A stretch of 64,000 bases of DNA from Micromonospora cathayae (GTDB taxonomy: Bacteria > Actinomycetota > Actinomycetes > Mycobacteriales > Micromonosporaceae): positions 4,369,001 through 4,433,000 of the forward strand of contig NZ_CP118615.1 in NCBI RefSeq assembly GCF_028993575.1, given 5' to 3'. Shown here piece by piece: positions 1 through 64,000 of the stretch. The notes under the pieces were generated by a model. It was not told where the DNA came from. It saw only the letters and a program-made list of their open reading frames with translations, and ran no database searches. Each line of letters begins with the position of its first letter. Position 1 is the first letter of the stretch. A program made the translations under genes and the position numbers.

Positions 1-80
1 GCCACGTTCGGATCCTAGTCGGATCGTCGGTGGTGCGTGGTCCGGCGGACACGCCACCCGGCGCGGAATCCGGCCGGGGT

Positions 81-93
81 CGAAAAGGTTTCG
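81..93. promoter_or_regulatory. LacI-type operator-like inverted repeat
   Basis: CGAAA-AGG-TTTCG is an inverted repeat with a 3-nt spacer. It matches the motif family found before the LacI genes and the ABC importer in this window. It lies about 440 bases before the protease gene, so it may be a distal operator or belong to the promoter of that transcript. Confidence 0.45.
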
Positions 94-224
94 AAGTCGT
101 CGACATTCTCAAGACATTGAGGTGCGTCGTTTCTGATTCCGGATTCGGTGCGGGATGGACAGAGCAGCAGGTCTCGGTGTTGTCGATCAGGAAAGACGCC
201 GGCGTTGGCTCGATGGACAGCTTG

Positions 225-239
225 CCGAAAAGCTTTCCG
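225..239. promoter_or_regulatory. LacI-type operator-like inverted repeat, second site
   Basis: CCGAAA-AGC-TTTCCG is one base off a perfect inverted repeat. It is preceded by GACAGCTTG, close to the GACATCTTG that precedes the boxes at 6755 and 9142. This shared context makes it a better operator candidate than an isolated palindrome would be. Confidence 0.5.
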
Positions 240-530
240 TCCGGCATGGTGCTTTCAGGCATTGAGGTGGGTCACTTGAAGGATTGGGCGGGGCAGGCGT
301 CGTCCGTCCGGTCGACGCCACCGGCGGCCAGTCGCCGGCCCGGGGACCGGTGCCGCGCGGTCACCCTCCGGCCCGCCTGCTGCGGCGTGGGCAGCCGCGG
401 CGCTCCTCCGGAGAAGCGGCGTGGGCAGCCGCAGCTTCCGCTCGGAACGGCTCCGGGTCGGACGGGCACCGACCTGACCGCATTCACCGAGGAAACCGAC
501 AGTCAACCGAACACCGTGAAAGGAGAGAGG

Positions 531-1826
531 ATGACCTGGCACCGACGGGCCGCGACGGCGATCGCGGCCCTGGCCCTGTTCACCTCCTATCTGCTGGTCG
601 CCGGCACGGCACAGGCCGCGCCCGGTGACAATCTCGCCTGGACGGCCACCGCCACGGCCTCCTACACCTCGTCGTGGGAGAGCGTGACGGCGGTCAACGA
701 CGGGATCGACCCGCCCCGCTCGAACGACACCACCAACCCCCGGTGGGGCACCTGGCCGCAGACCGGCACCCACTGGGTCGAGCTGACCTGGCCCACCGCC
801 CAGACCATCCGGGCGGTGGACGCCTACTTCTTCGACGACCAGGGGGGAGTCCGCCTACCGTCCACCTGGCGGGTGCAGTCCTGGTCCGGTAGCGCCTTCG
901 CCGACGTCCCGGGCGCCAGCGGCTACCCGGTGGCCGCCGACCGGTACAACCGGGTGACGTTCACCGCCGTCACCACCACCCGCCTGCGGGTGCAGTTGAC
1001 CTCCAACGGCACCGCCTCGGTCGGGCTGCTGGAGGTCAAGGCGCACACCGACCCGCCCACCACGAACCCGCCGCCGACCAGCGGGTGGAACCCGCCGGCC
1101 AACCTGGTGCAGCCGCTGGGCGAGGTGTGGCAGCACGTGGAGCAGACGTACAACAACGGCAACCTGTACGGGTTCCGCAACTACGGCTGGGACCAGGTGA
1201 TGGCCAACCGGGGTTACCTGAACTTCTGTGTCCGATGGGACTCGTCGGCGTCGGTGACCGCGGCGCAGCGGGACCAGATCCACGCCGCGCTGGCCCGGCA
1301 GTACAAGAAGTGGTTCGACACCCTGGCCGGGCACAACGCGTGGCCGTACACCGAGGTGCCGGTGCGGGTCGTCGGGTGGGCGGTCCGGGACCGGGCCCAG
1401 TTGCAGTGGTCGGACACCTCCGTGGACATCTACGTGGGCGACATCCGGGAGAACGCGCCGCAGTGCTCCGAGCCGTGCGGGCGGTTCTTCAACCAGAACG
1501 GGCAGTACCCGAACTGTCCCGGCGGGGTCGCCCGGCACTACGACCAGTCGCTGTGGCTGACCGACGGCTTCGCCGGCGGCGCGGGTGGTGACTGGGGCCA
1601 GCGGGTGGGCCGCGAGTACTTCATGAACAACATCAACGCCGCCAACATGCACATCCTGCTGCACGAGATGGGCCACACCTTCGGCCTCGACGACTTCTAC
1701 GACTGGACCCCCACCGGCGTCGGCGGGTTCCTGATGAAGGCCGGCAGCGCCAGCCAGATCACCGAGTTCGACACCTGGATGTTCCGCGACTGGTGGCGGC
1801 ACCTGAAGAGCCGCTACGGCTACTGA
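531..1826 (+). CDS. Secreted metzincin-like zinc protease with N-terminal discoidin (F5/8C) module
   Basis: The protein has 431 residues. A signal peptide of about 32 residues ends in TAQA. A discoidin-like F5/8 type C module follows (about residues 33-170), then a Pro/Thr linker and a protease domain. The zinc motif HEMGHTFGLDD places H378, E379, H382 and D388 in a HExxHxxGxxD signature, as in snapalysin-type M7 and related metzincins; a methionine follows downstream in FLMKAG. Snapalysins are much smaller and lack the carbohydrate module. The start is fixed by AAAGGAGAGAGG just upstream. The discoidin module is almost the same as the last module of the glycosidase at 3360-6647, so protease and glycosidases probably bind the same material outside the cell. 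The exact peptidase family is uncertain. Confidence 0.8.
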   Translation: MTWHRRAATAIAALALFTSYLLVAGTAQAAPGDNLAWTATATASYTSSWESVTAVNDGIDPPRSNDTTNPRWGTWPQTGTHWVELTWPTAQTIRAVDAYFFDDQGGVRLPSTWRVQSWSGSAFADVPGASGYPVAADRYNRVTFTAVTTTRLRVQLTSNGTASVGLLEVKAHTDPPTTNPPPTSGWNPPANLVQPLGEVWQHVEQTYNNGNLYGFRNYGWDQVMANRGYLNFCVRWDSSASVTAAQRDQIHAALARQYKKWFDTLAGHNAWPYTEVPVRVVGWAVRDRAQLQWSDTSVDIYVGDIRENAPQCSEPCGRFFNQNGQYPNCPGGVARHYDQSLWLTDGFAGGAGGDWGQRVGREYFMNNINAANMHILLHEMGHTFGLDDFYDWTPTGVGGFLMKAGSASQITEFDTWMFRDWWRHLKSRYGY

Positions 1827-1923
1827 CCACCGCCGGGGCCGTCGGCCGGCTCACCACCGGCCGGCGGCCCGCCGGTCCCGCGACACCGGTGCCCGTCCCC
1901 CTCCCACCCCGACAGGAGACACC

Positions 1924-3363
1924 GTGCGACGACGTCCCCTCCTCCGCGGCCTGGCCGCCGGCTGCGCGGCGGTGCTCGCCGCGAGCCTGGCGCCCGTGCC
2001 ACCCGCCTCCGCCGCCAACCCCGTCATCACCACCGTCTACACCGCCGACCCCGCCCCCCTCGTGGTCGGCAACACGATGTACGTCTACGCCGGCCGGGAC
2101 GAGGCCCCCACCGGCGGCACCAACTTCGTCATGCGCGAGTGGCACGTGCTGTCGACCACCGACGCGGCGAACTGGACCCACCACGGCGCGCGGGCCACCA
2201 TCGGCACCTTCCCGTGGGCCGGGGCGGACGCCTGGGCCAGCGAGGTGGAGTACCGCAACGGCAGGTACTACTGGTACACCTCGGTCAACGGCAACGGTCC
2301 CGGCTGGATGAACATCGGCGTCGCCGTCGCCGACAGCCCGCTCGGCCCGTTCACCGACGCCAAGGGTGGCCCGCTGATCAGCGACAGCACCCCGAACTCC
2401 TCGCCGCTGAACATTGATCCGACGGTCTTCGTCGACGACGACGGTCAGGCGTACCTCTACTGGGGCGGCTACTGGGGACCCCGGGCGGTCCGGCTGGCCG
2501 CCAACATGATCGACACGGTCGGTCCGGTGACCACCCCGCAGGGACTCAGCAACTTCTGGGAAGCGCCGTTCATGTTCAAACGCAACGGCCTCTACTACAT
2601 GATCTACGCGGCGAACGACACCCAGGGCTGCGTCACCTCGTCCAGCTACGCCTGCCAGCGGTACGCCACCGCGACCAACCCGATGGGCCCGTGGACCCAC
2701 CGGGGCGTGGTGCTCGGTCAGGTCTCCTCGACCACCAACCACGCCGGCGTGGCGCAGCTCAACGGCCAGTGGTACATGGTCTACCACAACGCCGACGCCC
2801 CCGGCGGCGGCAACTTCCGCCGGTCGGTCGCCGTCGACCGGATGTACTTCAACGCCGACGGCAGCATCGTGCCGGTGGTGCAGACCCGCACCGGTCCGCC
2901 ACCCAACCCCGGCGGCGGCCAACCACCGGCCGGCACCAACCTGGCGACGTCGGCCACCGCCAGCACCTCGTACGTGTCCCCCTGGGAGAACCTGGCCGCG
3001 GTCAACGACGGCGCGCAGCCGGCCAGCTCCGCCGACCGCGGCAACCCGGTCTACGGCAACTGGCCCGAGCAGGGCACCCAGTGGATCGAGTACCGGTGGC
3101 CCACCGCGCAGACCATCGACCGCACCGCCACCTACTGGTTCGACGACGACCAGGGCATCGACCTGCCCGCCTCCTGCCGGGTGCAGTACTGGAACGGCAG
3201 CGCCTACGTCGACGTGCCCGGCCAGTCGGCCTGCGGGGTCGCCGGGAACAGCTACAACGTCACCACGTTCGGCCCGGTGACCACCTCCCGGCTGCGGCTG
3301 TCCATCACCGCGCGGACCGGCTCCTCCACCGGGGTCCTCGAGTGGATGGCGTTGCAGCCATGA
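1924..3363 (+). CDS. Secreted GH43 family glycosidase with C-terminal discoidin module
   Basis: The 479-residue protein starts at GTG 1924 behind CAGGAGAC. It has a signal peptide ending near PASA (residue 30). A five-bladed GH43-type domain spans about residues 33-325, with the expected acidic residues visible: D42 in ADPAP (general base), D165 in NIDPT (pKa modulator) and E213 in FWEAP (general acid). A discoidin-like module occupies about 335-479. GH43 members act mostly on alpha-L-arabinofuranosides, xylosides or galactans; substrate cannot be read from sequence alone. The stop overlaps the next ATG by ATGA, so the two are translationally coupled. Confidence 0.85.
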   Translation: MRRRPLLRGLAAGCAAVLAASLAPVPPASAANPVITTVYTADPAPLVVGNTMYVYAGRDEAPTGGTNFVMREWHVLSTTDAANWTHHGARATIGTFPWAGADAWASEVEYRNGRYYWYTSVNGNGPGWMNIGVAVADSPLGPFTDAKGGPLISDSTPNSSPLNIDPTVFVDDDGQAYLYWGGYWGPRAVRLAANMIDTVGPVTTPQGLSNFWEAPFMFKRNGLYYMIYAANDTQGCVTSSSYACQRYATATNPMGPWTHRGVVLGQVSSTTNHAGVAQLNGQWYMVYHNADAPGGGNFRRSVAVDRMYFNADGSIVPVVQTRTGPPPNPGGGQPPAGTNLATSATASTSYVSPWENLAAVNDGAQPASSADRGNPVYGNWPEQGTQWIEYRWPTAQTIDRTATYWFDDDQGIDLPASCRVQYWNGSAYVDVPGQSACGVAGNSYNVTTFGPVTTSRLRLSITARTGSSTGVLEWMALQP

Positions 3364-6300
3364 ACCGGATCCCACGGCTGCGGCCGGCCCTGGCCGCGTT
3401 CGTCACCACCACCCTGCTGGCCGGCACCCTCGCCGTCACCACCGGCGGCCCGGCGCACGCCGCGCAGACCATCGGCTACCCCACCTTCTCCGGGCCGGCC
3501 GTGCCGGCCCCACCGGTCGGCTACTCCACCGGCAACACCATGCAGGCCATCTACGACGCCGAGCGCGGCGGCACCGACTTCTGGCTGGACCGGCTGCTGG
3601 CCCGGCCGGGCAACGACCCCGCCGGCCCCTGGCTGATGACCCGGGGCCGGGGCCTGTTCATGTACACCCACGACCCGGCGGTGATCGGCTTCGGCGGCAA
3701 CACCGCCTACTGGGACAACATCTCCAGCCAGCACGCGTACGCCGTCACCGTCGGCACGGGCACGCTGACCGAGCAGGTGGCCCAGCGCTGGCAGGCGCCC
3801 AGCCACTGGCGCAGCATCCACACCGGCGGGAACCTGCGGGTGGCCGTCACGAAGTTCATCACCGCGCAGAACGTGGCGGTGACCAACCTGACCGTCACCA
3901 ACACCGGCACCACCGGCAGCACCGTCGCCCTGCGGGTCACCTCGCCGTACGCCACCGGCGGCAGTGGCAGCGAGCTGACCGGCAGCCGGCAGGTGAAGAA
4001 CGGCCTGACCACCATCCGACCGCGGCTGTCCGGGGACGGGTTCACCGTCAGCGGCGGCGGCCTGAGCCGCTCGGTCACCCTGGCCGCCGGCCAGAGCGTC
4101 ACCACGAAGGTGCAGCTGGGCGTCGTCACCGACGAGATCCCCGAGTCGGCCACCGAGTACGCCAGCTACCGTGACGCCACCCCGGCGGACGCCTTCGCCA
4201 CCCACGTGCGGGCGTACCACCGCTGGTGGGCCGAGAACGTGCCCTACCTCGACGTGCCCGACCCGGCCATCAAGAAGAACATCTACTACCGCTGGTGGCT
4301 GATGCGCTTCAACCACCTGGACGTCGACATCCCCGGCCAGGACTTCCAGTTCCCCACCTCGATCGAGGGGGTGACCGGGTACAACAACGCCATCGTGCTC
4401 ACCCAGCCGATGCACGTCGACGACCTGAAGTACCTGCGCGACCCGGTCTACTCGTACGGGCCGTGGCTGTCGGTCGGGCAGTCGTCGGCCAACGGCCGGT
4501 ACATGGACAACCCCGGTGACCCGGAGAACTGGTCCAACAGCTACACCCAGTACCTCTCCGAGGCGGCCTGGCGGGCGTACCAGCTGCACGGCGGGCAGCC
4601 GGCGATGCTGCGCAACCTCGCCCGCTACGCCGAGAGCGACGTCAAGGGCCAGCTCGCCACCTACGACACCGACGGCAACGGGGTGATCGAGTACGACTGG
4701 GGGGCGATGACCGGCAACGACGCCGACGCGGTGTCGTTCGACTGGCGGGCCGGCAGGCTGGACCGCGCCGAAGGGGCGTACGTCTACAGCAACGCCCTGG
4801 CCGCCGCGCAGGCGTACGCGGTGTTGGGCGACACGGCCAAGGCCGACGAGCTGCGGGCCCTGGCGAACCGGGTCCGCGACGGCATCGTCGGCGTGCTGTG
4901 GAACCCGAGCCGGCGGCTGCTGGAGCACCGGCACGTCGCCACCGACACCCACGTACCGTGGAAGGAGATCAACAACTACTACCCGTACGCCGTCGGGCTG
5001 ATGCCGAACACCGCCACCTACCGCGAGGCGCTGCGGCTGTTCGACGACCCGGCCGAGTACCCGATCTTCCCCTTCTACACCGCCAACCAGCGGGACAAGG
5101 CCGCCGCTGCCGCCGCCGGCCACCCCGGCAGCAACAACTTCTCCACCATCAACTCGACGGTCCAGTTCCGGCTCTACTCGTCGGTGCTGCGCAACTACCC
5201 GAACCAGTGGATGACCGCCGAGCACTACAAGAAGCTGCTCTACTGGAACACCTGGGCGCAGTACGTCGACGGCAACACCCAGTGGCCGGACGCCAACGAG
5301 TTCTGGTCCAACTGGAACGGCTCGTCGATCACCTACCGGTCCTGGATCCACCACAACATCCTCGGCAGCAGTAACTGGACGGTGATCGAGGACGTCGCCG
5401 GCCTGCGGCCACGCACCGACAACACCATCGAGCTGCACCCGATCGACATCGGCTGGTCCCACTTCGCGGTCAACAACCTGCGCTACCGCAACGCCGACCT
5501 GAGCGTGGTCTGGGACGACCCGGCGGACGGGGTCACCCGGTACCCGGGCGTCCCGCAGGGCTACTCGATCTATCTGAACGGCAACCGGGTCGCCACCGTG
5601 GACCGGCTCACCCAGGTCCGCTACGACCCGGCCACCGGCACGGTCACCCTGCCCGCCGGCGGCACCACCACGTTCAGCGCCGCCTTCGCCGGCCTGCAAC
5701 TGCCACAGCAGGTCGGCCACACCAGCGCCCGGATGGTGGACATGTTCGCCAAGGCCGGGGTCGACCTGACCTCCACCACGCCGAACCTGGCCCAGGGCGC
5801 GACGACCTCGGCGTCGTACACCGCCGCCGGCACCGCCACCGGCGCGGCGGTCGACGGGTTCCCCACCAACGCGCCGATCTGGGGCAGCGCCGGCTCGCCG
5901 AACGCCACCGACTGGTACGAGGTCGACCTCGGCCAGAACCGGACCGTCGACGACGCCTGGGTCCACTTCCGGGACGACCGGGCCGGCAACCGCTACCGGG
6001 CACCGGCGTCGTACACCGTGCAGTACTGGAACGGCACCGCCTGGGCGGCCGTCGCGAACCAGGTGAGAACGCCGGCGACGCCGCGGGCGAACCACAACCG
6101 GGTCCGCTTCACCCCGGTCACCGCCCGACGCCTGCGGGTGCAGGTGACCCACGCGTCGGGCTTCCGTACCGGCCTGACCGAGGTCAAGCTGTACGGCCGG
6201 GGCGGCGCACCGCCGCCGTCGCCGGGGAACCTGGCCGGTGCGGCGAGCCCCTCGGCGTCGTACACCTCGCCCTGGGAGACGGTGGCCGCGCTCAACGACG

Positions 6301-6647
6301 GCGTCGATCCGCCGTCGTCGAACGACACCACCAATCCCCGCTGGGGCACCTGGCCGGAGACCGGCCCGCAGTGGGCGGAGCTGACCTGGCCGACGGCCCA
6401 GACGCTGCGCTCGGCCGAGGTGTACTTCTTCGACGACACCGGTGGCGTGCGGCTACCGTCGTCCTGGCGGTTGCAGTACTGGACCGGTACGTCCTACGTC
6501 GACGTGCCGGGGGCCAGCGGCTATCCCACCCTGCCGCACCGGTACAACCGGGTCACCTTCCCGGCGGTGAGCACCTCTCGGCTGCGGGTGGCCCTGGAAC
6601 ACGGCACGAGTTCGGTCGGCCTGTTGGAGATCAGGGCGACCGGCTGA
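3360..6647 (+). CDS. Large secreted (alpha/alpha)6 glycoside hydrolase with two discoidin modules
   Basis: The 1095-residue protein starts at the ATG overlapping the previous stop. A signal peptide ends near AHA (residue 33). Residues 35-790 resemble six-hairpin enzymes of the GH63 / mannosylglycerate-hydrolase-like (MGH1-like) type, rich in aromatic YRWW and YTANQ motifs. A conserved GNDADAVSF segment sits near residue 452. Two discoidin modules follow at about 807-950 and 955-1095; the last is nearly the same as the module on the protease at 531. The paralogue at 14821 keeps GNDADA, SNNFS and the aromatic motifs. Specificity is unknown; in this setting a beta-L-arabinooligosaccharide-releasing role, like that of GH121 HypBA2, is a guess. 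Confidence 0.75.
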   Translation: MNRIPRLRPALAAFVTTTLLAGTLAVTTGGPAHAAQTIGYPTFSGPAVPAPPVGYSTGNTMQAIYDAERGGTDFWLDRLLARPGNDPAGPWLMTRGRGLFMYTHDPAVIGFGGNTAYWDNISSQHAYAVTVGTGTLTEQVAQRWQAPSHWRSIHTGGNLRVAVTKFITAQNVAVTNLTVTNTGTTGSTVALRVTSPYATGGSGSELTGSRQVKNGLTTIRPRLSGDGFTVSGGGLSRSVTLAAGQSVTTKVQLGVVTDEIPESATEYASYRDATPADAFATHVRAYHRWWAENVPYLDVPDPAIKKNIYYRWWLMRFNHLDVDIPGQDFQFPTSIEGVTGYNNAIVLTQPMHVDDLKYLRDPVYSYGPWLSVGQSSANGRYMDNPGDPENWSNSYTQYLSEAAWRAYQLHGGQPAMLRNLARYAESDVKGQLATYDTDGNGVIEYDWGAMTGNDADAVSFDWRAGRLDRAEGAYVYSNALAAAQAYAVLGDTAKADELRALANRVRDGIVGVLWNPSRRLLEHRHVATDTHVPWKEINNYYPYAVGLMPNTATYREALRLFDDPAEYPIFPFYTANQRDKAAAAAAGHPGSNNFSTINSTVQFRLYSSVLRNYPNQWMTAEHYKKLLYWNTWAQYVDGNTQWPDANEFWSNWNGSSITYRSWIHHNILGSSNWTVIEDVAGLRPRTDNTIELHPIDIGWSHFAVNNLRYRNADLSVVWDDPADGVTRYPGVPQGYSIYLNGNRVATVDRLTQVRYDPATGTVTLPAGGTTTFSAAFAGLQLPQQVGHTSARMVDMFAKAGVDLTSTTPNLAQGATTSASYTAAGTATGAAVDGFPTNAPIWGSAGSPNATDWYEVDLGQNRTVDDAWVHFRDDRAGNRYRAPASYTVQYWNGTAWAAVANQVRTPATPRANHNRVRFTPVTARRLRVQVTHASGFRTGLTEVKLYGRGGAPPPSPGNLAGAASPSASYTSPWETVAALNDGVDPPSSNDTTNPRWGTWPETGPQWAELTWPTAQTLRSAEVYFFDDTGGVRLPSSWRLQYWTGTSYVDVPGASGYPTLPHRYNRVTFPAVSTSRLRVALEHGTSSVGLLEIRATG

Positions 6648-6656
6648 CCCCGGCGA

Positions 6657-6693
6657 CCGGTGGTGGGCGGGCCCTCCGCCCGCCCACCACCGG
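6657..6693 (+). terminator. Strong intrinsic hairpin after the GH operon
   Basis: A perfect 15-bp stem (CCGGTGGTGGGCGGG paired with its complement) has a 7-nt loop and lies 9 bases after the stop at 6647. There is no long U-tract, as is common in GC-rich actinobacteria. Confidence 0.8.
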
Positions 6694-6707
6694 CGTGCCC
6701 TGCTGGC

Positions 6708-6721
6708 GGCAAACGTTTGCC
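6708..6721. promoter_or_regulatory. Perfect palindrome GGCAAACGTTTGCC, LacI-type operator candidate
   Basis: This 14-bp perfect palindrome has the central CG typical of LacI/GalR operators. It lies between the hairpin terminator and the first LacI gene. It differs from the CCGAAA-type boxes, so it may answer to a different regulator. Confidence 0.6.
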
Positions 6722-6754
6722 GGGGGTGTTGCGGATCTGTCGGTAATCACCTGG

Positions 6755-6778
6755 ACATCTTGCCGAAACCCTTTTCGG
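6755..6778. promoter_or_regulatory. CCGAAA-N4-TTTCGG operator box before the first LacI gene
   Basis: CCGAAA-CCCT-TTTCGG (6763-6778) is a perfect inverted repeat. The preceding GACATCTT extends it to a 24-base box that differs at one position from the box at 9142-9165 before the ABC importer. This near-identity over 24 bases, beyond the palindrome, argues for a real shared promoter/operator. It lies 60-76 bases before the preferred start of the LacI gene. Confidence 0.7.
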
Positions 6779-6838
6779 GGACCATCCTCAATGCCTGGGC
6801 ATGTTCGTCGGGGTCGAGCAGAGCGGGGTGTGGTCGAG

Positions 6839-7951
6839 GTGCACGGTCACCAGGTGTTGGACAGCCCACGGTCGGACAGGTCCGCCCGACGGTCCGGCCG
6901 CGCCATCATGCGCGACGTCGCCGAACTGGCCGGAGTGTCCACCCAGACGGTGTCCCGGGTCGTCAACCAGCACCCGTACGTCAACGACGACACCCGCCGA
7001 CGGGTGCTGATGGCGATGCGGGAACTGGACTACCACCCGAACCCGGCGGCGCGGGCACTGGTCACCCGACGCTCCGGCACGCTGGGCGTGATCGGCTACG
7101 ACAGCGCGCTCTTCGGGCCGATCTCCATGCTGTACGCGATCGAGGACGCGGCCCGCACCGCCGGGTACGTGGTGAGCGTCGCCAGCGTCCGTCACCTGGA
7201 CCGCCGGTCGGTGCTCGACGCGATCGACTGGCTACGCCAACAGTCGGTCGACGGGATCATCGCCATCGCCCCCAAACCGGCGCTGGCCGGCGCGCTGGCC
7301 GAGGCCCCGTCCGGGCTGGCCTGCGTGACCGTGGGCGGCGGCAGCACCGACGCGGTGCCGAGTGCGCGGATCGACAACGCCGAGGGCGCGCGGCTGGCCA
7401 CCCGGCACCTGCTCGACCTGGGGCACGCCACCGTGCACCACGTGGCCGGCCCGGACGACTGGCCGGAGGCGACCGAGCGGATCCGCGGCTGGCGCGAGGC
7501 GTTGCAGGCCGCCGGCCGACCGGTCCCTGCGGTGGTACCCGGTGACTGGAGCGCGCGGTCGGGTTTCGCGCAGGGCGGGCGGCTGTCGGCCGACCCGGGC
7601 GTCACGGCCGTCTTCTGCGCCAGCGACCAACAGGCCCTCGGGGTGCTCCGGGCGCTGCACGAGGCCGGTCGGCGGGTCCCCGAGGACGTCAGCGTGGTGG
7701 GTTTCGACGGCACCCTCGACAGTGCCCAGTTCCTGCCGCCGCTGACCACGGTGCGCCAGGACTTCACCGAACTCGGCCGGGCCAGTCTGGAACTCCTGCT
7801 GGCGCAACTCGACCGGGTCGAGGGCAGCCCGGTGCCGCGGCGGGAGCTGTCCCCGCCCGAGCTGGTGATCCGGGCCAGCACCGCGCCGGCACCCGGCACG
7901 CCCGACGTGGCCGGGACGCCCCGCCTGGCCGGTCGCGCCCGCCCCGCCTGA
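6839..7951 (+). CDS. LacI family transcriptional regulator (first of three)
   Basis: The LacI/GalR HTH MRDVAELAGVSTQTVSRV is followed by a periplasmic-binding-protein-like sensor domain and a low-complexity tail. GTG 6839 is chosen because GCGGGG sits about 8 bases upstream; ATG 6791 and ATG 6908 are also in frame, the last one abutting the HTH with no RBS. The regulator lies directly after the first GH operon and tail to tail with the second LacI gene. Its HTH (STQTVSRVVN) differs from that of LacI 2 and 3 (SVATASKA.NG), so its DNA target may also differ. Effector unknown; an arabinose-containing sugar is likely from context. Confidence 0.85.
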   Translation: MHGHQVLDSPRSDRSARRSGRAIMRDVAELAGVSTQTVSRVVNQHPYVNDDTRRRVLMAMRELDYHPNPAARALVTRRSGTLGVIGYDSALFGPISMLYAIEDAARTAGYVVSVASVRHLDRRSVLDAIDWLRQQSVDGIIAIAPKPALAGALAEAPSGLACVTVGGGSTDAVPSARIDNAEGARLATRHLLDLGHATVHHVAGPDDWPEATERIRGWREALQAAGRPVPAVVPGDWSARSGFAQGGRLSADPGVTAVFCASDQQALGVLRALHEAGRRVPEDVSVVGFDGTLDSAQFLPPLTTVRQDFTELGRASLELLLAQLDRVEGSPVPRRELSPPELVIRASTAPAPGTPDVAGTPRLAGRARPA

Positions 7952-7975
7952 CCGGCACCGCCGGCGACCGGGCGG

Positions 7976-9007
7976 TCAGGCGGGCTGACGGGGGAGCGCC
8001 GGGCCGGTGGACTCCCGGACGACGAGCCGGCCGTGCTGGCGGATCACCCCGGAGTTGGCGTGGCCGTCGAGGGCGGCCAGCAGATGGTTGACCGCGGTGG
8101 CGCCGAGTTGTTCGAGGTTGAGGTCGACGGTGGTCAACGGGGGCCGGCACTCCGCCGCGAAGTCCTCCCAGTTGTCGTAGCCGACGATCGCCACGTCCTC
8201 GGGGATCCGTCGACCCAGGTCCCGGAGGGCGTCGGCGACCCCGGCGGCGACCTGGTCGTTGCCGCAGAAGATCGCGTCCACATCGGGGCAGGCGGTCACC
8301 AGCAGCCGGGCCGCGTGCCGGCCCCACCGCTGCGACCACTCACCGAACAGCGGGTCGTGCGCCGGGGCGAGTCCCGCCTCGTGCAGGACCGTCCGGAGCC
8401 CGGCCGCCCGGTCCCGGGCCGCGCGGTAGCTGTCCGGTCCGGTGATGTGCCCGATCCGGCGTCGACCGTGCAGTACCAGGTACTCGGCGGCGAGCCGGGC
8501 CCCGCCCTCGTCGTCGGCGATGATCGACAGGTCGCGGGGGTCGGCCGACTCGGCGTAGGCGTAGACCACCGGGACGGGGATCTCCCGGGTCAGCGACGGG
8601 CTCAGGTCGTTGCTGTCGCCGACCACGATGAACCCGTCGACCTGGCGCGCCAGCAGGGTACGGATGTAGTGCTGGCGACGGATGGCGTCGCCGCGGGCGT
8701 CGCACAGCAGGACGGACATCTGTCCGTTGCCGAGGGCGTTCTCGGCGCCGAGCAGGATCGGCATCGAGAAGCGCCCGCCGAGTTCGTCGGTGAGCAGCCC
8801 GACCGTCCGGGTCCGGCCGGAGATCAGGCCGGACGCCAGCACGTTGGGCTGGAAACGGAGGTCGGCGGCCGCGCGCAGCACCCGTTCCCGGGTGTCGGCG
8901 GCGACCTCGGCCCGGCCGTTCAGCGCCTTCGACGCGGTGGCGACGGAGACACCGGCGCGGTTCGCCACGTCGCTCAGCGTCACGGACTGTGATCGTCGTC
9001 GCCCCAC
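7976..9007 (-). CDS. LacI family transcriptional regulator (second), divergent to the sugar ABC importer
   Basis: The 343-residue protein has the HTH TLSDVANRAGVSVATASKA and a sensor domain with the FCGNDQ and GYDNWEDF motifs of LacI/GalR repressors. GTG 9007 is preferred: GCGAAAGG lies just upstream on the minus strand, and only nine residues precede the HTH. The longer ATG start at 9061 has no ribosome site. The gene is divergent to the ABC importer at 9422 and is clearly paralogous to the third LacI at 28350 (shared LLTDELGGRFS / LLTSDLEGRFS and LCDARGDAIR). An operator-like repeat abuts its start codon, which suggests autoregulation. Confidence 0.88.
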   Translation of the reverse strand: MGRRRSQSVTLSDVANRAGVSVATASKALNGRAEVAADTRERVLRAAADLRFQPNVLASGLISGRTRTVGLLTDELGGRFSMPILLGAENALGNGQMSVLLCDARGDAIRRQHYIRTLLARQVDGFIVVGDSNDLSPSLTREIPVPVVYAYAESADPRDLSIIADDEGGARLAAEYLVLHGRRRIGHITGPDSYRAARDRAAGLRTVLHEAGLAPAHDPLFGEWSQRWGRHAARLLVTACPDVDAIFCGNDQVAAGVADALRDLGRRIPEDVAIVGYDNWEDFAAECRPPLTTVDLNLEQLGATAVNHLLAALDGHANSGVIRQHGRLVVRESTGPALPRQPA

Positions 9008-9020
9008 CGAAAGCCTTTCG
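9008..9020. promoter_or_regulatory. Operator-like repeat abutting the second LacI start
   Basis: CGAAA-GCC-TTTCG is an inverted repeat directly next to the GTG start at 9007 and overlaps the likely Shine-Dalgarno sequence. A half-site GGTTTCGG follows at 9024-9031. Binding here would block the gene's own translation-initiation region or promoter. Confidence 0.6.
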
Positions 9021-9141
9021 CAAGGTTTCGGGGTCCTCCGCTGTGGGTGGTCCCCGCTCATGTTGCGGCTAAGAGTAGAGCCCAGACCGGTTTCGGGGAA
9101 GCGGAAACAGCTACCGAGGCATCCTCAGGATTTACCCGTCC

Positions 9142-9166
9142 GACATCTTGCCGAAACCGTTTTCGT
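9142..9166. promoter_or_regulatory. CCGAAA-N4-TTTCG operator box before the ABC importer
   Basis: CCGAAA-CCGT-TTTCGT (9151-9166) is preceded by GACATCTTG, as at 6755. It lies in the 414-base divergent region between LacI 2 and the binding-protein gene, about 260 bases before the ATG at 9422, so the importer has a long leader. The rest of the region (9167-9421) shows no convincing gene. Confidence 0.7.
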
Positions 9167-9421
9167 GCGACACGCTAGCGGCGCGAAGTGACACGCAGCA
9201 CTCGATCGCCGCGATGCCGACTCCGGCGTACGAACTGTGCCGGTCCCGGCGGAAGGCGGAGACGCGATGGCAAGACCACGAGGCATCCCGCACCACCCGC
9301 ACCGGCGACCGTCCGCTGCCGTCCCACCCGCCAGGCGAACGAACGGCACACCCGCGCCGAGCCCTGGCGCACAGGGCCGCGCGACGGCTCCCACCGCACG
9401 ACGACCCCTAGGGAGAAGAAC

Positions 9422-10720
9422 ATGAGAAGAGCTCTGGGCAGGCGAACTGCCCTACGTTCGCTGGCCGGAGCGCTCGTGGCGACGCTGACTCTCGGCGTCG
9501 CCGCCTGCGCCGGCGACGAACCGGCCGGTCCGAGCGCCGCCGACGCCGGCCCCAACGGCGTGGACGACGGCACCGAACTCACCATGTGGACCCGCGCGCC
9601 CCTGGAGAAGCAGGCCAAACTCCTCGTCGACGCGTACAACGCCAGCCACCAGAACACGGTGAAACTGACCGTCGTCCCCAACGACGACTACGTCGCCAAG
9701 GTCGGCGCGGCCGCCGGTTCGGGCTCCCTTCCGGACCTCTTCGCCGCCGACATCGTCTACGTGCCCAACTGGGTGAAGCAGGGCCTGTTCCAGGACATCA
9801 GCGGCAACATCAACGGCCTGGCCTTCAAGGACTCGATCAACAAGGGACACCTGTCCGCCGGCAAGCTCGACGGCAAGGAACACGTGCTGCCCTTCGTCCT
9901 GGACCTGTCGATGCTGTTCTGGAACAAGCAGCTCTTCCGGGACGCCGGGCTGGACCCGGAGAAGGCCCCGGCGACCCTGGAGGAGTACGCCGCCGCCGCC
10001 AAGGCGATCCAGGCGACCAAGAAGGCCGGCGTGTACGGCACGGCGGCCGGCCTGAACTGCGGCGGCTGCCTGGTCTTCACCTGGTTCCCGTCCATCTGGG
10101 CCGGTGGCGGCCAGGTGCTGGGCGCCGACGGCACCGAGTCCAAGCTCGCCGACGACACCGCCCAGCAGGTCTACCGGACCTGGCAGGACCTGTGGAAGTC
10201 CGGCGCGGTGCTGCCCGCCTCGGCGGGGGAGACCGGTCCGACCTGGACCGCCGCGTTCACCGAGGGCAAGGTCGGCCTGATGTTCTACCCGGCGACGCTG
10301 CTGTCGTCGACCCCGTTCGACGTCGGCGTGGCCGGCATCCCCGGACCCGGCGGCGGCGCGTCCACCTTCGTCGGCGGCGACGGCATCGGCGTCTCCAAGG
10401 ACTCGAAGAAGGCCCCCCAGGCGTGGAACTTCCTGAGCTGGATGATGTCCGAGGACGCCCAGGTCGAGGTGCTGGCGAAGAACAAGGACGTGGTGTCGCG
10501 GGCCGACCTCGCCAACAACAGGTACGCCGTCCAGGACCCCCGGCTGGTCACCATCAACGACGTGGCCGGCAAGGGCGACACCCCGGTCGCGTTGAACTTC
10601 CAGCAGGCGTTCAACGCGCCGAACAGCCCGTGGCTGACCCTGGTGCGCAACCAGGTGCTCAACGGCAGCGGCGACCCGCAGAAGGACAACGCCGAGATCA
10701 CCGCCGTGCTCCGGCAGTAG
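9422..10720 (+). CDS. Extracellular sugar-binding lipoprotein of ABC importer
   Basis: The 432-residue family 1 solute-binding protein has a lipobox LGVAAC near residues 24-29, so it is lipid-anchored outside the membrane. AGGGAGAAG precedes the ATG. Motifs include TMWTR near the mature N-terminus, SLPDLFAADI, and FVGGDGIGVSKDSKKAPQAWNFLSWM, typical of CUT1 binding proteins for oligosaccharides. It heads an importer with two permeases and a cytoplasmic GH127, so the ligand is probably a short beta-L-arabinofuranosyl oligosaccharide. That ligand is inferred from gene order. Confidence 0.9.
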   Translation: MRRALGRRTALRSLAGALVATLTLGVAACAGDEPAGPSAADAGPNGVDDGTELTMWTRAPLEKQAKLLVDAYNASHQNTVKLTVVPNDDYVAKVGAAAGSGSLPDLFAADIVYVPNWVKQGLFQDISGNINGLAFKDSINKGHLSAGKLDGKEHVLPFVLDLSMLFWNKQLFRDAGLDPEKAPATLEEYAAAAKAIQATKKAGVYGTAAGLNCGGCLVFTWFPSIWAGGGQVLGADGTESKLADDTAQQVYRTWQDLWKSGAVLPASAGETGPTWTAAFTEGKVGLMFYPATLLSSTPFDVGVAGIPGPGGGASTFVGGDGIGVSKDSKKAPQAWNFLSWMMSEDAQVEVLAKNKDVVSRADLANNRYAVQDPRLVTINDVAGKGDTPVALNFQQAFNAPNSPWLTLVRNQVLNGSGDPQKDNAEITAVLRQ

Positions 10721-10733
10721 CCGGCCCCACCGC

Positions 10734-10769
10734 CGGGTGCCGACCGACCACGTCCCCGGCCGGCACCCG
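10734..10769 (+). terminator. Intercistronic hairpin after the binding-protein gene
   Basis: CGGGTGCCG pairs with CGGCACCCG across an 18-nt loop. Such a hairpin between a binding protein and its permeases often lowers downstream expression, giving more binding protein than channel. It is probably an attenuator and not an operon end, because the permease genes follow on the same strand. Confidence 0.5.
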
Positions 10770-10852
10770 CCCGCGGCCCGACCCCACCGGCCGCACCCGC
10801 CCGCAGCGCGACCCACCCCACCGGCCCGCACCAGAAGGAACGAGAGGCTTCG

Positions 10853-11770
10853 ATGAGTATCACCGCACCCTCCCGCCCGCCCGATCCGGTGGTGCGCGGC
10901 CGGGCCCGTCCACGCGGCGTCCAGGCCCTGCTCGGCTGGCTCTACGCCACCCCGACCGCGGTCTTCGTCACGCTGCTGTTCGCCGCGCCGCTACTGCTGG
11001 TCGTCAAGATGTCGGTGTCGCGCTGGCCGCTGCTCACCGGCGACCAGGGGATCAACGCGCCGGACAACTTCGTCAAGGCGGTCAACCACCGCTTCTTCAC
11101 CGACTCGGTGGTGTTCACCGTCAAGTACACGGTGCTGGCGACCGTGCTGCTGCTGGCGCTCGGCCTGGGCCTGGCCCTGCTCGTGCAGGAGTCGAGCCGG
11201 TGGAACAACCTGGTCCGGTCCTCGTTCCTCATCCCCAGCGCACTCGGGCTGGCCTCGGCGTCGCTGCTGTTCTACGTGCTCTACTCGCCGTACGCCAGCC
11301 CGCTGGCACCGGTGATGGACCGGCTGGGCTTCACGTTCCTCGGCTCACCGAACGCCGCCCTGGTGTCGACGACGTTCCTCGTCGTCTGGCGCTACGCCGG
11401 CTTCTACATGGTGCTCATGCTGGTCGGCCTGCAGGGCATCCCCGCCGACGTGTACGAGGCCGCCCGCTCGGACGGTGCCACCCGCTGGCAGACCTTCCGC
11501 AAGGTCACCCTGCCGCTGCTGCGCCCCACGTTGGCCCTGACCACCGTGCTCTGCGTCACCGGCTCGCTGCTCGCCTTCGAGCAGTTCTACATCCTGACCA
11601 AGGGCGGCCCGGACAACAGCACCATCACCGTCGTCCAACTCATCTACCAGGTGGCCTTCCAGGGGCAGAACGACCTCGGCGTGGCGGCGGCCATCTCCGT
11701 CATCGTGCTGCTGGCCCTGATCCTCGTCAACGCGCTGCAACTACGCGCCTTCCGGTCCGAGGAGAGCTGA
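10853..11770 (+). CDS. ABC sugar importer permease, MalF-like
   Basis: The 305-residue membrane protein has about six transmembrane helices. Its EAA-type loop reads YEAARSDGATRWQTFRKVTLPLLRP, where the cytoplasmic ATPase docks. AGAAGGAACGAGAGG lies just upstream of the ATG. It pairs with the next permease five bases downstream. No ATPase is encoded here, so a shared MsiK-like ATPase elsewhere probably energises it. Confidence 0.92.
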   Translation: MSITAPSRPPDPVVRGRARPRGVQALLGWLYATPTAVFVTLLFAAPLLLVVKMSVSRWPLLTGDQGINAPDNFVKAVNHRFFTDSVVFTVKYTVLATVLLLALGLGLALLVQESSRWNNLVRSSFLIPSALGLASASLLFYVLYSPYASPLAPVMDRLGFTFLGSPNAALVSTTFLVVWRYAGFYMVLMLVGLQGIPADVYEAARSDGATRWQTFRKVTLPLLRPTLALTTVLCVTGSLLAFEQFYILTKGGPDNSTITVVQLIYQVAFQGQNDLGVAAAISVIVLLALILVNALQLRAFRSEES

Positions 11771-11775
11771 GCCCG

Positions 11776-12693
11776 ATGACCGTCCTCTCCCGATCCCACC
11801 CGACCACGGTCGCCGAACCGCCGCCGTCGACCCCCACCGCACCGCCCGGCCGGTCCCGGCCACCCGGCGTGACCATCGCCGGCATCGCCCTGCGGACGCC
11901 GTACTGGGTGTTCACCGCCGCGCTGGCGCTGATCTTCCTGGCCCCGCTGGTCTGGACCGCGGTGGCGTCGGTCTCCCCGCAGCCCGGCACCAACCAGGTG
12001 GACGGCTGGGGCTTCGGCAACTACCAGACGCTCGCCACCTACCAGGCCGGAATCTGGCGCTACCTCGGCAACTCGGTGTTCGTCTCGCTGCTCACCGTCG
12101 CGCTGACCCTGCTCACCTCGCTGCTCGGCGGGTACGCGTTCGCCCGGTTCCGCTTCCCGGGCCGCAACATCCTGTTCCTGCTCACCCTCGCCATCCTGAT
12201 GGTGCCGTACGCGACGCTGCTGATCCCGCTCTACGTGCTGCTCAACCAGGTGGGCCTGCAGAACTCCCTGGTCGGGGTGGCCCTGGTGCTGACCATGTTC
12301 CAGCTTCCGTTCTCCACCTTCCTGATGCGCATCTCCTTCGAGGCGGTACCGCGGGAACTGGACGAGGCCGCCATGGTGGACGGCTGCTCGTCGTTCAGCG
12401 TGCTGTGGCGGGTGCTGCTGCCGGCGGTCAAGCCCGGCCTGATCACCGTCGGGCTGTTCGCGTTCCTCGCCGCCTGGAACGACTTCATGGCACCGCTGAT
12501 CCTGATCAACGACACCGAACGGATGACCCTGCCGCTCGCGGTGTCGAACCTGCGCGGCCAGGTCCAGGGCGTCGTCGACTACGGGGCGACCGAAGCCGGC
12601 GTCGTCGTGCTCGCCCTGCCGTGCATCGTCCTGTTCCTGCTGCTCCAACGACACTACGTGCAGGGCTTCATGTCCGGCGCGCTGAAGGGATGA
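11776..12693 (+). CDS. ABC sugar importer permease, MalG-like
   Basis: The 305-residue protein has a Pro/Thr-rich cytoplasmic N-terminus and then six predicted helices. The ATPase-docking loop reads LDEAAMVDGCSSFSVLWRVLLP, typical of CUT1 MalG-type permeases. It starts five bases after the MalF-like stop and its TGA overlaps the start region of the GH127 gene, so translation is coupled. Confidence 0.92.
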   Translation: MTVLSRSHPTTVAEPPPSTPTAPPGRSRPPGVTIAGIALRTPYWVFTAALALIFLAPLVWTAVASVSPQPGTNQVDGWGFGNYQTLATYQAGIWRYLGNSVFVSLLTVALTLLTSLLGGYAFARFRFPGRNILFLLTLAILMVPYATLLIPLYVLLNQVGLQNSLVGVALVLTMFQLPFSTFLMRISFEAVPRELDEAAMVDGCSSFSVLWRVLLPAVKPGLITVGLFAFLAAWNDFMAPLILINDTERMTLPLAVSNLRGQVQGVVDYGATEAGVVVLALPCIVLFLLLQRHYVQGFMSGALKG

Positions 12694-12695
12694 GA

Positions 12696-14678
12696 ATGAG
12701 CGGCATCGGGCCCACCGCCGCCCCTGTCCTGCCGATCCGTGGACGGCTCCGGCCGCTCGGGTTGACCGAGGTCCGCGCCACCGGCGGATTCTGGGCCGAG
12801 CGTCAGTCGATCAACGCCGCCGCCACCCTGCCGCACATCGCGCACTGGCTCGAACGGGAGGGCTGGCTCCGCAACTTCGACCTCGCCGCCCACGGCGACC
12901 TCGCCCGCGACCGCCGGGGCCGCGAGTTCTCCGACTCCGAGGTCTACAAGTTCCTGGAGGCGGCGGCCTGGGAGATCGGCCGTAACGGCGACCCGGACCT
13001 GGAGGCCCTGTTCCGCGCCGTGGTGCGCCGGGTCGCCGCGGCCCAGCACCCCGACGGCTACCTGAACACCAGGTTCGGCCGGCCCGGACAGCAACCCCGC
13101 TGGTCCGACCTGGAATGGGGACACGAACTCTACTGCGTCGGGCACCTGCTCCAGGCCGCGGTCGCCCGGGTCCGCACCCGACCCGACGCCGACGACGGGC
13201 TGCTCGACGTGGCCCGCCGCGCGGCCGACCAGGTGTGCGACACGTTCGGCCCGGACGGCCTGGACGGCCTGTGCGGGCACCCGGAGATCGAGACCGCGCT
13301 GGTCGAGTTCGCCCGCGCCACCGGCGACGACCGGTACCTCGCGCAGGCCGCGCTCTTCGTCGACCGACGGGGCCACGGCCGGCTCGCCGACGTCGAGTTC
13401 GGCCGGGAGTACTTCCAGGACGAGCTTCCCGTCCGGCAGGCGACGGTGCTGCGGGGGCACGCGGTCCGGGCGAACTACCTCGCCGCCGGGGCCGTCGACG
13501 TCGCGGTGGAACTGAAGGAGACCAGCCTGCTGGACGCGGTACGCACCCAGTGGGAGAACACCGTGGCCCGGCGCACCTACCTCACCGGCGGGCAGGGTTC
13601 CCGCCACCAGGACGAGGCGTTCGGCGGGGACTGGGTGCTGCCGCCGGACCGTGCGTACTCCGAGACCTGCGGCGGGGTCGGCTCGGTGATGCTGGCCTGG
13701 CGGCTGCTGCTCGCCGACGGTGACCCGCGCTACGCCGACCTGATCGAGCGGACCCTGTTCAACGTGGTCTCCACCTCGCCGTCGGCCGACGGGCGCAGCT
13801 TCTTCTACACCAACACCCTGCACCGCCGGGAGGTCGGCAGCCTGCCGGACGCCGACCGGCCCAGCCTGCGCGCGGCGGCCTCGCTGCGGGCACCCTGGTT
13901 CGAGGTCTCCTGCTGCCCGACCAACGTGGCCCGCACCCTGGCCAGCCTGACCGCGTACGTGGCCACCGTGGACGACGAGGGGCTGCAACTGCACCAGTAC
14001 CTGCCGGGGACCGTCACCCACCGCCGCGCGGACGGGCGTGCGCTGTCCGTCACCGTCACCACCGACTACCCGTACGACGGGCGGATCCGGGTGCGGATCG
14101 ACACCGACGACGACCGGCCGTGGTCGCTGTCGGTGCGGGTGCCCGGCTGGGCGGACCGGGGGGCGACGCTGACCGTCGGCGGGGACACCCGGCCGGTCGG
14201 CCCGGGGGCCGTCACCGAGCGCCGGATCTGGCGGCGCGGCGACGAGCTGCTGCTGACCCTGCCGATGGCACCCCGGTTCACCTACCCCGACGACCGGATC
14301 GACGCGGTGCGCGGGTGTGTGGCCGTGGAGCGCGGTCCGTTGGTGTTCGCCCTGGAGTCGGTGGACGTCCCGGGCGTCGGCAGCGTCGACGAACTGCGGG
14401 TCGACCTCGGCCGGCCACCCCGCCTGGTCGACGGGCGGGTCGTGGTGTGCTGCCGGCGGGTGCGGGCCCGCGACCACGACTGGCCGTACCGGGCCGACGG
14501 GGCCGGCTCCGCGCCGCCGGCCGGCGACAGGTCCGACGAGGTGGTGCCGGTGACCCCTGACGGGGTGACGCCGGTGACCGGTCCCGGATTCGACGAGGTG
14601 GCGCTGGTCGAGTACCACGCCTGGGCCAATCGGGGGCCCTCGACGATGCGGGTCTGGCTTCCCACGGTCGCCGGTTGA
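12696..14678 (+). CDS. Predicted cytoplasmic GH127 beta-L-arabinofuranosidase
   Basis: The 660-residue protein has no signal peptide, so it should act inside the cell on imported sugars. It matches the GH127 (DUF1680) fold: an (alpha/alpha)6 barrel and C-terminal beta domains. The zinc and catalytic residues of the family are visible as E323 and C325 (SETCGG) and C406-C407 (SCCPTN); in HypBA1 of Bifidobacterium longum the set is E338, C340, C417, C418, with C417 as nucleophile. An in-frame ATG at 12690 also exists, but GAAGGG is better spaced for 12696. It is translationally coupled to the importer, which supports import of beta-L-arabinooligosaccharides followed by hydrolysis to L-arabinose. 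Confidence 0.92.
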   Translation: MSGIGPTAAPVLPIRGRLRPLGLTEVRATGGFWAERQSINAAATLPHIAHWLEREGWLRNFDLAAHGDLARDRRGREFSDSEVYKFLEAAAWEIGRNGDPDLEALFRAVVRRVAAAQHPDGYLNTRFGRPGQQPRWSDLEWGHELYCVGHLLQAAVARVRTRPDADDGLLDVARRAADQVCDTFGPDGLDGLCGHPEIETALVEFARATGDDRYLAQAALFVDRRGHGRLADVEFGREYFQDELPVRQATVLRGHAVRANYLAAGAVDVAVELKETSLLDAVRTQWENTVARRTYLTGGQGSRHQDEAFGGDWVLPPDRAYSETCGGVGSVMLAWRLLLADGDPRYADLIERTLFNVVSTSPSADGRSFFYTNTLHRREVGSLPDADRPSLRAAASLRAPWFEVSCCPTNVARTLASLTAYVATVDDEGLQLHQYLPGTVTHRRADGRALSVTVTTDYPYDGRIRVRIDTDDDRPWSLSVRVPGWADRGATLTVGGDTRPVGPGAVTERRIWRRGDELLLTLPMAPRFTYPDDRIDAVRGCVAVERGPLVFALESVDVPGVGSVDELRVDLGRPPRLVDGRVVVCCRRVRARDHDWPYRADGAGSAPPAGDRSDEVVPVTPDGVTPVTGPGFDEVALVEYHAWANRGPSTMRVWLPTVAG

Positions 14679-14705
14679 CCTGGACGGCTACCCGCACACC
14701 CGTCG

Positions 14706-14719
14706 TGTTAGCGCTAACA
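14706..14719. promoter_or_regulatory. Perfect palindrome TGTTAGCGCTAACA, operator candidate
   Basis: This 14-bp perfect palindrome with a central CG has LacI/GalR operator form and lies 102 bases before the start of the second enzyme operon (14821). Its sequence is unlike the CCGAAA boxes, so a second regulator, perhaps one not encoded here, may control the surface-enzyme operon. The surrounding 142-base gap holds no gene. Confidence 0.65.
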
Positions 14720-14820
14720 ATGCGGCATTCCCTGACCACTCTCCGCCAAACCCCACCACCGGTGCTGCGCTCCGGCACGCCTCACCCACCGGCAGCACCG
14801 ACCAGCAAGGAGGACCGAAC

Positions 14821-17800
14821 ATGACCCGTGGACGCGCGCGGAGGGCACCCCTGTGGGTGGCCCTCGCCGCGCTGGTGGCGACCGGGACGGTCGTACCGTC
14901 ACCGGCCCACGCCGCCAGCCCGATCCTGCCCGGCAACGAGGGCGACGTCGGGGTTTACACCAACGGACAGAACCACGCCATGGACATCGGCGACCCGGTC
15001 TACGGCAACCTCGGCGACGTCGCCGACCAGCTCAGGCCCGGCGTGCCGTTCACCGCGGCGAACATGCACCAGTCCATCTTCGACAAGGACCTCGCCGCCG
15101 GCGGCACCGACTACTACCTCGACCGGGTCCTGGGCGTGCCCGGCACCCTCGGCTCGGCGGTCCTGATGACCCGGGGCCGCACCCTGTACATGCGGGGGGC
15201 GAGCAACACCAACTTCACCGTGATGGGCTTCGCCGGCAGCGCGCACGTCGGCGGCCCCAACAACCTCGGCAACCTGTACACCGTCACGGTGCCCGGCCAG
15301 ACCGTCACCGAGGTCGCCGCCAACCGGTTCAACGCGCCGAGTCACGCCCGCAGCCGCTACACCATCGGCGGCACCGGGGTCACCGCCAACCTGACCAAGT
15401 TCATCACCTACGACAACGTGGCGGTCACCGCCATCGACCTCAGCAACCCCGGCGACACGGCGGCCACCCTCACCGTCCGGGCCGCCTCCCCGCTGGCCAC
15501 CCGGGCCGGTACCGGCACCGCCTCGCTCACCGGCACCCGCACCATCACCAGCGGCGCCAACAACGGGCTGGTCGACACCCCCTGGGACACGATCCGGGTC
15601 GACCTGACCGGGGCCGGCTTCACCCGTACCGGCACCAACCTGGACCGCGAGGTCACCGTGCCGGCCGGCGGCACGGTGTCGCTGTCGGTCGTCGGCGCGG
15701 TCTCCTCGGCCACGCTGCCCGCCACGGTGCCGCAGTTCCGGGAGTACGCCGAGCGGGCCCCGGCCGAGGCCGTCCGCACCGGCATCACCGAGTTCCACCG
15801 CCGCTGGGCGCAGGACGTCCCCTACATCAACGTGCCCGACCCGGCGCTGGAGAAGGCCATCGTCTACCGCTGGTGGGGCGAGCGGTACAACACCCTCGAC
15901 GCCAACGCCGCCGGCCACGTCTACCAGTACCCGACGACGATCGAGGGGGTGCACCTCTACCAGAACTCGGTGGCGCTCACCCAGCCGATGCACCTACAGG
16001 ACACCAAGTGGCTGCGCACGCCGTACCTGCCGTACGGGCAGATCCTCAACATCGGCGAACTCTCCGGCTCGTCGGCCTTCCTGGACAGCCCGGGGCACAC
16101 CAGCTGGAACAACCACTACTCGCAGTACCTGGGCACCGCCGGCCTCGAGGCGTACAACGTGCACGGCGGCGGCCCGGAGATCGCCCGGAAGTTCGCCCGG
16201 TACTTCGAGGGTGACGGCGTCGGTCAGCTCGAACACTACGACGGCAACGGCGACAAGCTGATCGCCTACGACACCAACTACATGCCGGGCAACGACGCCG
16301 ACGCGATCACCTTCGGCTACCCGAGGACCAACGCCGGCGCCCCCGGCGCGCGGACCATCGAACGCCCCGAGTCGGCGTACGTGTGGGGCGCGTTCGACGC
16401 CGCCCGGCAGCTGTACCAGCTCGCCGGCGCGGACCAGGCCAAGGTCGACCAGATGGGGGCCAGCGCCGACCAGATCCGCGACGCGATCCTGGGCCGGCTG
16501 TGGAGCCCGGACATGCGGATGTTCCTGGCCGGCACCTCGCACGGCGCGACCAGCGCGGCCAGCTCCAACGGCCGGGCCAACCCGCTGCCCGAGTCGGCCC
16601 GCACGCTGATCCCGGCCAAGGAGTCGAACCTCTACGACATCTACGCCGAGAACCTCATCCCGACCGACCAGTGGCAGAAGTACGTCGACGGGTTCCGCTT
16701 CCTCACCTACGGCGACAACTTCCCGATCTTCCCGTTCTACACCGCCAACCAGTACGACCGGGCGGCCTACGGGATCGGCGGCTCCAACAACTTCTCCAAC
16801 ATCAACTTCACGGTGCAGTACCGGGGCGTCCGCGCCGCGCTGCGGCACTACGACCCGGAGCAGAAGTACGTCACCCCGGCCTACGCCAAGCGGCTGCTGG
16901 ACTGGATGGCCTGGAGCATCTACCCCAACGCGGACCTGCGGGTCGCCAACCAGGCGGAGTACTACTCCAACTGGAACCCGACCACGAAGACCTACAACCG
17001 CAACAACCCGAACCACATCATGCTCGGCAACATGAACTACATCTTCGTCGAGGACATGGCGGGCATCCAGCCGCGCTCCGACGACAAGATCGAGCTGTGG
17101 CCGATCGACTTCGGCTACCCGCACTTCATGGTCAACAACCTGCGCTACCACGGTCAGGACGTCACCATCGTCTGGGACCCCGACGGCAGCCGGTACGGCC
17201 TGGGCGCCGGCTACAGCCTGTTCATCAACGGCGCGAAGAAGGTCACCACCGACAAGCTCGGCAAGCTCACCTACGACCCGAACACCAACCAGGTCCAGGC
17301 CGGGCCGGGCCTGACCGTCACGTTCACCGCGGCCACCGGGGCCGACCTGCCCAGCGCGGTGGACACCCCGATCACCGACGACCGCGTCGTCGGGTACCTG
17401 AAGACCGCCGGCATCGACCTCACCGAGGACGCGCCGAACCTGGCCGCCGGAGCCGCCCTCAGCTCGTCGTACACCCAGCAGGGCGTCCGGCCCACGCCGT
17501 GGCGGCAGTTCCACACCCCCGGCTGGAGCAGCACCTCGATGAACCACACCCCCGGGGCCATCTCCACCACCGAACGGCCGGTGACGCTGAACGCGGTGAC
17601 CGACGGCGTCACCGCCAACGAACCGTACTGGGGCAACTACGGCACCACCGACCGGAACGGCCACGTGGAGCTGAACCTGGGCGCGGCGAAGTCCTTCGAC
17701 AACGTCAAGGTGTTCTTCGTCAGCGACCGGCAGGCCGGCGGCTACCGGGAACCCGCCCGCTGGTGGGTCCAGGTGCCCGACGGCAACGGCGGCTGGAAGG

Positions 17801-19557
17801 AGGTACCGGGCCAGTTCAAGAACCCGACCGTACCGTCGGCGAAGTTCAACGAGGCGCTGTTCGACACCGTCACCACGGACAAGGTCCGCATCACCTTCAC
17901 CAACGCCCCGACCCACTTCACCGCGATCTCCGAGGTCCAGGTGTTCGCCTCCGGTCGGGACGTACCGGAGGTCACCAACCAGGCCCCGGTGGTCACCGCC
18001 GCCCGCGACGCCGCCGGGGACGGCAACCTGTCCACCCGGCTGGTCGCCACCGCCACCGACGACGGCGTCCCCTACGACAGCGAACTCCGCTTCGGCTGGG
18101 AGACCGTCTCCGCCCCGCCGGGCGCGGGCGTCATCCTCGCCGACCCGACGGCACTGACCACCCGGGTCACCGGCACCGTCGCCGGCGACTACGTGCTGCG
18201 GTTCTTCGCCGACGACGGCGAGAAGCGGTCGGTGGCGACCGTGGCGGTCACCCTCGCCAAACGGGATGTCAGCGCCGAGTTCGGCGCGTCGGCGACCATC
18301 AGCACCAGCGGCACCGCGTCCTGGGAGAACCACTCCCGGGTCACCGAGGCCACCACCCCGACCAGCTCGAACCCGGGGGCCGGCAACGGGTGGGGCAACT
18401 GGGGCCAGACCCAGAACGGCACCAGCGTCGAACGGGAGGCGTGGATCCAGTACCGCTGGGCCGCACCCGTCCGCCTGTCGTCGACCGACATCTACTGGTA
18501 CGACGACAACGGCGGCACCCGCCGCCCCACCGCCAGCACGTACGTGGTGGAAAGCTCCACCGACGGCACCACCTGGACCCCGGTCACCCTCACCAACGGG
18601 TCCACGTACGCCGGGGCGCTGGCCACCAACACCTACAACCGTCTCGAGTTCGCCCCGGTCAGCGCCAGCCACGTGCGGATCCGGATCTGGGGTCTGATGA
18701 GCGGCGGGGCCGGCACCGGCGTGCTGCGCTGGCGGGCCAACGGCGAGACCGTCGACTCGGTGCGCTCGCCGGTGCTGATCCGTACCGGGGTCGGCCTGGT
18801 GCCCACCCTGCCGGCCACCCTCGACGCGGTCTACGCCAGCGGCGCGCGGGGCACCGTCGCGTTCACCTGGCAGCCGATCACCGCCGAGCAGGTCGCCGAG
18901 GCCAACGTGGACCCGTTCGTGGTGTACGGCACCAACGACGCGTACGGCCTGATCGCCGAGGCGCGGATCTACGTGCGGCCGGAGATGTCCGACGACGGCA
19001 TCTCCATCCAGGGCGCGGAGACCTTCGAACAGGCCGTCGAGGTGGGCGAACAGCCCCACCTGCCGACCAGGGTGGCGGTCTCCTACAACGACGGTTCCCG
19101 GGACAACCAGGCCGTCGGCGTCGACTGGGACTTCGACCCGGCCGTCGTGAACACCCCCGGCCGCTACACCATCGTCGGTGACCTGATCCTGCCCTCGTAC
19201 GTCAGCGAGGCCGGTGCCACCCGCACCACGCTGACCCTGACCGTCGGCGACCCGCCGGACACCACCGCCTGGGACGTCGAGGTGCAGGCCCGCACCCAGT
19301 GCACCGGCAACAAGGTGTACGTCGCGGTCACCGCGCGCAACGCCGACGACGTGCCGCTCACCATCGAGCTGGTCACCCCGTACGGGTCCCGCACGGTGGC
19401 GAACGTCGCCCCCGGCAGGTCCGCCTTCCAGGCGTTCAACTCCCGCCTGACGTCGGTGCCGGCCGGCACCGCCACGGTGAAGGTCACCGGCACGGTCGAC
19501 GGCCAGCCGGTCAGCACCGTGATCCCGGCCCCGTTCGGGGCGCTCACCTGCGGTTAG
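14821..19557 (+). CDS. Very large secreted multimodular (alpha/alpha)6 glycoside hydrolase
   Basis: The 1578-residue protein starts behind AAGGAGG. A signal peptide of about 31 residues is followed by a GH63/MGH1-like catalytic region (about 40-860) paralogous to the 3360 product, with GNDADAITF near residue 490 and YTANQYDRAA. Next come a discoidin module (870-1047), a PKD/K319-like domain (1050-1150), a second discoidin module (1150-1311) and two Ig-like domains (about 1312-1477). The last 95 residues are a module shared with the products at 19626 and 24656. It heads the second enzyme operon. The catalytic family and substrate are not certain. Confidence 0.78.
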   Translation: MTRGRARRAPLWVALAALVATGTVVPSPAHAASPILPGNEGDVGVYTNGQNHAMDIGDPVYGNLGDVADQLRPGVPFTAANMHQSIFDKDLAAGGTDYYLDRVLGVPGTLGSAVLMTRGRTLYMRGASNTNFTVMGFAGSAHVGGPNNLGNLYTVTVPGQTVTEVAANRFNAPSHARSRYTIGGTGVTANLTKFITYDNVAVTAIDLSNPGDTAATLTVRAASPLATRAGTGTASLTGTRTITSGANNGLVDTPWDTIRVDLTGAGFTRTGTNLDREVTVPAGGTVSLSVVGAVSSATLPATVPQFREYAERAPAEAVRTGITEFHRRWAQDVPYINVPDPALEKAIVYRWWGERYNTLDANAAGHVYQYPTTIEGVHLYQNSVALTQPMHLQDTKWLRTPYLPYGQILNIGELSGSSAFLDSPGHTSWNNHYSQYLGTAGLEAYNVHGGGPEIARKFARYFEGDGVGQLEHYDGNGDKLIAYDTNYMPGNDADAITFGYPRTNAGAPGARTIERPESAYVWGAFDAARQLYQLAGADQAKVDQMGASADQIRDAILGRLWSPDMRMFLAGTSHGATSAASSNGRANPLPESARTLIPAKESNLYDIYAENLIPTDQWQKYVDGFRFLTYGDNFPIFPFYTANQYDRAAYGIGGSNNFSNINFTVQYRGVRAALRHYDPEQKYVTPAYAKRLLDWMAWSIYPNADLRVANQAEYYSNWNPTTKTYNRNNPNHIMLGNMNYIFVEDMAGIQPRSDDKIELWPIDFGYPHFMVNNLRYHGQDVTIVWDPDGSRYGLGAGYSLFINGAKKVTTDKLGKLTYDPNTNQVQAGPGLTVTFTAATGADLPSAVDTPITDDRVVGYLKTAGIDLTEDAPNLAAGAALSSSYTQQGVRPTPWRQFHTPGWSSTSMNHTPGAISTTERPVTLNAVTDGVTANEPYWGNYGTTDRNGHVELNLGAAKSFDNVKVFFVSDRQAGGYREPARWWVQVPDGNGGWKEVPGQFKNPTVPSAKFNEALFDTVTTDKVRITFTNAPTHFTAISEVQVFASGRDVPEVTNQAPVVTAARDAAGDGNLSTRLVATATDDGVPYDSELRFGWETVSAPPGAGVILADPTALTTRVTGTVAGDYVLRFFADDGEKRSVATVAVTLAKRDVSAEFGASATISTSGTASWENHSRVTEATTPTSSNPGAGNGWGNWGQTQNGTSVEREAWIQYRWAAPVRLSSTDIYWYDDNGGTRRPTASTYVVESSTDGTTWTPVTLTNGSTYAGALATNTYNRLEFAPVSASHVRIRIWGLMSGGAGTGVLRWRANGETVDSVRSPVLIRTGVGLVPTLPATLDAVYASGARGTVAFTWQPITAEQVAEANVDPFVVYGTNDAYGLIAEARIYVRPEMSDDGISIQGAETFEQAVEVGEQPHLPTRVAVSYNDGSRDNQAVGVDWDFDPAVVNTPGRYTIVGDLILPSYVSEAGATRTTLTLTVGDPPDTTAWDVEVQARTQCTGNKVYVAVTARNADDVPLTIELVTPYGSRTVANVAPGRSAFQAFNSRLTSVPAGTATVKVTGTVDGQPVSTVIPAPFGALTCG

Positions 19558-19565
19558 TCCTCTTC

Positions 19566-19599
19566 GGTGGCGGCACCGGCCCCCATCGGTGCCGCCACC
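19566..19599 (+). terminator. Strong hairpin between two operon genes
   Basis: A perfect 13-bp stem (GGTGGCGGCACCG and its complement) with an 8-nt loop lies 8 bases after the stop at 19557 and 26 bases before the next start. It is not followed by a T-run. It could partly terminate transcription or protect the upstream message, setting different levels for the two large enzymes. Confidence 0.6.
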
Positions 19600-19625
19600 A
19601 CCCCCTCAGCGAGGAGATCGATACC

Positions 19626-22600
19626 GTGAACACCACCGTGGGGCGCGCCGCCGCCCCACCGTCCACCCGGCCGGCGGGCCGCCTCCGCCGGGCGGTCGCC
19701 GCGACCGCCGTCGCCGGCCTCGTCGCCGGTGGCCTGGTCGGGGTCGCCGGCCCGGCGTACGCCGCCGAGCCCCCCTCGAACACCTTCACCAACAGCGTCA
19801 ACCCGATCCTCGGCGACGGCAGCTACTACTCGGCCGACCCGGCACCGGTCGTGGTGCCGGCCGGCGCGCCCGGCAACGACAGCGGCTCCGACCAGCTCTA
19901 CGTCTACACCGGCCACGACCAGGCCGGACCGTCCACCAACGACTTCATCATGAACGAGTGGGGCGCGTTCCGCACCACCGACGTCGAGACGGGGGAGTGG
20001 ACTTACTTCCCGTCGCTGATGCGCCCCGAACAGGTCTTCGCCTGGGCCACCCCCGGCCGGGCGTACGCCGGCCAGGTGGTCCGGGGCGTCGACGGCCGCT
20101 ACTACTGGTACGTCCCGATCCACGAGCGGGACAGCCCGGCCTCCGACAAGTTCGCCATCGGCGTGGCCGTCTCGGACACCCCGACCGGGCCGTGGACCGA
20201 CCACGCCGGCGGGCCGATCATCTCCCAGCGGGTACCCACCGCCAACACCATCCACAACATCGACCCGACCGTCCTGATCGACGGCGAGGCCCCCAACCAG
20301 CGGGTGTACGTCTGGTGGGGTTCGTTCAGCCAGCTCCGCATGCTCGAGTTCCGGCAGGACATGAAGACACCGATCGGCACGCCGCGTACCGTCACCGGAC
20401 TGACCGGCTTCTTCGAGGGCGCCTGGGCGTTCAAGCGCAACGGCACCTACTACCTGGCGTACGCCGGCAACAACGCCGGCCCGACCTCGGCGTGCACCCC
20501 GGCGAACTACCACGCCTGCCTCGCCTACGGCACGGCATCGTCGCCGGAGGGCCCGTGGACGTACCGGGGGACCTTCCTGCGGCCGGTCTCCTCCACCACC
20601 AGCCACCCCGGAATGCTGGAGTTCGACGGCCGGTGGTACCTGGCGTACCACACCGCCGACGCGGTGGGCGGCGGCCACTTCCGCCGCTCGGTGGCGATCG
20701 ACCCCGTCGAGTGGGACGACACCCAGACCCCGCCCCGGATCAAGCTGGTCACGCCGACGCCGGTACGGGGACCGGACCTCACCCCCCGACCGAACATCGC
20801 CCAGGCGGCCCGGGTCACCGTCTCCAACGACCCGGTACCCACCCAGTACTGGGTGAAGGCGCTCAACGACGAGATCGTCCGGTCGAACCCGCTGCCGCCG
20901 GACATGTGGGGCACCTGGACCGGCAGCAACCCGCCGCAGCAGTGGGTGCAGTACACCTGGGACCAGCCGATGCGGATCTCCGGTTCGCAGATCGAGTTCT
21001 GGAACGACCAGCCCCAGGGCACCGGCACCGGCGTCGCCGCCCCGGCCCGCTGGCGCATCCAGTACTGGAACACCGCCGCCGGCCAGTGGGCCGACGTGCC
21101 CGACCCGAGCGGCTACCCGACCGGCACCCAGGGCTTCCAGCACACCACCTTCGACCCGGTCACCACCACCCAGGTCCGCGCCGTGTTCGACGCCTCCACC
21201 AACGGCAGCACCTACTCGGCCGTCGCCGTCGAGGAGTGGAAGGTGCTCGCCGCCCAGCCGGACACCGCCGTCACCGCCCCGGCCGTCACGGTCGAGGTGG
21301 GGGAGACCGACCTGCCGGACACCGTGGCGGTGACGTTCGGCACCGAGACCCTGCGGGTGCCGGTCCACTGGGACCCGGTGCCGGCGGACCAGGTCGCCGC
21401 GCCCGGCACGTTCACCGTCGCCGGCACCGTGCTCGGCTACGCCGCCGGACGGGTCACCGCGCAGGTCACCGTGATCTCCCCGGACGACACCGAGGGCGAC
21501 ACGACCGCGCCGACGCTCACCCTCACCCCCGCCGGCAGCGCCGGCAGTGCCGGCTGGTTCCGGTCCGCGGTCCGGGTGCGGGCCGCCGGGGTGGACGACC
21601 GGGGCGGACGCCTGAGCATCACCACCCGGGTCGACGACGCCGAGCCGGTCGTCACACCCGACGTCCGGTCGGTCGACGTCACCGTCACCGGCGACGGCCG
21701 GCACACCGTCACCGCGACCGCGACCGACCGCGCCGGCAACGTCTCGGCCCCGGCGGACCTCGCGGTACGCGTCGACGCCACCGCCCCGGTCAGCGCGGCC
21801 ACCGTGTCCGCCACCACCCGGGCGGTCACGGTGACCGCCAGCGACGCGACCTCCGGCGTCGCCCGGATCGAGTACGCCGTCGGCACCGGCGCGTGGACCA
21901 CCTACACCGGTCCCGTCCCGGCACCCGACGCGAACCGGCACACCGTGTCGTTCCGGGCGCTCGACGCCGCCGGCAACGTGGAGACCGCCCGGACCGTCAC
22001 CGTCCCGGCGGACCTGTCCGGGCCGCTGACCGGCAACATCGGGCCCATCGGCACCCCCACCGCCTCCTACACGGCCGGTTGGAACAGCGTCGGCGCGCTC
22101 AACGACAACGCCGACCCGGCCAGCCCCAGCCAGGCGCAGCTGTGGGGCACCTGGTCCGGTACCCGCCCGGCCACCCAGTGGATCCAGTACGACTGGGCCC
22201 GCCCGGTCCGGATCACCGGCACCGAGCTGAAGTTCTGGCGGGACGCCAACCAGGGCACCGGCGAGGGCGTCGCCGCGCCCGACGGGTGGGTGCTGCAGTA
22301 CTGGGACGAGACCGGCGCGGTGTGGCGGGACGTGACCGGGGCGTCCGGCTACGGCACCAGCACCACCGCGTTCAACACGGTCACCTTCGACCCGGTCAGC
22401 ACGCCCCGGGTCCGGGCCACCATCCGGGCCAACGGCAACGGCACCAGCTACTCGGCGGTCGCGGTCACCGAGTGGCGGGTCCACGCCGACGACCCCGGCG
22501 TCCAGGCGCAACTGCCCGTCACGGTCACCGTGCAGACCCGCTGCCTGGCCGGCCGGGCGTACGTGGCGGTGCAGGCCCGCAACGACCACGACACCCCGGT

Positions 22601-22820
22601 GGACCTCACCCTGACCACCGGGTACGGCGAACGCACGTTCGCGAAGGTGGCCCCGGGCGCGAACGCGTACCAGTCGTTCGCCACCCGGACCGCCTCGGTA
22701 CCGGCCGGGCAGGTGACGGTCCGCGCCACCGGGACCCTCGCCGGCACGGACGTGACCAGCACGGCCACCGCCGCCCAACCCGGCGTCGACTGCGCCGGTG
22801 ACCCCCGGCAAGCCCGGTAA
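19626..22820 (+). CDS. Secreted multimodular GH43 enzyme with discoidin, Ig-like and shared C-terminal modules
   Basis: The 1064-residue protein starts at GTG 19626 behind GAGGAG. The signal peptide ends near AYAAEP (residue 47). GH43 domain residues are D71 (ADPAP), D213 (NIDPT) and E264 (FFEGAW), matching the smaller GH43 at 1924. Following modules are discoidin (about 389-542), an Ig-like domain (545-620), a repeated Ig/OmpL47-like segment with DRAGNVS and DAAGNVE motifs (628-795), a second discoidin (802-955) and the C-terminal shared module (about 960-1064). Most likely an exo- or endo-acting arabinofuranosidase-type enzyme; the exact bond is unknown. Confidence 0.83.
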   Translation: MNTTVGRAAAPPSTRPAGRLRRAVAATAVAGLVAGGLVGVAGPAYAAEPPSNTFTNSVNPILGDGSYYSADPAPVVVPAGAPGNDSGSDQLYVYTGHDQAGPSTNDFIMNEWGAFRTTDVETGEWTYFPSLMRPEQVFAWATPGRAYAGQVVRGVDGRYYWYVPIHERDSPASDKFAIGVAVSDTPTGPWTDHAGGPIISQRVPTANTIHNIDPTVLIDGEAPNQRVYVWWGSFSQLRMLEFRQDMKTPIGTPRTVTGLTGFFEGAWAFKRNGTYYLAYAGNNAGPTSACTPANYHACLAYGTASSPEGPWTYRGTFLRPVSSTTSHPGMLEFDGRWYLAYHTADAVGGGHFRRSVAIDPVEWDDTQTPPRIKLVTPTPVRGPDLTPRPNIAQAARVTVSNDPVPTQYWVKALNDEIVRSNPLPPDMWGTWTGSNPPQQWVQYTWDQPMRISGSQIEFWNDQPQGTGTGVAAPARWRIQYWNTAAGQWADVPDPSGYPTGTQGFQHTTFDPVTTTQVRAVFDASTNGSTYSAVAVEEWKVLAAQPDTAVTAPAVTVEVGETDLPDTVAVTFGTETLRVPVHWDPVPADQVAAPGTFTVAGTVLGYAAGRVTAQVTVISPDDTEGDTTAPTLTLTPAGSAGSAGWFRSAVRVRAAGVDDRGGRLSITTRVDDAEPVVTPDVRSVDVTVTGDGRHTVTATATDRAGNVSAPADLAVRVDATAPVSAATVSATTRAVTVTASDATSGVARIEYAVGTGAWTTYTGPVPAPDANRHTVSFRALDAAGNVETARTVTVPADLSGPLTGNIGPIGTPTASYTAGWNSVGALNDNADPASPSQAQLWGTWSGTRPATQWIQYDWARPVRITGTELKFWRDANQGTGEGVAAPDGWVLQYWDETGAVWRDVTGASGYGTSTTAFNTVTFDPVSTPRVRATIRANGNGTSYSAVAVTEWRVHADDPGVQAQLPVTVTVQTRCLAGRAYVAVQARNDHDTPVDLTLTTGYGERTFAKVAPGANAYQSFATRTASVPAGQVTVRATGTLAGTDVTSTATAAQPGVDCAGDPRQAR

Positions 22821-22847
22821 ACGACAACCCGTAAACGGAGCATCGAG

Positions 22848-23477
22848 ATGAAGACATGGAATCGTAGGCGGCTGCTCGCGGCGGGTGCCGCCGGTGCCCT
22901 GGTGGTCGCGGCGGCGGTGCAGTCGCCGGCGCTCGCCGAGCCCGGTGCCGACGCCGACGTGACGGTGACCGTGGAGATCGAGGAGATCGACGAGCCGGGC
23001 GTGCTGGCCCTGTCGGTCGCCGGGAACTCGGTCGCGCTGTCCGAGGACGGCTCCACCCTGCTGGTACGCCAGTTCGTCGGCACCCTGCCGACGGTGACGG
23101 TCACCGACACCCGTACCGCGGACGAGGTGCCCGCCGACGCCGGCTGGGCGGTGCTGGGCAGCGCCACCGACTTCGTCGGCGCGGCCGGGCAGGCCCCGAT
23201 CAGCGCCGGGCACCTCGGCTGGAAGCCGCGGCTGCTCGACGGCGGCGACACCGGGCTGATCAGCGAGGGTGAGGAGGTGGTGACCGTCCTCGACGAGCCC
23301 ACCCAGCCGGGCAACAACGTCGGTCTGGTCGACCAGGAACTGCTGGTGTCGACGTTCGACTCCGGGGCGGTCGCCGGCGACGCGTACACCGTCGACGCCG
23401 ACCTGTTCCTGCGGACCCCGGCGGACGTCGCCGCCGGCTCGTACACCTCGACCCTGACCCTGTCGCTGTTCGAGTGA
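22848..23477 (+). CDS. Secreted WxL-like surface protein
   Basis: This 209-residue protein has an N-terminal signal with NRRRLLAAG (possibly Tat-compatible) and cleavage near ALA-EP (residue 30). The mature part is all-beta-like and acidic. It shows a GWAVLGSATDF segment (W100), then HLGWKPRL (W125), and ends in AGSYTSTLTLSLFE, the layout of WxL-type domains: paired W motifs and a terminal GxYxSTLTxSL. WxL domains bind peptidoglycan non-covalently in Firmicutes. The next gene encodes a DUF916-type protein, the usual WxL partner. The first motif is W-x-x-L, so this is a divergent member. It is flanked by enzymes that share a C-terminal module. Confidence 0.72.
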   Translation: MKTWNRRRLLAAGAAGALVVAAAVQSPALAEPGADADVTVTVEIEEIDEPGVLALSVAGNSVALSEDGSTLLVRQFVGTLPTVTVTDTRTADEVPADAGWAVLGSATDFVGAAGQAPISAGHLGWKPRLLDGGDTGLISEGEEVVTVLDEPTQPGNNVGLVDQELLVSTFDSGAVAGDAYTVDADLFLRTPADVAAGSYTSTLTLSLFE

Positions 23478-23482
23478 CGGCC

Positions 23483-23511
23483 GTGGGGGTCGCCGCACCG
23501 GCGGCCCCCAC
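23483..23511 (+). terminator. Hairpin after the WxL-like gene
   Basis: GTGGGGGTCGCCG pairs with CGGCGGCCCCCAC (one G-T pair) over a 3-nt loop, followed by the pyrimidine-rich CTCCGTTCTTTCTC. It starts 6 bases after the stop. It is a credible intrinsic terminator inside the operon and could make the small WxL-like protein more abundant than its downstream partner. Confidence 0.65.
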
Positions 23512-23541
23512 CTCCGTTCTTTCTCGTGGAAGGACCGGACG

Positions 23542-24603
23542 ATGATCCGAACCGGGTCGTGGGTCTCCCCGTCGAGGCTGCTGCCCCGGCTGCTGGCCGG
23601 GCTGACCGTGCTGGTCGTCGTGGGGTCGCCCGCGCCGGCCGCCGGGACGACCGCACCGACCGCACCGACGGTCACCTGGGCGGTGCAACCGGCCGACCCG
23701 TCCGGCCCGGACGGGCGTCGGTGGATCGAGGCCACCCTCGACCCGGGGCAGGTGACGACCGAACACCTGGCGGTCCGCAACTTCAGCGACACACCAGTGG
23801 TGTTCGCGTTGAAGGCGGCCGACGGCTACCTCACCGACCGGGGCCGGTTCACCATGCTGTCGTCCGACCGGGAGTCGGTCGACGGCGGCACCTGGATCCG
23901 GGTACGGGAGCGGGTGCGGGTCGCGGCCCGGTCGACCACGGTGGTGCCGTTCACCATCAGCGCACCCGCCGACGCCACCCCCGGGGACCACCCGGCCGGT
24001 ATCGCGGCGACGCTGACCAGCAGCGGAGGCACCGTCGCGGTGGAGAGCCGGGTCGGCTTCCGGGTCATGCTGCGGGCCAGCGGCACGGTCACGGCGGCCC
24101 TGGCGGTCACCGACCTCACCACCGAGTACCGGCGGTCGTGGAATCCCTTCTCGGCCGGCACCGTCCTGGTCACGTACACCGGGACGAACCGGGGGAACGT
24201 GGCGGTGACCGGCCGCGGCCGGGTGACGACCGGGCACCTGTTCGGTCTGACCGACCGGGGCACCGCCGCCCCGGCGGCGGAACTGCTGCCGGGCGGCCGC
24301 CGGCAGGTGACGACCCGGCTCGCCGGCGTCTGGGGGATCGGGCCGCTGCGGACGACGGTCGACGTGACCCCCGCCGTCCGGGGCGGCGACCCGACCGGTG
24401 CGGTGATCCGGCCGACCACGGCCGCCGTCACGCTCTGGGTGCTGCCCTGGCCGCAGCTCGCCCTCGCGGCGCTGGTCGCCGGGCTGCTCCTGGCGTACCG
24501 GATCACCGCCCGGAAGCGCCGCCGACGACTGGCCCGGCTGCTCGCCCGCGCCCGGGACGAGGGGCGCGCCGAGGCCCGGACGTCCGCTTCCGCCGCCGGC
24601 TGA
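23542..24603 (+). CDS. DUF916-type WxL-interacting membrane protein
   Basis: The 353-residue protein has a signal peptide ending near PAPAAG, two Ig-like beta domains and a single C-terminal transmembrane helix (about residues 305-322) followed by a very basic cytoplasmic tail. The layout and motifs (VRNFSDTPVVFALKAADG, ADATPGDHPAGIAATL) fit the DUF916 / WxL-protein peptidoglycan-domain family. In Firmicutes these proteins are encoded with WxL proteins in cell-surface complex clusters linked to plant polysaccharide use. GGAAGG precedes the ATG. Here it could hold a WxL-based complex at the membrane; that role is inferred. Confidence 0.8.
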   Translation: MIRTGSWVSPSRLLPRLLAGLTVLVVVGSPAPAAGTTAPTAPTVTWAVQPADPSGPDGRRWIEATLDPGQVTTEHLAVRNFSDTPVVFALKAADGYLTDRGRFTMLSSDRESVDGGTWIRVRERVRVAARSTTVVPFTISAPADATPGDHPAGIAATLTSSGGTVAVESRVGFRVMLRASGTVTAALAVTDLTTEYRRSWNPFSAGTVLVTYTGTNRGNVAVTGRGRVTTGHLFGLTDRGTAAPAAELLPGGRRQVTTRLAGVWGIGPLRTTVDVTPAVRGGDPTGAVIRPTTAAVTLWVLPWPQLALAALVAGLLLAYRITARKRRRRLARLLARARDEGRAEARTSASAAG

Positions 24604-24655
24604 CCCCGGCCGCGCCCACCCCACCCCCCACCTCCTCCGGAAGGACGGTCCTCTC

Positions 24656-27600
24656 GTGGTCCACTCCCACCCGCACCAGGTCAGCCGACGGCAGGTCCTC
24701 CAGGCGTCCGCGATCGGCGCCGCCACGGTGGTCACCGCCGGCGCGCTGCCGGCCAGCGCCGCGACCGCCGCGCCCACCGCCGGCCCGACCGCCCCCGTCG
24801 TCGGTGCCGCCGATCCGGGCCCCGGCGGCACCGCCCCGGTACGACCGTTCCGGCTGCGGGACGTGACGCTCGGCGACGGCCTGTTCCAGGAGAAGCGCGA
24901 CCGCATGAAGGACTACCTGCGGCAGCTCGACGAACGGCGCTTCCTGGTGTTGTTCAACAACCAGGCCGGCCGGCCGAACCCGCCCGGGGTGACCGTACCC
25001 GGGGGCTGGGAGGACGGCGGGCTGCTCAGCGGCCACTGGGCCGGCCACGTCATGACGGCCCTGGCGCAGGGGTACGCCGACCTCGGCGAGCCGGTCTTCA
25101 AGCGCAAACTCGACTGGATGGTCGACGAACTCGCCGCCTGCCAGGCCGCGATCACCGCCCGGATCGGCCAGGACGACGGCGGTGGCGAGGACCCGGCCGA
25201 ACCGCCCGTCGGCCGGGTGCCGGGCCGCTTCGGAAGCGGACTGCGGTTCAACGGCCCGAGCGCGGCACAGTACGCGACCCTGCCCCAGGAGGCGATCAGC
25301 CAGCTCACCGAGTTCACCATCGCCGCCTGGGTGAACCTCGCCACCACCCAGAGCTGGACCCGGTTGTTCGACTTCGGTCAGAACAGCACCGTCAACATGT
25401 TCCTGACCCCGCGCGCCGGGGTGACCGGCAACGTGCCGAGGTTCGCCATCACCGTCGCCGGCAGCGGCGGGGAACAGCGCATCGACGGCACCGTGGCGCT
25501 ACCGACCAACCAGTGGGTGCACCTGGCCGTCACCCTGACCCAGCGCACCGGCACCCTCTACGTCAACGGTCAGCCGGCCGGCCAGAACCCGGCCGTCACC
25601 CTCACCCCGGCCAGCCTCGGCAACCCGGGCAACCGGTGGATCGGACGGTCCCAGTACGGCGACCCGTACCTGGACGCCACCGTCGACGAGTTCCACATCT
25701 TCGACCGGGCGTTGAGCGGGCCGGAGGTCCGGTCGCTGCTCGACTCGGCGGCCGGCACCACCGGCGGCGGGTCGATCGCCTGGTACCGGTTCGAGGAACC
25801 GGACGGTACGACGATCGTCGACGCCTCGCCCAACGGCCGGGACGGCGGCATCGTGGTCGGCGCCAGCGGCGGCGGCCCGCTCTGGACCCCGACCCATCCC
25901 GGCTACCTGGGGGCCATCCCGGAGGACGCGGTGCTGCGCCTCGGCCCACCCCGGTGGGCCGTCTACGGCAGCAACGCCGACACCAACACCTGGGCGCCGT
26001 GGTACACCCAGCACAAGATCATGCGAGGGCTGCTCGACGCGTACTACCACACCGACAACCCGACGGCCCTCGACGTGGTCGTCAAGATGGCGAACTGGGC
26101 CCACCTCGCGCTGACCGTCGGCGACAAGAACCATCCCGACTACGCCGGCCCGATCACCCGGGACGACCTGAACTACATGTGGGACCTCTACATCGCCGGC
26201 GAGACCGGGGGCGCGAACGAGGTGTTCCCCGAGATCTACGCGCTCACCGGTGACCGCCGGCACCTGGACACCGCGAAATGCTTCGACAACCGCGAATCCC
26301 TCTTCGGGGCCTGCGTCGAGAACCGTGACATCCTGGTGGTGACCCCGCAGAACAACCCCGGCCGCCGCCGCCCCGACCGGCTGCACGCCAACTCGCACGT
26401 GCCGCAGTTCGTCGGCTACCTGCGGATCTACGAGCACAGCGGGGAGGACGACTACCTGGCCGCCGCCCGGAACTTCTTCGGCATGGTCGTCCCGCACCGG
26501 ATGTACGCCAACGGCGGCACCGGCGGCAACTACCCCGGCTCCAACAACAACATCGAGCTGTTCCAGAACCGGGGCAACATCGCGAACTCGATCGCCCAGG
26601 GCGGCGCCGAGACCTGCACCACGTACAACCTGATGAAGCTGGCCCGCAACCTGTTCCTGCACGAGCACGACCCGGCGTACCTGGACTACTACGAGCGGGC
26701 CCTGCTCAACCAGATCCTCGGCTCCCGCGCCGACACCACCGACGTCAGCAACCCGCAGGTCACCTACTTCCAGCCGTTGACCCCGGGTGCCACCCGCAGC
26801 TACGGCAACATCGGCACCTGCTGCGGCGGCACCGGCGTGGAGAACCACACCAAGTACCAGGAGACGATCTACCTCAGGTCGGCCGACGGCGGGACGCTCT
26901 GGGTCAACCTGTACGCGGCCTCCACCCTGACCTGGGCCGAGCGGGGTTTCACCGTCGTCCAGGAGACCACCTACCCCCGGACGGACCACACCAGGCTCAC
27001 CGTGCACGGCAGCGGCCCGCTCGACCTCAAGCTGCGGGTACCCGGCTGGGTGCGCAGGGGCTTCCACGTCACCGTCAATGGCACCGCGCAGGACGTCGAG
27101 GCCCGGCCGGGCAGCTACCTGACGCTGGGCCGGACCTGGACGCCGGGCGACACCGTCGAGATCCGGATGCCGTTCAGCATCCGGATCGAGCGGGCCCCGG
27201 ACCGCCCGGACACCCAGTCGGTCTTCTGGGGGCCGCTCCTCCTGCAGATCCTCGGCAACCCGGGCGTCGGCAACTACCGCGAACTGTCCCTGTACCGCCA
27301 CCTGCGGCGGGACGGGGACTACTCCCGCTCGGCGATCACCCCGGCCGGTACCACGGCCGCCGGCGACGTCCTGTTCACCACGCACGGCTTCACCCTGCGT
27401 CCGTACCACGTCGGCGACACGCAGGCCGCCTCCTCGTACTTCCGGCGGGTCGAACCGACGGTCGTGTTCGGCTCCGTCGACACCGGGGTACCCAACCGGA
27501 AACGCGACGACGGCCTGCCCCGCTACGACGTCCCGGTGACCGGCGTCCCCACCCCCGGCACCGACGGGCCGACCTTCCTCGACCTGGTGTGGGACCAGGC

Positions 27601-28033
27601 CCCCTTCGCCACACACGACGCGTTCGTGGCGACGGTGACCCGGGTCGCCGAGGCGTTCGTCGCGGCCGGCGTGTTCACCCCGGCGGAGCAGGACCGCGTC
27701 GTCGACCACGCCACCCGGGCGGGGACGGAACTCGAACCGGACCGTCGATGGGCCGTCGAGGTCCGGGCCCGCACCCAGTACACCGGCGACAACGTCCACC
27801 TCGCCGTCACTGCCCGTAACGACGACACCGTGCCGCTCACCATCGAGCTGATCACCGCCTACGGCTCGCGGACGGTGCCCGACGTCCTGCCGGGGAAGGC
27901 CGCCTACCAGGCGTTCAACACCCGCACCTCGGCGGTACCGGCCGGCACCGCCACCGTCCGGATCACCGGAACGGTCGACGGCGCCACCGTGACCACCCAG
28001 CTCGAGACCGGGTACGCCGCGGCCAGCCGCTAG
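24656..28033 (+). CDS. Tat-exported GH146-like beta-L-arabinofuranosidase with inserted LamG domain
   Basis: The protein has about 1125 residues from GTG 24656. The N-terminus carries SRRQVLQ before a hydrophobic stretch, a Tat signal. The catalytic region belongs to the GH127/GH146 (DUF1680) superfamily, with E652-C654 (AETCTT) and C722-C723 (GTCCGG) as the zinc/nucleophile set. It is interrupted after about residue 170 (ACQAAI) by a LamG/concanavalin-like domain (about 188-410) and resumes at HPGYLGAIPE. Two C-terminal beta domains and the about 90-residue shared module (1030-1125) follow. It should remove beta-L-arabinofuranosyl residues outside the cell; family choice between GH146 and GH127 is by overall similarity only. 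Confidence 0.85.
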   Translation: MVHSHPHQVSRRQVLQASAIGAATVVTAGALPASAATAAPTAGPTAPVVGAADPGPGGTAPVRPFRLRDVTLGDGLFQEKRDRMKDYLRQLDERRFLVLFNNQAGRPNPPGVTVPGGWEDGGLLSGHWAGHVMTALAQGYADLGEPVFKRKLDWMVDELAACQAAITARIGQDDGGGEDPAEPPVGRVPGRFGSGLRFNGPSAAQYATLPQEAISQLTEFTIAAWVNLATTQSWTRLFDFGQNSTVNMFLTPRAGVTGNVPRFAITVAGSGGEQRIDGTVALPTNQWVHLAVTLTQRTGTLYVNGQPAGQNPAVTLTPASLGNPGNRWIGRSQYGDPYLDATVDEFHIFDRALSGPEVRSLLDSAAGTTGGGSIAWYRFEEPDGTTIVDASPNGRDGGIVVGASGGGPLWTPTHPGYLGAIPEDAVLRLGPPRWAVYGSNADTNTWAPWYTQHKIMRGLLDAYYHTDNPTALDVVVKMANWAHLALTVGDKNHPDYAGPITRDDLNYMWDLYIAGETGGANEVFPEIYALTGDRRHLDTAKCFDNRESLFGACVENRDILVVTPQNNPGRRRPDRLHANSHVPQFVGYLRIYEHSGEDDYLAAARNFFGMVVPHRMYANGGTGGNYPGSNNNIELFQNRGNIANSIAQGGAETCTTYNLMKLARNLFLHEHDPAYLDYYERALLNQILGSRADTTDVSNPQVTYFQPLTPGATRSYGNIGTCCGGTGVENHTKYQETIYLRSADGGTLWVNLYAASTLTWAERGFTVVQETTYPRTDHTRLTVHGSGPLDLKLRVPGWVRRGFHVTVNGTAQDVEARPGSYLTLGRTWTPGDTVEIRMPFSIRIERAPDRPDTQSVFWGPLLLQILGNPGVGNYRELSLYRHLRRDGDYSRSAITPAGTTAAGDVLFTTHGFTLRPYHVGDTQAASSYFRRVEPTVVFGSVDTGVPNRKRDDGLPRYDVPVTGVPTPGTDGPTFLDLVWDQAPFATHDAFVATVTRVAEAFVAAGVFTPAEQDRVVDHATRAGTELEPDRRWAVEVRARTQYTGDNVHLAVTARNDDTVPLTIELITAYGSRTVPDVLPGKAAYQAFNTRTSAVPAGTATVRITGTVDGATVTTQLETGYAAASR

Positions 28034-28039
28034 CCACGG

Positions 28040-28058
28040 CCCGGGGGGCCGCCCCGGG
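28040..28058 (+). terminator. Short GC hairpin at operon end
   Basis: CCCGGGG pairs with CCCCGGG over a 5-nt loop, 6 bases after the stop at 28033. A short but strong stem, the likely end of the enzyme operon. The remaining region to 28349 carries operator-like elements (for example TTTCAAGGTGTTTCGG near 28106-28121 and the box at 28240). Confidence 0.5.
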
Positions 28059-28239
28059 TGCCTGACAGGTCCGCCAGACCGCCCCTCCGGGCCGCCGACA
28101 CCCCTTTCAAGGTGTTTCGGCAGTCGGGTGGGGCGGTGCTCCTTCCGGGAGCAGGACGCACGACGGCTCCGTGTACTGTTCGACCCAGGTAGTGGGGACG
28201 GGGGATAATCCACCGGGCGGCCAGGGCAGCGAAACGCCG

Positions 28240-28255
28240 CCGAAAACGCTTGCGG
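28240..28255. promoter_or_regulatory. CCGAAA-N4-TTGCGG operator box before the third LacI
   Basis: CCGAAA-ACGC-TTGCGG is one base from the perfect CCGAAA-N4-TTTCGG form found at 6763. It lies 95 bases before the third LacI start, consistent with autoregulation by the same regulator family. Confidence 0.55.
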
Positions 28256-28349
28256 GATGTACTCGTCCCGGAGGTGTTCGTCGCCGCCACCTCCGGGGCG
28301 GCCCGTCGCCGCGCGCCACACCCGTGCCGGTCGCTGGGAGGAGCACCAC

Positions 28350-29378
28350 ATGACCACCGAGCCCGAGATCCCCGCCAACCGCACACCCACGCTCACCGAC
28401 GTCGCCAAGCTCGCCGGCGTGTCGGTGGCGACCGCGTCCAAGGCCATCAACGGGCGGGGCGAGGTCAGGGCGACCACCAGGGTCCGGGTGCTGGAGGCGG
28501 CGGAGTTGCTGTCCTTCGCGCCGAACGCCCTGGCCCGTGGCCTGCTCAGTGGCCGGACCGGCACCGTCGGCCTGCTGACCAGTGACCTGGAGGGGCGCTT
28601 CTCGATCCCGATCCTGATGGGCGCGGAGGACGCCTTCGGCGCGGGGCAGGTCTCGGTGTTCCTGTGTGACGCGCGCGGCGACGCGATCAGGGAGCAGCAC
28701 CACGTACGGGCGCTGCTGTCCCGACGCGTGGACGGACTGATCGTGGTCGGTTCCCGGACCGACCCCCGTCCACCGCTGGTCGGCAACATCCCGGTGCCGG
28801 TCGTCTACGTCTACGCCCCCTCCGCGAACCCGAACGACGTCTCGATCACGGTCGACAACGTGGGCGGGGGGCGACTCGCCGTCGAGCACCTGCTGGCCTG
28901 CGGGCGGCGCAGCATCGCGCACATCACCGGTGAGGTCGGCTTCCAGGCGGCCCGGGACCGGGCCGAGGGGGCGGCGGCGGCCCTCGCCGACGCGGGCCTG
29001 ACCCTGGTCGGTGACCGGCCGTACTTCGGGTCGTGGGACGAGTCCTGGGGCCGGGCCGCCGCGCACATGGTCGTCGAGCGGCACAGCGACGTCGACGCGA
29101 TCTTCTGCGGCAGCGACCAGATCGCCCGGGGCGTCCTGGACGCGCTCCGTGACCTGGGCCGGGACGTGCCGGGAGCGATCTCGGTGATCGGCTTCGACAA
29201 CTGGGAGGCCATCTCCGCCGATTCCCGGCCCCGGCTGACCAGCATCGACATGAACCTCAAGCGCCTCGGCGCGGTGGCCGGCCAGCGGCTCTTCGAGGCC
29301 ATCGACGGGTCGGTGTCCCGGTCGGAGGAGTTTCCCGGCCGGCTCGTGATGCGCGAGTCGACCCTGCCACTCGGCTGA
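28350..29378 (+). CDS. LacI family transcriptional regulator (third)
   Basis: The 342-residue protein starts at ATG 28350 behind GGGAGGAGC. HTH TLTDVAKLAGVSVATASKA and a full sensor domain with FCGSDQ and GFDNWEA. It is strongly related to LacI 2 (7976-9007) across both domains, so the two arose by duplication and may read similar operators with different effectors. It stands at the right edge of the arabinoside locus and is followed by a hairpin terminator, so it is probably monocistronic. Confidence 0.88.
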   Translation: MTTEPEIPANRTPTLTDVAKLAGVSVATASKAINGRGEVRATTRVRVLEAAELLSFAPNALARGLLSGRTGTVGLLTSDLEGRFSIPILMGAEDAFGAGQVSVFLCDARGDAIREQHHVRALLSRRVDGLIVVGSRTDPRPPLVGNIPVPVVYVYAPSANPNDVSITVDNVGGGRLAVEHLLACGRRSIAHITGEVGFQAARDRAEGAAAALADAGLTLVGDRPYFGSWDESWGRAAAHMVVERHSDVDAIFCGSDQIARGVLDALRDLGRDVPGAISVIGFDNWEAISADSRPRLTSIDMNLKRLGAVAGQRLFEAIDGSVSRSEEFPGRLVMRESTLPLG

Positions 29379-29382
29379 CACC

Positions 29383-29410
29383 CCGGCCCGACGGCGCGCC
29401 GACGGGCCGG
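29383..29410 (+). terminator. Hairpin terminator after the third LacI
   Basis: CCGGCCCG pairs with CGGGCCGG and encloses a smaller CGGC/GCCG stem, starting 4 bases after the stop. Marks the right boundary of the glycan locus. Confidence 0.65.
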
Positions 29411-29492
29411 GCGGCGGGGCCGTCCCGAGCTGCGACCCGTACGCCGATCCACTATGGTCAGCTGCATTTGTCGGCAGTGGAGGGAACGTCAC

Positions 29493-30071
29493 GTGCGTAA
29501 CATCGTCTACACCTGTTTCATGTCACTCGACGGTGTCGTGGACTCCCCGGGCGGCGGCCCGGGTGAGGACCACCGCAACGCCGGTTGGGCCGTCAACGAC
29601 ATCGAGTTCGTGCCCGAGGCGTTCGCCCTGAAGGGCGAGGAGCTCGCGGACACCACGGCGCTGCTGTTCGGCCGGCACAGCTACCAGGCGTTCGCGCCGG
29701 TCTGGTGCGGCTCGGAGGACCACGCCGACTACCAGGACCTGCCCAAGTACGTCCTGTCGAGCACGCTGTCCGAGGACGACCTGGTGAAGGACTGGGGGCC
29801 GACGACGATCCTGCGTTCCATCGACGACATCGTCGAGCTCAAGAAGGGCGAGGGCGGCGCGATCTTCATCCACGGCAGCGCGGAGCTGGCCCGCAGCCTG
29901 TCCGACGCCGGTCTGATCGACCGGTACCACCTCCTGGTCTTCCCGGTGCTGCTCGGCGGCGGCAAGAGCCTGTTCAGCGAGGCGGACAAGAACAGGCAGC
30001 TGCTGAGCCTGCGGGAGTCCGAGTCCTACTCGAACGGCATCGTCAAGCTGGTCTACGACGTCGTCGGCTGA
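29493..30071 (+). CDS. Dihydrofolate reductase / RibD C-terminal family protein
   Basis: The 192-residue protein starts at GTG 29493, seven bases after GTGGAGGGA. The MSLDGVVDSPGGG start, the LLFGRHSYQAF motif and the C-terminal FPVLLGGGKSLF motif are those of the RibD C-terminal/dihydrofolate-reductase-like fold, which binds NADPH. Most members are uncharacterised reductases and not true folate enzymes. It stands alone between two terminators. Confidence 0.88.
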   Translation: MRNIVYTCFMSLDGVVDSPGGGPGEDHRNAGWAVNDIEFVPEAFALKGEELADTTALLFGRHSYQAFAPVWCGSEDHADYQDLPKYVLSSTLSEDDLVKDWGPTTILRSIDDIVELKKGEGGAIFIHGSAELARSLSDAGLIDRYHLLVFPVLLGGGKSLFSEADKNRQLLSLRESESYSNGIVKLVYDVVG

Positions 30072-30073
30072 CC

Positions 30074-30119
30074 CCGGCGGCCCCTGCCGTCCGACAACCG
30101 GCGGCAGGGGCCCCGCCGG
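30074..30119 (+). terminator. Hairpin terminator after the reductase gene
   Basis: CCGGCGGCCCCTGCCG pairs with CGGCAGGGGCCCCGCCGG with a two-base bulge and a loop of about 12 nt, immediately after the stop. Confidence 0.7.
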
Positions 30120-30417
30120 ACGGTCATCCGGCCCGCCGTCAGCCACTCCTGGACGGCATCGGCGTGCGGCGACAGCCGTCGGCCGTGACCGCGATCCGGG
30201 GACCGTTTTCATAACGCTGTGGCCTGCCGTCCCGCTACCCACCGTGGTCGCGGCTACTCCCACCTGCGCGTTCCGGCCGGGCGTCGGCGGCCCTGCGCGC
30301 CATCGGCACCGGTCCGGGGGATTGTCTACCGAGATCAGCTCTGACATCCTCCACCTCGGACGCTGCCAGTGACGGCCGCCAATCCGGCGTCGAACTGTGG
30401 CGGCAGGAGGGACCCTC
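30120..30417. other. Intergenic leader of the beta-propeller gene
   Basis: About 300 bases without a convincing gene. A slightly AT-richer patch (TTTTCATAACG near 30207-30217) may hold a promoter. AGGAGGGA just before the GTG at 30418 is the ribosome site of the next gene. No operator of the CCGAAA type was seen here. Confidence 0.35.
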
Positions 30418-33231
30418 GTGAAGCGCAGACGTCGCCACCTACTCGCAGGACTAGCGGTAGGCGCCCTCGTGGCCACGACCGGCTTCGCCGGCATCCACTT
30501 CGCCGGGGCCGAGGTCGCACCCGCCGCCGCCCCCGGCGGCGGCGAGATGCCGGGCCGGCTCGGCGCCCACCTCCAGCAGCTGCACCAGGCGGTGCCCGGC
30601 AACTCCGGCATGTCGCCGGAAGGGCCGGGCAACGCCGCCCAGCAGGAGTTCCTGGAACGCGCCTACCCGGCCGACTCGATCAGCATCGCCCAGATGGACC
30701 GCTCGAAGGACGCCTTCGCCAAGGCCGAGCAGCGCAGCGGCAACGCCGCGGCCCGGGGGACGTCGGCCAACCAGTGGACGAACGTCGGCCCGAGCGAGGC
30801 GCTGTACCCGTTCACCGAGCTGCGCAACGCCTACAACTACGTGCCCAACGAGTACGTCGCCGGTGGTCGGGTCACCTCGATCGACATCGCCCCGGACTGC
30901 AAGCCGCTGCTCTGCCGGGCGTACGTCACCCCGGCCGGCGGCGGCGTGTGGGGCACCCTCAACATCCTCGCCCCGCAGCCCAACTGGATCTACCTCGGCG
31001 GGCCGCTCGGCATCAACGCCGCCGGCGCGGTGGTCATCGACCGTAACGACCCGACCGGGCTGACCGTCTACGTCGGCACCGGCGAGGCGAACACCTGCGC
31101 CTCCGGCTGCGTCGCCGGCGTCGGCCTCTACAAGTCCACCAACGGTGGCCTGACCTGGCAGGGCCCGCTCGGCAAGGACTCCCTCGCCGGCAAGGGCATC
31201 GGCGAGATCACCATCAAGCCGGGCGACCCGAAGACCCTCTACGTCGCCACCACCACCGCGCTGCGGGGCATGTCCAGCTCCTGCTGCACCGGCGTGACCC
31301 GCCCGGTTCCGGACGCCGCCAAGTGGGGACTCTACAAGTCCACCGACGGCGGCAAGCGGTGGTCGTTCGTGCACAACGGCTCGGCCAACGCCACCGAGTG
31401 CACCGGCAGCGCCGCCGAGTGGAACAACACCGCCGCCTGCTCGCCGCGCGGCGTCCGCTACGTCAAGCTCGACCCCAGCAACCCCGAGATCGTGTACGCC
31501 GCCTCGTACGCCCGGGGCGTCTGGCGCTCGCCGGACGGCGGCACCACCTGGACCCAGATCAAGGACTCGCTGAACCGGGCCGTGTTCCAGACCCGGCCGG
31601 CCATCGACGTCACCAGGCTGCCCAACGGCAAGACCCGGATGTACGTCTACGAGGGCAACATCGGCAACCCGTACTCGCGGCTGTTCCGCAGTGACGACGT
31701 GGCCACCGGCGCGCCCACCTTCACCGACCTGTCCAGCTCGAACCCGGCCGACCCGGGCTACGCCACCTACAACCAGTGCACCGGGCAGTGCTGGTACGAC
31801 GTGTTCGTGCACACCCCGAAGGGGCACCCGGACATCGTCTACACCGGTGGGTCGTACGTCTACGGTGAGACCATCGCCCACAAGCGGGCCGTGGTGCTCT
31901 CCACCGACGCCGGGGTCAGCGGCACCGACATGACCTACGACGGCACCGACGAGCTGCACCCCAACGGCCTGCACCCGGACCAGCACGCGCTGGTCACCCG
32001 ACCGGGCAACCCGTACCAGTTCTTCGAGGCCAGCGACGGCGGCGTGATGCGCTCCAACGGCCGGTTCGTGGACCGGTCGGCCTGGTGCGACAACCCGGAC
32101 CGGGGGCTGACCACGCAGGCCCAGAAGGACCGCTGCAAGCAGATGCTGTCCCGGATCCCGGAGAAGCTCGACGGCATCAACAAGGGCATGTCGACGTTGC
32201 AGTACATCAGCCTCTCGGTGAGCCCGCACGACCACACCCTGCTCCAGGGCGGCACCCAGGACAACGGCACCTGGGAGAACAAGGGCCAGCGCAAGCGCTG
32301 GGTCAACACGATGATCGGTGACGGCGGCCAGTCCGGCTTCGACGTGGGCCGGCCGGAGTTCCGGTTCCACACCTTCTTCGACGCCACCCCCGAGGTGAAC
32401 TTCAACAACGGGGACGTCGCCGACTGGATCACCGTCTCCGACCCGATCTTCGGGCACCCGGGCACGCTGTTCTACGCCCCGCACATCAGCGACCCGAAGG
32501 TCAGCGGCACCATGTTCGCCGGCACCGGCCGCACCGTCTACCGGACCAAGACGTTCGGGCTGGGGGACCGGTCGATCGAGGAGGCCAACCGGATCTGCAA
32601 CTCCTGGAACGGCACCTACGAGGACGTCTGCGGTGACTGGGAGGAGTTGGGTGCCACCCGGCTCACCGACGCCGCCTGGGGTGACCGGGCCGGCGGCGCG
32701 GTGTCGGTGGTCGAGCGGGTCGCCACCGACTCGTCGACCGCGTACGCGGCCACCAGCACCGGCCGGGTCTTCGTCAGTCACAACGTGGACGCCGAGCCGG
32801 CGTCGGCGGTGACCTGGACCCGGATCGACACGCCGACCACGCCGAACCGGTTCGTCACCGGCATCCACGTCGACCCGGCCAACCCGAACCGGATGTGGAT
32901 CTCGTACAGCGGCTTCAACTCGAACACCCCGACCACGCTGGGGCACGCGTTCGAGGTGACCGTGGCCGGTGCCGGCGCGACCTGGGTGAACCGGTCGTAC
33001 GACTTCGGTGACCAGCCGATCACCGACCTGGTCCGCGACGACGTCACCGGTGACCTGTACGCGGCCACCGACTTCGGCGTGCTGAAGCTGCGCAAGGGGT
33101 CGACGACCTGGGTGAAGGCGGCCGGCGGCATGCCGAACGTCGAGGTCGCCGGCCTGACCATCGTGCCGGGCAAGCGGATCCTCTACGCCGCCTCGCACGG
33201 GCTGTCCGCCTGGCAGCTCACCCTCGGCTAG
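30418..33231 (+). CDS. Secreted BNR/sortilin-type beta-propeller protein
   Basis: The 937-residue protein starts at GTG 30418 behind AGGAGG. It has a signal peptide (basic KRRRRH, then a hydrophobic core, to about residue 35). The body holds several Asp-box-like turns, for example STNGGLTW near residue 240, STDGGKRW near 308 and SPDGGTTW near 371. These are typical of VPS10/sortilin, sialidase and GH74-like propellers. Its cysteines (SSCCTG, NACSPRG-like segments) suggest extracellular disulfides. Sialidase RIP motif and GH74 catalytic pair could not be assigned, so an enzymatic role is open. It could equally be a binding scaffold. Confidence 0.75.
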   Translation: MKRRRRHLLAGLAVGALVATTGFAGIHFAGAEVAPAAAPGGGEMPGRLGAHLQQLHQAVPGNSGMSPEGPGNAAQQEFLERAYPADSISIAQMDRSKDAFAKAEQRSGNAAARGTSANQWTNVGPSEALYPFTELRNAYNYVPNEYVAGGRVTSIDIAPDCKPLLCRAYVTPAGGGVWGTLNILAPQPNWIYLGGPLGINAAGAVVIDRNDPTGLTVYVGTGEANTCASGCVAGVGLYKSTNGGLTWQGPLGKDSLAGKGIGEITIKPGDPKTLYVATTTALRGMSSSCCTGVTRPVPDAAKWGLYKSTDGGKRWSFVHNGSANATECTGSAAEWNNTAACSPRGVRYVKLDPSNPEIVYAASYARGVWRSPDGGTTWTQIKDSLNRAVFQTRPAIDVTRLPNGKTRMYVYEGNIGNPYSRLFRSDDVATGAPTFTDLSSSNPADPGYATYNQCTGQCWYDVFVHTPKGHPDIVYTGGSYVYGETIAHKRAVVLSTDAGVSGTDMTYDGTDELHPNGLHPDQHALVTRPGNPYQFFEASDGGVMRSNGRFVDRSAWCDNPDRGLTTQAQKDRCKQMLSRIPEKLDGINKGMSTLQYISLSVSPHDHTLLQGGTQDNGTWENKGQRKRWVNTMIGDGGQSGFDVGRPEFRFHTFFDATPEVNFNNGDVADWITVSDPIFGHPGTLFYAPHISDPKVSGTMFAGTGRTVYRTKTFGLGDRSIEEANRICNSWNGTYEDVCGDWEELGATRLTDAAWGDRAGGAVSVVERVATDSSTAYAATSTGRVFVSHNVDAEPASAVTWTRIDTPTTPNRFVTGIHVDPANPNRMWISYSGFNSNTPTTLGHAFEVTVAGAGATWVNRSYDFGDQPITDLVRDDVTGDLYAATDFGVLKLRKGSTTWVKAAGGMPNVEVAGLTIVPGKRILYAASHGLSAWQLTLG

Positions 33232-33259
33232 GCGGTAGACGATCATCGGTAGCAACCGG

Positions 33260-33287
33260 GTGGGGGGCCGCGCGAGCGGCCCCCCAC
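33260..33287 (+). terminator. Perfect hairpin terminator after the beta-propeller gene
   Basis: GTGGGGGGCCGC pairs perfectly with its complement around a GCGA tetraloop. The GTG of the left arm is an in-frame start for the next permease, but a terminator stem is a poor start site; this shifts the likely start to 33311. Confidence 0.75.
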
Positions 33288-33310
33288 CGCTGCCCGGGGG
33301 CGCGCTGCGG

Positions 33311-34117
33311 GTGTGGCGCACCCTCGGCGCGGTCTTCGTCCTGCTGGTCTTCGTGCCGCCGCTGGTGCTGCTGGTCTCCGGTTCGCTCACCGAGCCGGGC
33401 CTGCCGCCGTCACCGACACCGCAGCTCGTGCCGGACCCGGTCTCCACCGTCGGCTACCGGCAGGCGGTGGAGCTGGGTGGGCTGCTGCGCGCCTCGCTGA
33501 ACTCGGTGCTGGTCGCGGTGCTCGCCGTGCCGTTGAGCGTGCTGGTCGCCTCGCTGGCCGGGTTCGCCATGGCCCGGCTCGCGCCGCGTACCACCGCCAC
33601 CGTGGTCGCCGCGTCCCTGGTGGCGCTGATGGTGCCGGCCACCGCGCTGCTGGTGCCCCGGTTCGCGATCTTCCGGATGCTCGGGCTGACCGATACCCTG
33701 GTGCCGTTGATCGCCCCGGCGCTGGTCGGCACCTCCCCGCTGTACGTCCTGGTGTACTACCTGGCGTTCCGGGCGCTGCCGGCCGAGCTGTACGACGCCT
33801 GCCTGGTGGAGGACCTGAGCCCGATGCGGACCTGGTGGCGGATGGCGCTGCCGATGGTCCGCCCGGTCACCGCCGGCCTCACGGCGCTGACCTTCGTGCT
33901 GACCTGGTCGAACTTCCTCGACCCGCTGGTCTACGTGTACGACCGTGACCTGTTCACCCTGCCGCTGGCGCTGCGCTCGCTGTCGGTGCTGGACCCGACG
34001 AACTTCCCGGTGTTCCTGGCCGGGGCGGTGGTCGCCACGGTGCCGGCGCTGGTGGTGTTCGTCCTCGCCCAGCGGCGTTTCCTGCACCACCACGACCCCG
34101 ACCGGAACGGACGATGA
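33311..34117 (+). CDS. ABC sugar importer permease, MalG-like (second importer)
   Basis: About 268 residues from GTG 33311 (an upstream GTG at 33260 lies in a terminator hairpin and is rejected). Six predicted helices; the ATPase-docking loop reads LYDACLVEDLSPMRTWWRMALP. It opens an unusually ordered importer set: this permease, then binding protein, ATPase and the MalF-like permease, with 4-base overlaps at each junction. Start choice is uncertain because no clear ribosome site exists. Confidence 0.85.
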   Translation: MWRTLGAVFVLLVFVPPLVLLVSGSLTEPGLPPSPTPQLVPDPVSTVGYRQAVELGGLLRASLNSVLVAVLAVPLSVLVASLAGFAMARLAPRTTATVVAASLVALMVPATALLVPRFAIFRMLGLTDTLVPLIAPALVGTSPLYVLVYYLAFRALPAELYDACLVEDLSPMRTWWRMALPMVRPVTAGLTALTFVLTWSNFLDPLVYVYDRDLFTLPLALRSLSVLDPTNFPVFLAGAVVATVPALVVFVLAQRRFLHHHDPDRNGR

Positions 34118-35439
34118 TGCGACCGAAGGCGCTGCTCGCCCTGCTGCTGTCCACCGTGCTGCTCGCCACCGGCTGCGGCGGCGGCTCCGGCTCGTCCGAT
34201 GCCGGGCCGGTGCGGCTGCTGGTCTTCGGCGCGCCGGAGGAACTGGCCGCCTACCGCACCCTGATCGACGCGTACCAGAAGAAACACCCGGACGCCCGGG
34301 TGCAGCTCATCGAGGCCAGCGACCGCAAGGACCTGCTGGCCCGGCTCTCCACCTCGGTCGCCGGGGGCGCCCCGCCGGACCTGTTCCTGATGAACTACCG
34401 CTTCTACGGCCAGTTCGCCGCCAAGGACGTGATCGAACCGCTCGACGACCGGATCGCCGGGTCGGAGGCGCTCGACCCGGCCGACTACTACCCGGTGGCG
34501 ATGGACGCGTTCAAGTGGAACGACCGGCAGCTCTGCCTGCCGCAGAACGTCTCCAGCCTGGCCGTCTACTACAACCGCACGCTGTTCGCGAAGTACGGCG
34601 TGCCGGAGCCGAAGGCCGACTGGACCTGGAACGACATGGTGCAGACCGCCACCATGATGACCCGCGCCGCCAACGGGGCCGTGGTCAAGGCCACCGAGAG
34701 TGAGGGGGCCGTGCTGCGGCCGGCGGTGCACGGGCTCGGCGTGGAACCGTCGATCATCCGGCTCGCCCCGTTCGTCTGGTCCAACGGCGGCGAGATCGTC
34801 GACGACCCGGCGAAGCCGACCCGGCTGGCGCTGGAGAGTCCGGCCGCCCGGGAGGCGCTGAAGAACCTGGTCGACCTGCGTCAGGCGTACGGTGTGATCC
34901 CCACCGACGAGGAGGTGGAGGCCGAGGACGACGAGTCCCGGTTCGCCAACGGCCGGCTCGCCATGCTGATGACGTCCCGCCGGGCCACCACCAACTTCCG
35001 GACCATCACCGGATTCGAGTGGGACGTCGCCCCGTTGCCGGTCTACCGGCAGCCGGTCGGGGTGCTGCACTCCGACGCGTACTGCATGCCGAAGGGCGCG
35101 AAGAACAAGACCGCCGCCTGGCGGTTCCTGGAGTACGCCATCGCCGAGGAGGGCCAGAAGATCATCGCCGCGACCGGCCGTACCGTGCCCTCGCACGTCG
35201 CGGTGGCGAACTCCCCGGCGTTCCTCGACCCGAACCGGCCGCCCCGCAACGCGAAGGTCTTCCTCGACGCCGTACCCACCGTCCGGGCGCTGCCCACCGT
35301 GTCGACCTGGCCGGAGATCGAGGACGTCAGCTACGGCATCCTGGAGAACGCGATCTTCCGCGGCGACCGGCTCGACGACGTGATCCGCCAGCTCGACACC
35401 GACACCCGGCCGATCTTCGCCCGGGGCGAGCAGGGGTGA
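34114..35439 (+). CDS. Extracellular sugar-binding lipoprotein (second importer)
   Basis: The 441-residue family 1 binding protein has a lipobox LLATGC at about residues 15-20 and a Gly/Ser linker. Motifs GAPPDLFLMNYRFYGQF and VYYNRTLFAKYGVPEPK are typical of CUT1 binding proteins. It starts within the permease stop (4-base overlap). Its pocket aromatic residues cannot be turned into a ligand; the nearby glycan genes make a plant oligosaccharide or glycerol-type substrate plausible. Confidence 0.9.
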   Translation: MMRPKALLALLLSTVLLATGCGGGSGSSDAGPVRLLVFGAPEELAAYRTLIDAYQKKHPDARVQLIEASDRKDLLARLSTSVAGGAPPDLFLMNYRFYGQFAAKDVIEPLDDRIAGSEALDPADYYPVAMDAFKWNDRQLCLPQNVSSLAVYYNRTLFAKYGVPEPKADWTWNDMVQTATMMTRAANGAVVKATESEGAVLRPAVHGLGVEPSIIRLAPFVWSNGGEIVDDPAKPTRLALESPAAREALKNLVDLRQAYGVIPTDEEVEAEDDESRFANGRLAMLMTSRRATTNFRTITGFEWDVAPLPVYRQPVGVLHSDAYCMPKGAKNKTAAWRFLEYAIAEEGQKIIAATGRTVPSHVAVANSPAFLDPNRPPRNAKVFLDAVPTVRALPTVSTWPEIEDVSYGILENAIFRGDRLDDVIRQLDTDTRPIFARGEQG

Positions 35440-36473
35440 GCGCCGGTCTCGCCCTGGCCGGCGTGTCGGCCGCGTACCGGGGCACCGAGGTGCTGCACGA
35501 CGTCGACCTGACGGTGGCGCGCGGGGAACTGCTGGTGGTGCTCGGGCCGTCCGGGGCCGGCAAGTCCACCGTGCTGCGGGTGGTGGCCGGGCTGGAACCG
35601 GTCACCGCCGGCCGGGTGTCCATCGCCGGCCGGGACGTCACCGACCTGCGCCCCGGCCGGCGCAACGTGTCCATGGTCTTCCAGTCGTACGCGCTGTTCC
35701 CGCACCTGAGCGTGGCCGAGAACATCGCCTTCGGCCTGGAGGTGCGGGACGTGCCCCGGTCGGCGGCCCGGGACCGGGCCCGCGCCGCCGCCGAGGCGGT
35801 GGGCTGCGCCGAGCTGCTCGGCCGTCGCCCCGGGCAGCTCTCCGGCGGGGAACGGCAGCGGGTCGCGCTGGCACGCGCGCTGGTCCGCGAACCGGACGTG
35901 TTCCTGCTCGACGAGCCACTGTCCAACCTGGACCAGGCGCTGCGGGTGGGGATGCGCGCCGAGCTGCGCGCCCTGCACGACCGGCTCGGCGCGACCATGG
36001 TGCACGTCACCCACGACCAGACCGAGGCGCTGGTGCTGGCCGACCGGATCGCGGTGCTCCGCGACGGCCGGGTCGAGCAGGTCGGCACGCCGGAGCAGAT
36101 CTGGCGTACCCCGGCCAGCGTGTTCGTGGCCCGGTTCGTCGGTTCCCCGGCGATGAACCTGCTCCCGGCCGACGCGTTCACCCCCGACGGCGACCCGCCG
36201 CCGCAGCCGGACGGGCAGCTCGGCTTCCGGCCCGAGGCGGTCACCCTCGCCGACGCCACCACCGACGGCGGCACCCCGGCCACCGTCGACCGGGTCGAGG
36301 TGGTCGGCGAGGACGCCTACGCGTACCTCACCCTCGACGGGGGGCACCCGGTGGTCGCCCGCGTCCCGGCCGCCCGTCGGCCCGCCGCCGGTTCGGCCGT
36401 CCGGGTCACCGTACGCTGGCCGGACGTGCACGTCTTCGACGCCGGCACCGGTCGACGGCGTACCCCGGCATGA
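35436..36473 (+). CDS. ABC importer ATPase, MalK/UgpC-like
   Basis: The 345-residue protein starts at GTG 35436 inside the previous stop. Walker A GPSGAGKST, signature LSGGERQRVALARAL, Walker B FLLDEPLSNLD and the switch His in HVTHDQTEA are intact. A C-terminal TOBE/OB regulatory region (about 240-345, including GFRPEAVTL) marks it as a CUT1/MalK-type subunit. Unlike the importer at 9.4-12.7 kb, this one brings its own ATPase, which might also serve the first. Confidence 0.93.
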   Translation: MSAGLALAGVSAAYRGTEVLHDVDLTVARGELLVVLGPSGAGKSTVLRVVAGLEPVTAGRVSIAGRDVTDLRPGRRNVSMVFQSYALFPHLSVAENIAFGLEVRDVPRSAARDRARAAAEAVGCAELLGRRPGQLSGGERQRVALARALVREPDVFLLDEPLSNLDQALRVGMRAELRALHDRLGATMVHVTHDQTEALVLADRIAVLRDGRVEQVGTPEQIWRTPASVFVARFVGSPAMNLLPADAFTPDGDPPPQPDGQLGFRPEAVTLADATTDGGTPATVDRVEVVGEDAYAYLTLDGGHPVVARVPAARRPAAGSAVRVTVRWPDVHVFDAGTGRRRTPA

Positions 36474-37378
36474 GGCCCGACACCCGGTCCCGGCGGCAGC
36501 TGCGGTGGATGCTGACGCCGTACCTGGTCGGCCTGGTCGGCCTGGTGCTGCTCCCGGCGGCGGTCACGCTGGTGCTGGCGTTCACCGAGTACGACCTGCT
36601 GCGCCCGCCGACCTTCGTCGGCTGGGACAACGTCCGGGAGCTGTTCGCCGACCCGGTGTTCCGGGTGTCGCTGACCAACTCGCTGGTGTTCGCCCTGGTG
36701 GCGGTGCCGCTGCGGCTGCTGCTGGCGCTCGGGTTGGCGCTGCTGCTGCACCGGCGCGGCCCGGCCGTCGGGTCCGCCCGTACCGCCGCGGTGCTGCCCA
36801 CGGCGGTGCCGGAGATCGCGTACGGGCTGCTCTGGCTGTGGCTGCTCAACCCGCTGTACGGGCCGGTCAACCAGGTGCTGCGGGTCGGCGGCGAGAACGG
36901 GCTGACGGTGTTCGGCCGGACCCCGCCGCAGTGGCTCACCGACCCGACCGACGCCCGCGCCGCGATCATCCTGATGAGCCTGTTCACCATCGGCGAGACC
37001 GTCGTGGTGCTGCTGGCCGCCCGGCGGGCGCTGCCGGCCGACGTGTACGAGCTGGCCGCCGTCGAGGACGCCACCGGGTGGGACGTTTTCCGCCGGATCA
37101 CGCTGCCGCTGATGACCCCGGTGCTGGGGCTGCTGTTCGTCCGGGACGCCATCGCCAGCCTCCAGTTCTCCTTCGTGCCGGCCTTCGTGGTCACCGACGG
37201 CGGCCCGCCCCCGTACGCCACCACCTACCTGTCGCTGTTCGTCTACCGCAACGCCTTCGAGTACCTGCGGTACGGCTACGCGGCGGCGGCGACCCTGGTG
37301 ATGATCGCGCTGACCGTGGCCGCGGTGCTGCTCCAGTGGCGGCTGATCCGGCGCTACCGGGGCTTCTACGGTGTCTGA
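36470..37378 (+). CDS. ABC sugar importer permease, MalF-like (second importer)
   Basis: The 302-residue protein starts at the ATG overlapping the ATPase stop. Six predicted helices and the docking loop VYELAAVEDATGWDVFRRITLPL. It completes the four-gene importer started at 33311. The short N-terminus fits UgpA/MalF-like permeases without the extra periplasmic domain. Confidence 0.91.
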   Translation: MRPDTRSRRQLRWMLTPYLVGLVGLVLLPAAVTLVLAFTEYDLLRPPTFVGWDNVRELFADPVFRVSLTNSLVFALVAVPLRLLLALGLALLLHRRGPAVGSARTAAVLPTAVPEIAYGLLWLWLLNPLYGPVNQVLRVGGENGLTVFGRTPPQWLTDPTDARAAIILMSLFTIGETVVVLLAARRALPADVYELAAVEDATGWDVFRRITLPLMTPVLGLLFVRDAIASLQFSFVPAFVVTDGGPPPYATTYLSLFVYRNAFEYLRYGYAAAATLVMIALTVAAVLLQWRLIRRYRGFYGV

Positions 37379-37495
37379 CCAGGGGACGCCGTGGTCCCGC
37401 CGGGTCGGTATCCTCTGAGGACTGTCGATCGGTTGGTCCATCCTGGATCGACGGCACCGTCTCGTGACATCGTCCGCTCTGCGAGGGGTAATCCA

Positions 37496-38317
37496 TTGTC
37501 TGATCTTGTGCTCACCGAGAAGAGTGGCCTGACGTCCGGCCCGGAAGCGGTCGGCGGGGCGCTCCAGCGCCAGCGGGCGAACTTCGTCGGCCTCCTCACG
37601 AAGCTCGCCCCGGACGACTGGGCCGCCACGTCCCGCTGTTCCGAATGGTCGGTGCACGACGTGGTCCGGCACGTGGTCAACGTCGCGGAGCTGCACGTCG
37701 CCCTGCTCAGCGGCAGCCCGGAGGTGGAGCGGTTCCTGCGGCACGGCCCCTTCCAGCCGGCCAGTACCCCGGCGCTGTGGCTGGCCGACTCGCCGGCGCA
37801 GACCCCGGAGGAGACCCTCCAGACGCTGGCCGGACTGGTGGAGCGGGAGCGGGACCTGTTCCGGGTCCGGGCCGCCGGTCCGGCGGGGCCGCTGATGCCC
37901 GCGCCGAGCGGCCGGCAGTTGCACTGGTCGACGCTCTCCCTGCACATGCTCTGGGACGCCTGGATCCACGAGCGGGACGTGGCGCTGGGGCTCGGTCTGG
38001 AGCCGGAGTCGCGGGTCGAGCACTTCCCCGAGGTCACCATGTACGGTCTGCTGCTGGCCGGGGGTGTCGGCGTGATCGCCGGCCACCCGCCGGCCGCCAC
38101 CCTCGCGCTGCGGGACGCCGCCGAGTGGCGGTACGAGATCGGTGTCGCCGAGGACGACGTGTTCGTGGTGGCGGGCAGTGACCGGGAGGCGCAGGGCCAC
38201 GGGGTGACGGACGAGGTGCTGGACGCCCTCACCGGCCGCGAACCGGATCTGGGCCAGGCGCTGACCGCGCCCGAGCCGGTGCTGGCGTCGCTGGGGGTGC
38301 TCCGGCACGTGATGTGA
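37496..38317 (+). CDS. Mycothiol-dependent maleylpyruvate isomerase-type (DinB-like) protein
   Basis: The 273-residue protein most likely starts at TTG 37496, seven bases after GCGAGGGG; no ATG or GTG has a better site. The N-terminal four-helix domain has RCSEWSVHDVVRHVVNV, the Trp/His signature of the DinB/mycothiol-dependent maleylpyruvate isomerase family that coordinates a metal. A C-terminal SCP2-like segment follows. The family includes mycothiol-dependent isomerases and thioltransferases of actinobacteria; substrate unknown. Confidence 0.82.
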   Translation: MSDLVLTEKSGLTSGPEAVGGALQRQRANFVGLLTKLAPDDWAATSRCSEWSVHDVVRHVVNVAELHVALLSGSPEVERFLRHGPFQPASTPALWLADSPAQTPEETLQTLAGLVERERDLFRVRAAGPAGPLMPAPSGRQLHWSTLSLHMLWDAWIHERDVALGLGLEPESRVEHFPEVTMYGLLLAGGVGVIAGHPPAATLALRDAAEWRYEIGVAEDDVFVVAGSDREAQGHGVTDEVLDALTGREPDLGQALTAPEPVLASLGVLRHVM

Positions 38318-38364
38318 CCGGATTCCCGGGTGCGGCGTCCCGGCGGGTCGACCAGGATGGCCGG

Positions 38365-39114
38365 ATGAGGGACGTGGAGGAGCCGCTGCCGGGCAACGTC
38401 ACCACCGGGGTGGTGCGGGTCGGTGCCACGGTCCGGCGTCCGGTCGGGCCGTGGACCGGCACGGTCGACGCGGTGCTGGCGCACCTGCACGCGGTGGGGT
38501 TCACCGGGGCGCCCCGCCCGCTCGGCCGCGACGGTCAGGGCCGGCAGGTCCTGGAGTACGTCCCGGGGGAGCTGGGGGACCCGCGCGGCACGTACCCGAC
38601 GGCGGACCTGGTCGGCATCGGCCGGCTGCTCGCCGATCTGCACACCGCGTTGGCCGGTTTCGTGCCCCCGGCCGACGCGGTGTGGCAGCGGGTGATCCCG
38701 CCGGACCGGGAGGAGTTGGTCTGCCACCACGACGTGGCCCCGTGGAACCTGGTCCGCGCGGACCGGGGCTGGGTGCTCATCGACTGGGACGGGGTCGGGC
38801 CGGGTTCCCGGCTCTGGGAGGTCGCGTACGCCGCGCAGAGCATGGCGGGCCTGCGGGCCGACCGGCCGGTGGCCGAGTCCGCCGCCCGGTTGCGGGCGTT
38901 CGTCGACGGCTACGGCCTGGACGGGGCGTCCCGGCCGGCGCTGGCGGCCATGCTCGGTCGGCGCAGTCGGGCCATGTACGAGCTGCTGCGGGACGGGGCC
39001 CGGCGGCAGGTGCAGCCGTGGGCCCGGATCTGGACCGAGGACGGGCCGTACTGGTCGGCCACCACGGACTATCTGCTCACCCACCGGGCGGTGTGGGCGG
39101 CCGCCCTGGCCTGA
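38365..39114 (+). CDS. Aminoglycoside phosphotransferase-family kinase-like protein
   Basis: About 249 residues from ATG 38365 (CAGGATGG upstream); a GTG at 38314 overlapping the previous stop would add 17 residues. The kinase core motifs are visible: the catalytic loop CHHDVAPWNL and the metal-binding VLIDWDG. The family includes antibiotic kinases, but many actinobacterial members act on choline, sugars or unknown small molecules, so resistance should not be assumed. Confidence 0.85.
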   Translation: MRDVEEPLPGNVTTGVVRVGATVRRPVGPWTGTVDAVLAHLHAVGFTGAPRPLGRDGQGRQVLEYVPGELGDPRGTYPTADLVGIGRLLADLHTALAGFVPPADAVWQRVIPPDREELVCHHDVAPWNLVRADRGWVLIDWDGVGPGSRLWEVAYAAQSMAGLRADRPVAESAARLRAFVDGYGLDGASRPALAAMLGRRSRAMYELLRDGARRQVQPWARIWTEDGPYWSATTDYLLTHRAVWAAALA

Positions 39115-39186
39115 TCGCCGTTCCGGACCCGCACCCTCCGGGTAAATTGCCCGAATAGGGCGATTGACGCGGTTCCGGGGGTGGGG

Positions 39187-39645
39187 ATGTCGACGCGGCG
39201 TGCGATGGCGACCCTCCTCGTCCTGCTCGCCCTGTGCTGGGGCGGGACCGGGTACGCCGCCACCCGGCCCACCGACGCCCACGACTACCGCCGGGCCGCG
39301 ATCGAGGCGGCCCGGTCGGCGTACGACGTCACCGTCACCGTCCGGCTCGTCGGATCGGCCCGGGCGGCCGGCCGGCTCCCGCTGCCGTACACCGTGGCGA
39401 CCCTGAACGACGGTCGGTCCGCGCTGGCCGGCGCGGCGCAGCGCCTCGTCGTCGCCCGCCCGGTCGACGACGCCACCGCGCGGATCCGCGACCGGCTCGG
39501 CCCCCTGCTGCTCGCCGCCGCCGCCGGCCTGGACGACCTGCGGCGGGCCGTCCGCGCCCCCGACCTGGCGGCCCTGACCGGCGCGGTCGCCGCGCTCGCG
39601 CCGGTCGGCACCGCACTGGCGGCCTTCCTGGCGGAGTACGGGTGA
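39187..39645 (+). CDS. Small secreted helical protein of unknown function
   Basis: About 152 residues from ATG 39187 behind GGGGGTGGGG; GTG 39181 is also possible. A signal or anchor helix is followed by an Ala/Arg/Asp-rich alpha-helical body without a recognisable family. It lies 20 bases before the NRAMP-like transporter on the same strand and could be a transported partner or simply co-transcribed. Not recognised. Confidence 0.55.
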   Translation: MSTRRAMATLLVLLALCWGGTGYAATRPTDAHDYRRAAIEAARSAYDVTVTVRLVGSARAAGRLPLPYTVATLNDGRSALAGAAQRLVVARPVDDATARIRDRLGPLLLAAAAGLDDLRRAVRAPDLAALTGAVAALAPVGTALAAFLAEYG

Positions 39646-39664
39646 GCCGACGTGACGGTGCCCG

Positions 39665-40894
39665 GTGAGGAGGCTGTTCGCCGTCACCCTCGGTGTGCTC
39701 TCCGCGATCGGCGGCTTCGTCGACATCGGCGACATCGTCTCCGCCTCCCAGGCGGGCAGCCGCTTCGGGCTCGCCCACACCTGGGTGCTGCTGGTCGGGG
39801 TGGTCGGCATCTGCGTCTACGCGGAGATGGCCGGCCGGGTCACCGCGATCAGCAACCGGCCGGTGTTCGACCTGGTCCGGGAGCGGCTCGGCCCCCGGGT
39901 GGCGATGCTGAACCTGGTCAGCTCGTACCTGGTCACCCTGCTCACCCTGGCCGCCGAGATCGGTGGTGTCGCGCTGGCGTTGCACCTGCTCAGCGGGGCA
40001 CCGTACCTGCTGTGGGCGCCGCTGGTGGCGCTGCTGCTCTGGCTGGCGCTGTGGCGGGTCCGGTTCGAGAGCCTGGAACGGATCTTCGGCTTCGCCGGCC
40101 TGGCCCTGGTGGTGCTGCTGCTGGCCGCCCTCGACCTCGTGCCGGACGCGGGCGGGCTGGCCCGGGAGGCGGTCACCACCGGCCTGCCGGCCACCGAGAC
40201 CTGGCCCACCTACTGGTACTTCGCGGTGGCGATCTTCGCCTCGGCGATGACCCCGTACGAGATGTTCTTCTTCTCCTCCGGCGGGGTGGAGGAACGCTGG
40301 GGGCCGCAGGACCTGGCGCTGGCCCGGGCCAACGTGTTCTTCGGCTTCCCGCTCGGCGGGCTGCTCGCGTTCGGGCTGCTCGCCGGCGCGGCGGTGGTGT
40401 TCGCGCCCCGGGGCGTCGCGGTGGACACCGTCGGCCAGGCGGTGCTGCCCGCCGGACTCGCCTTCGGTCAGGTCGGCCTCGCCCTGGCCATCATCGGGGT
40501 GTTCGCGGCGACCTTCGGCGCGGCGATGGAGACCAGCCTGTCCGCCGGTTACACGGTGGCCCAGTACTTCGGCTGGTCGTGGGGGAAGTACCTGCGTCCC
40601 CGGCAGGCGGCCCGATTCCACACCGTGCTGCTGGTCGGCATCCTGCTCGCGGTGGCCGCGCTGTTCACCACGATCGACCCGGTGCAGCTCACCGAGTACA
40701 TGCTGATCCTCAACGCGGTGATCCTGCCGCTGACGTACCTGCCGGTGCTGGTCGTCGCCAACGACCGGGGCTACCTCGGCGACCGGGTCAACGGTCCGCT
40801 GGCCAACACGATGGGGCTGATCTACCTGGTGGTCGTGGTGGTGGCGGCGGTCGCGGCGATACCCCTGCTGGTCGTCACCGGGGCGGGCCGGTGA
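39665..40894 (+). CDS. Divergent NRAMP-family metal transporter
   Basis: The 409-residue membrane protein has about eleven predicted helices. The first helix carries FVDIGDIVSA (D20-I-G-D23) where classical NRAMPs have DPGN. The sixth helix has SAMTPYEMFFFSS (residues 193-205) where they have the metal-binding A-M-P-H. The frame still aligns with NRAMP. Both metal-site motifs are altered, so substrate may not be Mn2+ or Fe2+; Mg2+-type or unrelated cations are possible. GTG 39665 lacks a strong ribosome site. It is followed at once by two PRC-barrel-like genes. Confidence 0.8.
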   Translation: MRRLFAVTLGVLSAIGGFVDIGDIVSASQAGSRFGLAHTWVLLVGVVGICVYAEMAGRVTAISNRPVFDLVRERLGPRVAMLNLVSSYLVTLLTLAAEIGGVALALHLLSGAPYLLWAPLVALLLWLALWRVRFESLERIFGFAGLALVVLLLAALDLVPDAGGLAREAVTTGLPATETWPTYWYFAVAIFASAMTPYEMFFFSSGGVEERWGPQDLALARANVFFGFPLGGLLAFGLLAGAAVVFAPRGVAVDTVGQAVLPAGLAFGQVGLALAIIGVFAATFGAAMETSLSAGYTVAQYFGWSWGKYLRPRQAARFHTVLLVGILLAVAALFTTIDPVQLTEYMLILNAVILPLTYLPVLVVANDRGYLGDRVNGPLANTMGLIYLVVVVVAAVAAIPLLVVTGAGR

Positions 40895-40898
40895 CCGG

Positions 40899-41273
40899 AT
40901 GAGCGAGCTGCTGTTGAACTTCAACCTGCTCGACCGGCAGATCCTCGACCGGGACGGCATCCCGGTCGGCAAGGTCGACGACCTGGAGCTGCGCCACACC
41001 GACGACGGCGCGTACGTGGCGGCGCTGCTGACCGGGCAGCGGGCGCTGGGCGCGCGGTTCGGTGGGGTCGTCGGGCGGTGGATCACCGGGGTCGCCGAGC
41101 GGTTGGACGACCGTGACCAGGGGCTGCGCCGCATCCCGTACCACCTGGTGGCGCGGGTGGACGCGGCGGTGCGGCTGCGGGTGAGCCGCGACCTGCTCGC
41201 CGCGCCGGCGCTGGAGGGCTGGCTCGACGCGTACCTGATCGGGCGCATCCCGGGGTCCGGTCGTGCCGGCTGA
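40899..41273 (+). CDS. PRC-barrel-like protein, first of pair
   Basis: The 124-residue soluble protein begins 4 bases after the transporter stop. The segment LLDRQILDRDGIPVGKVDDLEL is a PRC-barrel-like opening, found in RNA-processing factors and photosynthetic reaction-centre H subunits. The second part is helical (RRIPYHLVARVDAAV). The close coupling to the NRAMP-like gene and to a second PRC-type gene suggests a regulatory or metal-sensing role for the transporter; that is an inference. Confidence 0.68.
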   Translation: MSELLLNFNLLDRQILDRDGIPVGKVDDLELRHTDDGAYVAALLTGQRALGARFGGVVGRWITGVAERLDDRDQGLRRIPYHLVARVDAAVRLRVSRDLLAAPALEGWLDAYLIGRIPGSGRAG

Positions 41274-41559
41274 GGTGACCCGGGTCAGCGACCTGCTCGG
41301 CGTCCCGGTGACCGGACCGGACGGCCGGGAGCTGGGGCGGATCGTCGACGTGGTGGCCGAACCGGACGACCGGGGCCGGTTGCGGCTGACCGCCGTCCTG
41401 GTCGCCCGGGGGCCGTGGGGCCGGCTGCTCGGCTACGAACGCGACCAGGTGAGCGGCCCGTGGTTGATAGAGGTGGCCGCCCGGTGGATCGTCCGTCGGC
41501 GGGTCAGCCGGGTGGCCTGGTCGGACCTGCCGCCGACGGTCCGTCGGCTCGCCCGCTGA
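41263..41559 (+). CDS. PRC-barrel-like protein, second of pair
   Basis: The 98-residue protein starts at GTG 41263, 11 bases inside the previous gene. It carries VSDLLGVPVTGPDGRELGRI and VARGPWGRLLGYERDQ, PRC-barrel-like features. With the preceding gene it forms a transporter-linked pair. Function unknown. Confidence 0.68.
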   Translation: MPAEVTRVSDLLGVPVTGPDGRELGRIVDVVAEPDDRGRLRLTAVLVARGPWGRLLGYERDQVSGPWLIEVAARWIVRRRVSRVAWSDLPPTVRRLAR

Positions 41560-41643
41560 GGCCCGGGAGGGGCCCGTCGCCAGCGCCGCGCGGGCCGGTG
41601 GCGGACGATCCGACCGGCCCGCCCATTGATCTTCGTTGATCGA

Positions 41644-41657
41644 AAGATGTATATCTT
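41644..41657. promoter_or_regulatory. AT-rich inverted repeat before the DUF3103-like gene
   Basis: AAGAT-GTAT-ATCTT lies 50 bases before the start at 41707 in an otherwise GC-rich setting, preceded by TTGATCTTCGTTGATCG. It is a candidate promoter element or operator (PadR-like operators are often AT-rich and palindromic). Confidence 0.4.
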
Positions 41658-41706
41658 CTGTGTGTCGCCGCCACGAGCCGGCGACTCTGCCCCCAGAGGA
41701 GATCCC

Positions 41707-42825
41707 GTGCCCCCTCGTACCCTCCGCCGCGCGGTGTCGGTCGGACTCGCGACCGCACTCCTGACGGCCACCGTCGCCTCGCCCGCCCACGCCCGTCCCG
41801 AGGACCGCCCCGTCACCGCCGCGGCCACCGCCGCCGTCTTCCCGATCGCCGACGACCTGGCCCGACAGCTCGCCGTCTCCCTCGCCGACCCGGCCACCCG
41901 CCGGGCGCTCGTCGCGGCCACCGCCACCGGCCCCGCCGACCTGCTCGGCGTCCGGTTCCCCGCCGCCGGTCCGGCCGGTCTGCGGGACGCCAACCAGCGC
42001 ATCCTGGCGGCCAAGGGGCTGCCGGCCGCCACCGGCTCCGTGCTGCGGGTACGGCTGGCCCACCCGGACATGCGGGCCGCCCTCGCCCGGGGCGTCGCGC
42101 CGGTGGTGGCGGCCACCCCCACCGACGACGCCCCGACCACCGTCACCGGGTACGACCGGACCGGCGCGACCGTCCGCTTCGACCCGGCCCGGGTGCCCAC
42201 CCGGCCGGTCCTGCTGGTGGAGGTGGACACCCGCCGGGCGCTGACGGCCGGCCTCACGCTGATGCGGTCCGAACTGGCCCGCCGGGGCATCACCGACAGC
42301 GCCACCGCCGCGCGGAACGCGGTGACCGCCACCGCCGGTTACTGGGCCACGAAGATCAACGCCGTCCGGCTCAACGACGACATGGAACCGTGGATCAAGG
42401 GCGACGCGGAGATCTACAGCCTGGTGGCCGGCTTCGGGCCCGACGGCAAGGCCACCGTCGACCTGGTGCAGATGCCGTACCTGAACAACGACGGCACCAG
42501 CTACTACCCGAACCAGCTCCTGGTGCACTTCAACGGGTACAAGTACAACCTCGCCGACGTGGTGATGATGGAGGACGACGGCGACACCAACTACCAGGCG
42601 CTGGTCCAGGCCATCGTCGGCGCGTTGCTGGTCATCGTGGACGGTGGCGTGTACCAGCCGCTGGTGAGCGCCATCCTGGACGCCATCCCGTCGTCCTGGT
42701 ACACCGACGACCCGGACTACGTGGACTCCTGGTACACCCTCTCCACCGCCAGCAGCGGCCGGCTCAACGGTGCGGCCGGCAACGGCTGGCTGGACGTGTC
42801 GCCGTACTTCGTGCAGCCGCTCTGA
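41707..42825 (+). CDS. Secreted DUF3103-like protein
   Basis: The 372-residue protein starts at GTG 41707 behind AGAGGAG. A signal peptide ends near AHA (residue 27). The mature protein has a variable N-terminal half and a conserved-looking C-terminal half (MPYLNNDGTSYYPNQLLVHFN and DVVMMEDDGDTNYQALV). It resembles the secreted DUF3103 family, of unknown function. The ORF remains open upstream to 41626, but the ribosome site and signal peptide fix the start. Confidence 0.7.
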   Translation: MPPRTLRRAVSVGLATALLTATVASPAHARPEDRPVTAAATAAVFPIADDLARQLAVSLADPATRRALVAATATGPADLLGVRFPAAGPAGLRDANQRILAAKGLPAATGSVLRVRLAHPDMRAALARGVAPVVAATPTDDAPTTVTGYDRTGATVRFDPARVPTRPVLLVEVDTRRALTAGLTLMRSELARRGITDSATAARNAVTATAGYWATKINAVRLNDDMEPWIKGDAEIYSLVAGFGPDGKATVDLVQMPYLNNDGTSYYPNQLLVHFNGYKYNLADVVMMEDDGDTNYQALVQAIVGALLVIVDGGVYQPLVSAILDAIPSSWYTDDPDYVDSWYTLSTASSGRLNGAAGNGWLDVSPYFVQPL

Positions 42826-42970
42826 CCCTGTCCTGCCGGCCGGTCCTCCCGGGGGCCGGCCGGCTGACGGATATCGGACCGGGCACGGCACCCACCGGAC
42901 GATCCGCCAGGGTTACCCTGAGCGTTGCTCGGATTCCGTACCGTGATCGAGGTGTCGGTGGTGACTCGGC

Positions 42971-43627
42971 GTGCCTGAAGCGGCCTGGTTGAAGCTGATC
43001 GGGGTGCTGCCCGGCCTGCTCTGGGTGGTCTTCGCCACCGTCGTCTTCTTCACCCTCCGCTCCGGGCTGGTCGGTCAGCTGGACCGGCTGACCGCCCTGC
43101 GCACCCCGTTCGGGGAAGCCGACTTCGCCGCCGGCCTGGCGTTGCTCGAGGAGGCCGAGCAGCGCGCCGGCACCAGCGCGCCGCTGTCGCCCCAGCAACG
43201 CCGGGCCGTGGTCAACCGGCTCGACCACGCGGCGGCCTGCCTCAAGGACGGCCGACTGCTCTGGGTGGACGACAACCCCGCGTTCAACCAGCCGATCGTG
43301 CGGCTGCTGGAACGCTCCGGCATGACCGTCGACCTGGCCCGCAGCACCGAGGAGGCGCTGACCAGGATCGACCGGCACGGGTACGACCTGCTGATCACCG
43401 ACGTCCGGCGGGGCGACGACGACCAGGCGGGCATCCGGCTGGTGACCGAGGTGGCCCGGCGGCGGCCGGCCCTGCCCATCGTGATCTTCACCGCCGGCTT
43501 CGATCCCCGACGCGGCGTCGACCCGGCGGTCTTCGCGTACACCACCGACGTGGACGAGGTCGTGCACTACGTCATCGACATCATGGAACGGCTCCGGTTC
43601 GGCAGCCGGTTCAGCCGGGCCTCCTGA
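42971..43627 (+). CDS. Membrane-tethered response-regulator receiver protein
   Basis: The 218-residue protein has one N-terminal transmembrane helix (about 7-29), a helical linker and a receiver domain (about 94-205). Acidic pair D100-D101, phosphoacceptor D144 (LITDV) and T174 (IFTAG) are present. The conserved Lys after the switch Thr is not visible, so phosphorylation chemistry may be altered. There is no output domain and no kinase gene in the window. It may be an orphan receiver that signals at the membrane. GTG 42971 start. Confidence 0.75.
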   Translation: MPEAAWLKLIGVLPGLLWVVFATVVFFTLRSGLVGQLDRLTALRTPFGEADFAAGLALLEEAEQRAGTSAPLSPQQRRAVVNRLDHAAACLKDGRLLWVDDNPAFNQPIVRLLERSGMTVDLARSTEEALTRIDRHGYDLLITDVRRGDDDQAGIRLVTEVARRRPALPIVIFTAGFDPRRGVDPAVFAYTTDVDEVVHYVIDIMERLRFGSRFSRAS

Positions 43628-43661
43628 CCGCCCGTCCACCCGGAACCTGGAGAGGGCCGCC

Positions 43662-44354
43662 ATGCCACGCGTCCGGTCGTACACCCGCCGGGACGGCGTC
43701 CGGGTCCGGGCCCACCAGCGCCGGGCCCGCGGACGGTCCACCCGGCGGCGGTCGGCCGGCGGAGGGCAGACCGGGCCGGTGCTCGCCGGGCTCGGTGGCC
43801 TGGTCGCGCTGGTGATAGTCGTCGACCTGGTCCGGCGGCATCCGTACCGGGCGGCGGCGGTGGCGGCGTTGCTGGTCGCCGGGGCGGTGGCGGTCGCCGT
43901 GGCGCTGTCGCGGCGGCAGGCCCGGCGGCGTGCCGAGCAGGCCGAACGGGACCGGCTCGTCGCGGTCACCGACCCGATGACCGGCGCGGAGTTCGAACGG
44001 TGGTTCGCCCGGCTGCTGGCCGGCTCCGGGTTCACCGACGTCCGGGTCTGCGGTGGGGCCGGTGACCGGGGCGCCGACGTGCTCGCCACCGCCCCGGACG
44101 GTCGGCGGGTGGTGGTGCAGTGCAAGCGGCGGCACCCCGGCAACCGGGTGGACAGCGCGGCGATCCAGCGGTTCGCCGGCACCTGCCGGACGGTGCACCG
44201 GGGTGAGCTGTGCCTGATCGTCACGAACGGCTTCTTCACCAACGGCGACGGTCGCCGGTTCGCCCGGCAGGTCGGCATCGTCCTGGTCGACCGGGACGCG
44301 CTCGAGACGTGGGCGTACACCGCCGTTCCGCCGGCCGACCTGCTCCGGCCCTGA
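43662..44354 (+). CDS. Membrane-tethered Mrr-like restriction endonuclease domain protein
   Basis: The 230-residue protein has a basic N-terminus, two transmembrane helices (about 38-56 and 63-82) and an Mrr_cat-type nuclease domain (about 105-225). PD-(D/E)xK residues: E113 region, D139 in GADV, and Q153-C-K155 in VVQCKRR. The family cleaves DNA, often modified DNA; membrane tethering and lack of a specificity or methylase gene argue against a classical restriction system. It follows the membrane receiver gene by 35 bases. Confidence 0.8.
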   Translation: MPRVRSYTRRDGVRVRAHQRRARGRSTRRRSAGGGQTGPVLAGLGGLVALVIVVDLVRRHPYRAAAVAALLVAGAVAVAVALSRRQARRRAEQAERDRLVAVTDPMTGAEFERWFARLLAGSGFTDVRVCGGAGDRGADVLATAPDGRRVVVQCKRRHPGNRVDSAAIQRFAGTCRTVHRGELCLIVTNGFFTNGDGRRFARQVGIVLVDRDALETWAYTAVPPADLLRP

Positions 44355-44450
44355 CCGGTCCGCTCCCCGAGCCGACCCGGCCGTGGCGGTCGGCCGCCCG
44401 GGTGCCGTCAGGGGCGGCGTCGGCACCGTGGGTGTTCCTAGACTGGCCCG

Positions 44451-46025
44451 ATGCGGAGTCGCGCGACGGTGGCACTGTGGTCGGTGTTCGGCGTGGTGGC
44501 GATCGTCTCGTCGGTGCTCGTGCTGCGCCGGCCCGCCGGCGACCGCCTGTCGGACCTGCACATCTACCACGGCGCGGTACGTCACCTCCAGGCCGGCGGT
44601 GAGCTGTACGCGTACGTCGCCGAGAACGGCGGCCCGTTCACGTACCCGCCGTTCGCGGCGCTGCTGTTCTGGCCGCTCGGCCTGCTGCCCGAGGGGGTGG
44701 TCCAGCCGTTCTGGCTCGCCGGCACCTGCGCGGCGGTCGTGGCGATCGCGGCGGCGCTCGGGTGGGCGAGGGTCCTTCCGGTCGAGCGACGCCAGGTGGC
44801 CGTGGCCGTCACCGCCTGCGTGCTGATGCTCTCCGCGCCGGTGCAGAGTAACCTGCGCTTCGGCCAGGTGAGCATCGTGATCGTGCTGCTGGCGCTGGTG
44901 GACGGGTTGGGGCTCACCCCGGCCCGGTTCCGGGGAGCGCTGGTCGGGCTCGCCGCCGCCGTCAAGCTGACCCCGCTGCTGTTCGTGGTCTACCTGCTGG
45001 CCGTCGGCCGGTACCGGGACGCCGGCCGGGCGGTCGTCGCCTTCGTCGGCGGTGCGCTGGTCGCCGCCGTGGTCCTGCCCGCCGAGAGCTGGACGTTCTG
45101 GGCCGGCACGATGCTCGACACGGCCCGGATCGGTGACCTCGCCTCGCTGGGCAACCAGTCCGTGCACGGCATGCTGCTGCGGGTGGGGGTGCCCGCGGGG
45201 ACGCTGCCGCTGCTGTGGGCGGCACTCGTGGCGGTCATCTGTGCGGTGGCCCTGCTGCGGGCCCGGCACCTGCACCTCGACGGCCGGCCGGGGCACGCGG
45301 TGGTCCTGGTCGGCTGTGCGACGGTGGCCGCGTCGCCGGTGTCCTGGACCCACCACCAGATCTGGCCGGTGCTGGCGGCGATGCTGCTGGTCGGCGCGCG
45401 GGGCGTGACGCAGCGGGTCGCGGGCGGGGCGCTGCTCACCGTCCTGGTGCTCTCGCTGGGGGTGCTGCTGAGCCGGGTCGCACCGACCCCGGGTGTGCAG
45501 TTCCTCCTGGAGAACGCCCGGACGCTCGGTACCGTCGCCCTCTGCCTGGCCGGGTTCGGCGGGGTGGCGGTCGCGGCGGCCCGCCCGGCGGCCCGGGTGT
45601 GGTCGCGGGTGGCCGTGGCCGGGGCGGTAGCGCTGGCGTTCTTCGCGGTGCAGCCGCTGCCCGCCGGGGCCGACCCGACGTTCAAGGCGTACACCAGGGC
45701 GGACGTGGACAACCCCCGGTACTTCTTCGTCTGCCGCAGTCAACGCCAGTGCGGCGAACTGGCGGCGTCCGGCCGGCCGATCACCTTCGGCCTCGCCACC
45801 GAGCGGACGAAGGTACGGGTCAACGGGGTGGTGGACCCGACGGTGGGCCGGCTGGAGTACCGTTCCGCGCCCGGTGGCCGGCCCCGGTCCATCCCGCTGG
45901 TCGAGGCGTACCCGGGGCAGTGGATGTTCTCGTTCCGCAGCGCGAACCTCGCGCACGGTCGGCTGGTCGCCTACGGCGTGGACGGCGCGCTGATCGCCAC
46001 GTACACCGAGTTCCGGTCCGGCTAG
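44451..46025 (+). CDS. GT87 family mannosyltransferase-like membrane protein
   Basis: The 524-residue protein has about ten predicted helices. Early loop DLHIYHGAVRHLQAG with Asp, then YPPFAALLFWPLG, is typical of GT87 (DUF2029) polyprenol-phosphate-mannose alpha-1,2-mannosyltransferases that build lipoglycans in actinobacteria. Unusually, a C-terminal soluble domain (about 400-524; DNPRYFFVCRSQRQC) follows the last helix. A 64-bp copy of its codons 359-380 region lies downstream at 48033. Confidence 0.85.
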   Translation: MRSRATVALWSVFGVVAIVSSVLVLRRPAGDRLSDLHIYHGAVRHLQAGGELYAYVAENGGPFTYPPFAALLFWPLGLLPEGVVQPFWLAGTCAAVVAIAAALGWARVLPVERRQVAVAVTACVLMLSAPVQSNLRFGQVSIVIVLLALVDGLGLTPARFRGALVGLAAAVKLTPLLFVVYLLAVGRYRDAGRAVVAFVGGALVAAVVLPAESWTFWAGTMLDTARIGDLASLGNQSVHGMLLRVGVPAGTLPLLWAALVAVICAVALLRARHLHLDGRPGHAVVLVGCATVAASPVSWTHHQIWPVLAAMLLVGARGVTQRVAGGALLTVLVLSLGVLLSRVAPTPGVQFLLENARTLGTVALCLAGFGGVAVAAARPAARVWSRVAVAGAVALAFFAVQPLPAGADPTFKAYTRADVDNPRYFFVCRSQRQCGELAASGRPITFGLATERTKVRVNGVVDPTVGRLEYRSAPGGRPRSIPLVEAYPGQWMFSFRSANLAHGRLVAYGVDGALIATYTEFRSG

Positions 46026-46095
46026 GGCCGCGTGTCGACGTCCCCGGTCGGCCGGGCGGGATCGGCTGACCCGGCGCCGGGGCCGGTCAGCCCGC

Positions 46096-46704
46096 TCAGC
46101 CCTTCAGCCAGATCGAGGCCCGCTTGAGGTACGCGAGTTGCGCGGCGAAGGCGACCAGGACGACCGCCACACCGAGCGCGATCGCCAGCGGGACGGATCC
46201 GGTGACCGTTCCGGCCAGCAGGGTCGCGCCCAGGCCGATCAGCAGCGCGTTGACCGCGCCCACCATGGCCGCCGTGGTCAGCAGCAGTTGCCAGCGGGAC
46301 GTGCGGCCACCCACCGCCGCCGCCATCGTCCGGGTGTCGTCTCCGCTGGCCACCGCGTCGGCGAAGAAGTCGTGCCCGTCGGTGAACTGGCGGTGGTAGT
46401 AGGCGCGGATCCGTTGGATGCGCCTGAGGTCGAGCGAGTTCTCCACCATGTTCTCCGCCAGTCGGGCGAAGGTGAACAGGCCGGTGATCACCAGGGCCGG
46501 CAGCACCGCGCCGAGGTACGGCTTGATCAGCTGGCTGCTGCTGGAGACGAAGCCCAACCCGATCAGCGCGGCGGACAGCAGGGACAGGAACACCGTCGCC
46601 CGCCCGACGGACTCGGTGATCGTGGCGCTGCGCGAGGTCTGGAGCACGAAGTGCTCGGTGGTCAGGGCGGTGAGCAGCCCCTGCTCGCGTGCGTCCTGGT
46701 CCAT
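46096..46704 (-). CDS. Four-helix membrane protein of unknown function
   Basis: The 202-residue protein starts at ATG 46704 behind GGAGGG on the minus strand. Two pairs of hydrophobic helices (about 33-50, 65-80 and 140-160, 170-190) flank a soluble region with RIRAYYHRQF. No family recognised. It converges with the GT87 gene and is divergent to the chitinase. Confidence 0.6.
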   Translation of the reverse strand: MDQDAREQGLLTALTTEHFVLQTSRSATITESVGRATVFLSLLSAALIGLGFVSSSSQLIKPYLGAVLPALVITGLFTFARLAENMVENSLDLRRIQRIRAYYHRQFTDGHDFFADAVASGDDTRTMAAAVGGRTSRWQLLLTTAAMVGAVNALLIGLGATLLAGTVTGSVPLAIALGVAVVLVAFAAQLAYLKRASIWLKG

Positions 46705-46808
46705 GTGACCGTCCCTCCGGTGCCGACCGCCCTCCCATCGTCGGAGACGGGGAGCCGGACCGGCGGGACATCGCGGAAACTGCGGCGGCGGGCCACGGCC
46801 GGGCGCTA

Positions 46809-46840
46809 ACAGTAAAGTTTATGAACAGAACGTGTTACAG
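46809..46840. promoter_or_regulatory. AT-rich promoter patch before the chitinase
   Basis: AACAGTAAAGTTTATGAAC followed by GTGTTACAG is a distinct AT-rich island 60-90 bases before the chitinase start. TAAAGTTTA is close to palindromic. Promoter patches with this TAAAGTTTA form precede several actinobacterial secreted hydrolase genes; here it is only a candidate. Confidence 0.4.
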
Positions 46841-46901
46841 TCACTCTCATCGATGGGGGTCGCCTGTCGTCGGCCGCCGCATCCCGGGAAGGAGTGACCA
46901 C

Positions 46902-47975
46902 ATGTCAAGACTGCGCGCCCTGGTCGCGCTCGCGGCACTGGTTGTCGCCGGTGGACTCGTGGCGATCGTCCCGTCGACCCCCGCGTCCGCGGCCACCTGC
47001 GCGGCCTCGTGGCAGGCGTCGGCCGTGTACTGGCAGGGTGACCAGGTCTCCCACCACGGACGCAACTACCAGGCGAAGTGGTGGACCCAGAACGAGGCGC
47101 CGCCGGGCACCACCGGCGTCTGGCAGGACCTCGGCGCGTGCGGCGGCAGCACCCCGCCGCCCGGCGGGACCTGCACCCACCCCAACTGGGTCGCCGGCAC
47201 CTGGTACCCGGCCGGCAGCATCGTGCGCTACACCAACGGCCTGTACTACATCGCCGAGCACGACAACCCGGGCTACGACCCGGTCATCAGCACCTGGTAC
47301 TGGGAGCCGTACACCTGCAGCGGCCAGCCGCCCACCACCCCACCCGCCAACCCCGGCGGTTTCGTGGTCACCGAGGCGCAGTTCCAGCAGATGTTCCCGA
47401 GCCGGAACCCCTTCTACACCTACGCCGGTCTCGTCGCCGCCCTCAGCGCCTACCCCGCGTTCACCACGACCGGCAGCGCCACCACCCAGCGGCAGGAGGC
47501 GGCGGCCTTCCTGGCGAACGTGTACCACGAGACCGGCGGGCTCGTGCACATCGTGGAGCAGAACACCGCCAACTACCCGCACTACTGCGACGCCGGCCAG
47601 CCCTACGGCTGCCCCGCCGGGCAGGCCGCCTACTACGGGCGCGGGCCGATCCAGTTGAGCTGGAACTTCAACTACAACGCCGCCGGCAACGCCCTCGGGC
47701 TGCCCCTGCTGACCAACCCCTGGCTGGTGCAGAACGACGCGGCGGTGGCCTGGAAGACCGCCGTCTGGTACTGGATGACCCAGAACGGGCCCGGCACCAT
47801 GACCGCCCACCAGGCGATGGTCACCGGGGCCGGTTTCGGCGAGACCATCCGCAGCATCAACGGCTCGATCGAGTGCAACGGTGGGAACCCCGCCCAGGTG
47901 CAGAGCCGGGTCACCAGGTACCAGCAGTTCGTCGGCGTCCTCGGCGTACCGGCCGGGCCCAACCTGTACTGCTGA
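46902..47975 (+). CDS. Secreted GH19 chitinase with two CBM5/12-like domains
   Basis: The 357-residue protein starts behind GAAGGAGTG. Signal peptide to about residue 31, two chitin-binding CBM5/12-like domains (about 36-78 and 87-136; each with the SxVYxxGDxV/AKWWTQNE-type pattern) and a GH19 catalytic domain (about 150-357). The catalytic acid and base are E210 (VYHETGGL) and E219 (IVEQN), and the substrate loop YYGRGPIQLSWNFNY is present. GH19 enzymes hydrolyse chitin with inversion. It is monocistronic, with a strong terminator after it. Confidence 0.93.
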   Translation: MSRLRALVALAALVVAGGLVAIVPSTPASAATCAASWQASAVYWQGDQVSHHGRNYQAKWWTQNEAPPGTTGVWQDLGACGGSTPPPGGTCTHPNWVAGTWYPAGSIVRYTNGLYYIAEHDNPGYDPVISTWYWEPYTCSGQPPTTPPANPGGFVVTEAQFQQMFPSRNPFYTYAGLVAALSAYPAFTTTGSATTQRQEAAAFLANVYHETGGLVHIVEQNTANYPHYCDAGQPYGCPAGQAAYYGRGPIQLSWNFNYNAAGNALGLPLLTNPWLVQNDAAVAWKTAVWYWMTQNGPGTMTAHQAMVTGAGFGETIRSINGSIECNGGNPAQVQSRVTRYQQFVGVLGVPAGPNLYC

Positions 47976-47985
47976 TCCGCGGCCG

Positions 47986-48020
47986 GGCCCCGGTGTCGCC
48001 GCAGCGGCGACGCCGGGGCC
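47986..48020 (+). terminator. Hairpin terminator after the chitinase
   Basis: GGCCCCGGTGTCGCCGC pairs with GCGGCGACGCCGGGGCC (one G-T pair) with almost no loop. It starts 10 bases after the stop. Confidence 0.7.
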
Positions 48021-48032
48021 GGACCTGACGGG

Positions 48033-48096
48033 TCGGTATCGTCGCCCTCTGCCTGGCCGGGTTCGGCGGGCTGGCGGTCGTGGCGGCCCGCCCGGC
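48033..48096 (+). pseudogene. 64-bp relic of the GT87 gene in the gap before the SGNH hydrolase
   Basis: This stretch matches 45526-45589, inside the GT87 gene, at all but about 4-5 positions across 64 bases, including an unbroken 29-base run (48041 onwards). It translates in the GT87 frame as VALCLAGFGG then LAVVAARPA. Nothing of the rest of GT87 is left, so it looks like a gene-fragment relic or small transposed duplication. The remaining gap to 48255 shows no other gene. Confidence 0.65.
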
Positions 48097-48255
48097 CCGT
48101 CGGAGAACCGGCGGTCAGGTCCGGCGGTGGTGACCTGTGCGGGCCCGGCCAGATCCCGTACCATGCGCCTCAATCATCGTTGCGCATCGATGTCTTTGTC
48201 GCGGGCTTCCGGTCCGGACCTGCCGTCGTGCCCATGCCGAAGGAGGCGTACCCGG

Positions 48256-50082
48256 ATGGCCCAGTTCCGCCGAAGGGTGCTCGGGAATCCCCTGCCCGAC
48301 CGGCGTCCCGGCCCGCGCCGGCGACCGGTCCGGCTGATGTCCAGCCTGGTCGGTGCCGCGCTGGTGGTCGCCGCCCTGCCCCTGCTGATCGTCCCCGAGC
48401 AGGCGCACACCGACCCGCAGCAGGCGGCGGCCGCCCTGGCCGGCGAGCCCTGCACCCGCACCATCGAGGGGACCGAGTGGACCTTCGACCCGTGCATCCC
48501 CGAGGGCGAGCCGCTCCCCGACGACGTACTCGCCGATCTCGAACTGGTCCGCCGGGAGCGCTGTGGCGGCCTCACCCCCACACCCAGCCCCAGCCCCAGT
48601 CCCACGTCCACGTCCGGCGTCGGCCCGACGGGGCTGCCGGTCCCGACGACCGTTCAGCCGTTCTCCACCGGCCCGGTCAGCCCGTCACCGACCTGGTCGG
48701 CGACCCCGATCCCGACGGAAAGCCCGCTGCCGTCGGGTAGTCCGCTGCCGTCGGGTAGTCCGTTCCCGACGGGGAGTCCGGTGCCGTCGTCGACCGGATC
48801 ATCGTCGGCCAGCCCGTGTCCGACCGGTTGGCCGACCCCGCCGCCCACCACCACGCCGACGCCGACCCCCACCGGTGGGCCGACGACCACGCCGACCCCG
48901 ACCGGCGTGCCCACCACCACGCCCACCGGCGTCCCGACGGCCAGCCCGACCGCGTCGCCCACCACCGCCTGCCCGCCGGTCGTCGGCCCCGGGGCGACGG
49001 AGGGCACCCTGAAGGAGGCGGGACAGGACCGCGTCGACTGCCGTGACCCCAAGGAGATCAAGGAGCCGGTGGTCCTGGTGGCGACCGGTGACTCCCTCAC
49101 CTCCGCGCACCACCAGTTCGGTTTCGGCGGCATGTGCCATAACACGTCCTTCGACGACGTCCGCAGGCTGGTCGGCAACAACGGCGTGTTCAGCTACGCC
49201 GGCCGGTACACCAGGGACCTCAACGCGAACGTGGTGGAGTACTACAACTTCGCCCGCACCGGATTCGGCACCGGCGACATGCTCGCCCCGCCGGCCGGCA
49301 AGACCGACTCCTGCGGCAACCCGTGGGCGCGGGCGGCCAGCCCGGTCGGCCTGTCCGACGCGGTGGTCCGCAAGGCCAAGGCGGCCGGGCACAAGGCGTA
49401 CTACGTGACGACCGGAGGGGTGAACAACACCAACTGGACGAAGGTGCTGGAGGGGCTGATCACCTGCCGGGCCATCGAGTTCCTCCAGAACGCCGTCCCG
49501 CGCAGCACGTTCAGTTGGAACTCGGTCAACGGCCGGGCCGGCATCGTCACCGACGGGGGCGGCTGCACCCTGCGGGTCCGCAACCCCAACCCGTTCGGCG
49601 CGGACTTCTTCTGGCGGACCGGGGTGCCGAAGTACGACGGGCCGGCGCAGTACCCGGGGATCACCAAGGACGTGGCGAAGGTGGTGGACACCCTGGTCCG
49701 GGCCGGCGCGGACAAGGTCGTCTGGATGCTGTACTACGACATCAACCCGGCGAACGTCGACGTGGCGAACTACGGGTGGAAGGTGCTGCGCGGGGCCGCC
49801 CCGCAGTGGATCGTCGACCTGGCCCCGCCGGTCGTCACCCCGAACCTGCAACCGGTGGTCGATCCGCTGTGGGTCGGCGCGGTCCGTACCGTCACCACCG
49901 ACCTGAACAAGGCGATCACGGCCGGCATCCCGGCCAACGCCCGGGTCCGGGCCGAGCCGGCTCCGGCGCTGGCCGCCGCCGACATCCAGAGCACCGCGAA
50001 GGGCGGCTCCCCGCACCCGTCGGCGGACGGGCAGACCAAACTCGCCAAGAGCCTCGACGGGGCGTTCAAGGCGTTGCCCTGA
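48256..50082 (+). CDS. Secreted SGNH/GDSL hydrolase with Pro/Ser/Thr-rich linker
   Basis: The 608-residue protein starts behind AAGGAGGCG. A basic N-terminus and one hydrophobic helix (about 29-47) secrete or anchor it. A small Cys-containing segment leads into a long Pro/Ser/Thr linker (about 98-240) with PSGSP repeats. The SGNH hydrolase domain (about 270-608) has S280 in ATGDSLTS and H587 in GSPHPSADG, the block I serine and block V histidine. Substrate is unknown; family members deacetylate or de-esterify polysaccharides or lipids. The linker suggests reach through the cell wall. Confidence 0.83.
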   Translation: MAQFRRRVLGNPLPDRRPGPRRRPVRLMSSLVGAALVVAALPLLIVPEQAHTDPQQAAAALAGEPCTRTIEGTEWTFDPCIPEGEPLPDDVLADLELVRRERCGGLTPTPSPSPSPTSTSGVGPTGLPVPTTVQPFSTGPVSPSPTWSATPIPTESPLPSGSPLPSGSPFPTGSPVPSSTGSSSASPCPTGWPTPPPTTTPTPTPTGGPTTTPTPTGVPTTTPTGVPTASPTASPTTACPPVVGPGATEGTLKEAGQDRVDCRDPKEIKEPVVLVATGDSLTSAHHQFGFGGMCHNTSFDDVRRLVGNNGVFSYAGRYTRDLNANVVEYYNFARTGFGTGDMLAPPAGKTDSCGNPWARAASPVGLSDAVVRKAKAAGHKAYYVTTGGVNNTNWTKVLEGLITCRAIEFLQNAVPRSTFSWNSVNGRAGIVTDGGGCTLRVRNPNPFGADFFWRTGVPKYDGPAQYPGITKDVAKVVDTLVRAGADKVVWMLYYDINPANVDVANYGWKVLRGAAPQWIVDLAPPVVTPNLQPVVDPLWVGAVRTVTTDLNKAITAGIPANARVRAEPAPALAAADIQSTAKGGSPHPSADGQTKLAKSLDGAFKALP

Positions 50083-50169
50083 CCGGCGGCCGCAGACCGG
50101 TGGTACCCGACGGGTGGCCCGACCGCAGGTCGCCGGCCCGGGCACCCGTCGGCGGCGATGATGGGGGGC

Positions 50170-50535
50170 ATGACCGAGGACCTGCGGGGGCGTACCGCGA
50201 GTGAGGTGCTCGACGACCATCTGCGGCTGGCCGCCGAGCACCGGTACGCCGAGGACATCGCGCGCAACGTCGCCCCGGACTGTGTGGTGTTGGAACGGCG
50301 GGGGGTGTTCCGGGGGCCGGAGGGGGCCTCGACGCTGGCCCGCTGGCTGGGCGAGGAACTGCCGGGGGCCCGGTTCACGTACACGAACGTGCTGGCGGAC
50401 GGGCGGATCGGGTTGCTGGAGTGGACGGCCGACGCCGACGGCGCCCGGGTCCGTGACGGGGTGGACTCCTACGTGATCGAGAACGGCTGGATCGTCGCCC
50501 AGACCATCCACTACACGGTGGAGTCGACGCGCTGA
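50170..50535 (+). CDS. SnoaL/NTF2-like small protein
   Basis: About 121 residues from ATG 50170 with GGGGGG just upstream; ATGs at 50158 and 50161 are also in frame. The ASEVLDDHLRLAAEHRYAEDIARN start and VLERRGVFRGPEGA are typical of the NTF2/SnoaL cone fold (polyketide cyclase-like, limonene-epoxide-hydrolase-like). Function open. Confidence 0.8.
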   Translation: MTEDLRGRTASEVLDDHLRLAAEHRYAEDIARNVAPDCVVLERRGVFRGPEGASTLARWLGEELPGARFTYTNVLADGRIGLLEWTADADGARVRDGVDSYVIENGWIVAQTIHYTVESTR

Positions 50536-50540
50536 GCCCT

Positions 50541-50584
50541 TCTCACAACTGTCTCACAACTGTCTCATAATCGTCTCGAAATCT
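50541..50584. repeat. Four-unit 11-bp tandem repeat between convergent genes
   Basis: Units are TCTCACAACTG, TCTCACAACTG, TCTCATAATCG and TCTCGAAATCT. The period is one helical turn and the first base triplets TCTC are kept in all four. The array lies between the stop at 50535 and the TetR stop at 50584, so it is not in a promoter. Confidence 0.75.
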
Positions 50585-51300
50585 CAGCCGTCCAGGTGCC
50601 GGTAGACGGTGGCCCGGGAGACGCCGAGCCGGGTCGCGATCTGCTCCACCGAATGCGATCCGGCGGCGTGCATCCGCCGGGCGGCGGCGATCTGGTCGCC
50701 GCTCATCGCACGTGGCCGACCGGCCCGCCGGGGCGTCGGCGCGGACTCGACGGCGGCCGGACCGTCGAACAGCCGACGTATCCCGTCGAGGATGTCCGCC
50801 CGGAGCACCTCGTCCGACACGTCCTGGAAGAACACCACCGGATCGGAGCACATGGCGATCGCCTGGCTGGCCCGTACCTGCCCGCGCCGGTCGGCGTCCG
50901 GCCCGGCGACGACCTCGTTCGCGTGCAGCGCGATCCGGATCAACCGTTGGTACGTCGGCCCTCGGGAGATCATCCGGAGGTCGTGGAACAGCATGCCCAG
51001 CGGCCGGCGGTGGGTGAGCAGGACGTCCACCCAGCCGGCCAGCACCGCCCACCGGGCGCGGTCCGGCGGCAGCTGCCCGGCGTCGGCCAGCAGCCCCTCC
51101 AGCCCGGCCAGCATCGGCTCGACCAGGTCCTCCAGCAGGTGCTGCTTGGTGGGGAAGTGGTACAGGATCGCCGCCTTGGTCAGCCGCAGCCGGTCGGCGA
51201 TCTGGCGCAGGCTGGTGCGCTGGTAACCGTGCTCGGCGAACAGGTCCAGAGCGGCCCGCAGGATCCTGGTCCGGGTGTCGTCGGTCGGTTGCGCGTCCAC
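50584..51300 (-). CDS. TetR family regulator with extra C-terminal helix-turn-helix
   Basis: The 238-residue protein has an N-terminal TetR HTH (TSLRQIADRLRLTKAAILYHF), a helical ligand domain, and after RRAGRPRAM a second HTH of resolvase/Hin type (QIAAARRMHAAGSHSVEQIATRLGVSRATVYRHL; last 40 residues). It is divergent to an ABC exporter, its likely target. No clear ribosome site precedes GTG 51300. The second HTH could widen or bridge operator binding. Confidence 0.85.
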   Translation of the reverse strand: MDAQPTDDTRTRILRAALDLFAEHGYQRTSLRQIADRLRLTKAAILYHFPTKQHLLEDLVEPMLAGLEGLLADAGQLPPDRARWAVLAGWVDVLLTHRRPLGMLFHDLRMISRGPTYQRLIRIALHANEVVAGPDADRRGQVRASQAIAMCSDPVVFFQDVSDEVLRADILDGIRRLFDGPAAVESAPTPRRAGRPRAMSGDQIAAARRMHAAGSHSVEQIATRLGVSRATVYRHLDG

Positions 51301-51353
51301 CGGGGAAGGATAGCCGGCCGGCTGACCGGTGATCGGGAATCCGGGAGCGGATC

Positions 51354-51370
51354 ACTTACCATCGGTCAGT
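51354..51370. promoter_or_regulatory. Candidate TetR operator
   Basis: ACTTACC-ATC-GGTCAGT is an inverted repeat with one mismatch, in the 113-base gap between the divergent TetR and exporter genes, 44 bases before the ATPase start. A second short inverted pair GTCA/TGAC partly overlaps it. Confidence 0.6.
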
Positions 51371-51413
51371 ACAGTGACATCCGTCGGCACACCCGAAGCC
51401 CACAGGAGGCGTC

Positions 51414-52328
51414 ATGGCCGTCATCTCGGTCGGCGACCTGGTCAAGACCTTCGGCAGCACCCGGGCCCTGGACGGGCTCGACCTGCGCGTCGAGGCGGGG
51501 GAGGTGCACGGGTTCCTCGGCCCGAACGGCTCCGGCAAGTCCACCACCATCCGGGTGCTGCTCGGGCTGCTCCGCTGGGACTCCGGGACCGTCCGGCTGT
51601 TCGACGCCGACCCGTGGCGCGACGCGGTGACCCTGCACCGCCGGCTCGCGTACGTGCCCGGCGACGTCAACCTCTGGCCGAACCTCTCCGGCGGCGAGGC
51701 CATCGACCTGCTCGGCAGCCTGCGCGGCGGGCTGGACCGGCGTCGCCGCGACGAGCTGCTCGACCGTTTCGACCTCGACCCGACCAAGAAGTGCCGCACC
51801 TACTCCAAGGGCAACCGGCAGAAGGTGGCGATCGTCGCGGCCCTCGCCTCGGACGTCGCGCTGCACATCCTCGACGAGCCGACCTCCGGTCTCGACCCGC
51901 TGATGGAGGCGGTGTTCCAGGACGAGATCCGACGGATCAAGGCGGCCGGCGGCACGGTGCTGCTCTCCAGTCACGTGCTCGCCGAGGTCGAGGCGCTCTG
52001 CGACCGGGTCAGCATCATCCGCGCGGGACGCACCGTCGAGTCCGGCACCCTCGCGCAACTGCGCCACCTCACCCGGACGGCGGTCACCGTCGAGACCGAA
52101 CGCCCGGTCACCGGCCTGGACACCCTCGCCGGGGTGGACCAGGTCCGGCAGGTCGACGGTCGGCTCCACCTGGAGGCCGACCCCGCGCACCTCGACGCCG
52201 TGCTCGGCCACCTGATCCGGTTCGGCGTGCGGTCGCTGACCAGTGCCCCACCCACCCTGGAAGAGCTGTTCCTGCGCCACTACGGCGACCACGCCGGCAC
52301 CGCGCCCGTCCCGGCGGGCCGGCGGTGA
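51414..52328 (+). CDS. ABC exporter ATPase
   Basis: The 304-residue protein has Walker [10 protein letters not shown], a [15 protein letters not shown] signature, Walker [14 protein letters not shown] and a switch His in SSHV. This type pairs with an integral-membrane exporter of drug, lipid or unknown toxin type. AGGAGGCGTC precedes the ATG. Its stop overlaps the next gene's GTG start. Likely regulated by the TetR protein encoded divergently. Confidence 0.9.
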
Positions 52329-53950
52329 ACGCCCGCACCGGCACCGGCCGGCTGGTCCACCTGGTGCTGCGCCGCGACCGGGTCCGGATCGCCGTCTGGG
52401 TGCTCGGCACCCCCGTCCTGGCCGCCGCGCTCGCCGGCAGCGTCACCGGCCTGTACCGCAGCGAACAGGACCGGGTCACGTACGCCGGCACCGCCGCCGC
52501 CAGCCTGGTCGCCCGGGCGTTCAACGGGCCGGTCGCCGGGCCGAGCACCGGCTCGGTGGTCTTCGCCGAGTCGTACCTCACCCTGGCCGTCCTCACCGCG
52601 CTGCTGAGCACCTTCGCGGTGGTGCGGCACACCCGGCAGAACGAGGAGACCGGGCGGGCCGAGCTGCTCGGTGCCGCCGTCGTCGGCCGGTACGCGCTGC
52701 TCACCGCCGCGCTCGGCGTGACCGTCGCGGTCAACCTGGTCACCGCGGCGCTGCTCGCCCTGGCCCTGGTCGGCGGTGGGCTCCCGGTCGCCGGGTCGGT
52801 CGCCACCGGTGCCGCCGTCGCCACGGTCGGCGTCTCCTTCGCGGCCGTCGCGGCGGTGGCCGCCCAGCTCTCCGGCACCTCCCGGGGCGCCAACGCGCTC
52901 GCCGCGGCGGCCGTCGGGGTGTCCTTCGTGCTGCGCGCCGCCGGAGACGTGTCCGGTGACACCACCCCGGACGGGCTCCGGGTGGTCAGCGCCTGGCCGT
53001 CCTGGCTGTCCCCGCTCGGCTGGGCCACCCTGATCCGCCCGTACGGCGGCGAGCGGTGGTGGGTCCTGCTGCTTCCGCTGGCCCTGCTGGTCACGGCGGT
53101 GCTGGCGGCGTACCGGCTGACCGGGCGACGGGACCTCGGTGCGGGCCTGTTCGCCACCCGGCGCGGCCCGGCCCGGGCGTCCCGGCGGCTGCTCAGCCCG
53201 TTCGGGCTGGCCTGGCGGCTGCAACGCCCCGCCCTGCTCGGCTGGGCGGTCGGCGTGGCGGTGCTCGGCTTCGGCATGGGACTCGCCGCCGACGAGGTGG
53301 AGAACATGGTGGGGGAGAACGCGGCGGCGGCCGAGGTGATCGCGCAGCTCGGCGGCGGGGCGAACCTGGTCGACGCGTACCTGACCGCGATGCTGGGGAT
53401 CTTCGCGCTGACCATCGGCGGGTACGTCGTCCAGGCGATGCTGCGGACCCGTACCGAGGAGACCGACGGCACCCTGGAGGCGCTGCTCGCCACCGCCGTG
53501 GGCCGGTCCCGCTGGCTGGCCGGTCACCTGTCCACCGCCCTGGTCGGCGCGCTGCTGCTGATCGTGCTGGCCGGGGTGTCCACCGGGCTCGGCTACGCCA
53601 TGGTCGCCGGGGACCCGGCCGGCCGGGTGGGTGAGCTGGCCGGGGCGGCGCTGGTCCGGTTCCCGGCGCTGCTGGTGCTCGCCGGGGTGGTCGTGCTGCT
53701 GTTCGGGCTGCTGCCGCGCTGGGCGGTACCGCTGTCCTGGGGCGCGCTGATCGTGTTCCTGCTGCTCGGCCAGCTCGGCGCGGTACTGGACCTGCCGCAG
53801 GCGCTGCTGGACGTCTCCCCGTACACGCACGTTCCGGCGCTGCCCTCGGCGGAGGTCGCGGTGCTGCCGCTGGCCGTGCTGACTGCCGTGGCGGTGGCGC
53901 TGCTGGCCGCCGGCCTGACCGGCTTCCGCCGCCGCGACCTGACCCCCTGA
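52325..53950 (+). CDS. ABC exporter membrane subunit
   Basis: The 541-residue protein starts at GTG 52325 inside the ATPase stop. It has about twelve predicted helices in two similar halves; [26 protein letters not shown] recurs as [26 protein letters not shown], so it is a fused duplicate permease. Such fused ABC-2 type subunits pair with a single ATPase. Substrate unknown. Confidence 0.87.
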
Positions 53951-54009
53951 CCCGGAGCTGCCCGCCGGCCCCACCCTCACCGGTGCCGACCGGGGGCTAC
54001 GGTGGGCGG

Positions 54010-54777
54010 GTGGCAGGCAGCGACGACGTACCCGTGCTGGCGGACGAGGATCCGGTGGCCGTCGCCGTGGTGCGGGCGATCCGCACCGGCGACCTCGCCA
54101 CGCTGCGGCGACTGCTGGCAGCGGATCCGGACCTGGTCCACGCCCGGATCGGTGTTCCCGACGGTCGCCCCGGCAGTGCGGTGTCCAGGACCCTGCTGCA
54201 CGTGGCGGCCGACTGGCCGGGGCACTACCCGAACGGGGCGGCCACCGTCGCCGTGCTGGTGGCGGCCGGTGCCGACGTCGACGCGCGGGCCGTCGGCGCG
54301 CACACCGAGACACCACTGCACTGGGCCGCCAGCAGCGGCGACGTCGAGGTGCTCGACGCGCTGCTGGACGCCGGCGCGGACATCGACGCGGCGGGCGCGG
54401 TCGTCGGCGGAGGTACCCCGTTGGACGACGCGACCGCGTTCGCGCAGTGGCGAACGGCGCATCGCCTGGTCGAGCGTGGCGCGCACCCGACGTTGTGGCA
54501 CGCGGCGACGCTCGGTCTCCTCGACCGCCTGCGCGCTGACCTCGCCCGGCCCCACCCGCCGGATCCCGCCGAGGTCAGCGCAGCGTTGTGGGGGGCCTGC
54601 CACGGCGGTCAGCAGCGGGCCGCCGGGTACCTGCTCGACCACGGCGCGGACCTGAACTGGATTCCGGCCTGGGAACCGCTGACGCCGCTGGACGCCGCGA
54701 CCCGCAGCGGTGCCGTCGCCCTCGCCGACTGGCTGCGGGCCCGCGGGGCCAGGTCCGCCGCCGGGTCGACGCCGTAG
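54010..54777 (+). CDS. Ankyrin-repeat protein
   Basis: About 255 residues from GTG 54010 (GTG 53983 also in frame). It contains about four ankyrin-like repeats with motifs RTLLHVAAD, ETPLHWAASSGDVEVLDALLDAGADID and LTPLDAATRSGAVALADWL. No signal peptide or helix, so cytosolic. A protein-binding scaffold; partner not evident. Confidence 0.85.
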   Translation: MAGSDDVPVLADEDPVAVAVVRAIRTGDLATLRRLLAADPDLVHARIGVPDGRPGSAVSRTLLHVAADWPGHYPNGAATVAVLVAAGADVDARAVGAHTETPLHWAASSGDVEVLDALLDAGADIDAAGAVVGGGTPLDDATAFAQWRTAHRLVERGAHPTLWHAATLGLLDRLRADLARPHPPDPAEVSAALWGACHGGQQRAAGYLLDHGADLNWIPAWEPLTPLDAATRSGAVALADWLRARGARSAAGSTP

Positions 54778-54782
54778 GGCCG

Positions 54783-55517
54783 TCAGGAAGGAGCGGCGCC
54801 CTGCCCGTCGAGGATCGCGTGGAAGCGTTCCTCGGCCAGGTCGAGCTGGGCGAAGATGTGCTCCTTGACGGGTGCGGAGAGCGGGGTGTCCGGCCGGGCG
54901 ATAAGCTCGCGCAGCACCGGGACCAGCGGCCGGTACTTGCGGGCCGACGAGGTGACCTTCGGGCCCACGGTGTGGATCACGCCGACGCCGTTGTCGGTGA
55001 AGTCGGAGATCTTGATGACCCGGGCCCAGGGTTCGGCGTCCAGGCTGGCCGCGACGTGTTCCCGGTACTGCGTGTGCCGGTCGCGGTCCGGGTCCCAGCG
55101 CGGGTTGGTGACCGCCGCGACGAGCCGGGCCACCCGTGCCCCGAACCGTCCGGCGAGCACGTCGAGGGCGGCGCGCACCGGGTCGACGCCGTCCGGGACG
55201 TCGCCGGCCAACTCGGCTGGGTGGTCCTCCACCGCGTCGTGCAGCAACCCGGCCACGATCACGTCCACGTCGCGTACCTGGTAGTGGTGCATCATCCGGA
55301 TCGCCACCCGCAGCAGGTGGTTCAGGTAGGGCTCGCGGACCCGCCGGTCGTCGCGGTGCAGGTCGGCGGCGAGGTCGAGGGCCTCGGTCAGCCGGCGCTG
55401 CGCCGCCGGCTCGAAGGTGAGCGTCTCCAGCCGGAAGCGTTCCAGCAGGCCGGGCTCGCCGTGGATCTCCGTGATCGCGTGCATCGGCATGCTGCCCAGG
55501 TACGGGGGGAAATCCAT
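54783..55517 (-). CDS. HD-domain phosphohydrolase-like protein (RelA/SpoT HD type)
   Basis: The 244-residue protein starts at ATG 55517. An HD domain with HLLRVAIRMMHHYQVRD, the metal pair in GLLHDAVED, and IKISDFTDNG is like the hydrolase part of RelA/SpoT and small alarmone hydrolases. No synthetase, TGS or ACT domain. It may hydrolyse (p)ppGpp or a different nucleotide; proof is lacking. Confidence 0.82.
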   Translation of the reverse strand: MDFPPYLGSMPMHAITEIHGEPGLLERFRLETLTFEPAAQRRLTEALDLAADLHRDDRRVREPYLNHLLRVAIRMMHHYQVRDVDVIVAGLLHDAVEDHPAELAGDVPDGVDPVRAALDVLAGRFGARVARLVAAVTNPRWDPDRDRHTQYREHVAASLDAEPWARVIKISDFTDNGVGVIHTVGPKVTSSARKYRPLVPVLRELIARPDTPLSAPVKEHIFAQLDLAEERFHAILDGQGAAPS

Positions 55518-55582
55518 GGGTCACTTATATCGGATCGGGTGCGGCGGCCCGGCCGGGGCTCGCCGTCGCCCTGTTGACGGAC

Positions 55583-55620
55583 GGGGCCGGTGGTGACCCT
55601 GACGGATCACCACCGGCCCC
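55583..55620 (-). terminator. Hairpin terminator after the dual-domain pectate lyase
   Basis: GGGGCCGGTGGTGA pairs perfectly with TCACCACCGGCCCC over a 10-nt loop, 48 bases past the lyase stop. Confidence 0.7.
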
Positions 55621-55668
55621 GGCGCGGTGGGACGGGGGACGGGAGACACCGCCCCACCGGGGGAAGGG

Positions 55669-58209
55669 TCAGACGGTGATCCGGCCCGCGCCCGCACCCG
55701 CGGTCACCGACGCCTTCACGGCGGTGGCGGCCTCCAGGGTGTACGGGTACGGGATGGCGGCCACGTCGCCGGCGCTCTCCGGGGTGCCGGAGTTGACGAA
55801 GTGGTTGTTGCGCTGGACCAGGTCGCCCGGGTCCGACTCGGCGTAGCCGACCGCGGTCGGCCGGGTCACGTTCTCGAAGTAGTTCCCCTCGACCAGCACG
55901 CCCGCGCCCATGGTGGAGGCGACGCCGTAGTCCGCGCCGAAGTAGTAGTTGTTGAACACGTGCACCGGGTCACCGAAGCGCACCCGGGGGTGGCGCTCCT
56001 TGCTGCCGTCGAACCAGTTGTGGTGGTAGGTGACCCGCAGGTGCCCGATGTCGGCGGTGTGCCCGTCGTCGTGGCCGAGCAGCATGCTCTTGGTGTGGTT
56101 CATGACCCGGTTCCACGAGACGGTGACGAAGTCGGACTCCCGCTTCACGTCGACCGCGCCGTCGTAGCCGCCGTCGAAGGTGTTGTGGTCGACCCAGACG
56201 TTCGTCGAGCCCTGCACGTTGATCGCGTCGTCGTCCCAGCCCCGGAAGGTGAGGTTGCGGATGATGACGTTGCGCGCGCCGCTGACGTTCAGCCCGTTGT
56301 CCAGGGTGGCGTTACCGCCCACCCCGAGCACGGTCTTGTTGGACCGGACGTCGTTCATCTTGTCCGGCATGGTCAGCGAGCCCTGCACCCGGATGGTCAG
56401 CGGCGCGTCCTCCTCGAGGGCGTCGGCGAGGGCCTGGCCGTCGGTGACGGTCACGGTCGCGCCGCCGGCCCCGCCGGTGGTACCGCCGTTCTGGGTGGCC
56501 CAGCCGACCGGGCCGGTGGCCGGCGGGGTGGTCGGCGGCGGCGTGGTGGCCGGGGGAGTGGTCGGCGGCGGGGTGCTGGCCGGCGGGGTGGTGGGCCCGC
56601 CGGGCAGCCCGACCTTGCCGACGCCGGCCTGTGCGGTGACCACCGCCTTGGTGTCGCAGGCGGTGCCGATGCTGTACGGGTACGGCGGGTTGGCGACGCT
56701 GCCGCCGGTCTGGCCGGCGCCGGAGTTGACCAGGCAGTTGTTCCGGGCCACCAGTCGCCCGTCACCCGAGGAGCCCTCGCCCAGGTGGTACGGGTCGTCG
56801 ACGTTCTCGAAGTAGTTGCCCTCGACGATGACCCCGGCGTCCTCGGTGGAGGCGACCCCGTAGTTGCCGGTGTTCAGGTAGTAGTTGCTGTATACGTGCA
56901 CCTGGTCGCCGAAGCGGACCCGCGGGTTGCGCTGGTTGGTGTCGTCGAAGAAGTTGTGGTGGTAGCTGACCTTGAGCCGGCCGACGTCCTGGGCGGCGTT
57001 GCCGTCGTCGTGGCCGAGCAGCATGTTCTTGTCGGTGCCGTCGGCGTGGTTGAAGGAGACCGTCACGTACGACGAGCCGCGCTTGATGTCGACGCCGCCA
57101 TCGTTGCCGGTGGTCCAGGTGTTGTGGTCGATCCAGACGTGGTGGGAGAACATCTGCACGTTGATCGCGTCGTCGGCCCAGTTCCGGAAGTTCAGGTTCC
57201 GGATGATCACGTTGTGCACGGCGTTGGCCGGCGGGCTGGTGATCGCGTCGCTGAGCGGCAGACCGATGTTGAGGCCGCCGCCGGTGAAACCGGAGTTCGC
57301 GCCGAGGCCAACGATGGTCTTGTCCGAGGTGACCTCGTGCATCGGGCCGGGCAGCGCGATCATGCCGCTGACCTGGATGACCTTCGGTCCGGCCGAGGCG
57401 GCTTCGGTGACGAACTGACTGGCGGTGGTGACGGTGACGGTCGGGCCGCCCGCGCCGCCGGTGGTGCCGGCCTGGCCCCAGGCGTCCACCGAGGCCCAGC
57501 CGTCGGCGACGTTCGGGCCCGGGTTGCCGGTGGGCGTCGGGCCGGGCGTGGTCGGGCCCGGGGTGGTGGGCGTCGGGGTGACCCCGCCGCCGGAGGTGAC
57601 CTGTACGGTGTCGAACTCGGCGCTGGCGTTGAAGGTCGCCACGCCGATCCGGCCGGTGGCGTACCGGGTGTCGGTCGCCTCGGTGAGCAGGGTGCCGTCG
57701 ACGTACCCCCTGAGGGAGTTGCCGGCGACGTCCAGCCGGACCGTGTAGGTGGTGCCGGTGGCGACCGTCAGCGGAGCGCTGTCCAGCGTGGTGGAGGAAC
57801 CGCCGGCCAGGCTCTTGAGTTCGACGGTGTTGTTGCTGCGCAGGGCCAGGTAGTAGTAGCTGGTGTTGCTCTGGGCGCGGGCCAGTAGCGCGACGAACCG
57901 GTTGCTGCCGTTGAAGGCGGTCGGTTTGACGGTGGCCTGCACCGAGTAGTCGGTCCAGCCCGCCGTGCCGGCGAGGGACCGGGCGTCGCTGCTGGTGCCG
58001 GTCTGCCGGTAGGTCTGGGCGGCCACCGACCAGCTTCCGCCGGACGGGGTCCAGCCGGTGGAGTTGCCGTCGGCGAAGTCGTCGGAGAACAGGGTGTCGG
58101 CGTAGGCGGTGGCGCCCATGCCGAGGGCGAGGGTGACCGCGGTGAGCGCGGCCCCGATCGCGACGAGCAGGCCCCGGCGGTGTCGGCGCCAGGTGGTGTT
58201 CCGGTTCAC
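55669..58209 (-). CDS. Secreted pectate lyase with two PL1 catalytic domains
   Basis: The 846-residue protein starts at GTG 58209 behind GAGGAGG. Signal peptide to about residue 37, a concanavalin-like beta-sandwich (38-205), a Pro/Thr linker, a first PL1 domain (about 235-540, catalytic-site NPRVRFGD near residue 429), a second linker and a second PL1 domain (580-846, HPRVRFGD near 742). Both have the WIDHNT/WVDHNT and VDIKRGSS/VDVKRESD motifs. PL1 enzymes cut polygalacturonate by Ca2+-dependent beta-elimination. The two domains may cut different methylation patterns. Confidence 0.9.
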   Translation of the reverse strand: MNRNTTWRRHRRGLLVAIGAALTAVTLALGMGATAYADTLFSDDFADGNSTGWTPSGGSWSVAAQTYRQTGTSSDARSLAGTAGWTDYSVQATVKPTAFNGSNRFVALLARAQSNTSYYYLALRSNNTVELKSLAGGSSTTLDSAPLTVATGTTYTVRLDVAGNSLRGYVDGTLLTEATDTRYATGRIGVATFNASAEFDTVQVTSGGGVTPTPTTPGPTTPGPTPTGNPGPNVADGWASVDAWGQAGTTGGAGGPTVTVTTASQFVTEAASAGPKVIQVSGMIALPGPMHEVTSDKTIVGLGANSGFTGGGLNIGLPLSDAITSPPANAVHNVIIRNLNFRNWADDAINVQMFSHHVWIDHNTWTTGNDGGVDIKRGSSYVTVSFNHADGTDKNMLLGHDDGNAAQDVGRLKVSYHHNFFDDTNQRNPRVRFGDQVHVYSNYYLNTGNYGVASTEDAGVIVEGNYFENVDDPYHLGEGSSGDGRLVARNNCLVNSGAGQTGGSVANPPYPYSIGTACDTKAVVTAQAGVGKVGLPGGPTTPPASTPPPTTPPATTPPPTTPPATGPVGWATQNGGTTGGAGGATVTVTDGQALADALEEDAPLTIRVQGSLTMPDKMNDVRSNKTVLGVGGNATLDNGLNVSGARNVIIRNLTFRGWDDDAINVQGSTNVWVDHNTFDGGYDGAVDVKRESDFVTVSWNRVMNHTKSMLLGHDDGHTADIGHLRVTYHHNWFDGSKERHPRVRFGDPVHVFNNYYFGADYGVASTMGAGVLVEGNYFENVTRPTAVGYAESDPGDLVQRNNHFVNSGTPESAGDVAAIPYPYTLEAATAVKASVTAGAGAGRITV

Positions 58210-58286
58210 GGAACCTCCTCGGGGTGGTGTTTGCCCTGGTGGGGCGACTGCATGACCAAGGCATCGACGAAGATCGATGTCCTGGG

Positions 58287-58320
58287 CCCGGGTCGGCCCG
58301 GGGACGCGGGCCGACCCGGG
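58287..58320 (-). terminator. Hairpin terminator after the second pectate lyase
   Basis: CCCGGGTCGGCCCG pairs perfectly with its complement over a 6-nt loop (GGGACG), directly after the stop at 58325. Confidence 0.8.
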
Positions 58321-58324
58321 GGTC

Positions 58325-59953
58325 CTAGAAGCCGATCTTCCCGGTGCCGGCGCCGGCGGTGACGACCGCCTTCACGCTGGCCGGGTCGGTCAGCTGGTAC
58401 GGGTAGAACGTGCTCGGCTCGGTGACCGTGCCACCGGCGTCACCGGGCTCGCTGGTGCCGACCAGCACGTTGTTCCGGGCGACCATCCGCCCCCGGCTGC
58501 CGGAGTAGCTGACCGTCCACGGCACCTCGACGTCCTCGAAGTAGTTGCCCTCGACCACGCAGCCCGAGTTGAGCTGGCAGGCCACCCCGGCGTCGGTGTT
58601 GTAGACGTAGTAGTTGTTGAACACGTGCACCGGGTCGCCGAACCGTACCCGCGGATTGCGCTGCGGGGTCCGGTCGAACCAGTTGTGGTGGTACGTCACC
58701 CGCAGGTACCCGGTGTCCTGCGCGGCGTTGCTGTCGTCGTGCCCGAGCAGCATGTTCTTGGTGTGGTGGTGGGTGTGGTTCCACGACACCGTCACGTACG
58801 ACGAGCCACGCTTGATGTCGATCAGCCCGTCGTAGCCGGCGGACAGGTCGTTGTGGTCGATCCACACGTGGTGCGAGAACATCTGCACGTTGATCGCGTC
58901 GTCCGGGGTGTTCCGGAAGTTCAGGTTCCGGATGATCACGTTGTGCACCGCGTCGGCCGGCGGGCTGGTCACGTTGCTCACCGGCAGGCCGACGTTGAAG
59001 CCGCCGCCGGTGACCCCGGAGGACGCGCCGACACCGACGATGGTCTTGTCCGAGCTGACGTCGTGCATCGGCCCCGGCAGGGCGATCATCCCGCTCACCT
59101 TCACGGTCAGCGGACCGGGCGTGGCGATCGCGGTGAGCAGCTCGGCCGCGGTGTCCACGGTGACCGTCGGGCCGCCCGCCCCGCCGGTGGTGCCGTTCTG
59201 GCCGAGCGCGTTCACCGACGCGAACCCGATCGGCTTGCCCGGGTCGGTGGGCGGCTCCGTCGGCGGCAGCGACGGCGTCGGGGTCGGGCCGCCGGTCGGG
59301 GTACCGGTCGGCGGGGCGCCGCTGGCGGTGGCGACCGCCACGTCGTCGAAGGTGGCGCTGGCGTACGAGGTGGCCAGCCCGGCCCGCCCGGCGGCGAACG
59401 CGCTGTCGGTGGCCTGCACCACCAGTGCGCCGTTGAGGTAGCCGCGCAGCGAACTGCCGACCGCCTCCAGCTTGAGCGTGGACCAGGTGCCGACGACCAC
59501 GCCACCCGCGGCGGAGCCGAGCACCACCGGGTCACCGCCCGATCGCCGGACCAGTTGCACCCCGCCGCCGGCGGTGGCGACCAGCGCGTAGTAGCTGCTG
59601 CTGCTCTGCGCCCGGGCGATCACGCCGACGTGCCGGTTCGCGGCGGCGTAGGCGGTGGGCTTCACCCGGGCCTGTACGGCGTAGTCCGTCCAGGTGGACT
59701 GGCCGGCCAGGGCGCGGGCGTCGCTGCTGGTGCCGGACTGCCGGTAGGCCGGTGATCCGTCGGTCACCACCGACCAGCTTCCCCCGGACTTCGCCCAACC
59801 GGTCGCGTCCCCGTCGTCGAAGGTGTCGGTGAACAGGGTGTCGGCGTACGCCGTCGTGGTGCCGAACAGCACCGCGCCCGCGGCGAGCGCGCCGGCGGCC
59901 AGGACGGCGGCGACGCCTCTCGTCGGGCGGCCACGGATCGGACGTCGGTCCAT
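58325..59953 (-). CDS. Secreted pectate lyase, PL1
   Basis: The 542-residue protein starts at ATG 59953 behind GGAGG. Signal peptide to about 37, the same concanavalin-like beta-sandwich as the neighbouring lyase (38-205), a Pro/Thr linker (about 210-235), and one PL1 domain (about 240-542) with WIDHNDLSAGYDG, NPRVRFGD and YFEDVEVPW motifs. It is close to the first PL1 domain of the dual enzyme (paralogue). Two cysteines in CQLNSGC differ from it. Confidence 0.9.
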   Translation of the reverse strand: MDRRPIRGRPTRGVAAVLAAGALAAGAVLFGTTTAYADTLFTDTFDDGDATGWAKSGGSWSVVTDGSPAYRQSGTSSDARALAGQSTWTDYAVQARVKPTAYAAANRHVGVIARAQSSSSYYALVATAGGGVQLVRRSGGDPVVLGSAAGGVVVGTWSTLKLEAVGSSLRGYLNGALVVQATDSAFAAGRAGLATSYASATFDDVAVATASGAPPTGTPTGGPTPTPSLPPTEPPTDPGKPIGFASVNALGQNGTTGGAGGPTVTVDTAAELLTAIATPGPLTVKVSGMIALPGPMHDVSSDKTIVGVGASSGVTGGGFNVGLPVSNVTSPPADAVHNVIIRNLNFRNTPDDAINVQMFSHHVWIDHNDLSAGYDGLIDIKRGSSYVTVSWNHTHHHTKNMLLGHDDSNAAQDTGYLRVTYHHNWFDRTPQRNPRVRFGDPVHVFNNYYVYNTDAGVACQLNSGCVVEGNYFEDVEVPWTVSYSGSRGRMVARNNVLVGTSEPGDAGGTVTEPSTFYPYQLTDPASVKAVVTAGAGTGKIGF

Positions 59954-59985
59954 CGCATCCTCCAGGTGGTGGGAAGGGGTGGGGT

Positions 59986-60026
59986 GGGTGGGCCGCCGCG
60001 CGGAGCGCGGGCGCGACGGCCCACCC
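59986..60026 (-). terminator. Hairpin terminator after the third pectate lyase
   Basis: GGGTGGGCCGCCGCGC pairs with GCGCGACGGCCCACCC (one mismatch) over a 9-nt loop, downstream of the stop at 60072. Confidence 0.75.
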
Positions 60027-60071
60027 GACGGGCGGGCACGTGCTGGGGGCGGCCCGCCCGGCTCGGAGGTG

Positions 60072-61433
60072 TTACAGCGGGAGCCGGTCGGCTCCGGCGA
60101 GCGCCCCGACCACGACCGGCACCAGCGGGGCCGGCAACGGCCGACCGGTTCGCAGCGTCGGCGTCCAGCCGGCGTCCGTGCCCAGGTCGGGGTCGTGGGC
60201 GGCGTTGTACGCGGCCACCAGGTCGACCTGGCGGGGCAGCGCGCCGTCGGCCCGGACCCAGTTGCCCCGGGTGGTCGCCGCGGTGCCGCCCCAGTCGTAG
60301 AGCAGGTCCCCGGCGGTGACCCCGGCGTCGAGGGAGAAGTAGTTGTTCTCCGCGTACACCGCCGACTGGACCCCGACGCCGATGGCGTACTCGAAGCCGT
60401 CGCCGCCGAGCCGGTACCAGTTGTTGTAGATGTCGACCTGGCCGAAGCGGACCCGGGGCAGCCGCTGGAGCACCTGGTCGAACATGTTGTGGTGCAGGGT
60501 CACCTTGAGCCGTCCGACGTCCGGGCCGACCGTGTTGGACGAGCCGATCAGCATCAGCTTGTCCCGGCCGGTGAACCGGTTGTACGAGGCGGTGACCAGG
60601 CTGGCGGTGTGGGTGATGTCCAGCGACCCGTCGTGCACCTGGTACGGCCGGCCGAAGTGCACCGGCTGGGCGCTGTCCGGGTTGTCGCCGTCGGTGAAGG
60701 TGTTGTGGTCGATCCAGACGTGCTCGCTGCGGCGTACCGAGATCTGGTCGTACTGCGAGTTCCAGTTGCCGGCGCTGCCGTCCGTGGGCGACCAGGCCGG
60801 GAAGCAGTCCCGGGCGTCGTCGAAGGTCAGGTTCCGGACGATCACGTTGCTGGCCGTGTCGATCATCAGGGTCAGCCCGGTCAGCGTGGCCCCGCGCAGG
60901 CCGACGATGGTGGTGTTCGGGCCGACGTTGATCTGGGTGTGCTTGGTCTGGTTGGCCACCGAACGCACCCGGGCCGCCTCCAGCGGGCCGGTCGGCGGCA
61001 CCATGCCCCACACCGCCGGGTCGTACGCGGCCAGGTAGGCCGGCAGCGAGTACTCCGGGTCGGCCAGGTCGGCGCAGTCGAGCAGGCTGCCGTCGGCGGC
61101 CTCGAACCCGTCGACCACCCCGTCGACCACGATGACCTTCGGGGTGGCGTTGGTGCGGTTGGTGGCGTTGTCACCGCCCAGGGCCCGGACCAGGTCGGCC
61201 CGGCTGCGGACCAGGTGCACCTGGTCGGCGCTGGCGGCCGAGCCGCCGGTGGTGCCGGTGCCGTCGGCGGCCCAGCCGTCACCGGTGGGCAGGGTCTGGC
61301 GGGCGAAGCGTTCGACGTGCCGGGGGACCGGCCCGTCGGTGCCGCCGCCGCCCGGGGCGGCGGACACCGCCGCACCCGGGACGAGGAGCAGGGACAGGGC
61401 GACCAGGGCCGCCCCCGGTAGACGTGCGCGCAT
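60072..61433 (-). CDS. Secreted pectate lyase, PL1, single domain
   Basis: The 453-residue protein starts at ATG 61433 behind GGAGAG; the longer ORF start at 61517 has no ribosome site. Signal peptide to about residue 25. The PL1 parallel beta-helix shows VWIDHNTFTDGD, LPRVRFGQV and DGSLDITHTASLV. It lacks the beta-sandwich found in the other two lyases and is more distant from them. Likely the first gene of the cluster on the minus strand, with a palindrome about 100 bases upstream. Confidence 0.9.
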   Translation of the reverse strand: MRARLPGAALVALSLLLVPGAAVSAAPGGGGTDGPVPRHVERFARQTLPTGDGWAADGTGTTGGSAASADQVHLVRSRADLVRALGGDNATNRTNATPKVIVVDGVVDGFEAADGSLLDCADLADPEYSLPAYLAAYDPAVWGMVPPTGPLEAARVRSVANQTKHTQINVGPNTTIVGLRGATLTGLTLMIDTASNVIVRNLTFDDARDCFPAWSPTDGSAGNWNSQYDQISVRRSEHVWIDHNTFTDGDNPDSAQPVHFGRPYQVHDGSLDITHTASLVTASYNRFTGRDKLMLIGSSNTVGPDVGRLKVTLHHNMFDQVLQRLPRVRFGQVDIYNNWYRLGGDGFEYAIGVGVQSAVYAENNYFSLDAGVTAGDLLYDWGGTAATTRGNWVRADGALPRQVDLVAAYNAAHDPDLGTDAGWTPTLRTGRPLPAPLVPVVVGALAGADRLPL

Positions 61434-61530
61434 GGGGACTCTCCGAAGTGGTCTGTCGTGCCGGCGGACTTCGTAACAGGTACGAAATGCCGATGCCTCG
61501 ACAGTAAGGAAAATCACTAAAGAGAGTCAA

Positions 61531-61545
61531 TGCATAATGTATGCA
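61531..61545. promoter_or_regulatory. TGCATA-ATG-TATGCA palindrome before the pectate lyase
   Basis: This perfect inverted repeat in an AT-rich patch (61508-61565) lies about 100 bases before the start at 61433 on the minus strand. A GntR- or IclR-type operator is plausible for uronate-responsive control. The remaining gap (61434-61684) holds no convincing gene. Confidence 0.6.
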
Positions 61546-61684
61546 GCTATTTTGCACTTAATGGCGGCAAGGGGAATTCGCCCGACCGATTCCGGCCGAG
61601 AACGCGGTGGTTACGCCCGTTTTACCGAAGCGGAGAACCGCCCGTCTTTTGCAGTGCGTTTCCGTGGGCCCGGAGCCCGCCGCG

Positions 61685-62854
61685 TCAGCCCTCCTCCTTC
61701 TCCACCAGCTCGAACCGCGCCGGCGGCACCGCCCACGGCACCGCCAGCTCCGACAACAGCGCGCCCGCCTCCGCCGCCCGCCGCAGGTTCCCGTTCACCC
61801 CGCGTACCGTCACCACCCGGTCCGGACCGGTACCCGACCCGGTCACCAGGTCACCGTCGAGCAGCGTCGGCTCGGGCGCCTGCTGGATCACCTCCAGCAC
61901 CGTCGTGAACGGCGCGGTCCGGGCCAACGGCGCGATCAGCGGCACCCCGTCGGCCCGGTGTTCGAGCAGGTTCTCCAGCAGCCCGACCCGGCCGGGCACG
62001 CTGCGTGGCCCGTCGTCCCCGGGCAGCAGCAACCGGTCCGTCGGGTACTCCAGCACCGCCCGTCCGGCGGTACCGTCCACGATCACCTCACCCCGGACGA
62101 AGTCCTCCCCGGCCAGCGTCACCGCCGCCACGATCGGCGGCCCCGACCGGCAGGTCACCCGCATCGCCGCGGTGTCGTCCACCTCGATCGGGCGGACCCG
62201 GTACCGTTCCAACTCCACCACGGTCGGGGAGACCGGACGGCCGACGATCGCCTCGGCCACCGCCAGGCACTGCATCCAGGCGTGCGCGAGCGGGTTGGCC
62301 AGCACCCCGTCCAGCACCGGCCGCCCGTCCAGCTCCCGCCGGCCGGCCCAGGGCGCCCGCGCGTAGTAGCCGTCCGTGCGCTGCCAGGCGGCGACCGTGC
62401 CGATGCTCACCACCCGGCCCAGCCGGCCCTCCGCCACCGCCGCGACCAGCCGGGTCAGCGCGGCCGAGCCGAGCGCCTGGAACCCGACCTGGCAGACCCG
62501 ACCGGACCCGGCCAGCGCCGCCGACAACTCCTCGTGCTCGGCCGTCGACAGCACCGGCGGCTTCTCCAGCAGCAGATCCGCCCCGGCGACCAGCACGTCC
62601 CGGGCGATCGGCAGGTGGGTGTGCGGTGGCGTGCACACCACCACCACGTCCGGCCGGGTCGCGCGCAGCATCTCCCGGTGGTCGGTGAACAGCCCCGTAC
62701 CGGCCGGCACCGGCGCGTCCGGGTCCGGCTCCACCGGCCGTACGTCGACCAGCGCGACCAGCTCCAGCCGGCCCGCCGCGTGCAGCGGCGCGATCACCCG
62801 ACGGTGCCAGATACCGTGCCCGTTCGCCCCGACCACCGCCACCCGGGGGGTCAC
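61685..62854 (-). CDS. Gfo/Idh/MocA family oxidoreductase
   Basis: The 389-residue protein begins at GTG 62854; GAAGGAG on the minus strand seven bases upstream is its ribosome site, and both lie in a repeat unit. Rossmann motif VAVVGANGHG at the N-terminus and the family motif LLLEKPPVLS are present. These enzymes reduce or oxidise sugars with NAD(P). Next to a hexuronate reductase and pectate lyases, a role in galacturonate or rhamnose catabolism is likely but unproven. Confidence 0.87.
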   Translation of the reverse strand: MTPRVAVVGANGHGIWHRRVIAPLHAAGRLELVALVDVRPVEPDPDAPVPAGTGLFTDHREMLRATRPDVVVVCTPPHTHLPIARDVLVAGADLLLEKPPVLSTAEHEELSAALAGSGRVCQVGFQALGSAALTRLVAAVAEGRLGRVVSIGTVAAWQRTDGYYARAPWAGRRELDGRPVLDGVLANPLAHAWMQCLAVAEAIVGRPVSPTVVELERYRVRPIEVDDTAAMRVTCRSGPPIVAAVTLAGEDFVRGEVIVDGTAGRAVLEYPTDRLLLPGDDGPRSVPGRVGLLENLLEHRADGVPLIAPLARTAPFTTVLEVIQQAPEPTLLDGDLVTGSGTGPDRVVTVRGVNGNLRRAAEAGALLSELAVPWAVPPARFELVEKEEG

Positions 62855-63086
62855 CGGATCTCCTTCGTTCGCGACTGCGGGGCTCGCAAACCCGGCTCAC
62901 TCCTCGCGCTCACCGGATCTCCTTCGTTCGCGGCTGCGGGGCTCGCAGGCCCGGCTCACTCCTCGCGCTCACGGGGCCACCTTCGTTCGCGGCTGCGGGG
63001 CTCGCAGGCCCGGCTCACTCCTCGCGCTCACAGGCTCACCTTCGTTCGCGGCTGTGGGGCTCGCAGGACCGGCTCACTCCTCGCGC
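62851..63086. repeat. Four 59-bp tandem repeats filling an intergenic gap
   Basis: Units begin at 62851, 62910, 62969 and 63028. Each has a core CTTCGTTCGCGGCTG, then GGGGCTCGCAGG-type and CCGGCTCACTCCTCGCGC segments. Units 1 and 2 carry CCGGATCT, units 3 and 4 vary there. No spacer structure of a CRISPR. The array starts within the GTG start codon of the oxidoreductase (62852-62854) and ends just at the stop of the hexuronate reductase (63087). Confidence 0.85.
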
Positions 63087-64000
63087 TCACGGGGCAGCAC
63101 CCGCCAGGGTCGCCGGGACGCCGTGCCGGTCCAGGTCGGTCAACCAGCCGGTCACCGCCGCCCGCACCTCCTCGTCGGCGCTCAGCTCGGCCGGGAACAC
63201 CTCGGTCAGCCCGAACAACGCGTCCACCAGCCCGGCCGGGGTGTCCGGATGCGCCGCCAGGGCCGCCCGGATCCGGTCGGCGAGCGGGTCGTCCAACGGC
63301 AGCACCGTACCGTCGTCGGCCCGGCCCCGGACGAACCGCATCCAGGCGGCCACCACCAGCGCAGCCCAACGTGCCTCCCGACCGGCCGCCCGCAGGTCGG
63401 CGATGGTGTGCAGGACCCGCTGCGGCAGCTTCTGCGAACCGTCCATCGCCACCTGGAGGGTGCGGTGCCGGATCGCCGGGTTACCGAACCGGGCCAACGC
63501 CTGCTCGCCGTAGTCGACCACCGACACCCCGTCCGGCGGGGTGAAACTGGCCGCCACGTCCTCGGCGATCAGCCGGCGCAGCACCGTCGCCAGGTGCGGC
63601 ACGGCCAGCGCGTCGGCGATGGTCTCCCGACCGGCCAGCGCGCCCAGGTACGCCGCCGTCGAGTGCACCCCGTTGAGGGCGCGCAGCTTCAGCCGCTCCC
63701 AGGCCCCCGCGTCGTCGGTGAGCACCGCCCCGGCCGACGCCCAGTCCGGCCGGCCGCCCGGGAAGTCGTCCTCGATCACCCACTGCATGTACGGCTCGGC
63801 CGCCACCGCCGCCCGGTCCACCACGCCGAGCGCCTCCCGCGCCACGGCGAAGGTCTCCTCGGTGCTGGCCGGGACGATCCGGTCCACCATGGTGCCCGGG
63901 AACGTGACGCAGGCGGACACCCAGCCGAGCACCCGGTCCGGCACCCGCGCGTACGCCAGCGACTGCTCCACCAGCCCGCGCAGCCGGCGGCCGTTGGCGG
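63087..64000 (-). CDS. Mannitol dehydrogenase / hexuronate reductase family protein, 5' end outside window
   Basis: Partial: at least 304 residues, the frame stays open to the window edge (NGRRLRGLVEQS-like start of the visible part). The C-terminal domain of the mannitol-dehydrogenase/UxuB-type family is visible: KLRALNGVHS (Lys, Asn and His of the active site) and NPAIRHRTLQVAMDGSQKLPQRV. The family includes fructuronate and tagaturonate reductases of pectin breakdown, which fits the neighbouring pectate lyases. The N-terminal Rossmann part lies beyond 64000. Confidence 0.87.
   Translation of the reverse strand, partial: ANGRRLRGLVEQSLAYARVPDRVLGWVSACVTFPGTMVDRIVPASTEETFAVAREALGVVDRAAVAAEPYMQWVIEDDFPGGRPDWASAGAVLTDDAGAWERLKLRALNGVHSTAAYLGALAGRETIADALAVPHLATVLRRLIAEDVAASFTPPDGVSVVDYGEQALARFGNPAIRHRTLQVAMDGSQKLPQRVLHTIADLRAAGREARWAALVVAAWMRFVRGRADDGTVLPLDDPLADRIRAALAAHPDTPAGLVDALFGLTEVFPAELSADEEVRAAVTGWLTDLDRHGVPATLAGAAP

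What the first reader, a model, noticed from the sequence alone, without database searches (positions are those of the whole stretch)
531..28033. Possible complete locus for plant hydroxyproline-rich glycoproteins, joining a protease and beta-L-arabinosidases through one shared binding module
The window holds GH127, GH146-like and GH43 enzymes, an oligosaccharide importer and a secreted metzincin-like protease. The protease and the (alpha/alpha)6 glycosidase at 3360 carry almost the same discoidin module (shared NDTTNPRWGTWP and VPGASGYP). Known: GH127 HypBA1 and GH121 HypBA2 of Bifidobacterium longum act on extensin-type Hyp-linked beta-L-arabinosides. Inference: this locus pairs deglycosylation with peptide cleavage of the same cell-wall glycoprotein.
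Basis: partly seen in the sequence, partly recalled or inferred. Interest (0 to 1): 0.78.

Follow-up and report, generated by a model that had tools for sequence, protein, structure and literature searches.

The report
Plant glycoprotein-eating locus with protease
A soil bacterium of the Micromonospora group carries a gene cluster that looks built to strip the arabinose sugars from plant cell-wall glycoproteins such as extensin and perhaps to cut the exposed protein too, with one kind of sticky domain shared by the sugar-cutting and the protein-cutting enzymes.

Summary
The glycosidase at 3360 is itself a GH121 beta-L-arabinobiosidase homologue, and a second GH121 lies at 14821. With GH127, GH146, two GH43s, an ABC importer and LacI regulators this is an enlarged HypAA/HypBA1/HypBA2-type system for Hyp-linked arabino-oligosaccharides. 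The protease (531-1826) has a discoidin module 69% identical to a GH121 module; all 7 hits to that module in the genome (E<=1e-6) lie here.
Links of the protease to the locus: (1) GH121/127/43/146 genes nearby in 36 of 80 related loci, 8 in one conserved order; (2) a LacI-type site, CGAAA-N3/4-TTTCG, four times in 64 kb, all in this locus, and upstream of the protease in 24 of 74 related loci (in the window itself the site is shared with a divergent gene); (3) in relatives the same module is fused to other HExxH proteins in the locus, one of the Svx family, whose Pectobacterium member is reported to cleave extensin.
Against: 20 of 34 GH121-bearing congeners lack the protease; many relatives carry CBM2 or no module; in an even class sample 0 of 10 loci read had these glycosidases nearby; 11 of the 24 loci with the site lack them too. 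Activity and substrate are untested.

The parts
81..93 (.). LacI-type operator-like site CGAAAAGGTTTCG, about 440 bp upstream of the protease start and about 75 bp upstream of a divergent gene that starts near position 5; it may serve either. A one-mismatch copy lies at 226
   Evidence: exact match; N3 pattern expected 0.01 times per window
531..1826 (+). secreted zinc-protease-like protein: signal peptide (inspection), discoidin/DUF7402 module (about 609-1025), Pro/Thr linker, HExxHxxGLDD catalytic domain (about 1083-1823)
1924..3363 (+). secreted GH43 (PF04616 150.6 bits) with C-terminal discoidin module (below Pfam cut-off)
3360..6647 (+). secreted GH121 (HypBA2-like) with two C-terminal discoidin modules; the second is the one shared with the protease
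6764..6777 (.). operator-like site upstream of the first LacI gene
6908..7951 (+). LacI-family regulator (start inferred)
7976..9061 (-). LacI-family regulator LacI2, often next to the protease in relatives (true start possibly 8983)
9008..9020 (.). operator-like site at the LacI2 start
9152..9165 (.). operator-like site between LacI2 and the importer genes
9422..10720 (+). ABC importer solute-binding protein
10853..11770 (+). ABC importer permease A
11776..12693 (+). ABC importer permease B (frame of ORF 9586-12693; not scanned against Pfam, called from its sequence and its relation to the permeases of relatives)
12690..14678 (+). GH127, no signal peptide seen (cytoplasmic by inspection), HypBA1 active-site residues conserved
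14821..19557 (+). second secreted GH121 with discoidin and Big_4 domains and a C-terminal domain shared with GH43b and GH146
19626..22820 (+). secreted GH43 (GH43b) with Big and discoidin modules
22848..23477 (+). small secreted protein, possibly WxL-like by inspection only
   Evidence: no family match
23542..24603 (+). membrane protein with weak WxL-interacting-protein domain match (below cut-off)
24656..28033 (+). GH146-like enzyme with twin-arginine signal (by inspection) and inserted LamG domain
28257..29378 (+). third LacI-family regulator, found with the locus in several congeners

Best explanation
The locus is a saprophytic system for plant hydroxyproline-rich glycoproteins (extensin type). 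Outside the cell, GH43 removes the terminal alpha-linked arabinose, GH121 releases beta-1,2-arabinobiose, and GH146 removes the last arabinose from hydroxyproline. The disaccharide is imported by the ABC transporter and split inside by GH127. The protease, held on the same substrate by the same kind of discoidin module and probably under the same LacI-type control, cuts the glycoprotein backbone, either between arabinosylated blocks or after they are stripped. Shown by computation: gene content, conserved catalytic residues of GH121 and GH127, module kinship and its confinement to this locus, conserved neighbourhood in many relatives, operator-like sites. Inferred: substrate, ligand of the module, proteolytic activity, exact GH43/GH146 specificities, order of events, which LacI binds.
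For: GH121 with Glu383/Asp515/Glu713 equivalents conserved (alignment; residues from PMC7263609, passages), a second GH121, GH127 with HypBA1 residues conserved, GH146 and GH43. All 7 module hits of the genome at E<=1e-6 lie in this locus (41 of 41 candidates scored); 32 of 32 module hits at E<=1e-20 in the genus lie within 9.5 kb of a GH121 (24 candidates scored per genome). Protease near these GHs in 36 of 80 named loci, 8 with the order LacI2-GH127-SBP-permeases-protease-GH146-GH43-GH121. In 160 congeners the protease is in 10 of 12 genomes with the first GH121 type (one copy interrupted) and 7 of 148 without (kinship not corrected). Operator-like motif exact 4 times in the window, all in the locus, and within 500 bp upstream of the protease in 24 of 74 loci against 0.011 hits expected per 520 bp. 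The same module is on a HEYGH-type protein in 6 loci and on an Svx-family protein (NF040510, 234.8 bits, under its cut-off of 625) next to the protease in Nonomuraea solani. The only DUF6055 gene (E<=1e-10) in 160 congeners sits 0.3 kb from the protease. Pectobacterium Svx cleaves extensin (PMC13164431: abstract, introduction, first part of discussion).
Against: 20 of 34 GH121-positive congeners lack the protease. In the even class sample only 3 of 11 protease genomes have a GH121 anywhere, and none of the 10 loci read out of the 12 other hits shows these GH genes in its 20-kb stretch. The 80 named loci are the best 80 of 308, a biased sample. Of 18 protease copies in the genus (the window's included) 12 carry CBM2, a cellulose-type module, 2 discoidin, 4 are undetermined (CBM2 confirmed by Pfam for one); in 25 of 80 named loci no module was detected. 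The module is not a fresh copy from the neighbouring GH121. The operator-like site was found upstream of the protease only in Micromonosporaceae (24 of 42; 0 of 32 others), and 11 of those 24 loci have none of the GH genes in the flank. In the window the exact site at 81 lies closer to a divergent gene than to the protease. The catalytic domain matches no Pfam or NCBIfam family above its cut-off and no solved fold with confidence. The GH127's best NCBIfam match is aceric acid hydrolase (332.6 bits, cut-off 950), and two other GH127 structures score above HypBA1. No activity or substrate was tested.
Confidence: 0.63

Rival explanations
1. The protease is a general plant-cell-wall protease, tethered to whatever cell-wall polymer its swappable module binds (cellulose through CBM2, another glycan through discoidin). 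It travels with the locus because both are useful in plant litter, but it is not specific for hydroxyproline-rich glycoproteins.
For: CBM2 in 22 of 80 loci and no module detected in 25 of 80; CBM2-type proteases in Herpetosiphon, Phytohabitans and others with none of these GH genes in the flank; 0 of 10 class-sample loci read out beside these GHs; the operator-like site also at 11 loci without them.
Against: Linkage to GH121-type loci in many genera, module confined to the locus in this genome, pairing with Svx-family and HEYGH-type proteins carrying the same module.
Confidence: 0.27
2. The protease acts on the bacterium's own secreted enzymes (maturation, shedding or turnover of the multi-domain glycosidases), not on a plant protein.
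For: The neighbours are large multi-domain secreted enzymes; nothing tested here excludes processing.
Against: The protease has its own substrate-type binding module, and a CBM2 in relatives; 20 of 34 GH121-positive congeners manage without it.
Confidence: 0.06
3. The locus is for arabinan or rhamnogalacturonan side chains, and the protease is incidental.
For: The GH146 is closest to 5opj (that this is BT0349 is recalled), and BT0349 acts on arabinan-derived products (PMC10850190, passages); GH43a has weak arabinanase family matches; GH127's best NCBIfam match is aceric acid hydrolase, far under its cut-off; pectate lyases lie at 55-61 kb.
Against: Two GH121s, the first with conserved catalytic residues; characterised GH121 enzymes act on Ara3-Hyp (PMC7263609, PMC6085000, passages).
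Confidence: 0.04

Closest known systems
Bifidobacterium longum HypAA-HypBA2-HypBA1 cluster with ABC importer (BLLJ_0208 to BLLJ_0213)
   Same: GH43, GH121, GH127, solute-binding protein and permeases; conserved catalytic residues of GH121 and GH127
   Different: two GH121s, two GH43s, a GH146 in the same locus, three LacI genes, discoidin modules shared with a protease, and the protease itself; the passages read of PMC7263609 describe three enzymes and a transporter, no protease
Xanthomonas euvesicatoria xehypBA1/BA2/AA region
   Same: Hyp-arabinoside enzymes with a putative prolyl oligopeptidase next to xehypAA (PMC6085000, passages)
   Different: different peptidase kind; no shared binding module or importer described in the passages read
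Svx peptidase of Pectobacterium atrosepticum
   Same: secreted zinc peptidase whose non-catalytic domain is needed to cut extensin and proposed to recognise its arabinan chains (PMC13164431, abstract and part of discussion); Svx-family homologues lie beside relatives of our protease
   Different: our protease is not Svx: no DUF6055 or NF040510 match, HExxHxxGLDD motif, discoidin instead of the acyltransferase-like domain
F5/8 type C / CBM32-like modules
   Same: the module folds like CBM32 and related discoidin domains (Foldseek) and the protein matches PF24135 above its cut-off (29.9 against 27 bits)
   Different: ligand unknown; a subfamily found only at GH121 loci in the genus at E<=1e-20

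Membership tests
GH121 (HypBA2) | similarity along the catalytic region | tested here: met
   862 and 562 bits to NF041578 (the family cut-off 3200 for the whole 1709-position model is not reached); 6m5a E 2.7e-193
GH121 (HypBA2) | Glu383, Asp515, Glu713 equivalents | tested here: met
   all three aligned and identical in 3360-6647 (offset of 31 worked out by hand); in 14821-19557 by inspection of the same motifs only
GH127 (HypBA1) | Zn site Glu338/Cys340/Cys417/Cys418 and Glu322 (numbers recalled), and His142, Tyr145, His194, Arg273 | tested here: met
   all identical in the printed alignment to 3wkw (counted by hand); the last four residues are named in PMC10850190
Aceric acid hydrolase (NF049879, GH127) | score above cut-off | tested here: not met
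   332.6 bits against 950
GH146 | closer to GH146 than to GH127 structures | tested here: met
   5opj 225 bits against 3wkw 38 bits (that 5opj is a GH146 is recalled)
HypBA-type Hyp-arabinoside utilisation cluster | GH43 + GH121 + GH127 + ABC importer together | tested here: met
   that a GH43 here is a HypAA-type enzyme was not tested
HypBA-type Hyp-arabinoside utilisation cluster | activity on Ara3/4-Hyp | not testable with these tools
   needs enzyme assay
Metzincin peptidases | HExxHxxGxxH/D motif and Met-turn | tested here: met
   H194 E195 G197 H198 G201 D203 D204 M218 invariant in 46 sequences; calling M218 the Met-turn is an inference
Metzincin peptidases | metzincin fold | tested here: inconclusive
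   ADAMTS4 at E 0.41, ADAM10 and profragilysin lower; none at E<=0.001; model mean pLDDT 77.9, pTM 0.82
M6 peptidase (TIGR03296) | score above cut-off | tested here: not met
   23.4 bits against 110.8, motif region only
Svx/AvrXca (DUF6055) | family match in the window's genome | tested here: not met
   no PF19527 hit at E<=1e-10 in the own genome

The most novel reading that the evidence does not exclude
Soil actinomycetes carry a dedicated, modular system for dismantling hydroxyproline-rich glycoproteins. A locus-bound discoidin subfamily acts as a common address tag for HRGPs, placed on arabinosidases and on at least three families of HExxH peptidases, including one with no Pfam home. The peptidases are under the same LacI-type control as the sugar importer, so glycan stripping and backbone cleavage form one regulated unit.
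Probability: 0.36. Interest if true: 0.76.

Novelty: new variant of a known kind. Interest (0 to 1): 0.63.

Why it matters
[quoted passage not shown] The sugar-removing enzymes are known, and one pathogen peptidase (Svx) is reported to cut extensin. A conserved saprophyte locus that joins both steps with a shared binding module would say how these proteins may be recycled in soil, give a family of candidate extensin peptidases, and offer a module that can be tested directly as an HRGP probe.

Tried and rejected
Recent intra-locus copying of the module from GH121 to the protease was considered and rejected. The window's protease module is nearer to protease modules of Asanoa hainanensis (78%) and Saccharothrix (75-76%) than to its own GH121 (69%). 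AU tests reject neither one protease-module clade (p 0.125) nor one GH121-module clade (p 0.586) (70 rows kept of 152, the rest dropped as paralogues, long rows, duplicates or surplus outgroup rows). On the catalytic-domain tree (88 rows, SH-aLRT only) the window's protease groups with a CBM2-type one from M. rosaria (support 86), and the discoidin label needs 9 changes, 3 of them forced by starred branches, so the binding module has changed more than once; direction is not known.

Fold assignment by structure failed: the full-length model recovered the discoidin fold among the hits shown, the catalytic model gave no significant match.

A palindrome scan of intergenic regions first suggested other sites (6707, 14706); these were not shared with the protease and were dropped. 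A first operator pattern (GAAACCGTTTC or its variant, up to one mismatch) gave 7 of 75 loci; it was then widened to CGAAA-N3/4-TTTCG after looking at these hits and at the window, so the motif was not named in advance, and protease starts are inferred. The background rate comes from the same loci.

Paper searches for prior description of a protease in a GH121/GH127 locus; the only such statement found in what I read is the Xanthomonas prolyl oligopeptidase remark (PMC6085000). Subscription papers are not held, and all papers but the four cited were seen only as search listings (title and abstract start).
Full report
Setting. The window is G000:C1:4369001-4433000 of a 7.2-Mb single-contig genome. 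The nearest named relatives of the protease are Micromonospora species, so the host is taken as a Micromonospora; the genome itself is unnamed.

Anatomy. Coding frames were chosen by codon composition and domains by Pfam and NCBIfam. From left to right: a secreted protein with a discoidin/DUF7402 module and an HEMGHTFGLDDFYD domain (531-1826); a secreted GH43 with a discoidin module (1924-3363); a secreted GH121 with two discoidin modules (3360-6647); two LacI regulators; a solute-binding protein and two permeases (9422-12693); a GH127 without signal peptide (12690-14678); a second secreted GH121 (14821-19557); a second secreted GH43 (19626-22820); a small secreted protein and a membrane protein with a weak WxL-interacting-protein match (22848-24603); a GH146-like enzyme with a twin-arginine signal (24656-28033); a third LacI. 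Signal peptides were judged by inspection. GH121b, GH43b and GH146 share a C-terminal domain of about 90 residues (46-64% identity).

Catalytic residues. In the alignment of the first GH121 with 6m5a the equivalents of Glu383, Asp515 and Glu713, conserved in GH121 and needed for full activity in HypBA2 (PMC7263609, passages), are conserved. In the GH127 the residues reported to bind substrate in HypBA1 (His142, Tyr145, His194, Arg273; PMC10850190, passages) and the zinc/nucleophile residues (numbers recalled) are conserved, although its best NCBIfam match is aceric acid hydrolase, far below cut-off, and two other GH127 structures score higher than HypBA1. The set GH43 + GH121 + GH127 + importer is that of the Bifidobacterium longum Hyp-arabinoside cluster (PMC7263609). 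GH146 enzymes acting on Araf-beta-Hyp are described for Xanthomonas and B. longum (PMC10850190); whether this GH146 does so is not known.

The shared module. The protease module is 69% identical to the second GH121 module, 53% to the GH43a module and 41% to the first GH121 module. In the whole genome every hit to this module at E<=1e-6 (7 of 7; 41 of 41 candidates scored) lies in the locus. In 160 congeners, 18 genomes have hits at E<=1e-20 (24 candidates scored per genome), and all 32 hits lie within 9.5 kb of a GH121. At that similarity the module is locus-bound.

The protease in other genomes. In the genus it is present in 17 of 160 genomes and GH121 in 34 of 160; 14 have both. For the first GH121 type it is 10 of 12 against 7 of 148 (Fisher p 5e-10, not corrected for kinship; one of the 12 is an interrupted copy); for genomes with only the second GH121 type the association is not significant (p 0.19). 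From the coordinates, 9 of 17 proteases lie within 10 kb of a GH121 and one at 27 kb; three are on another contig than the GH121, one is about 549 kb away, and three genomes have no GH121. A profile scan of named genomes gave 308 relatives; the best 80 loci were examined. By tblastn with the window's proteins, 36 of 80 (34 of 64 with more than 8 kb on both sides) have a GH121, GH127, GH43a or GH146 homologue in the fetched flanks. By N-terminal type, in those 64, this is 15 of 26 for discoidin, 16 of 22 for no module detected, and 3 of 16 for CBM2. Eight loci (Asanoa 2, Lentzea 4, Crossiella 1, Saccharothrix 1) share the order LacI2, GH127, SBP, permeases, protease, GH146, GH43a, GH121a. Against this, in an even sample of the class 11 of 394 genomes have the protease and 22 of 394 a GH121, with 3 shared. 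Of the 12 other hits there, 10 loci were read out (one a fragment), and none has these glycosidases in its 20-kb stretch; five of the ten carry the discoidin module, one CBM2.

Module swapping. Of 18 protease copies in the genus, 12 have CBM2, 2 (the window's and G520) discoidin, and 4 are undetermined, three of them at contig ends (CBM2 confirmed by Pfam for L037, 114 bits). The window's catalytic domain groups with CBM2-type Micromonospora proteases (SH-aLRT 86 and 90), while its module is nearest to the modules of other discoidin-type proteases. Exchange of the binding module while the catalytic domain stayed is the simplest reading; a fresh copy from the adjacent GH121 is not supported.

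Co-regulation. An inverted repeat CGAAA-N3/4-TTTCG occurs four times exactly in 64 kb (shuffle expectation 0.00 and 0.01): at 81, upstream of the protease; at 6764, upstream of LacI1; and at 9008 and 9152, at the LacI2 start and before the importer. The site at 81 is about 440 bp from the protease and about 75 bp from the start of a divergent 1060-residue frame, so in this genome it may serve either or both; a one-mismatch copy lies at 226. Among the 80 loci, 74 have 500 bp upstream of the inferred protease start, and 24 of these have an exact site there (31 hits), against 31 hits in the other 1.43 Mb. All 24 are among the 42 Micromonosporaceae loci; 0 of 32 others has one; 13 of the 24 have the GH genes in the flank and 11 do not. 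The pattern was refined after a first look. In the Lentzea/Asanoa order the protease follows the permeases and may not need its own promoter (inference).

Other peptidase-like proteins with the same module. In Nonomuraea and Streptosporangium loci L154, L159, L160, L163, L165 and L172 the same module is fused to another secreted HEYGH-motif protein in the same locus as the protease. In Nonomuraea solani (L157) it is fused to a DUF6055 protein matching the Svx/AvrXca family (234.8 bits, below the equivalog cut-off of 625; PF19527 446 bits) next to the protease. In Plantactinospora endophytica (L127) an Svx-family gene without a module follows the GH121; pieces of such genes are seen in L131, L148 and L164. 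Svx of Pectobacterium is reported to cut extensin, with a non-catalytic domain required and proposed to recognise its arabinan chains (PMC13164431). This other peptidase family, carrying the same module or sitting in the same neighbourhood, is the best available hint of the substrate; it rests on few loci (6 of the 80).

Peptidase family. The catalytic domain has invariant H194, E195, H198, G201, D203, D204 and M218 in 46 sequences, fits no Pfam or NCBIfam model above cut-off, and gives no confident fold match. It should be called an unclassified, metzincin-like zinc peptidase candidate; activity is not shown.

Verdict. The Hyp-arabinoside reading of the locus is strong (my estimate 0.85). That the protease belongs functionally to it is likely (0.77). 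That it cuts the same glycoprotein is plausible but untested (0.63 for the combined statement). It is a new variant of a known kind of locus, not a new category.

Noticed in passing
22848-24603: A small secreted protein followed by a membrane protein with a weak WxL-interacting-protein match (below cut-off); both found again in several congener loci, possibly a surface-display pair for the enzymes.
   Followed up: partly
14821-28033: GH121b, GH43b and GH146 share a C-terminal domain of about 90 residues (46-64% identity), for which the Pfam scans of these proteins named no clear family at that place; it marks a second module group inside the locus.
   Followed up: partly
L157:2303-4456, L116:3094-5274: Svx-family (DUF6055) proteins beside the protease in soil actinomycetes, with the discoidin module in one and CBM2 in the other, each matching the module on the neighbouring protease.
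   Followed up: yes
L159:12279-14198 and homologues in L154, L160, L163, L165, L171, L172: A HEYGH-motif secreted protein family (He_PIG plus discoidin in the two scanned, L159 and L163; L171 lacks discoidin) with no peptidase family match in Pfam at E<=1 for those two, and a second copy in tandem in some loci.
   Followed up: partly
L007:15823-19005 (minus strand, its start lies near window position 5): A divergent 1060-residue frame upstream of the protease with a partial GH67 C-terminal domain match (37 bits, cut-off 27); it could share the operator-like site at 81.
   Followed up: partly
L051:6996-9434 (genome G061): An interrupted copy of the GH43a-GH121a pair away from the rest of the locus, suggesting decay of this pair in that species.
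   Followed up: no
55669-61517: Three pectate lyase genes on the minus strand, a wider plant-cell-wall region.
   Followed up: no
46689-47975: GH19 chitinase with a CBM5/12 module.
   Followed up: no
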